A stretch of 36,115 nucleotides of DNA. It comes from an alpha proteobacterium SCGC AAA288-G21. Its GTDB lineage: Bacteria; Pseudomonadota; Alphaproteobacteria; Pelagibacterales; Pelagibacteraceae. A program made the translations under genes and the position numbers. Every line of letters starts with the position of its first letter. The stretch's first letter is position 1. This document shows, one piece after another, positions 1 through 36,115 of the stretch. Where the stretch lies: NCBI GenBank assembly GCA_000513075.1, contig AZYC01000008.1, forward strand, positions 1 through 36,115. The letters run 5' to 3'. The notes beneath the pieces are model-generated. The model saw nothing but the letters and a program-made list of their open reading frames with translations. It did not search any database and was not told the origin of the DNA.

Positions 1-675
1 GCAAGAGGTGGAAGCAAAAGAATAAAAAATAAAAACATTAAAAAATTTTCAGCATTGCCAATAATTTGTTGGTCAATTATAGCTGCAAAAAAAACTCATC
101 TATTCAATAAAATTATTGTATCAACCGATGATAAAAGAATATCAAAAATCGCTAAAAAAATTGGAGCAGAGGTACCTTTTGTGAGACCAAAAAATATTTC
201 AGATGATAATAGCGGTATACAAGACGTAATTATACATGCTATTAAATATTATAATAAAAAAAATGAAGAACCAAAATTTGTTTGTTGTATAATTGCTACG
301 TCCCCATTTATTAGACCAAAAGATATAATTAAAGGATTTAATAAAATTAAAAAACAAAAAGATAATTTTGTTTTCTCAGCATCCCCTGACAATGATCCTC
401 CTCAAAGATCGTTCAGATTATCAAATAAAGGAATAGATATGATATTTCCTAAGTCTTATAATAGAAATTCTCAAAAATTAAAAAAAACTTATCACGATTC
501 AGGGCAATTTTATTGGGCAAATAGTGACACATGGTTAAATAATAAAAAAATATTTTCAAAAAAATCTTCTATTATTTTCATTCCAAATTATAGATCTCAA
601 GACATAAACACATTGCAAGATTGGAAAATTTCAGAATTAAAGTATAAAATTTTAAAAAAGTATGAAAAAAAATAA
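1..675 (+). CDS. pseF: CMP-nonulosonate (pseudaminic/N-acylneuraminate-type) cytidylyltransferase, 5' truncated by window edge
   Basis: Frame 1 is open from base 1: ARGGSKRIKNKNIKKFSALPIICWSIIAAKKTHLFNKIIVSTDDKRISKIAKKIGAEVPFVRP...; the ARGGSKR nucleotide-binding motif and IIVSTDD are typical of the PseF/NeuA family. Confidence 0.82.
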   Translation, partial: ARGGSKRIKNKNIKKFSALPIICWSIIAAKKTHLFNKIIVSTDDKRISKIAKKIGAEVPFVRPKNISDDNSGIQDVIIHAIKYYNKKNEEPKFVCCIIATSPFIRPKDIIKGFNKIKKQKDNFVFSASPDNDPPQRSFRLSNKGIDMIFPKSYNRNSQKLKKTYHDSGQFYWANSDTWLNNKKIFSKKSSIIFIPNYRSQDINTLQDWKISELKYKILKKYEKK

Positions 676-1348
676 AATTTTAGTAGTTGTGGCTCACCCA
701 GACGATGAGGTTTTGGGCTGTGGTGGTACAATAGCAAGATTTGCAAAACAAGGTTATGAAGTAAACATACTTGTAATTTCTGATGGAGAAAGTTCAAGAA
801 ATTTGAAAGATTATGATTTAAAAAGAAAAATCAAAAATAGAAAAAAAGCATGTTTTAATGCGGCTAAATTATTAAGAGCTAAAAAACCTAACTTCTGCGG
901 ATATCCTGATAACCAGCTAGATAAAATTCCATTATTAAAAATAACAAAGGAAATTGAAAAATTTATAAAAAAAATAAAACCAAATTTAATCTTTACCCAT
1001 CATTGGGGTGATTTGAATATAGACCATGTAAAAGTAAATGCTGCAGTTGTAACAGCTTGTAGACCACAAAAAGGAAATACTGTAAAAACTCTACTATTTT
1101 TTGAAATACCATCAAGCACAGAGTGGCAAATTTCCTCAAAAAAAAATACTTTCTCACCTAACTGGTTTGTAGATATTACCAAGCAGTTAAAAAAAAAAAT
1201 TAAAGCTCTAAATATTTATAAATCTGAAATAAAAAAATGGCCTCACCCTAGATCAACAAAGGGAGTAATTTCTCTTGCAAAATGGCGTGGGGCAACAGTT
1301 GGTTACAAATCCGCAGAGGCATTTGTTTTGGGAAGACATTATGAATAA
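662..1348 (+). CDS. PIG-L/LmbE-family N-deacetylase
   Basis: VVVAHPDDEVLGCGGTIARFAKQGYEV zinc-binding AHPDDE motif and later THHWGDLNIDHVKV; typical PIG-L length (228 aa). Confidence 0.88.
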   Translation: MKKNKILVVVAHPDDEVLGCGGTIARFAKQGYEVNILVISDGESSRNLKDYDLKRKIKNRKKACFNAAKLLRAKKPNFCGYPDNQLDKIPLLKITKEIEKFIKKIKPNLIFTHHWGDLNIDHVKVNAAVVTACRPQKGNTVKTLLFFEIPSSTEWQISSKKNTFSPNWFVDITKQLKKKIKALNIYKSEIKKWPHPRSTKGVISLAKWRGATVGYKSAEAFVLGRHYE

Positions 1349-1523
1349 CAAAATATATTATCATATTAAATCTAAAAATTTTTTGGTTTTTTGGATCGCT
1401 TTACATAAAATAGCTATTTCACAAGGTGAACTTTTAATTTTAGGCAAATATATTCCTCATGGTACTGCGCCAAAAAAATATGGCGCTCCAAGATGGGCTT
1501 GCCTAGTAAGAGCTGGTTTATAA
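1341..1523 (+). CDS. small hypothetical protein (60 aa)
   Basis: ATG at 1341 overlaps the PIG-L stop; fills the space before the PseG-like gene with same-strand packing; no family recognised. Confidence 0.4.
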   Translation: MNNKIYYHIKSKNFLVFWIALHKIAISQGELLILGKYIPHGTAPKKYGAPRWACLVRAGL

Positions 1524-1532
1524 TAAATTTTT

Positions 1533-3161
1533 TTGATGCAAAAAAAGCTAAAATTTGTAATTTTAACAAATGTAAGCTCAAGAATAGGATATGGTCATTA
1601 CAACAGATGTATAATCCTAACTAAAAAATTAGAAAAAAAAAATCAAGTAACTCTAATTGTTAATGCTGAAAAAAAAATTAAATTGTTTAAACAAAAGCCC
1701 TGGATCAAGATCAATTTTAAAAAAAATTTTAAATTTCCAAAAGCAGATGTCTGTATAGTTGATAAATATAATTATAAAGAAAAATTTTATAGAAAACTAA
1801 GATCATATTATAGTCGAATAGTTATATTTGATGATATAAAATATGTAGTTCCTAAACATGTTACGGGAATAATTAATCCAAATATTTATAACTCCAAAAC
1901 CTTTTATCCGTCTAATATAAAAATATGGTCTGGAAAAAAATACATTCTATTGAGAGATGAATTTACTAAAAGTAGAAAAAGAGTTAAAAAAAACTCAGTT
2001 TTTTTATGTGTTGGCGGTAGTGACCCTGTAAATCAAATGGACAGACTATTGAACATTTTGTCATCAATAACAAAATATAAAATAAATGCAGTATTTGGCC
2101 ACGGATTTTCAGATAAAAAAATAATTAGAAAATGGAAGGATAACAAAAAAATTAAAATTTATTTTGGAATAAATAATATAAGTAACATTATGTCGCGTGC
2201 CGTTTATGCAATTAGTTCATCTGGAAGCATGATTTATGAACTTATGGCTATGAAAATACCAACAATTTGCATGTCATTAGCTGACAATCAAATAAATATT
2301 GGAAAAAGTTTAATAAAATCAAAAATAATTAGTTATTTAGGTCACTACGATCAGGTTTCAGATAAAAATATTTTAAATAAAATTAAGAAAATTGAGAAAA
2401 AAAGCCTAATTATTAGAGAAATAAAAGAATTAAAGTTCGACAAATATGGATCAAAAAACTTAGCTAACGATCTAACTGAATATTTCTTAAAAATAAAAAA
2501 AAATAAAATTCAAACTTATCCTACATATCAAATAAGAGAAGAATACGAATACACAGATAAAAAAATTGCAGAATTTAAAAAATTAAGATGGGGCTCAAAT
2601 ATTTCTATGGATAATCGATACAAATTTTTAATAAGTCAATTACCATTTAATAAAGTTAAATATTGGCTTGATATTGGGTCAGGCACCGGAAAACTTCAGA
2701 AAATGGTTCTTAAAAAATTCCCCAATGTATCTTCAACAGGAATAGAGTTATCAAAAAATTTATATAAGGTTTCTTTAAAAAATAATAATATTAAATCCAA
2801 ATTTTTAAATATTGATTTTTTAAAGTTTAATAGTCATAAGTTTGATCTAATAACTTGTGTCGGAGTTTTATCAAAAACTAATTTTGATTTAAAATTCTTT
2901 GCTAAAAAAGCATCTAATTTATTAAATAAGGAAGGTATTCTTTTTTTTGATTTTAAAAATATCAATTGGGATAAATTTAATCAAAAATCCTTTTTTCCTG
3001 ATTATAGACATGCATGGACTTCAAAAAAACAAATATTATATGCGTTAAATAAATTAAAAAAATTTAAAAAAATAAAATTATTTGGTTTTTTACCTGAAAA
3101 AAATAAAGTAGTAGAACTAAATAAAAGTCATACTATATATTTAAAAGCTAAAAAAAAGTAA
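1533..3161 (+). CDS. pseG: PseG-like UDP-sugar hydrolase/glycosyltransferase-fold domain fused to C-terminal class I SAM methyltransferase
   Basis: N-terminus KFVILTNVSSRIGYGHYNRCIILTKKL and DVCIVDKYNY...IVIFDDIK resemble PseG; C-terminus YWLDIGSGTGKLQKMVLKKFPNVSSTGIELS...FDLITCVGVLSK is SAM-MTase motif I-like. Confidence 0.75.
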   Translation: MMQKKLKFVILTNVSSRIGYGHYNRCIILTKKLEKKNQVTLIVNAEKKIKLFKQKPWIKINFKKNFKFPKADVCIVDKYNYKEKFYRKLRSYYSRIVIFDDIKYVVPKHVTGIINPNIYNSKTFYPSNIKIWSGKKYILLRDEFTKSRKRVKKNSVFLCVGGSDPVNQMDRLLNILSSITKYKINAVFGHGFSDKKIIRKWKDNKKIKIYFGINNISNIMSRAVYAISSSGSMIYELMAMKIPTICMSLADNQINIGKSLIKSKIISYLGHYDQVSDKNILNKIKKIEKKSLIIREIKELKFDKYGSKNLANDLTEYFLKIKKNKIQTYPTYQIREEYEYTDKKIAEFKKLRWGSNISMDNRYKFLISQLPFNKVKYWLDIGSGTGKLQKMVLKKFPNVSSTGIELSKNLYKVSLKNNNIKSKFLNIDFLKFNSHKFDLITCVGVLSKTNFDLKFFAKKASNLLNKEGILFFDFKNINWDKFNQKSFFPDYRHAWTSKKQILYALNKLKKFKKIKLFGFLPEKNKVVELNKSHTIYLKAKKK

Positions 3162-3170
3162 ATTAAATTA

Positions 3171-4025
3171 ATGTTTAAAAAATTAATTATTGATTGCGAA
3201 GTAAGAGTTGTTCATGAGAAAGCTAGAAAACCAAATTTTTTAAGCCATTCGAAAGAAAAAATAGTTCAGGACATATATAAACATCCTAAAATAAATAAAG
3301 CTATGAAACTGTGGGGAGTTGAAAGTCTAATAAAATCGATGAATAAAAATAAAATTAAATATGCTTTATTGAGTGGATTAGCTTGGAAAAATCAAAAAGT
3401 ATTAAATGATAATAATGAATATGTTTCTTGCTGTTTGGATACATATAAAGATAGATTTTTAGGATTGTATAATGCTTCAACTTATAATCCAAAACAATCT
3501 GCAAAAAAGATTATGAAATTAGATAAAAAAAAATATGTAGGAGTAGAAATAATTCCAAAGTGGCAAAATACAAATATTAATGACCATAGACTAAAACCTA
3601 TTATTAAAGCAGTAAAAAAAAGGAAGATGTTTTTAAAAATATATACTGCTCACCCAACTCAAACCTTGGAAGGAGATGCGCCATATAGAACTTTGCAATT
3701 TCTTAAAAAGAACCCAGATTTAAAAGTTATCTTACCTCATCTTGGAGGATTACTCAGTATTTATGGTTTATTTTCTCCAATAAAAAAAATTATCAAAAAT
3801 GTTTTTTTTATTACGTCAGTAAGTGAAACTATGAAAATGGTAGAATTTTCCAGTAAAGTTAATTCAAAAAATCTTCTTTTTGGTACAGATTTTCCATTTA
3901 ATAACTCTTTTGATCAATTTAAATCTCTGTGTGAACTAAAAAAATTAAAAGTACCAAAAAAAATTAAATTAGATATTTTAAGTAAAAATTCATCTAAGCT
4001 TTTAGGTTTCGATAAAAAGGGATAG
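3171..4025 (+). CDS. amidohydrolase-2-type metal-dependent hydrolase
   Basis: DLKVILPHLGGLL ... SKNLLFGTDFPFNNSFDQF ... LDILSKNSSKLLGF pattern of TIM-barrel amidohydrolase_2 proteins. Confidence 0.7.
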   Translation: MFKKLIIDCEVRVVHEKARKPNFLSHSKEKIVQDIYKHPKINKAMKLWGVESLIKSMNKNKIKYALLSGLAWKNQKVLNDNNEYVSCCLDTYKDRFLGLYNASTYNPKQSAKKIMKLDKKKYVGVEIIPKWQNTNINDHRLKPIIKAVKKRKMFLKIYTAHPTQTLEGDAPYRTLQFLKKNPDLKVILPHLGGLLSIYGLFSPIKKIIKNVFFITSVSETMKMVEFSSKVNSKNLLFGTDFPFNNSFDQFKSLCELKKLKVPKKIKLDILSKNSSKLLGFDKKG

Positions 4026-4038
4026 TCTGTTAGATTAT

Positions 4039-4494
4039 ATGCATGAAAAATACATAAAAAAATTTGAGAAATTATTTTTTAAGCTTATAAATAATAGAAA
4101 AAATAAATATCATCCATTGGTTTGGATTAATGGAAACCCAAAAATAGGAAAAAATACATATATAGGTGGATTTTCTGAAATTAATGCAAAAAATTCTCAA
4201 ATAAAAATAGGAAACAATTGTGACATTGCATCCTTTGTGTCAATCAACGTAGCTGACAGCCATCTTAGATGTATAGGACTAAAAACAAAAATTGAAAAGA
4301 AACCTATAGCTATAGGCAATAATGTTTTTGTAGGTTCGCACTGTGCCATTTTAGGAGGAGCAAAAGTAGGAGATAACTCTGTAATCGCTGCTGGAACTGT
4401 TTTGAGAAATATTAAAATTCCTGCCTATTCATTAGTAATAGGAAATCCTGCTAAAGTTAAATCAGGTTATTACAAAAAAAAATTTAAAAAATGA
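4039..4494 (+). CDS. left-handed beta-helix (hexapeptide repeat) acyltransferase
   Basis: IGKNTYIGGFSEINAKNSQIKIGNNCDIASFVSINV...IGNNVFVGSHCAILGGAKVGDNSVIAAGTVLRNIKIPAYSLVIGNPAKV. Confidence 0.88.
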   Translation: MHEKYIKKFEKLFFKLINNRKNKYHPLVWINGNPKIGKNTYIGGFSEINAKNSQIKIGNNCDIASFVSINVADSHLRCIGLKTKIEKKPIAIGNNVFVGSHCAILGGAKVGDNSVIAAGTVLRNIKIPAYSLVIGNPAKVKSGYYKKKFKK

Positions 4495-5396
4495 TTTTTC
4501 ATAATAGACCTACAGTTGGAAAAAAAGAAATTGATGCTGTAAAAAAAGCTATAAGCTCTGGTTATCTAAGCCAAGGCAAGGAAGTAAGTAAATTTGAAAG
4601 GAATTTTGCAAATTATATGGGTATAGATGAAAAAAACGTTGTGGCAGTTAGCAACGGAACATCAGCACTATATCTAGCTTTATGGGCACTTGGTGCAAAA
4701 AATAAAAAAACTATTTATCCAACATATTCATGTTCATCAATTAGAAATGCTTCAGCATTAATTGGAGCTAAAGAAAAATTATGTGATGTTGAAATGAATT
4801 CACCAAATATGTCTCCTCTTAATGGTAAAGAAGGAGATATTATAATAGCTCCTCATATGTATGGATTTCCAATAAATTTACTAAAAAAAAAAGGAATAAT
4901 AATAATTGAAGATGTTTGTCAATCCTTAGGATCTACAACAAAAGGTAAGCCCTTAGGACTCTTGGGAGACCTCTCTATTTTTTCATTTTATGCAACAAAA
5001 ATGATAACATCTTGTGGTCAAGGAGGTATGATTATATCTAAAGATAAATATTTAATAAAAGAAATTGTAGATTATGTTAATTTTGATAACAGAAGAGATA
5101 AAAAAAAAAGATTTAATTTTCAAATGAGCGATGTACAAGCTGCAATGGGTAGAGTTCAGTTTTCTAGATTAAATGAGTTTATTGAAAAAAGAGATAAAAT
5201 TTTTAGATATTATAAAAATCTAGGCTTACCTTTAATTGACATTAAATATAAAAATAAAAATACTAGTCCAGTAAGATATAGAATTATTTTAATGTGTAAA
5301 AATCCAGAACTTATTAAAAGAAAACTATTTTTAAAAAATATAGCCGTAATAAACCCCTTGGAAACACAAGAACTTTTAAGTGAAAATAAAAAATAA
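4491..5396 (+). CDS. DegT/DnrJ/EryC1/StrS-family PLP-dependent sugar aminotransferase, apparently shortened at the C-terminus
   Basis: MIFHNRPTVGKKEIDAVKKAISSGYLSQGKEVSKFERNFANYMG, VSNGTSALYLAL, IIEDVCQSLGS, SFYATKMITSCGQGGMI; only 301 aa where the family is usually ~350-400. Confidence 0.82.
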   Translation: MIFHNRPTVGKKEIDAVKKAISSGYLSQGKEVSKFERNFANYMGIDEKNVVAVSNGTSALYLALWALGAKNKKTIYPTYSCSSIRNASALIGAKEKLCDVEMNSPNMSPLNGKEGDIIIAPHMYGFPINLLKKKGIIIIEDVCQSLGSTTKGKPLGLLGDLSIFSFYATKMITSCGQGGMIISKDKYLIKEIVDYVNFDNRRDKKKRFNFQMSDVQAAMGRVQFSRLNEFIEKRDKIFRYYKNLGLPLIDIKYKNKNTSPVRYRIILMCKNPELIKRKLFLKNIAVINPLETQELLSENKK

Positions 5397-5914
5397 TGTT
5401 TTCGTTAGATGCCTTTAGTCCTGAAACTTATTCAGAAAGAAGATTAAAAAACAAAAAGCCAGCAAATTATAGTAAAGTAATAAAAAATATTCTTAACTTT
5501 TTAGATATAAAAAAGAAAAAAAAGAAAAAATTTCCTTTAGTAAAAGTGAGTTTCATTGTAATGAAAACCAACAAACATGAAATTGAAAAATTTAAGAAAT
5601 TTTGGGAAAATAAAGTTGATGCAATTCATATTCAAAAATTTATTGATTATGAAGATAAAAGCTTAGTCACAAATTATGTGAATGAAACAAAGTGTAATAT
5701 GCCAATGTTTAGATTGTCAATAAAATCTGACGGAAATGTAAGACCCTGCTGCTTAGGTTACGGAGAAAATATTAACCTTGGCAATATATATAAAGAGACA
5801 TTACTAAACATATGGAATTCAAAATTTATGAAAAATTTTCAACAAATGCATTTACAAAAAAGAGCTTATGAAAATAAGTTTTGCAAAAAATGTTTAAAGA
5901 ATACTAATGCCTAA
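5396..5914 (+). pseudogene. radical-SAM/SPASM-type protein lacking the N-terminal CxxxCxxC half (5'-truncated remnant)
   Basis: Starts at MFSLDAFSPETYSERR (normally mid-barrel in radical SAM proteins) and keeps a SPASM-like tail CNMPMFRLSIKSDGNVRPCCLGYGENINLGNI...FCKKCL; in-frame TAA three codons upstream of the ATG. Confidence 0.62.
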
Positions 5915-6162
5915 TTTTGCTGGTTATAAATAAAAATCTTTGTGCAATTAAATTAAATCCTTTTTAAAAACTCTCCATCCATATAAAAAGCTTTTAGGGA
6001 TCTTGGTTATGGGTTTGTTGTGGTGCAATGTTGGCGTGGGCAATAAAAAATCGTCCAGGACCGCATTAGGACCGCAAACTGCCCCACCTATATCCCTTCA
6101 TTCCTTTTTTTTGGTGTTGTCTTTCATAATTTCTTGTTATAACACCTAGGAAATTAACACTG

Positions 6163-6238
6163 GGGCGGTTAGCTCAGTTGGTAGAGCATCTCGTTTACAC
6201 CGAGAGGGTCATAGGTTCGAGTCCTTTACCGCCCACCA
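6163..6238 (+). tRNA. tRNA-Val (anticodon UAC), CCA encoded
   Basis: Acceptor GGGCGGT/ACCGCCC, D-arm TAGCTCAGTTGGTAGAGCA, anticodon loop TTTACAC, T-arm GGTTCGAGTCC, 3' ACCA. Confidence 0.95.
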
Positions 6239-6243
6239 TTTGT

Positions 6244-6320
6244 GGGGGTGTAGCTCAGTTGGTTAGAGCGATCGCCTGTCACGCGATAGGTCGAGGGTTC
6301 GAGTCCCTTCACTCCCGCCA
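6244..6320 (+). tRNA. tRNA-Asp (anticodon GUC), CCA encoded
   Basis: Acceptor GGGGGTG/CACTCCC (one G.U), D-arm TAGCTCAGTTGGTTAGAGC, anticodon stem-loop ATCGC-CTGTCAC-GCGAT, T-arm GGTTCGAGTCC, discriminator G + CCA. Confidence 0.95.
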
Positions 6321-6406
6321 CATCTTTCTAGTATGATTAAAAAATCAGCAATACTGTGACTTTTAAATTCTTCATCAATTGAAAAAAGTATTATAATAAA
6401 CAAATC

Positions 6407-6775
6407 ATGCTAAGTGAGTTTTTACAAAACTATTTTTCAATAATAGTTTTCCTATTTATAGCCATGGGACTAAGTGTTGGTTTTATTTTTTTAAATTTTT
6501 TACTATCACCAAAAAAACCAGATCCTGAAAAATTGTCAGCATTTGAAAGTGGTTTCGAGGCTTTTGGAGACTCAAGAATGGAATTTGATGTAAGATTTTA
6601 TCTAGTGGCAATTCTCTTTATTATATTTGATTTAGAAATAGCCTTTCTATTTCCTTGGGCCATTTCCTTAGGAAAAATTGGATTGTTAGGATTTTGGTCA
6701 ATGATGATTTTTCTTTTTATACTTACAATTGGATTTATTTATGAGTGGAAAAAAGGAGCTTTAGACTGGGATTAA
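6407..6775 (+). CDS. nuoA: NADH-quinone oxidoreductase subunit A
   Basis: [52 protein letters not shown]. Confidence 0.97.
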
Positions 6776-6779
6776 CGTA

Positions 6780-7304
6780 ATGATAAATATTGAAGATAGA
6801 GAAAAAAAAATGCCAGATGAATTTAAAAAACTGGCTAAAGATTTTACAGATAAAGGCTTTATTACAACATCTATGGACAATCTTGTAACATGGTCGAGAA
6901 CAGGATCATTGCATTGGATGACTTTTGGTTTGGCGTGTTGTGCAATAGAAATGATGCAAACTGCAATGCCCAGATATGATTTGGAGAGATTTGGTGCGGC
7001 TCCTAGAGCATCTCCTAGACAATCTGATGTAATGATTGTAGCCGGTACACTTACAAACAAGATGGCTCCAGCACTCAGAAAAGTTTATGATCAAATGCCC
7101 GAACCTAGATATGTGATATCTATGGGTAGCTGTGCAAATGGAGGAGGCTATTATCACTACGCTTACTCAGTAGTCAGAGGCTGTGATAGGATTGTTCCAG
7201 TTGATATTTATGTTCCTGGCTGTCCACCTACAGCAGAAGCCTTGTTATATGGAATTTTACAACTTCAAAAAAAAATAAGACGAGAAGGTTCAATCGAAAG
7301 ATAA
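6780..7304 (+). CDS. nuoB: NADH-quinone oxidoreductase subunit B
   Basis: [76 protein letters not shown]. Confidence 0.98.
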
Positions 7305-7308
7305 ACTT

Positions 7309-7911
7309 TTGAAGATAACTAAACTTAATAATTTAGAAAAAGCTATTAACTCTAGTTTAGCCGCTAGAGTTAAGTCATCAACTATTAGATTTAATCAGTT
7401 AACTATAGAAGTTGAAATAGAGGATATTAATAAAACCATTTTATTTTTAAAAACCAATGAAAAATGTAAATTTAGACAGCTAATTGATATTACTGCCGTT
7501 GATTATCCAAAAAAAGAAAGAAGATTTAAATTAGTTTATTTATTACTTAGTCATGAAAATAATCTTAGAATAATTATTAATTCCAATATTACGGAAAAAA
7601 CTACAGTGCCATCGATAACTAAAATTTATCCATCCGCAAATTGGATGGAAAGAGAAGTTTTTGATATGTATGGAATTACTTTTAAAGATCATCCTGATTT
7701 AAGGAGAATATTAACCGATTATGAATTTGAAGGATATCCTTTAAGAAAAGATTTTCCTTTAACAGGTCATACAGAAGTTAGATATAGTGAGAATCAAAAA
7801 AAAGTAATATATGAATCTGTAAAATTAGAACAAAACTATAGAGATTTTGATTTTGAATCCCCTTGGCAAGGAACAAAATACATTAAAGATCAAATCAAAG
7901 ATAAAGATTAA
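7309..7911 (+). CDS. nuoC: NADH-quinone oxidoreductase subunit C (TTG start)
   Basis: DITAVDYPKKERRFKLVYLLLS ... ANWMEREVFDMYGITFKDHPDLRRILTDYEFEGYPLRKDFPLTGHTEVRY. Confidence 0.97.
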   Translation: MKITKLNNLEKAINSSLAARVKSSTIRFNQLTIEVEIEDINKTILFLKTNEKCKFRQLIDITAVDYPKKERRFKLVYLLLSHENNLRIIINSNITEKTTVPSITKIYPSANWMEREVFDMYGITFKDHPDLRRILTDYEFEGYPLRKDFPLTGHTEVRYSENQKKVIYESVKLEQNYRDFDFESPWQGTKYIKDQIKDKD

Positions 7912-7918
7912 AATTTAA

Positions 7919-9094
7919 GTGGCAAAACAAACTAAAACTTTAAATTTAAATTTTGGGCCAGTGCATCCTGCTGCCCACGGTGTATTAAGATTGATTTTAG
8001 AATTAGATGGTGAAGTTGTAGAAAAAGCAGACCCACATATCGGATTGCTTCATAGAGGTACGGAGAAATTAATAGAACACAAAACATTCGTTCAGGCAGT
8101 GCCATATTTTGATCGTTTAGATTACGTGGCCCCAATGAATCAAGAACATGCCTTTGCTTTAGCTATTGAAAAATTGCTTAATTTAGAAATACCAATTAGG
8201 GCACAATACATAAGAGTAATGTTTTGTGAAATAGGAAGAATTTTAAGCCATCTATTGAATGTGACTACCCAGGCTCTTGATGTAGGTGCCCTTACTCCTT
8301 CTTTATGGGGATTTGAGGAGAGAGAAACATTAATGACTTTTTACGAGAGAGTTTCTGGCTCAAGACTTCATGCAAATTATTTTAGAGCAGGAGGTGTCCA
8401 CCAAGATTTACCAATGGGTCTAAGTGGAGATATAGAAAAATTTTGTACTAACTTCCCGAAGATAATTGATGATTTAGAAACTCTACTGACAGACAATAGG
8501 ATTTTTAAACAAAGAAATGTCGATATTGGCATTGTAACAAAACAAGAAGCACTTGATCATAGTTTTACCGGGGTAATGCTTAGAGGGTCAGGAGTTCCTT
8601 GGGATTTAAGAAAATCTCAGCCCTATGATTGTTATGAGAATATAAATTTTGAAATTCCAATTGGAAAAAATGGCGATTGTTATGACCGATATTTATGCAG
8701 GATAGAAGAAATGCGTGTATGCGTAAACATTATTAAACAATGTTTAAAAAATATGCCCAAAGGTCCCATTAAAACTATTGATGGTAAAATTTCACCACCA
8801 AAAAAATCTGAATTAAAAAATTCAATGGAGGCATTAATTCATCATTTTAAATTGTTTAGCGAAGGATACAGAGTTGATCCAGGAGAAATATATACAGCGG
8901 TAGAAGCTCCTAAAGGAGAGTTCGGAGTATTTTTAATATCAGATGGTTCAAACAAACCTTATAAGTGTAAAATTAGAGCTCCAGGATTTTCACACCTACA
9001 AGCTATGGATTATTTAATTAAAGGACATATGCTTGCCGATGTTCCAGCTGTGCTCGGGTCTTTGGATATTGTATTTGGAGAAGTTGACAGATGA
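7919..9094 (+). CDS. nuoD: NADH-quinone oxidoreductase subunit D (GTG start)
   Basis: [44 protein letters not shown] ... DIVFGEVDR. Confidence 0.98.
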
Positions 9095-9699
9095 GTCTAA
9101 AAAAAGTAGCAACAAATCAGCCAGAATTTTTTAAGTTTTCAGATGAAAACTTAAATAAAGCAAAAAAAATAATAAATAAATATCCTGAAAAAAAACAAGC
9201 AAGCGCATTGATGCCTTTATTGTTTTTAGTTCAAAAGCAAAACGAAAATTGGATTTCTTTGGTAGCAATGCAATATTTAGCCAAAATGTTGGATATACCT
9301 TATATACAAGTTTATGAAGTTGCTACATTTTATTCAATGTACAACCTTTCTCCAGTTGGAAAATATTTTGTACAAGTATGTACCACAACTCCTTGCATGA
9401 TTAGGGGAGCTGAAAAATTAGTTGAAGTATGTAAAAATAAAATTTCTCAAAATCAAAATGAACTTTTAGCAAACAAAATATGCTCTTGGATGGAAGTTGA
9501 ATGTCTAGGCGCGTGTGTTAATGCACCGATGATGCAAATAAACGAAGATTATTTTGAAGATTTAAATGAAGAAAAAACAAAGGAAATTATAGATATGATA
9601 CTAAATGATGAATCCCCAAAATCTGGCTCCTATAAAAATCGTAAAAATTCTGAACCAGAGTCAGGAAGAACAACTTTAATTAATTTAAAAAATGCTTAA
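9091..9699 (+). CDS. nuoE: NADH-quinone oxidoreductase subunit E
   Basis: [37 protein letters not shown] ... [17 protein letters not shown] 2Fe-2S motif. Confidence 0.97.
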
Positions 9700-10972
9700 A
9701 GATAGCGATAGAATTTTCAAAAATTTATATAATGATTTTGGTTGGGAAATTGAATCGGCAATCACAATAGGTGATTGGAAAGATACTAAAGAGATTTGTT
9801 TCAAAGGGAAAGAGTGGATTATAAATGAAATCAAAACCTCAGAACTTAGAGGTAGAGGTGGAGCGGGTTTCCCTACTGGACTTAAATTATCTTTCGTACC
9901 CAAAGAAAAAGGAGTGAGACCTCATTACTTGGTAATAAATGCTGATGAATCTGAACCAGGAACATGTAAAGATAGAGATATTTTAAGATTTGAACCTCAA
10001 AAATTAATAGAAGGATGTTTAATAACTTCTTATGCCATTGGAGCACATGTCTGTTACATTTATATTAGAGGTGAATTTTTTAGAGAAGGTGAAAGACTTC
10101 AACAAGCTATTGATGAAGCATACCAAAAAAATTTTATTGGCAAAAATTCATGCAATACTGGGTGGGATCTGGATATTTATCTACATTTTGGCGCAGGCGC
10201 TTATATTTGTGGTGAAGAAACAGCATTATTAGAAAGTTTAGAAGGAAAAAAAGGTCTACCTAGATTAAAACCTCCCTTTCCAGCTTTAGTTGGTCTCTAT
10301 GGTTGTCCAACAATTGTAAATAATGTTGAAACAATAGCTGTAATCCCAACTATTTTGAGAAGAGGTGCTAAATGGTTTGCCTCCTTGGGTAGATCAAAAA
10401 ATACTGGCACAAAGATATTTTGTATTACTGGAAATGTAAACAGTCCTTGTAATGTTGAAGAAGAGATGGGCGTTCCATTAAAAGAGCTTATAGAAAAACA
10501 TGCTGGCGGTGTTATTGGTGGTTGGAATAATCTTCAAGCAGTTATTCCCGGTGGATCATCTATGCCTTTATTACCAAAAAATGTTTGTGATAGCGTAAGA
10601 ATGGATTTTGACTATTTACTTGATCAGAAAAGCGGATTAGGGACAGCAGCCATAGTGGTTATGAATAAGGACCAAGACATAATTAAATGTATGGCAAGAA
10701 TTGCAAAATTTTATAAACATGAAAGCTGTGGGCAGTGCACACCTTGCAGAGAAGGTGCGGGATGGATGTGGCGCATGCTTGAGAGGATGGCAAGAGGAGA
10801 GGCTACCTTAAAAGAAGTCGATTTGTTATTTGATGTAACAAAACAAATTGAAGGGCATACTATTTGTGCTTTTGGAGAAGGTTCAGCTTGGCCTGTTCAA
10901 GGATTGCTTCGCCACTTTCGAAAAGAGATTGAAACAAGAAATAGCTCCTTCAAAAATATCTATTGTTACTAA
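9692..10972 (+). CDS. nuoF: NADH-quinone oxidoreductase subunit F; authentic to about 10948, last residues (FKNIYCY) come from antisense bamA across a misjoin
   Basis: [51 protein letters not shown]; native C-terminus [28 protein letters not shown] is found on the minus strand at the window end. Confidence 0.95.
10846..10948. repeat. 103-bp perfect inverted repeat, copy 1 (inside nuoF)
   Basis: Exact reverse complement of 36013-36115 on direct comparison; homology stops at the nuoF/bamA junction. Confidence 0.97.
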
Positions 10973-11980
10973 TATCTTGTCATTTTTAACAGTTTCAATT
11001 AATTTAGAATTTATAAACTGAAGATCTTTTTTAGTAGTTAAGTCATTAATTTCATCAAGAATTTTTATAATTTTTTTTGGCGAATAATACTTATTTTTAA
11101 GTTTAGGAAGATCTTTTGCAATTTCAACAAAAGAACTTTTATCTAAACCTTCTGATATTTTTAAAGAAACATCCTCAAACCTAAATCTTTTCCCTGAGTT
11201 AATATTATAAGTCAATAGAAACCCTTCGCCCTCTTCATATAATATGTTCGTTGCCAATACTTTGGCCTGATAATAACCTTTGCTTTTATAAAAATTTTCT
11301 AGAAGGCGAGTATCTAATTTAATTCTTTCCTGATTCAAATATTTTTTTGTGGATATAATTTTCCATGCTTTACTCTCTTCCGTTGTGATAATACCTCTTA
11401 ATTTGCTATCCTTGAATTTTTTATCACCTATAAAGGCAATCTTTCCTATCTTGGCACGCTTTCCTCTATTAATTTCATAAATTAAATCTATTGAATTATT
11501 TACATTTTCTTTCGCGTAAGCCTCTACTTCTATAAAATAAAATCCTTGATTTCTGAAAGCTGTTTTAATTTTTTGAATATCTCTAATCAACTTATTTTCT
11601 ACATACGAAGTTTTTTCTTTTAATTCGATAACTTGTTTTATTGCCTCTTTATGTTTTTTTGCTCTAATTCCATTGAAAACTAAACTTTGGATTATTGGAT
11701 TTTCCTTGACTGAAATCTCTAGGAGACCATTAGTTAAATTAATTTCTAGATAAGAAAAAAAGTCGGTATCATATAGTTGCCTTGACAGTTCATTTATTTT
11801 TTGAGCATTGTAATCTTCATTTATCATTATATCTCCAAACAGAACAATAGTTTCTGGGGATACTCTGACATTGCCTACAACTTTAACTTCTTTAACAATT
11901 TCTGCGTAAGATATTGTTATTACAAAAATAAAAAAAAATAATGATTGTAATAAGGCTTTTTTCATTGAACGAAAGATCAT
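10883..11980 (-). CDS. bamA: outer membrane assembly factor BamA, N-terminal POTRA part only (authentic portion about 10949-11980; C-terminal tail is antisense nuoF)
   Basis: Signal peptide then [83 protein letters not shown]; ends ...[28 protein letters not shown]. Confidence 0.92.
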
Positions 11981-13140
11981 ACACTTATACCATTGATTTT
12001 CAACCTAACCAATTCTCTAACTTTAAGTATTTTACTGAGTGAAGTGGGTTTTTTTGTGAAATATTTTTTACACTCTTTTAAATTAATAATTTTTGTTAAG
12101 TTTTCCACAATCTGTCTCAGAGAAATTTTATTCAGCAAAAAAAGTTTAACAAATTCCTCGTTAGCAATTGTTATCACAGTATCGTAAAGAGTATTTTTTT
12201 TAGATATTTTTTTCAAAAGTTTTACCGAAGGAAACTTCAATTTGTCAACTTCAAAAAAGTTTAAGTTATTTAACGTTTTTGAATTAATTTTTTTTGAAGT
12301 TATATATTTTATCTTTTTATCATAAATAGAATTAAAAATTGGTATTTTCATATCTGTGTCGTGCAGTAACATTTTTATTAGTCCATTCTTAAATTTTATG
12401 ATTGTGTGTGCATATGACTGCGGATGAATAAATATTTTGTATTTTTCTAAATCAAAATTAAACATTTTGCTAGCTTCCATTATTTCAAAAACCTTATTCA
12501 TCAAATTTGCTGAATCTACTGAAATTTTTTTACCCATTTTCCATTTTGGATGCTTGACTGTTTTTTCAGGGGTTATTGTTTTTTGAATTCTAATAGGTAA
12601 ATTTAGAAGTGGGCCGCCAGATGCAGTGAGTATGATTTCTTCTATATCGTTATTTGAATATTCCCTTGTTAGATTCCATATTGAATAATGCTCAGAGTCG
12701 ATTGGAATAAATTTAGTATTATATTTTTTTAATTTTTTATTAATTAAATACCATCCACAGATAATAGATTCTTTATTTGCACTAGCTATAGTTTTTGTAA
12801 ATTTTATTACATCTAAGGTAGGTTTAAGGCCGTCTAATCCCGATATACCACATATAGTATAATCAACTTTTTTTTTTAAGATTTTATTTAATTTGGTCTT
12901 TCTTGAAAAAATATTTATTTTTCTACCTTTTAATTTTACTTTTAAAAATTCATAATATTTGTCATTGTAAATTAGAATATTTTTTACTTTAAATTCTTTA
13001 GCTTGTTGAATTAATTTTTTATAATTTTTATTAGCTGTTAATAGAACCACCTTAAGATTTTTTTTATCTTTTCTGACAATATCTAATATGTTTTCACCTA
13101 TAGAGCCAGTTGAACCAAGTATTACAATATTAATTTTCAT
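11977..13140 (-). CDS. dxr: 1-deoxy-D-xylulose 5-phosphate reductoisomerase
   Basis: NIVILGSTGSIGENILDIV ... SANKESIICGW ... PIDSEHYSIWN ... MGKKISVDSANLMNKVFEIMEA. Confidence 0.97.
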   Translation of the reverse strand: MKINIVILGSTGSIGENILDIVRKDKKNLKVVLLTANKNYKKLIQQAKEFKVKNILIYNDKYYEFLKVKLKGRKINIFSRKTKLNKILKKKVDYTICGISGLDGLKPTLDVIKFTKTIASANKESIICGWYLINKKLKKYNTKFIPIDSEHYSIWNLTREYSNNDIEEIILTASGGPLLNLPIRIQKTITPEKTVKHPKWKMGKKISVDSANLMNKVFEIMEASKMFNFDLEKYKIFIHPQSYAHTIIKFKNGLIKMLLHDTDMKIPIFNSIYDKKIKYITSKKINSKTLNNLNFFEVDKLKFPSVKLLKKISKKNTLYDTVITIANEEFVKLFLLNKISLRQIVENLTKIINLKECKKYFTKKPTSLSKILKVRELVRLKINGISV

Positions 13141-13141
13141 A

Positions 13142-13822
13142 CTAAAATATCTGCGTAATTTTTAAAATATATACAGTTGGTATAGCAAAAATTAGTCCAT
13201 CGATTCTATCTAACAATCCTCCATGACCAGGTAAAATATTTCCTGTGTTCTTAACTTTGTTCAATCTTTTAAAATAAGAAATCAATAAATCTCCTAATTG
13301 GCAGGCCAAAGAAACAATTAAACAAAGCGCTATACTTATTGATAAAACTTCATAAGACACTCCAGTATAATTTTGGAAATTAAATAATAATACTGGTAAT
13401 ATGGAAAAGATAAAAGAACCCAAGCATCCAGAAATCGTTTTATTTGGACTAATTTTAGTTAATTTTTTTCCTCCTATAACTTTGCCAAAAACGTAACCAC
13501 CTATATCAGAAAAAATACATATACATAAAATAATAATAAAAAAAGCTATGCTTTCAGAATTGTTGCCTCTTAAAGCTATGGACGTACCTAAAAAAATAAA
13601 TAGATAAGCTAATCCAACAAATTGAACAAAAAAATATTTCCAATTGTTATGCTGCTTTTTCTTAAAATATTTATAATTAATATCTCTCCATTCGTTAAAA
13701 CATATAAATAAAGTTACAATAAGTATGAGTACAAAAACAAATTTATGTATCAAAATGCAAAAAATTGCAATTATAAACAAAATGATTGATGTTATTATTC
13801 TTTTTCCTAATTCTACGGCCAT
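13142..13822 (-). CDS. cdsA: phosphatidate cytidylyltransferase
   Basis: C-terminal signature SPNKTISGCLGS...QLGDLLISYFKRLNKVKNTGNILPGHGGLLDRIDGLIFAIP. Confidence 0.95.
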   Translation of the reverse strand: MAVELGKRIITSIILFIIAIFCILIHKFVFVLILIVTLFICFNEWRDINYKYFKKKQHNNWKYFFVQFVGLAYLFIFLGTSIALRGNNSESIAFFIIILCICIFSDIGGYVFGKVIGGKKLTKISPNKTISGCLGSFIFSILPVLLFNFQNYTGVSYEVLSISIALCLIVSLACQLGDLLISYFKRLNKVKNTGNILPGHGGLLDRIDGLIFAIPTVYILKITQIF

Positions 13823-14499
13823 TAAATATTTCCAAAATTTCTTTTAATTTTATTAAATTTTTTTAATATTTTTTGAAAATCATTATTATTAAAATCAGGC
13901 CACATTTTTTTTACAAAAAAAATTTCTGCATAAGCTATTTGCCACAACAAAAAATTACTGAGTCTATTTTGGGCACCGGTTCTTATTAAAATGTCAGGGT
14001 CAGGAAAGCCAGAAGTATAAAGATTTTTTTCAAAATTTTTGGTTGTAATTTTTTGTTTTTTTTTATCAACAATCTTCATACTATTAATTATTTCTTGTTT
14101 TGACCCGTAATTTAAAGCTAGTTGAACTGAAATTTTTTTATTATTTCTGGTTTTGTTCTCTGCAAGTTTTATTATTTTCCTTAAATTGCTTGCTAACTTG
14201 GACTTATTTCCAATGATTTTTACTTTAATTCCATTTTTAATAACTTTAAGTAAATTTTTTTTGAAATAGTTTTCTAATAATTTAAATAAGAAATTAACTT
14301 CTTTTTTTGGCCTTTTCCAATTTTCACTTGAAAACGTAAATAATGTTAAATAAGAAATTTTTTTTTTAATTGAATAATCAACTATTTTTTCTATTGCCTT
14401 GAGTCCACATTGATGACCATAATTTCTTGATTTTCCTTTTTGTAATGCCCATCTACCATTACCATCCATAATAATGGCAACATGATTAGCTACACTCAT
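13822..14499 (-). CDS. uppS: isoprenyl transferase (undecaprenyl diphosphate synthase family)
   Basis: HVAIIMDGNGRWALQKGKSRNYGHQCGLKAIEKIV ... PDPDILIRTGAQNRLSNFLLWQIAYAEIFF. Confidence 0.97.
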   Translation of the reverse strand: MSVANHVAIIMDGNGRWALQKGKSRNYGHQCGLKAIEKIVDYSIKKKISYLTLFTFSSENWKRPKKEVNFLFKLLENYFKKNLLKVIKNGIKVKIIGNKSKLASNLRKIIKLAENKTRNNKKISVQLALNYGSKQEIINSMKIVDKKKQKITTKNFEKNLYTSGFPDPDILIRTGAQNRLSNFLLWQIAYAEIFFVKKMWPDFNNNDFQKILKKFNKIKRNFGNI

Positions 14500-15047
14500 A
14501 CTGTCATTATCTCTTTTTCTTTTTGGGATTCTTTTTCATCAATTTTTTTTATTTCTTGATCTGTAATATTCTGAATTTCTTTTTCTAATTTATTGTTTTC
14601 ATCTTCGGTAATCTTCTTTTCCTTAAGCATTGCTCTTAGTACATCATTAGCTTCTCTTCTTATATTTCTAACTGATACTTTGCTTTTCTCTGTCATATTT
14701 TTAACTATTTTTTTTAATTCATTTCTTCTCTCTTCGTTTAAATTTGGAATCGGAATTCTAATCAACCGACCATCCGTTAAAGGATTTAAACCCATTTCTG
14801 ATTTTCTTATTGAAGAGTCGATAAGAATCACATTATTTTGATCCCATACTTGAATATTTAATGTTCGAGGATCTGGTACAGTAATTGTACCCAATTGATT
14901 TATTGGTATTTTTTGTCCATAAACATCAACTTTGATAACATCCAACATGCTAGCATTCGCTCTACCTGTTCTCAAAGATGATAAATCCTTCGCAAAAGCT
15001 TCGAAGGTTTTATTCATTTTTTGTTTATAAATGTTTTTATCAAACAT
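14496..15047 (-). CDS. frr: ribosome recycling factor
   Basis: MNKTFEAFAKDLSSLRTGRANASMLDVIKVDVYGQKIPINQLGTITVPDPRTLNIQVWDQN. Confidence 0.97.
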   Translation of the reverse strand: MFDKNIYKQKMNKTFEAFAKDLSSLRTGRANASMLDVIKVDVYGQKIPINQLGTITVPDPRTLNIQVWDQNNVILIDSSIRKSEMGLNPLTDGRLIRIPIPNLNEERRNELKKIVKNMTEKSKVSVRNIRREANDVLRAMLKEKKITEDENNKLEKEIQNITDQEIKKIDEKESQKEKEIMTV

Positions 15048-15081
15048 AAGATAAATATGTATTTTAAAGGGTAAATCTTAT

Positions 15082-15946
15082 TTATTCACCAACTTTATAT
15101 CTAACAAAATCTTTAATGGTTACGCTATTTTCTTTACCTAATTCAGCTATAACGTCTTTTACTTTTTTTTTCGGATCCATAATCCAGATTTGATTAATTA
15201 AAGTATTTTCCTGTTTAAATTTTTCTAACTTTCCTCTTGAAATTTTTTCTATAATATTATCACTTTTGCCTGAATTTTTAAGTTCCTCACTAATTATCTC
15301 ATTTTCTTTTTCCAATATTTTCTTGTCAAGTTGACTAACTTCAATTGTCAGTGGGTTTGATGCCCCTATGTGCATTGCCAATTTGTGTCCAAAATCTTTA
15401 ATTTGTTGATTGAATTTTGTAGATTTTATACAGACAACCACGCCGAGTTTTCCAATATTTTCTTTTAATGTCGCATGTACATATGAAAAATTTATGTATT
15501 TACTGTTATCAAAAAAATTACATCTTCTAATTGTAATTTTTTCTCCGATTTTAGAAATAAGCTTAATTATATTATCGTTAACACTATTTCCATCTTTCAT
15601 TATCTTTTTTTTTAAATTATTAAAATCTCCCTTTGCTTCAAAGCACAATTTAGAAAGATTTTCTGAAAAATTTAAAAACTCTAAATTTTTTGCAGCAAAG
15701 TCTGTTTCACAATTAATTTCAACTATAGAGGATTTATTATTTTCTTCGTGAATACAAATTAGACCGTCATTTGCAACACGTTCCATTTTTTTTACTGGCT
15801 TTAGAAATTCCTTTTATACGTAAATATTTTATGGATTTTTCTATATCACCGCCACACTCATTAATTGCAGTATTGCAATCTCCAAAACCTACACCTGTAA
15901 GCTCTCTAAGTTTTTTAATCTTATCTAAATGACTGGAAGAGGACAT
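15082..15946 (-). CDS. tsf: elongation factor Ts, split into two reading frames by a +1 at an 8-nt A tract (minus strand), 15786-15793
   Basis: Frame a (15946 to 15767): [59 protein letters not shown]; frame b (15786 to 15082): [34 protein letters not shown]...; deleting one A fuses them as ...[13 protein letters not shown]... Confidence 0.93.
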
Positions 15947-15954
15947 TGAAGAAA

Positions 15955-16788
15955 TTATTTTTTTATTGGGTTGTTTTCTTTTGATATCGTGCTAATAACT
16001 TTTTCTTTTATTCTATCAATCAATCGTACTTTATCTTTTTTTTCTTCAACTTTAATTTCTTTGACTGGAGTTTTGATTTCATCATTTTTATTGGAAATTT
16101 TAATTTCTTTTTGTGTGTTTTGAATAGTTTCTTTTAATAAATCACAGTATAAATTTATTGCTCTTCGTGCATCATCATTTCCAGGTATTGGATAATCGAT
16201 GTCTGTAGGATCGGAATTTGTATCAAGTATTGCAATTATAGGTACATTTAGCTTGGCAGCCTCCTTAATAGCTAACTTTTCATAATTTGTATCAATAATA
16301 AATATTAAATCTGGAACACCTTTCATTTCTAATATTCCCCCAAGTGATCTCTCGAGTTTGTCTCTTTTACGTCCCATCTTGATAATTTCTTTTTTTGTAA
16401 AACCTGTATTCTCATCTCCAAGTGCTTCGTTAATTTGTTTTAGCTTTTTTATTGAATTTGAGATTGTTTTCCAATTAGTTAACATTCCCCCAAGCCATCT
16501 AAAATTTACATAATGTTGCGATGTATCTTTAGCCAAATTAGCAATTGACTCTGCAGCTTGCTTTTTAGTCGAAACAAATAATATTTTACCACCATTCGCA
16601 ATAACGCTCGAAACTTTTGAGAGAGCTTCATTAATTAACTCGATAGTTTGGACTAAATCAATTATGTGAATTGAGTTTCTTTTGCCAAAAATATAATTTT
16701 TCATTTTTGGATTCCATCTAAAAGTCTTGTGACCTAGATGTACGCCTGCTTCTAATAATTGTTGAATTGTTAAATTAGGTATATTCAA
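15955..16788 (-). CDS. rpsB: 30S ribosomal protein S2
   Basis: [52 protein letters not shown] ... [16 protein letters not shown] ... [17 protein letters not shown]. Confidence 0.98.
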
Positions 16789-16794
16789 TATATT

Positions 16795-16880
16795 TTTCCC
16801 GGTTATTCCACCACAGTTTTACCATTTAAGGACCGGCGGTCTAAACGACCAGCAACTGTGTGCGTTTTTTTAGGAGTTTT
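16795..16880 (-). promoter_or_regulatory. structured 5' leader of rpsB (candidate ribosomal-protein autoregulatory element)
   Basis: GC-elevated islet directly upstream of rpsB; outer stem CACAGTT/AACTGTG (16812-16818 with 16854-16860), inner GGTC/GACC helices. Confidence 0.6.
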
Positions 16881-16910
16881 ATAATTTAATCAAATAAATT
16901 ACAACTTTTA

Positions 16911-19900
16911 TTATATGTTTATTCTGTTCAAATAAGGCTCGTTTTTTAACGATTTTAATATTTCTGGGTTTATTTTTCTTTTTTCTGAAAGTTCAAAAAT
17001 TAGATTTTTTGAATTATTTTTAATAACAATTTTAACATTAGTATCACCTCTTTCAGAAATTAAATCTTTAAGTTTTTTTAGATTGTCCACTTCTTCTATT
17101 TCAAATGTAATTTTTGGTATAGATTGTTTTGAAATTTCACCTAAACTTACTAACTTTCTTACACTAATTCTTTTAAACCGATTAGCTTGGTTACTAATAT
17201 CTTTTACAACTGTAATTAATAATGACTTTCCTTCATTAAGAATGTCTCTGTTTCGATTCAAAATTTCTGAGAAAACAAATAATTCAAATACACCTCCCAA
17301 ATCACTAAATTTAATAATCGCAAAAGGATTACCTTTTTGTGTTTTTTTTTCTTGAATTTTCATTATTGTGGCAGCAAGAATAGTTTCATTACTCGTTGAA
17401 CTAATAAATGAATTAAAGTTTTGTATTTTGTATATATCAAAAATCTCTTTGTATTCATTAATTGGATGATCTGAAATAAAAAACCCAATTGACTCAAATT
17501 CTTTTGCTAATCTTTCCTCAAATGGCCAATCATTAACACTGGTTTGCACCAAGCTTTTTTTAGTTTGATTGCTATCATCAAATAAATTTACTTGATTATT
17601 AATTTTATTTTCAAATACAGATTTTGAAGCTAATATAATATTTGGAATTTTATCATGAAATGCTTTTCTATTATTTTCTAAAGAGTCAAATGCCCCTGCT
17701 TTTACTAATCCTTCAAGTTGCAGTTTATTAATATTCTTTGGATTGACTCTATTAATAAAATTATCTAATGATTTAAACTGACCGTTAATTTCTCTTTCTT
17801 TAACAATTTGATTAATTGCTTCAAATCCAACACTTTTAATTGCCCCTAATGCGTAATAAAATTTTTTGTCTGTGGATTTAAATTCTGCAAAGCAACTATT
17901 TATGCATGGACGTTGAATTTCAATATTAAGCCTTTTTAATTCCTCATAGAATTCACTTAATTTAGCTTGATTACCTAATTCTGTTGACATTGATGCGGCA
18001 AAAAATTCCTTGGGATGATGGGTTTTTAAAAAGGCTGTTTGATAAGCAATGACTGCGTAAGCAGCGGCATGACTTTTATTAAAACCATATTCGGCGAAAG
18101 GTTCTATTTTTTGGAAAATATAATCTGCTACATCCTTTTGAATTCCGTTCTTTAAAGCTCCTTCAACAAATCTTTGTTTTTGTTTTTCTAATTCTGCTCG
18201 TTTTTTTTTCCCCATTGCTCTTCTTAAAATATCAGCTTCTCCTGCGGTAAAACCTGATAAAATTTGGGCTATTTGCATTACCTGTTCTTGATAAATAATA
18301 ACTCCATAAGTGGGTTCCAGAATTTCTTTTAATTTTGGATGAAGATAATCAGGTTCTTTTTTTTTGTGCTTGCAATCATTATAGATAGATATATTGCTCA
18401 TAGGACCCGGTCTATATAAAGCTACCAGAGCAATAATATCCTCCAATCTATTAGGTTTCATTTGCATTAAAGCTTCTCTCATTCCTGAACTTTCAAGCTG
18501 AAACAAGCCAACTGTATAACCTGACGATAGTAATTCGAAAACTTTTTTATCCTCAAAATTAATTGTGTTTATATCTAGGTCTATATTTTTCGCTTTTAAA
18601 AGAGTCCGAGTTTTACTTATAATCGTTAAGGTATTTAATCCAAGTAAGTCAAATTTTATTAATCCAGCATTTTCTGCTGAATACATGTCAAATTGCGTTG
18701 CTGGCAATAATAAATCAGAGGAAAAATCTTTATAAAGAGGAACTGTCTCTGATAAATTTTTCTCTGCAATAACAACGCCGGCAGCATGAGTAGCGATGTT
18801 TCTATTTAGTCCCTCAAGTTTTAAAGATAAATCCATTAATTTTCTTACTCGTGCATCCTTAGATATCATATCTTGAATTCTTGGTTCACGATTTATACAG
18901 TCTTGCAAGCTTAGTGGCCTTGAAGGATCAAAAGGAATCATTTTACTAATAGAGTCAACAAATCCATAAGGAAAACCCAGAACTCTTCCAATATCCCTAA
19001 TAGCCATTCTTGCTTTTAATTTTCCAAAAGTAATTATATGAGCAACGCCATTTCCATATTTTTTTTTAAGATAAGAAAATACCAAATCTCTTTTTTCTTC
19101 ACAAAAATCTATATCAAAATCTGGCATTGAAATTCTATCTGGATTTAAAAATCTTTCAAAAATTAAATTAAATTTTATTGGGTCAATATTTGTAATGCGT
19201 AAACACCACGCAATTAATGATCCTGCGCCTGACCCCCTACCAGGACCAACTGGTATATCATTATTTTTTGCCCATTTAATATAATCTGAAACAATCAAAA
19301 AATAACCTGAGTAACGCATTTCTTTTATAATGTTAAATTCATGTAGAAGTCGCTTGTTATAAATATTTAAATTTTTTTTATTTTCTTGATCAGAATTCTG
19401 TTTAAAGATGTATTTATTAAATTTTTCTTTCATACCTTTTGTTGCTAAATTTATTAACTCTTGATCTACATCTATATCTTTGCTGGTCCTTATATTTGGG
19501 AGGATAGGTAAAGAAGGTTTGGGTTTATAACTACATTTATAAGGAAAATTAAAATTATTTTCCAGTGCTTCTGGTAAATCAGAAAAAATTTCAATCATTT
19601 GTTCAGAGCTTTTCAAATAATGTTGATCAGAATATTTTCTTCTTTTTTTTTCATTTACATAGGTTTTTTCTCCTATACAGATCAATGCATCATGGGCTTC
19701 GTGCATATCCTTATCTAAATAAAAAACTTCATGAGTAGCGATTAAGGGAATTGCTAAATCATTAGATTTGTTTAATAGAAATTCTTCAAATAATTTTTCC
19801 CCAACATCGTTATGCCTTTGAATTTCTAAATAAAATTTGTCCTTAAATACATCTTTTATTAATTTGAGGACTTCATCAATCTCTGTTAATAAATTTTTCG

Positions 19901-20330
19901 CAAATAAATTTCCAATTAGCCCCCTAAAAGAACCAGAAAGGATTGTAACTCCAGATTTTATATTTAATAATTCTTGAAATGAGCAATGTGGTTCATCTGT
20001 GGTTTTATTTTCCAAGTAAGATTTTGAAGATAAACCAATAATACTTTTATAACCTTCAAAATTATTTGCAATTATTGGTAAAATACCAATTTGATCTTTA
20101 AATTTAAAATTAATTTGGCTACCAATAATAGGTTGTGTTCCCACTTTTGAAATATTTTCTGCAAACTCCAATGCACCACATAAATTTTTGGTATCACTTA
20201 ACCCTATTGCATGAATTTTATTTTTTTTGCAAAAATCCTTTAAATCAATAATTTTAATTGCTCCTTCACATATTGAGTACTGGGTATGGATTTTTAAATG
20301 TGTAAATTGATTTTTATTTGTATTTTTCAT
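16911..20330 (-). CDS. dnaE: DNA polymerase III subunit alpha (start reassigned to [19 protein letters not shown]; the ORF track starts at 20354)
   Basis: PHP-domain N-terminus, GPGRGSGAGSLIAWCLRITNIDPIKFNLIFERFLNPDRISMPDFDIDFCEEKRDLV, LYRPGPM, EYGFNKSHAAAYAVIAYQTAFLKTHHPKEFFAA. Confidence 0.97.
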   Translation of the reverse strand: MKNTNKNQFTHLKIHTQYSICEGAIKIIDLKDFCKKNKIHAIGLSDTKNLCGALEFAENISKVGTQPIIGSQINFKFKDQIGILPIIANNFEGYKSIIGLSSKSYLENKTTDEPHCSFQELLNIKSGVTILSGSFRGLIGNLFAKNLLTEIDEVLKLIKDVFKDKFYLEIQRHNDVGEKLFEEFLLNKSNDLAIPLIATHEVFYLDKDMHEAHDALICIGEKTYVNEKKRRKYSDQHYLKSSEQMIEIFSDLPEALENNFNFPYKCSYKPKPSLPILPNIRTSKDIDVDQELINLATKGMKEKFNKYIFKQNSDQENKKNLNIYNKRLLHEFNIIKEMRYSGYFLIVSDYIKWAKNNDIPVGPGRGSGAGSLIAWCLRITNIDPIKFNLIFERFLNPDRISMPDFDIDFCEEKRDLVFSYLKKKYGNGVAHIITFGKLKARMAIRDIGRVLGFPYGFVDSISKMIPFDPSRPLSLQDCINREPRIQDMISKDARVRKLMDLSLKLEGLNRNIATHAAGVVIAEKNLSETVPLYKDFSSDLLLPATQFDMYSAENAGLIKFDLLGLNTLTIISKTRTLLKAKNIDLDINTINFEDKKVFELLSSGYTVGLFQLESSGMREALMQMKPNRLEDIIALVALYRPGPMSNISIYNDCKHKKKEPDYLHPKLKEILEPTYGVIIYQEQVMQIAQILSGFTAGEADILRRAMGKKKRAELEKQKQRFVEGALKNGIQKDVADYIFQKIEPFAEYGFNKSHAAAYAVIAYQTAFLKTHHPKEFFAASMSTELGNQAKLSEFYEELKRLNIEIQRPCINSCFAEFKSTDKKFYYALGAIKSVGFEAINQIVKEREINGQFKSLDNFINRVNPKNINKLQLEGLVKAGAFDSLENNRKAFHDKIPNIILASKSVFENKINNQVNLFDDSNQTKKSLVQTSVNDWPFEERLAKEFESIGFFISDHPINEYKEIFDIYKIQNFNSFISSTSNETILAATIMKIQEKKTQKGNPFAIIKFSDLGGVFELFVFSEILNRNRDILNEGKSLLITVVKDISNQANRFKRISVRKLVSLGEISKQSIPKITFEIEEVDNLKKLKDLISERGDTNVKIVIKNNSKNLIFELSEKRKINPEILKSLKNEPYLNRINI

Positions 20331-21000
20331 TTGAGCGCCTAATATTACCATCAATTATTCTTAACTTGTAGTCGGCTTTATCGGCTAGCTCTCTATTATG
20401 AGTTGCAAAAATTATTGATCGATTTTGAGATTTAAATTTTAAGAACAAATTAAATATTTCTTTTGATGTAGATTGATCTAAACTTCCAGTAGGTTCGTCA
20501 GCCAAAATAAGCTGTGGTTCATTTATAACTGCTCTTGCAATTGCTACTCGCTGTTGTTCTCCCACCGAAAGATCGCTTGGAAAATGATCAAGCCTTTTAG
20601 ATAAACCAACGTTTTTTAAAATTTTTCTCGCTACATTATTTGCATACTCTTTGCTTTTTCCAGAAGAAATCATTGCTATAGCAACATTTTCTAAAGACGT
20701 AAAATCACTCAACAAATTGTTTTGTTGATATACAATAGAAATTTTTTTACCTCTCAATTCATCTTTTTCAACATCGTTCATTTGGGAAGTTTTTTTTCTT
20801 TCAAAATAAATTTCTCCATTTGATGGTTGATCCAGTAACGCTAACATATGAAGAAATGTAGATTTACCTGATCCTGAAGGTCCTAGTAAAGCTACAAGAT
20901 CCCCTTTTTTTATTTCAATATTAATCTTTTTTAAAATATTGAGGTTTTTTTTTAGAAAAAAACTCTTAGAAAGATTGACTGTTTTAATAATATTACTCAT
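20314..21000 (-). CDS. lolD: lipoprotein-releasing ABC transporter ATP-binding protein LolD
   Basis: [27 protein letters not shown] (Walker A), [31 protein letters not shown]; adjacent to LolC/E permease. Confidence 0.93.
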
Positions 21001-22229
21001 ATTTTAATGCTTTAATTGGATCTAACCTGGATGCCGAGTAAGCAGGAAATATTGATACCAACACAGTTATTCCTAATGAACACAAAGTAATAATTAATAT
21101 TGAATTTAAATCTATTTCTGAAGGCATTTTGCTTAAAAAATATATTTCCTCTGGAAACAGACTGATATTAAATAAATCGGAAAGTAACGATCTAATTTTT
21201 TCAATATTATGAGAAAACAGTACTCCTAATAATACACCGGTCAAAGTTGCAAAAAAAACCAATGGAGAAACCTACTAAAAAAAATATTTTAGCGATAGAT
21301 TTTGAACTAACGCCAAGTGTTCTTAAAATTGCAATTTCTTTGGTTTTATTTTTTACCAAAATTGTTAGTCCAGATATTATATTAAATGCAGCTACAACAA
21401 CGATTAGTGACAATATAATAAACATCACATTTCTTTCTACTTTTAAAGCACCAAAAAAAGATTTATTTAAATCTGCCCACGAATAAACAAAATAATCAGA
21501 AAATAAATTTTGAATTTTTTCCTTAGCTTCTTCAACATGTTCCGGTTTTTTTAAATAAATCTCTAAAAAAAGATCATCGTCAGATGCTTCGAAAAATGGA
21601 ATAGCATCTTCAACTGGCATAAAAATAACATTCTGATCAAATTCAGCTAATCCACTATTAAAAATTGAAGAAATAGTAAAACTTTCTTGCTTTGGAAGAG
21701 TACCAATAATAGTTTGGATACCTGACGATGACATTAAAGTAATTTTATCATCAATTTTTAAGTTTAAGGATATTGCCAAATCTTTTCCAATGGAAATTGT
21801 ATTCTTATTAAAATTGTCCAAGGAACCATCAATAATTCCCTCTTGTAGTAAATTTATTTTTTTTAAGTCATTTTTAAGATAGCCGCGGACTAAAATTCCT
21901 TTTGTATCATCTTTATTGATTAAAATTCCCTCTCCATTGAAAGATAACATCGTTTTCTCAATAATATTTGATAGCGAATTAAGTTCGTTAAGATTTTGAC
22001 TTTCAATTTTTTTTTCGTAGGGCTTAATTATGATATGAGCATTAAATCCTAAAATTTTATCTATTAGTTCCGTTCTAAAACCATTCATTACGGACATTAC
22101 AATTATTAGTACCGAAACACCTAAGGCAATTCCTAGAAACGAAAAAATAGATATTATTTTTAAAAAACCTTCTTTCCTTTTTGGTTTTAAATATCTAAAA
22201 GCTACTATTTTTTCGATTTCGGAAATCAA
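20993..22229 (-). CDS. lolC: lipoprotein-releasing ABC transporter permease (LolC/E family), split in two frames by a +1 at an 8-nt T tract (minus strand), 21251-21258
   Basis: Frame a (22229-21207): MISEIEKIVAFRYLKPKRKEGFLKIISIFSFLGIALGVSVLIIVMSVMNGFR...VGFSIGFFCNFDRC...; frame b (to 20993): VFFATLTGVLLGVLFSHNIEK...[18 protein letters not shown]; one fewer T gives ...SIGFFATLTGVLLGVLFS... Confidence 0.93.
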
Positions 22230-23554
22230 ATTAAATTTTTCTCTTTAGTTAATTTTTGAACAACTTTATCAATACTTAAATTTTGAGATTCTTTATCTAT
22301 TTCCTTAAATTCAAAAATATCACCTTCTGATTTTTGACCAATTATTATTTGATATGGAATTCCAATCAAATTAAATTTCTTTATTTTTGCTGAAATGTTT
22401 TCATCTGTATCATCTAGCAATACATCAATATTGTGTTTTATTAACTCTTTATAAATCTTCTGTGATTTTATTAGATTGGAATTATCATTTTTATTTATCA
22501 TAGGTATAATGGCAACTTCATAAGGTGAAACCGATATAGGCCATTTCATAATATTGTTATTAAATTTTGCCTCTATTATGGCAGCAACTAACCTTGATAC
22601 ACCAATTCCGTATGATCCCATTTTGACCGATGTTTTTTTTCCTCCTTGTAAATCCACATTGGCATTTAATGGTTTTGAGTATTTGTCACCAAAATAAAAA
22701 ATATGTCCAACTTCTATACCTTTTGTTATTAATCGATTTTCTTGCAACACTTTACTTTCAAAGTCACTTTTATTGAATTTATCGTCAGTAACCGCATAAT
22801 ATGTGTCAAAATCATTTCTCATCTTTATTAATGATGAGTCATTTAAATTAAAACTATTGGTATCGATTTCAAAAATTCTTTTATCTGCATATATTTTACT
22901 TTCTCCCGTTTCTGCCAAAATAACAAATTCATGAGATAAATTTCCACCGATAGGACCTGTGTCTGCCGCCATAGGAATTGCTGTAAGTCCCATTCGCTTA
23001 AATGTTTTAAGATAGGCAAAGTACATTTTGTTATAAGATTTAACTGCATCTTCATCACTTAAATCAAAAGTGTAGGCATCCTTCATTAAAAATTCTCTGC
23101 ATCTCATTACACCAAATCTTGGTCTAAGTTCATCCCTAAACTTCCATTGAATATGATAAAGACTTTGAGGAAGTGATTTGTATGATTTGATACTTGCCCT
23201 AAATATTTCAGTTATCAATTCTTCATTAGTTGGGCCATAAAGCATTTCCCTGTTCTGACGATCTTTAATTCTTAACATTTCTTCACCATAATCATCATAT
23301 CTACCACTCTCTTTCCAGATATCAGCGGATTGGATAGTTGGCATGAGTAGTTCTTGAGCACCAATATTGTTCTGTTCTTCTCTAACAATATTTTCAATTT
23401 TTTTCATAATCCTTAAACCTAGCGGCAACCAAGAATAAATTCCTGAAGAAGACTGTCTAACCATACCTACGCGGAGCATAAGTTGGTGAGATTTTATTTT
23501 TGCTTCCGCAGGATTTTCTTTAAGTATTGGAAGAAATAATTTTGATAAATGCAT
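22226..23554 (-). CDS. proS: prolyl-tRNA synthetase (short alphaproteobacterial type)
   Basis: MHLSKLFLPILKENPAEAKIKSHQLMLRVGMVRQSSSGIYSWLPLGLRIMKKIE ... FRDELRPRFGVMRCREFLMKDAYTF. Confidence 0.97.
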   Translation of the reverse strand: MHLSKLFLPILKENPAEAKIKSHQLMLRVGMVRQSSSGIYSWLPLGLRIMKKIENIVREEQNNIGAQELLMPTIQSADIWKESGRYDDYGEEMLRIKDRQNREMLYGPTNEELITEIFRASIKSYKSLPQSLYHIQWKFRDELRPRFGVMRCREFLMKDAYTFDLSDEDAVKSYNKMYFAYLKTFKRMGLTAIPMAADTGPIGGNLSHEFVILAETGESKIYADKRIFEIDTNSFNLNDSSLIKMRNDFDTYYAVTDDKFNKSDFESKVLQENRLITKGIEVGHIFYFGDKYSKPLNANVDLQGGKKTSVKMGSYGIGVSRLVAAIIEAKFNNNIMKWPISVSPYEVAIIPMINKNDNSNLIKSQKIYKELIKHNIDVLLDDTDENISAKIKKFNLIGIPYQIIIGQKSEGDIFEFKEIDKESQNLSIDKVVQKLTKEKNLI

Positions 23555-23598
23555 GTAAATTAAAATAGCTTTTAAAGTTCAAACAACTTAACATATTG

Positions 23599-25266
23599 CT
23601 AAACTCTAACCAAATTAATATTTGTGTAAGGTTTTTTACCAGTTTTTTCTTTGACTAATTTTCTGCAATTTTTTTTTAATTCTTCTATTAAGATATTTTC
23701 TTGTTTACTGTTATTTAAAGAAAATGTTCTACTTGTTTTTTTAACTTCATCTTCAAGATAAAAAATAAAATCTTCATTTTGACTTTCTATAGGTAAGCCT
23801 TTAAATGAAAAAATAGGTTTCTTAATAACTTTACCTTTATCATTGATTAAGATTATAACTTCCAAATAACCATTATTTGCTAAATTCTTTCTCTCTTTTA
23901 CTGACTGAGAATCTTCGCTAATACTAATATTGCCATCTACATACATTCGTCCAACGGGAGCCTTATCAACAATATGCGGTTCTTCCCCAGGATAAATTTG
24001 AACTATATCACCATTTTCAATTTGAACTGGGTAAGGTACCTGCATTTCTTTTGCAAAATTTATATGCTCCTTCATATGGCGGTGTTCACCATGTACTGGA
24101 ATGATAGATTTAGGTTTAACCCAATTATACATATCTTTTAAATCTTCCTGATTTGGGTGACCGGAAACATGAACAAATTCATTTTCTTCTGAAATAACTT
24201 CAATTCCATTTTTAACTAACTGATTATGTAGATTATAAAGTTTCTTTTCATTTCCAGGAATTATTTTTGATGAAAAAATTACTGTGTCACCCTCCTCTAT
24301 AAAAACGTCTGGATGAACATAATTTGCAATTCTCATCATGGCGCCCATAGGTTCTCCTTGACTACCTGTACATAAATAAACAATTTTTTCTTTGGAAATT
24401 TTTTTGGCTTCCCTTGAGTCGATAGGATCAATAACATTGTTTAAATAACCACATTGTTTCGCTGCTTTATAAATTCTGTGCATTGATCTCCCGACAAGAG
24501 AAATCTGTCTTTCAATTTTTTTAGCACAATAAAATATTGTTTCCATTCTTGCTACATTCGATGCAAATGATGTAACAACAATTCTTTTATTTTTATTTTG
24601 CATGATTTTTAAAAGACTTTGTCTAACATCTAATTCTGAGCCAGCTCGACCGGGGTTAAAAACATTGGTAGAGTCACAAATCATAGCTAGTACTCCTTGT
24701 TCTCCTATTTGTTTTAATTTTTTTTCGTTTATTTTATTTCCAATTAAAGGATTAGGATCACATTTCCAGTCACCTGTGTGCAGAATAGTTCCAACTGGAG
24801 TTTCTATACTTAGACCATTGGGTTCTAAAATAGAATGTGTCAAAGTAACAAATTCAATTTTAAAGGGACCCAATTTAATTGTACCGTTTAATTCAACAAT
24901 TTTTAAATTATTTCCAATTTCAATTTTTTTTTCTTTAAATTTTTCTTTTACTAAAACACTTGTAAATGGCGTAGCATAAATATTGCATTTTAATTGAGGC
25001 CATATATGTACGATGGCACCAATATGATCTTCGTGAGCATGAGTTAATATTATTCCCAATAAATCGTCTTTTTTATCTATAATAAAACCTGGGTCAGGAT
25101 AAATTAAATCTATTCCTGGCAAAGTATCGTCTGCAAAAGTAACCCCTATATCGACTATTAGCCATTTTTGATTCTCAGGTTTTCCATAGGAAAAAAGATT
25201 CATATTCATTCCAATCTCTCCAGATCCACCTAGAGGGCAAAAAATTAATTGATCTTTTTGACTCAT
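23599..25266 (-). CDS. rnj: ribonuclease J (metallo-beta-lactamase/beta-CASP RNase)
   Basis: FCPLGGSGEIGMNMNLFSYG...ILTHAHEDHIGAIVHIWPQLKCNIYATPFT...CTGSQGEPMGAMMRIA...VHVSGHPNQEDLKDMYNWVKPKSIIPVHGEHRH. Confidence 0.95.
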   Translation of the reverse strand: MSQKDQLIFCPLGGSGEIGMNMNLFSYGKPENQKWLIVDIGVTFADDTLPGIDLIYPDPGFIIDKKDDLLGIILTHAHEDHIGAIVHIWPQLKCNIYATPFTSVLVKEKFKEKKIEIGNNLKIVELNGTIKLGPFKIEFVTLTHSILEPNGLSIETPVGTILHTGDWKCDPNPLIGNKINEKKLKQIGEQGVLAMICDSTNVFNPGRAGSELDVRQSLLKIMQNKNKRIVVTSFASNVARMETIFYCAKKIERQISLVGRSMHRIYKAAKQCGYLNNVIDPIDSREAKKISKEKIVYLCTGSQGEPMGAMMRIANYVHPDVFIEEGDTVIFSSKIIPGNEKKLYNLHNQLVKNGIEVISEENEFVHVSGHPNQEDLKDMYNWVKPKSIIPVHGEHRHMKEHINFAKEMQVPYPVQIENGDIVQIYPGEEPHIVDKAPVGRMYVDGNISISEDSQSVKERKNLANNGYLEVIILINDKGKVIKKPIFSFKGLPIESQNEDFIFYLEDEVKKTSRTFSLNNSKQENILIEELKKNCRKLVKEKTGKKPYTNINLVRV

Positions 25267-25281
25267 AATTTAATCCAAAAT

Positions 25282-26043
25282 CTATTTTACTTTTAATAAT
25301 TCTATTAAACCCTTCATAGTAATATCTTTATCAATAAAAACTTTAGATTTAATAGAATTTTTAAATAATGAAGAAAAGCCGCCTGTTAAAATAACTTTGT
25401 AGTTTCTTTTTGTTTCTTTTCTGATTAGTTGTAAAATATTTTTAATCAAACCTGCATATCCCCAATAAAAACCGGATCTTAAAGCTGAAATAGTATTGTT
25501 TCCTACCACTTTATTTGTTTTTTTTAAAGTAAATGAAGGTATTTGATCTGCTCTTTTAATTAGTGTGCTTAAAGAAAGATTTACACCGGGTGCAATAATT
25601 CCACCCCAATATACTCCTTGATTGATAACATCGAAAGTCGTGGCTGTGCCAAAATCTAAAACTATACAATCAGATTTATATTTATAATAAGCTCCAATTG
25701 CATTAGCTATTCTATCTGAACCAACTTGTTTTTTATTTGCATTTATTTTAATTATTTTTGAATAATAAGTTTGCTTTAATTCTTGACATTGAATATTTAA
25801 ATATTTTTTTAAATATTTTTTGATAGAAAAAAAAACAGATGGTACTACACTAGAAAATAAAGCTTTATTATCTATGATTTTGTTCTTAACAAATGAAAAA
25901 ATTATTTTTTTAAAATAATATTGATTTTTAATTTTTAAAGTATCTACATTTAATCTTTTGATAATTTTAAATTTTTTATCCAAAACACATAACTTAGTTT
26001 CCGTATTTCCAATGTCTCCAATTAAATAAGTCATATTACTCAA
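25282..26043 (-). CDS. coaX: type III pantothenate kinase
   Basis: YLIGDIGNTETKLCVLD...VGSDRIANAIGAYYKYKSDCIVLDFGTATTFDVI...GGIIAPGVNLSLSTL. Confidence 0.95.
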   Translation of the reverse strand: MSNMTYLIGDIGNTETKLCVLDKKFKIIKRLNVDTLKIKNQYYFKKIIFSFVKNKIIDNKALFSSVVPSVFFSIKKYLKKYLNIQCQELKQTYYSKIIKINANKKQVGSDRIANAIGAYYKYKSDCIVLDFGTATTFDVINQGVYWGGIIAPGVNLSLSTLIKRADQIPSFTLKKTNKVVGNNTISALRSGFYWGYAGLIKNILQLIRKETKRNYKVILTGGFSSLFKNSIKSKVFIDKDITMKGLIELLKVK

Positions 26044-26049
26044 ATTAAT

Positions 26050-26628
26050 TTAATAATAATTTTTTCGTTTTAATTTAAAATTTAAAAACTTATATAAATC
26101 TAAATTAGAAAAAAATTGTTCATACTTTACTATTACTTGATTCACAATTTGTAACAATTTAGGTTTTTTTTTTGTTTCTTTGTATATATTGGTAGATGGG
26201 TAATTTTTGATTTTCGGATTTGAAAAAAGATTAATACCAATACCAACTATTAAATATTTTTTTGACCCCTTAATAATTACTTCTTGCAAGATACCACATA
26301 TTTTTTTCTTATTAATATATATATCATTAGGTGATTTAAAAAATGTATTTTTTCTTCCACAATACTTACTTAATATATCAATATTTAAAATTGGATTAAT
26401 CAAAGAAAATTCTTCTACACTTGGATAATTTTTTTTAATATGAAAGAAAATTGAACCAAAAAAATTTCCTTTTTCTGAAATCCATTTTCTTCCATAACGC
26501 CCTTTTCCTTTTTTTTGTGACAAGGCATATACAAATCCATTTTCATATTTTTTTTTTTTAATTAACTCTATTGCCTTTTCATTTGTGCTGTTTAGGGTAT
26601 CGTACTTAAAAATTTTAAATTTCATCAA
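26050..26628 (-). CDS. birA: biotin--[acetyl-CoA-carboxylase] ligase, catalytic domain only
   Basis: KYDTLNSTNEKAIEL...ALSQKKGKGRYGRKWISEKGNFFGSIFF...KSPNDIYINKKKICGILQEVIIKGSKKYLIVGIGINLF. Confidence 0.92.
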   Translation of the reverse strand: MMKFKIFKYDTLNSTNEKAIELIKKKKYENGFVYALSQKKGKGRYGRKWISEKGNFFGSIFFHIKKNYPSVEEFSLINPILNIDILSKYCGRKNTFFKSPNDIYINKKKICGILQEVIIKGSKKYLIVGIGINLFSNPKIKNYPSTNIYKETKKKPKLLQIVNQVIVKYEQFFSNLDLYKFLNFKLKRKNYY

Positions 26629-28040
26629 ATAAGATTTATATTTGAAACCATGTCAATAAGAAGGCTTGGATAAATAAAGTAAACCAATACAATTATTGTT
26701 GACAGAAATAATGAGATTTTAAGTCCTAAATTTTGATTACTTTCAAATATTTCCTCAGGAGCATCAAAATATATTGTCTTGATTATTCTTAAATAATAAA
26801 ATGCTGAAATTACAGTTGTAATTAATCCTATGATAGCAATCGTATACATTTTAACTTTTATCACTGCCATAAATATATAAAATTTAGCAAAAAAACCTGC
26901 AAGTGGTGGAATTCCAGCTAATGAAAATAATAATAAGAGCAGACAAATCGAAATTATAGGATGGTTTTTTGATAAACCTGATAGATCTTGAATATCTTCA
27001 TAAAATATATCATTTCTTTTCATCATAAAAATACATGAAAAAACACCAAGATTCATTAATAGATAAATTGAGAGATAAATTACTGTACTTTGGATTCCTT
27101 CATTACTTCCTGTAGCTAGACCTGCTAATGCATAGCCCATGTGGCCAATGGAACTGTAAGCCATTAATCTTTTAATATTTGTTTGTCCTATTGCAGCAAC
27201 TGCTCCCAAAATCATTGAAGCAAGGGAAATAAAAATTATTATCATTTGCCACTGATCAACAACGTTAATAAATGGAACGTATAAAAACCTTATAAAGACA
27301 GTTAATGCAGCTACTTTTGGTACTATTGCAAAGAAAGCGGTAACCGAGGTAGGTGAACCCTCGTAAACATCTGGGGCCCACATATGAAATGGTACAGCCG
27401 AAACTTTAAATGCAAGTCCTACTAAAATAAACACAATACCAAAAATTGATCCGGTATTTAATTTATTTATGTTTTGAGCTATTAGGTCAAAATTCGTTGA
27501 ACCTGAAAAACCATAAATAAGAGAACATCCATAAAGTAATAATCCAGAGGACAATGCACTCAAAACAAAATATTTTAAACCTGCTTCCGAAGATCTAAGG
27601 TTGTCCCTGTTAAATGATGCCAGCACATACAAGGATAAAGATTGTAACTCCAGGCCCATATAAAAAACAATAAGATCATATGAACTTATCATTATCATCA
27701 TGCCCAAAGTGGCAGATAAAATTAAAATTGGATATTCAATTTTGTTAATACCATTCAATTTTATATAATCAAAAGAAGATAACATGACAAAAATACAAGC
27801 TGCCAAGGTTAGGGCTTTCATAAATAAAGAAAGATAATCAATCGTGTAACTGTTATTAAATAGTTTAGCTGAAGTATCTACCGAATGATTGAATAATAAT
27901 ATAAATGTAGCCAACAAGATAATCGTTGATAATTTAAAAATAAGATTAAAACTATTTTTATAAAAAACTCCAATCATTAATAAAATCATAATAGAAGTAG
28001 TAAAAAATAATTCTGGAATGATAAGATTTAATTGTTCCAT
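26625..28040 (-). CDS. nuoN: NADH-quinone oxidoreductase subunit N
   Basis: KYFVLSALSSGLLLYGCSLIYGFSGSTNFD...VPFHMWAPDVYEGSPTSVTAFFAIVPKVAAL. Confidence 0.97.
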   Translation of the reverse strand: MEQLNLIIPELFFTTSIMILLMIGVFYKNSFNLIFKLSTIILLATFILLFNHSVDTSAKLFNNSYTIDYLSLFMKALTLAACIFVMLSSFDYIKLNGINKIEYPILILSATLGMMIMISSYDLIVFYMGLELQSLSLYVLASFNRDNLRSSEAGLKYFVLSALSSGLLLYGCSLIYGFSGSTNFDLIAQNINKLNTGSIFGIVFILVGLAFKVSAVPFHMWAPDVYEGSPTSVTAFFAIVPKVAALTVFIRFLYVPFINVVDQWQMIIIFISLASMILGAVAAIGQTNIKRLMAYSSIGHMGYALAGLATGSNEGIQSTVIYLSIYLLMNLGVFSCIFMMKRNDIFYEDIQDLSGLSKNHPIISICLLLLLFSLAGIPPLAGFFAKFYIFMAVIKVKMYTIAIIGLITTVISAFYYLRIIKTIYFDAPEEIFESNQNLGLKISLFLSTIIVLVYFIYPSLLIDMVSNINLI

Positions 28041-29542
28041 TATTTTGCAGCCTCTGTTAAATAAAAAGTTAAATTTATTTCATAATTTTTTATTAACTCA
28101 GAAACAGATATATCAATAGTTCTAAATAATGGGTCAGGATAAAAACCAAAAAATAAAATTAAAAAAGCTAAAGAAGATAAAATAAAGATCTCAGTTTTAT
28201 TTAAATCATAAATTTTTTTTAATTCACTATTATTAATTTTTCCAAAAACCACTCTTTTATAAAGCCAAAGCATGTAAGCTGCGGAAAAAATAACACCTAG
28301 GCTAGCTAACACTGCAACTAATATATTTTTTTGAAAAGCGCCCATCAAAATTAAAATTTCCCCAACAAAGCCACTTGTGCCAGGCAAGCCCAACGCTGCT
28401 AAAGTAAAAATCATAAATATAACCGCATATTTTGGGATAATATGTACTAAACCGCCATAGGATGAAATCATTCTTGAATGAACTCGATCATAAACAACAC
28501 CTACGCACAAAAACAGTGCTGCTGATATTAACCCGTGACTAATCATTTGAATAATACTTCCCTCTAAACCTTGTTTGGTAAATGTAAAAATACCAACTGT
28601 TACAAAACCCATATGAGCAACAGAAGAATAAGCAATTAATTTTTTCATATCTTCCTGCATTAGGGCGACAAGCGATGTATAAACGATAGCTATAATACTT
28701 AACAAAAAGATTAATGGAGTAAAAAAGTCTGAGGCTACAGGAAATAAACCAATTGAAAATCTAATAAATCCATAACCAGCCATCTTTAGTAATATTGCAG
28801 CCAATATTACTGAACCAGCTGTTGGTGCTTCAACGTGAGCATCAGGCAACCAGGTATGGACTGGCCACATAGGTAGTTTAACTGCAAAAGAACTAAAAAA
28901 GGCAAGCCACAATAAATATTGATATTCCTTCGGTATTTTAATCTCTAATAGTTGAGTCATATCGGTTGTACCTGTAATCCAATAAATAGATATCACTGCA
29001 ATTAGCAGCAATACTGATCCTAAAAGAGTAAATAAGAAGAATTTAAAAGCTGAATACACTCTTCTTGGGCCACCCCATATTCCTATTATTAAGAACATAG
29101 GTATTAAACCACCTTCAAAAAACAGATAAAATACCACTAAATCTAAAGAGCAAAATACCCCTATCATCAATGTTTCCATCACAAGTATAGCGATAAAAAA
29201 CTCTTTTATTCGTACCTTTACACTATTTATGACTGACAAAACGCAAATTGGAGTAATGAAGGCTGTTAATAAAATAAACAATATTGAAATTCCATCAATA
29301 CCAAGCCTAAAATTGAAATATCCACTCACCCATTGCTTATTTTCAATAAATTGAAAATCAGCCGTTGAAGTATCAAAAGAAAACCACAAAAAGATTGCAA
29401 GAAAAAAATTTGCAAAGGATGTAAATATAGCAACGTACTTTGTGTTGTCGATAGCTTTATCAGAAGAATCCTTTATTAAAAGAATAAACAAAGATCCTAC
29501 AAGAGGTAGAAAAGTTACTGCTGATAATATTGGAAAATTCAT
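28040..29542 (-). CDS. nuoM: NADH-quinone oxidoreductase subunit M
   Basis: FFEGGLIPMFLIIGIWGGPRRVYSAFKFFLFTLLGSVLLL...PMWPVHTWLPDAHVEAPTAGSVILAAILLKMAGYGFIRFS. Confidence 0.98.
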   Translation of the reverse strand: MNFPILSAVTFLPLVGSLFILLIKDSSDKAIDNTKYVAIFTSFANFFLAIFLWFSFDTSTADFQFIENKQWVSGYFNFRLGIDGISILFILLTAFITPICVLSVINSVKVRIKEFFIAILVMETLMIGVFCSLDLVVFYLFFEGGLIPMFLIIGIWGGPRRVYSAFKFFLFTLLGSVLLLIAVISIYWITGTTDMTQLLEIKIPKEYQYLLWLAFFSSFAVKLPMWPVHTWLPDAHVEAPTAGSVILAAILLKMAGYGFIRFSIGLFPVASDFFTPLIFLLSIIAIVYTSLVALMQEDMKKLIAYSSVAHMGFVTVGIFTFTKQGLEGSIIQMISHGLISAALFLCVGVVYDRVHSRMISSYGGLVHIIPKYAVIFMIFTLAALGLPGTSGFVGEILILMGAFQKNILVAVLASLGVIFSAAYMLWLYKRVVFGKINNSELKKIYDLNKTEIFILSSLAFLILFFGFYPDPLFRTIDISVSELIKNYEINLTFYLTEAAK

Positions 29543-31456
29543 TTAAATTAAAATCAAATAGGTTAATAAAATAGATAATCCTACAAGCATAACAAAAGCA
29601 TAATGATAAATATATCCATTCTGAAATTGAACAGCTTTATTAGAAAAAAATTTTACTAATTTTGCAAATCCATCAGGACCGAATTGATCAATAGTTTTAA
29701 TATCACCATTCTTCCAAAAAATTAAACCTAGTTTCTTTAGTGGTTTGACAAAAATAAAATCATAAAGTTCATCAAAATACCATTTGTTTAATAAAAATTC
29801 ATAAACCTGTTTGTGGGATCGAACAAATTTCGTAAGAATTTTTTTGTCCTTTAAAAATAAATAATAAGAAATTGGGATTGAAATCATAATTAATAATGGT
29901 GTTAGTAATATTAGCCAAATTGGCGGATGGTCATTAGTTATTGGATTTAAAAACAATATTGAATTTCTCCAAAACTCACTGCTGCTTCCATAGCCAATAA
30001 ATAAATCCTTAAATAAATAACCTGATCCGATAGCTCCAACAGCCAATAAAATTAATGGAGCTAGCATTATCATTGGACTTTCATGAATGTTTTCAATATT
30101 AATTTTTTCATTGGAGTATTTTCCATGAAATGTCTTAAATAATAATCTCCAGGAATAAATAGAAGTTAAAATTGCTGTGAGTATTCCAATGAAGACGGCA
30201 TAAAATCCAATAGTTGAATTTTTTAAATATGCAAATTCTATGATGGCATCTTTAGAATAATATCCTGATAAAAATGGAAAACCTGTTAAAGCTAAAGTTC
30301 CAATTAACATTAAGATCCATGTGTATGGAATTTTTTTCCAAACACCTCCCATTAATCTAATATCCTGTTCGTTTTTGAAAGAATGTATAACGGAACCAGA
30401 ACCTAAAAAGAGAAGAGCCTTAAAAAAAGCATGAGTGAATAAATGAAACATTGCAACATGATAAGCTCCAATTCCTGCAGCAAAAAACATGTATCCTAAT
30501 TGACTACAAGTAGAATAAGCTATGATTCTTTTGATATCGTTTTGAACAAGTGCAATTGTTGCCGTAATAAAAGCTGTGGTCATTCCCACTATACAGACCA
30601 AATTCAAAGCAAATTGAGAATATTCAAATATTGGCGAACATCTCACTACTAAGAATACTCCAGCCGTTACCATGGTAGCCGCATGTATTAAAGCTGAAAC
30701 TGGAGTTGGTCCTTCCATGGCATCGGGTAACCATGTATGCAAAAAAATTTGTGCTGACTTACCCATGCAGCCGAGAAACAAGAGTATGCAAGTTAATGTG
30801 ATGACGTTTATTTCAATTCCCAAAAAATTAATTTGTTTTCCTGCAATAAAAGGAATTTGAGCAAAAACCTCAGAATAGTTGACTGTTCTGAAATAGTAAA
30901 AAATTAAAAAAATACCTAAAGCAAAACCAAAGTCACCAACTCTATTTACAATAAATGCTTTGATTGCGGCAGCATTAGCTGAAGGTTTTTTGTACCAAAA
31001 TCCAATCAATAAATAGGAGCACAAACCTACTCCTTCCCAGCCAAAAAATAATTGAAGGAAATTATCAGATGTCACCAAAGTTATCATTGTAAATGTAAAC
31101 AACGATAAATAAGACATAAATCGAGTCTTACAATCATCATGAACCATATAACCAATAGAATAAATGTGAACTAATGACGAAACTATACCTACGACAACTA
31201 ACATAGTGGACGATAAAGCATCAATTTTAATTGACCAATTTACTTGTAGATCTCCTGATGTAAGCCAGGAAAAAATTGTAATATTATTTGCGTAACCTTG
31301 CACAATAACAAAATAAAAAACTACAAAAGATAAAATTGCAGATATTGATACTAAAAGGCTTGTAAAAATTTCAGAAAATCTATCACCAATTTTTTTGCCA
31401 AAAAAACCTGAAACTATTGCACCAATCAGAGGTAAAAATACAATTGCGTATTCCAT
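29543..31456 (-). CDS. nuoL: NADH-quinone oxidoreductase subunit L
   Basis: FFGWEGVGLCSYLLIGFWYKKPSANAAAIKAFIVNRVGDFGF...HTWLPDAMEGPTPVSALIHAATMVTAGVFLVVR. Confidence 0.98.
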   Translation of the reverse strand: MEYAIVFLPLIGAIVSGFFGKKIGDRFSEIFTSLLVSISAILSFVVFYFVIVQGYANNITIFSWLTSGDLQVNWSIKIDALSSTMLVVVGIVSSLVHIYSIGYMVHDDCKTRFMSYLSLFTFTMITLVTSDNFLQLFFGWEGVGLCSYLLIGFWYKKPSANAAAIKAFIVNRVGDFGFALGIFLIFYYFRTVNYSEVFAQIPFIAGKQINFLGIEINVITLTCILLFLGCMGKSAQIFLHTWLPDAMEGPTPVSALIHAATMVTAGVFLVVRCSPIFEYSQFALNLVCIVGMTTAFITATIALVQNDIKRIIAYSTCSQLGYMFFAAGIGAYHVAMFHLFTHAFFKALLFLGSGSVIHSFKNEQDIRLMGGVWKKIPYTWILMLIGTLALTGFPFLSGYYSKDAIIEFAYLKNSTIGFYAVFIGILTAILTSIYSWRLLFKTFHGKYSNEKINIENIHESPMIMLAPLILLAVGAIGSGYLFKDLFIGYGSSSEFWRNSILFLNPITNDHPPIWLILLTPLLIMISIPISYYLFLKDKKILTKFVRSHKQVYEFLLNKWYFDELYDFIFVKPLKKLGLIFWKNGDIKTIDQFGPDGFAKLVKFFSNKAVQFQNGYIYHYAFVMLVGLSILLTYLILI

Positions 31457-31768
31457 TTAACCCTTTAAAGAGTTAATGCCCTCAACTCTAATTGACCCTT
31501 TATTTCTGTAATAAACAACTATGATTGCGAGTCCTATGGCTGCTTCAGCTGCTGCAACAGTTAAGATAAACATCGTAAATATCTGACCAGTCAAATCTTG
31601 CGTAAAAATTGAAAAAGAAACTAAATTAATATTTACCGCTAAAAGTATTAGTTCAATTGACATTAAAATTATAATTACATTTTTTCTGTTTAAAAATATT
31701 CCAATAACGCCAATTATAAAAATTATTGCCGCAAGTATTAGATAATGCCCCAAAGCAATATTAATCAT
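31457..31768 (-). CDS. nuoK: NADH-quinone oxidoreductase subunit K
   Basis: [44 protein letters not shown]...[22 protein letters not shown]. Confidence 0.98.
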
Positions 31769-32393
31769 TCAAATTAACTCCTTTATTACTTTTGACATCA
31801 ACTAATGTGACCCCTTCTACTTTTTCTCTGCTAACTTGCCTGAAGTAACTTTGTCTTTTAACTCCCTCTCTTTTTCTATACGTCAAAACTATCGCTCCAA
31901 TCATTGCAACTAGAAGTATTAATCCAGCCAATTGAAATAAATGTATATAGTCCGTATAAATTACATTTCCTAAAGCATGGGTATTGGTGAAATTTTTATC
32001 AATTTGAATCGATGATGTTTCTATTAAGTTAGGTTTATATTTCCAGCCACCAATAACAATTATTAATTCAAGAAAAATAATTATACTAATTAAAAATCCA
32101 AATGGAATATGGGATGTAAAAATTTTTCCTTTAAACCACTCATCTTTTTGTTGAGCTACATTAAGCATCATTACTACAAACAAAAATAGTACTGCTACAG
32201 CACCAACGTAAACGATCAACATAATCATTCCCAAAAATTCTGCTCCAATCATTATGAAAAGACAAGAAATACTAATAAAATCTAAAATTAAAAAAAAAAC
32301 TGAATGAACTGTATTTTTAGAAGCTATGACCATTATGGCGGAAAAAACTGCTATTACCGAAAAAAAATAAAAAAATATAGCGTGTGCAAGCAT
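31761..32393 (-). CDS. nuoJ: NADH-quinone oxidoreductase subunit J
   Basis: [56 protein letters not shown]. Confidence 0.97.
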
Positions 32394-32879
32394 TTATCTA
32401 TATGGGGAGTCAGCTTTAATATTTTCTGCTAAAATTTGCTCCCATCTATCCCCATTTTCCAGTAGTTTTTCTTTATTGTAATAAAGTTCTTCTCGTGTTT
32501 CTGTTGCAAATTCAAAATTTGGACCTTGAACTATCGCATCAACTGGACAAGACTCTTCACAAAGTCCGCAGTAAATACATTTCAACATATCTATGTCGTA
32601 TCTGGTAGTTTTTCTACTTCCGTCAACCATAGGTTTAGATTCAATTGTTATAGCTTGGGCAGGACATACCGCTTCACAAAGTTTGCATGCAATACATCTT
32701 TCTTCTCCGTTTGGATACCGTCTTAAAGCATGTTCTCCTCTAAATCGTGGACTAATCTTTCCCTTTTCAAAGGGATAATTGATTGTTTTTTTTGGTTTAA
32801 AAATTTCCTTAATTGCAATATTTAAACCTTTAACAAACTCTAAAAGAAAAATAGTTTTTATAATTCTATTTAATTTCAT
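32394..32879 (-). CDS. nuoI: NADH-quinone oxidoreductase subunit I (start reassigned to MKLNRIIK; the ORF track starts at 32906)
   Basis: [36 protein letters not shown]...[24 protein letters not shown], two 4Fe-4S motifs. Confidence 0.97.
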
Positions 32880-32880
32880 T

Positions 32881-33882
32881 TTAAGTGCTATTTGGTAACA
32901 TTTCAAAATAATATAGATAACTCGCAGTTAAGATGACCCAAATCAACGAGACGGGTAAAAAAACCTTCCATCCTAATCTCATTAGTTGATCAAATCTATA
33001 TCTTGGAACAATCGCTTTAACTAAGGCAAATAAGAAAAATAATAATAAAATTTTTAAAATCATCCAAAGCGGAGATGGTAGCAGATTAAAAGGATATAAA
33101 TTGATGGGTGATAACCAGCCTCCTAAAAATAGAATTGAACCCATTGCACACATTAATAAAATATTTGCATATTCGCCTAACCAAAACATTGCGTACATCA
33201 TTCCAGAATATTCCGTCTGATACCCAGCTACTAACTCGGACTCTGCTTCAGGTAAATCAAAGGGAGGTCTATTGGTTTCTGCTAAAGCCGAAATAAAAAA
33301 AATAACAAACATGGGAAATAAAGGGATGATGAACCAAATATTTTTTTGAGCCAAAACTATATCTTTCAGGTTCAGCGAACCAACGCAAAGTAAGACATTA
33401 ACTATAATAATTCCAATAGACACCTCGTATGAAACCATTTGTGCGGCAGATCGTATGGAACCCAAAAAAGGGTACTTAGAATTTGAAGCCCATCCACCCA
33501 TTATAATTCCATAAACCCCTAACGATGAAATAGCAAAAAGATAAAGTATTCCAACATTAATGTTTGATAACACTAGTTTTTCACTAAAAGGAATTACTGC
33601 CCAAGCAATTAAGGCTAAAGTCATAGTTACTATTGGAGCTAAGATAAAAATTATTTTATTTGCGCTAGCCGGGATAATTATTTCCTTAAAAATATATTTT
33701 AATGCATCAGCTACCGTTTGAAATAAACCAAAAGGACCCACTACATTAGGTCCACGTCTTTTTTGAACAAAAGCCCATACTCTTCTATCGAACCAAACTA
33801 TCAATGCAACAGATACTAAAATCGGAATTAATAAAAATAAAATTTTATAAATTTCGTTAAATAAAATAAATAAATAATTCAT
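32881..33882 (-). CDS. nuoH: NADH-quinone oxidoreductase subunit H
   Basis: [36 protein letters not shown]...[38 protein letters not shown]. Confidence 0.98.
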
Positions 33883-33884
33883 AT

Positions 33885-35942
33885 TTATCTATCAGTTCCG
33901 GTTGATAAAAGTTTATTTTTTATAGATCTACATTCATTCATGGTCATTGACGATCTAGCGATATGATTGCTAAAATAATAATCTACAAAATCAATCTCTA
34001 TCTTTGAATTTACAAACGAAAACTCTTGAGTTTCATTTATATCAACTTTTGGTCTTACTATTTCCCCTATTTTTGAATGAATACTACTAGAATTAATCAA
34101 TCTTTCTTCCAATTCTTTTCGACTATTAATATTTAAAGTTTTTCCTAAAGCTTTTGATAGTTGAATTATTATATCCCAATCTTCTCTTGCATCACCAGGA
34201 GGATATGAAGCTTTGAATGCCTTTTGAATTCTTCCTTCTAAATTTATGAAATGTCCATCTTTTTCTGTATAGGTTGGACTTGGTAGGATAACGTCAGCTA
34301 TTTGTGCTCCTAAATCACCATGTGAACCTTGATAAATTATAAATTCATTTTTTTTATTAAATCTTAACTCATCAGAACCAAGTAAATATAATATTTTGAA
34401 TTCGTTTGTATCAAGTTTATTTAAAATTGGAAAATTATCTTTTTTATTTAATTTATACAGACCTAAATCAATTGCTCCAATTCGAGATGCATTTTGTGTT
34501 AAAATATTTAAAGCATTCCATTCATTGGTAATATGATTATTTTTTATTAAATAATTTTTTATACTTTCAAAAATATATTTGCCGGAATCATTTTTAAGCG
34601 CTGATTCTCCAATTATAACTATCGGTTTTTTTGATTGCTTAAACTTTTCAGAAATTTCATGATTTCCTTCAATAATATCTTTTAAAACTTGAGTATTTGA
34701 ACCAATAATTTTGTATGGATAGGTAAGATCTCCGGGATTTCCTATAGAAAATATTTTAATATCATTATTTACATAAGATTTTCTAATTCTTGCATTTAAT
34801 ATAGTAGCTTCTAACCTAGGATTAGTTCCAACCAGCAACATTAGATCACATTCTTCAATTCCACTTATTGCTGAATTAAAAATATAATTCATTCTATTTT
34901 TGGGATTTAAATAAGTCTTTTTAGTTCTGCACTCTAGATTAGATGAATTCAAAATCTTGTTAAAAAACTCTTTAAAGATAAACATGCTTTCCATATCCAC
35001 CAAATCGCCAACTATACCTGCGATTTCTTCTGGTTTAGTATTATTTAATTTTTTAACTATTTTTTTTAAAGCTTTGCTCCAAGAAGTTTGTACCAATTTT
35101 CCTTTTTCTCTTATGTAAGGTGTATCCAATCTTTGTTTTAATAAGCCATCACAAGCATATCTAGTTTTGTCTGAAATCCATTCGTCATTAATATCTTCAT
35201 TTATTTTTGGTAAAACTCTTTTTACTTCCCAGCCGTAAGTATCTATTCTGATGTTTGATCCTACTGCGTCCATAACATCTATACTTTCAGTTTTTTTAAG
35301 ATCCCAAGGTCTTGCTTCGAAAGCATATGGTTTAGACGTAAGAGCTCCAACTGGGCACAAATCTATAACATTTGCGGATAGTTCAGATTCCATTGATTTT
35401 TCAAGATAAGTTGTAATTTCCATATCCTCACCACGCCCTATAGCTCCTAATTCAGGAATACCGGCCACTTCAGTCGCAAATCTGATACAGCGAGTACAAT
35501 GAATACACCTAGTCATTTGAGTCTTTATCAATGGACCCATGTATTTTTCTTTCACCTGTCTTTTATTTTCGGTAAATCTTGAATGATCAAATCCATAATA
35601 CAAAGATTGATCCTGTAAATCACATTCTCCTCCTTGATCACAGACCGGACAATCTAAAGGATGGTTGGCTAATAAAAATTCCATTATACCTTTTCTAGCT
35701 TTCTCAACAAAATGAGTGTTTGTTTTAATAACCATTCCATCAGTTGCTGGCATAGCACAAGATGCAATAGGTTTAGGAGATTTTTCAATTTCGACCAAAC
35801 ACATTCTACAATTACCAGCTATAGAAAGTTTTTCATGGTAACAAAATCTTGGTATTTCAGCTCCAGCCATTTCACAAACTTGAAGTACTGTTAATCCTTC
35901 CTCAAACTCAATCTTTTTTTCGTTCACTGTAATTTTAGGCAT
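33885..35942 (-). CDS. nuoG: NADH-quinone oxidoreductase subunit G
   Basis: [51 protein letters not shown]...[18 protein letters not shown]...[17 protein letters not shown]. Confidence 0.97.
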
Positions 35943-36115
35943 TTTCTTTTTCTAATAAATGTTGATCTATCAAATATGGTATTTTATTACCTATTGTTCT
36001 CTTAAGTGGATCGGAGCTATTTCTTGTTTCAATCTCTTTTCGAAAGTGGCGAAGCAATCCTTGAACAGGCCAAGCTGAACCTTCTCCAAAAGCACAAATA
36101 GTATGCCCTTCAATT
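35935..36115 (-). CDS. nuoF: 3' end of nuoF (partial, runs off window edge)
   Basis: Reverse complement translates [59 protein letters not shown], with the TAA overlapping the nuoG start (ATGCCTAAA). Confidence 0.95.
36013..36115. repeat. 103-bp perfect inverted repeat, copy 2 (nuoF segment at window end)
   Basis: Exact reverse complement of 10846-10948. Confidence 0.97.

Follow-up and report, generated by a model that had tools for sequence, protein, structure and literature searches.

An apparent 25-kb inversion in a Pelagibacteraceae draft genome is almost certainly an MDA fold-back chimera carried into the assembly

Introduction

Inverted joins are the main type of chimera produced by multiple displacement amplification (MDA), and represented 85% of 475 chimeras in the study of Lasken and Stockwell (2007, PMC1855051). 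In most cases the 3' end that gives rise to these inverted chimeras is complementary to its new template over 2-21 nt (PMC1855051). The majority of them span less than 10 kb; only 69 of 406 were longer than 10 kb, and in this long class a complementarity of at least 2 nt was found in only 34.8% (PMC1855051).

The genome studied here belongs to a SAR11 (Pelagibacteraceae) cell, and its closest relative in our comparison is AG-464-P07 (Pelagibacteraceae, QCSA01000006.1; hereafter G003), with a NuoG that is 95% identical. The name AG-464-P07 refers to plate AG-464, which belongs to a marine single-cell data set amplified by MDA or WGA-X (PMC6122165). The paper that describes the data set reports assembly with SPAdes (--sc --careful), and the k values are not given there (PMC6122165). 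A literature search for a paper giving k = 95 (or 25,55,95) for this data set found none.

In the present work we analyzed a stretch of 36115 bp (the window), which is the whole contig C8 of the draft genome and in which the nuo operon appears to be split at nuoF by a reversed block of 25 kb. A preliminary description of this DNA had attributed the arrangement to an MDA-type inverted chimera or to a misjoin of the assembly graph.

Materials and methods

The draft genome comprises 909,786 bp in 139 contigs and is 66.5% complete. The terminal-repeat survey covered 67 ends of 37 contigs; it did not extend to C38-C123 (masked as N), to C124-C139 or to the 3' portions of C11-C17. The comparison included two congeners, one of them approximately 91-94% identical in DNA; G001 belongs to the same genus.

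Results

The window presents two arms of an inverted repeat that agree in 103 of 103 bases, the second of which terminates exactly at the contig end (Table 1). From the base composition, the longest inverted match expected by chance in 36 kb was estimated at about 17 nt, and the next-longest inverted pairs among those listed are imperfect (72-87% over 31-42 nt). At 10948/10949 the gene strand flips, and the GC skew also reverses its sign, from +0.224 (10001-11000) to -0.187 (11001-12000). Within the reversed block the genes follow each other, all on the minus strand, in the order bamA, dxr, cdsA, uppS, frr, tsf, rpsB, dnaE, lolD, lolC, proS, rnj, coaX, birA and nuoN-nuoG, ending with the tail of nuoF.

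Table 1. Features of contig C8 related to the apparent inversion (coordinates of the window).
Feature	Position	Strand	Evidence
nuoF codons 1-419, genuine sequence as far as the false junction	9692..10948	+	NCBIfam PRK13596, E 3.7e-232; 93% identity to G003 nuoF 1-419
Arm 1 of the exact inverted repeat (103 nt), within nuoF	10846..10948	+	Exact reverse complement of 36013-36115
False junction between nuoF and antisense bamA, with about 2 nt (GG) of possible microhomology	10948..10949	.	GC-skew flip; both genes cut; neither join in relatives
bamA, first 344 codons	10949..11980	-	TIGR03303 positions 2-318 of 741; single match in draft genome
25,064-bp block in reversed orientation	10949..36012	-	One-piece antiparallel alignment with G003:C6 42956-17771, 91.1% over 25,207 columns
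True 3' end of nuoF (25 codons plus the stop), which overlaps the start of nuoG	35935..36012	-	Completes NuoF, as in G003
Arm 2 of the inverted repeat, reaching the contig end exactly	36013..36115	-	Repeat match; contig of 36115 bp

Both genes at the junction are interrupted. As assembled, NuoF consists of 419 native residues followed by seven foreign ones and a stop. When 9692-10948 is joined to the reverse complement of 35935-36012, a single NuoF of 444 residues is obtained, with a natural C-terminus, as in G003 (where the protein ends in DQHLLENENA), and a stop codon that overlaps the start of nuoG; the true nuoF-nuoG join is thus also present within the contig. BamA, read from the reverse complement of 10949-11980, has 344 residues, compared with 751 aa in G003. 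The remaining part of bamA is absent from the draft genome, as judged by a profile search with TIGR03303, and this absence is expected if coverage of the true continuation dropped out and the chimera was left as the sole path. On all these points (the exact repeat, the strand flip, the NuoF that becomes continuous when the block is turned back and the truncated BamA) our analysis agrees with the preliminary description.

The breakpoint falls directly after GAA, where bamA of G003 continues with GGTCAAAAA and the window reads GGAGCTATT. The sequence common to nuoF and bamA at this point is no longer than GG (2 nt); this was assessed with bamA of G003, since the continuation in C8 is missing. 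The junction fits the class of inverted MDA chimeras longer than 10 kb with little complementarity. A search of the whole draft genome gave no second occurrence of the bamA/nuoF junction.

The comparison with G003 showed two pieces of alignment to one contig: the window 6105-10948 runs parallel to positions 13029-17873, in one piece, and the window 10947-36115 runs antiparallel to the segment indicated in Table 1. The two pieces meet inside nuoF; by this alignment, the joined segments are inverted relative to the genome. From breakpoint to breakpoint, the distance between nuoF and bamA is 25,081 bp in G003 and 25,064 bp in C8. Furthermore, nuoF, nuoG and bamA lie on a single strand, with bamA 23-25 kb beyond nuoF, in G001, G018 and the one-contig genomes G007, G009, G012, G020 and G024, and the longer loci of four relatives keep the ordinary order from nuoA to rnj. 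Plasmid records searched for nuoF gave distant matches only. Judging from the relatives, the real order is nuoA-N, birA, coaX, rnj, proS, lolC, lolD, dnaE, rpsB, tsf, frr, uppS, cdsA, dxr, bamA.

Fold-backs are found in other contigs of the same draft genome. Same-contig inverted terminal repeats of at least 93 nt were present at 14 of the 67 surveyed ends, in 12 of 37 contigs, showing that this architecture recurs across the draft genome. In nine of the 14 cases the arms measure exactly 95 nt (both ends of C4, C7, both ends of C10, C11, C14, C17 and C23), and the other five measure 93, 94, 103 (C8), 227 and 997 nt; three further ends carry inverted repeats of 35-46 nt. At these 14 ends the matching reverse complement is found 1.3-25 kb away in the same contig. 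The other fold-backs of this genome span 1.3-33 kb, and in C8 the joined segments come from the same locus, 25,064 bp apart. As a control, 13 of 2000 random internal 30-mers were repeated, and a terminal inverted repeat of at least 20 nt was present in none of 71 loci of relatives, many of whose ends are cuts and not contig ends.

The ordinary head-to-tail overlaps C3/C18 and C34/C26 have precisely this length (95 nt) as well, suggesting that the assembler used k = 95. A constant length of 95 nt in fold-backs and in normal joins would correspond to contig ends that share a vertex of a de Bruijn graph with k = 95. JGI has used k values of 25, 55 and 95; we did not use this as evidence.

C33 is another folded contig: its parts match G001 in opposite orientations and meet at the fold point, and the locus is un-folded in that relative. 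Flipping lengthens the reading frame across the junction from 95 to 403 aa in C33, from 73 to 257 in C11, from 121 to 350 in C21 and from 182 to 291 in C23. The frame was longer after the flip in only nine of 17 folded ends; at the remaining ends the assembly path probably followed the true direction and turned back just where it finished. Such a proportion is therefore expected, and we did not count it as a test by itself. C23 and G003 align on opposite strands with a spacing that does not fit a simple flip. Besides C8, fold-back ends were observed in C1, C4, C7, C9, C10, C11, C14, C15, C17, C23 and C33, and near those ends the gene order is equally unreliable.

Other irregularities were observed in the window. 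In tsf (EF-Ts; 15740-15990, minus strand), a gene expected to be essential, the N-terminal part and the rest are in different frames, with the shift located in or close to a stretch of eight A; this is probably an indel error of a low-quality assembly. The lolC/lolE-type permease gene (20993-22229, minus strand) is divided into two ORFs, broken at a T homopolymer one base longer than in G003, which is probably a sequence error as well. At the beginning of the window (1-5914, plus strand) there is a pseudaminic-acid-type sugar cluster, upstream of tRNA-Val and tRNA-Asp, with genes for PseF, a PseG-methyltransferase fusion, an acetyltransferase and a PseC-like aminotransferase. This cluster did not align to the G003 contig, whose match begins at 6105, and is therefore a variable region. 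The PseC-like aminotransferase gene (4491-5914, plus strand) is without about 70 C-terminal residues, and directly after it comes a 172-aa radical-SAM/SPASM protein without its N-terminal half (300-400 aa in relatives); the region could contain a real deletion or a second chimera, of direct type, near 5390.

Discussion

The split of the nuo operon in C8 is an artefact of laboratory or assembly origin, and not a biological inversion. From the sequence evidence assembled here we are nearly certain that it is an MDA fold-back (inverted) chimera that was carried into the assembly. When the whole genome of the SAR11 cell was amplified, a 3' end displaced in bamA (nuoF would be equivalent) would have paired over about 2 nt with the opposite strand some 25 kb away and would then have been extended, giving a product in which bamA in sense runs into antisense nuoF. 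In the assembly graph, the branch vertex in nuoF would have two continuations, the true one to nuoG and the chimeric one to antisense bamA, both linked by the 25-kb loop, so that a single nuoF k-mer, together with its reverse complement, would serve as both exit and entry of the de Bruijn loop. The assembler may have written nuoA-F and then followed the loop in the wrong direction, with antisense bamA first and nuoG last, until it returned to the branch vertex from the true side, halted, and wrote the vertex again in reverse. A stop on returning to the branch vertex would account for a terminal inverted repeat about k long. Arm 1 would then be the branch vertex plus 8 nt, and these extra 8 nt (103 instead of 95) may represent a short additional graph edge beside the vertex. 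Amplification of the DNA by MDA, k = 95 and the strand that acted as primer are elements of this scheme that we infer. It should be mentioned that two observations speak against a chimera: a span of 25 kb exceeds that of typical MDA inversions, most of which are below 10 kb, and the arm has 103 nt and not 95.

Of the two origins considered in the preliminary description, the MDA-type inverted chimera is supported by the collinear relatives and by the recurrent 95-nt fold-backs. The other, a pure misjoin of the assembly graph in which nuoF and bamA were bridged through a shared repeat without any chimeric molecule, would agree with the fact that arm length tracks the assembler k in this draft genome. 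However, we regard it as very unlikely. In the relatives, nuoF and bamA have only about 2 nt in common at the breakpoint, far below a usable k-mer; a de Bruijn assembler cannot join loci through 2 nt, and consequently the join must have existed in molecules that were sequenced. In addition, the fold-backs consistently join inverted segments of a single contig, and this pattern is the signature of MDA.

Taken at face value, the sequence would indicate that the chromosome of this cell truly underwent an inversion, or an inverted duplication, with duplication of the 103-bp stretch of nuoF, and bacterial inversions with short inverted repeats do exist. Nevertheless, such an event would have destroyed both nuoF and bamA, and BamA is essential in the Gram-negative bacteria studied so far. 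No second breakpoint is present, the repeat runs precisely to the last base of the contig, the contig also contains the true nuoF-nuoG join, and the architecture recurs, with the same arm length, in unrelated contigs. We consider a real inversion extremely improbable, and equally slight is the chance that the cell truly carried the inverted 25-kb block, breaking nuoF and bamA, with arms that resemble an artefact by coincidence. Two exact inverted arms flanking a block could also suggest a segment whose inversion is programmed or phase-variable, with recombination at the 103-nt arms; this is the least probable of these explanations, close to negligible. Both arms are the same coding stretch of nuoF, one of them is the contig end and the second is present in no relative, so that the two inverted chromosomal recombination sites of a site-specific invertible element were not found; nor was an adjacent recombinase gene found among the annotated or named ORFs of the window, some of which were scanned against a library.

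For the MDA fold-back chimera, the practical consequence is that claims of gene order, operon splitting or inversion derived from C8, or from the other fold-back contigs of this draft, would be false. The preliminary description had warned against trusting gene order across 10948, and synteny and recurrent fold-backs, two independent lines of evidence for an artefact, bear this out. The collinear order it had proposed is the order conserved in relatives, as shown by the G003 alignment and by the collinear nuoF, nuoG and bamA of the others; in the comparison with closed genomes that it had suggested as a check, these three genes were collinear in all five one-contig genomes. If such contigs are left in databases, they introduce false synteny breakpoints and make genes appear truncated when they are not, as for NuoF and BamA here. 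Same-contig terminal inverted repeats of constant length across an assembly are a simple flag for them that does not need the reads.

In comparison with the inverted MDA chimeras described previously (PMC1855051), C8 presents the same inverted join within one locus, with intervening sequence between the joined segments, and a junction with short or no complementarity; such joins are also numerous in this draft genome, as they are in amplified genomes. It differs from most of them in its span of 25 kb, which places it in the rarer class above 10 kb, and in being known through an assembly, whereas those were identified in reads (PMC1855051). With respect to the terminal repeats left by de Bruijn assemblers, the arm of C8 is 8 nt longer than the constant overlap of this draft genome, and the draft as a whole shows the same constant-length end overlaps, here of 95 nt, in fold-backs and in ordinary joins.
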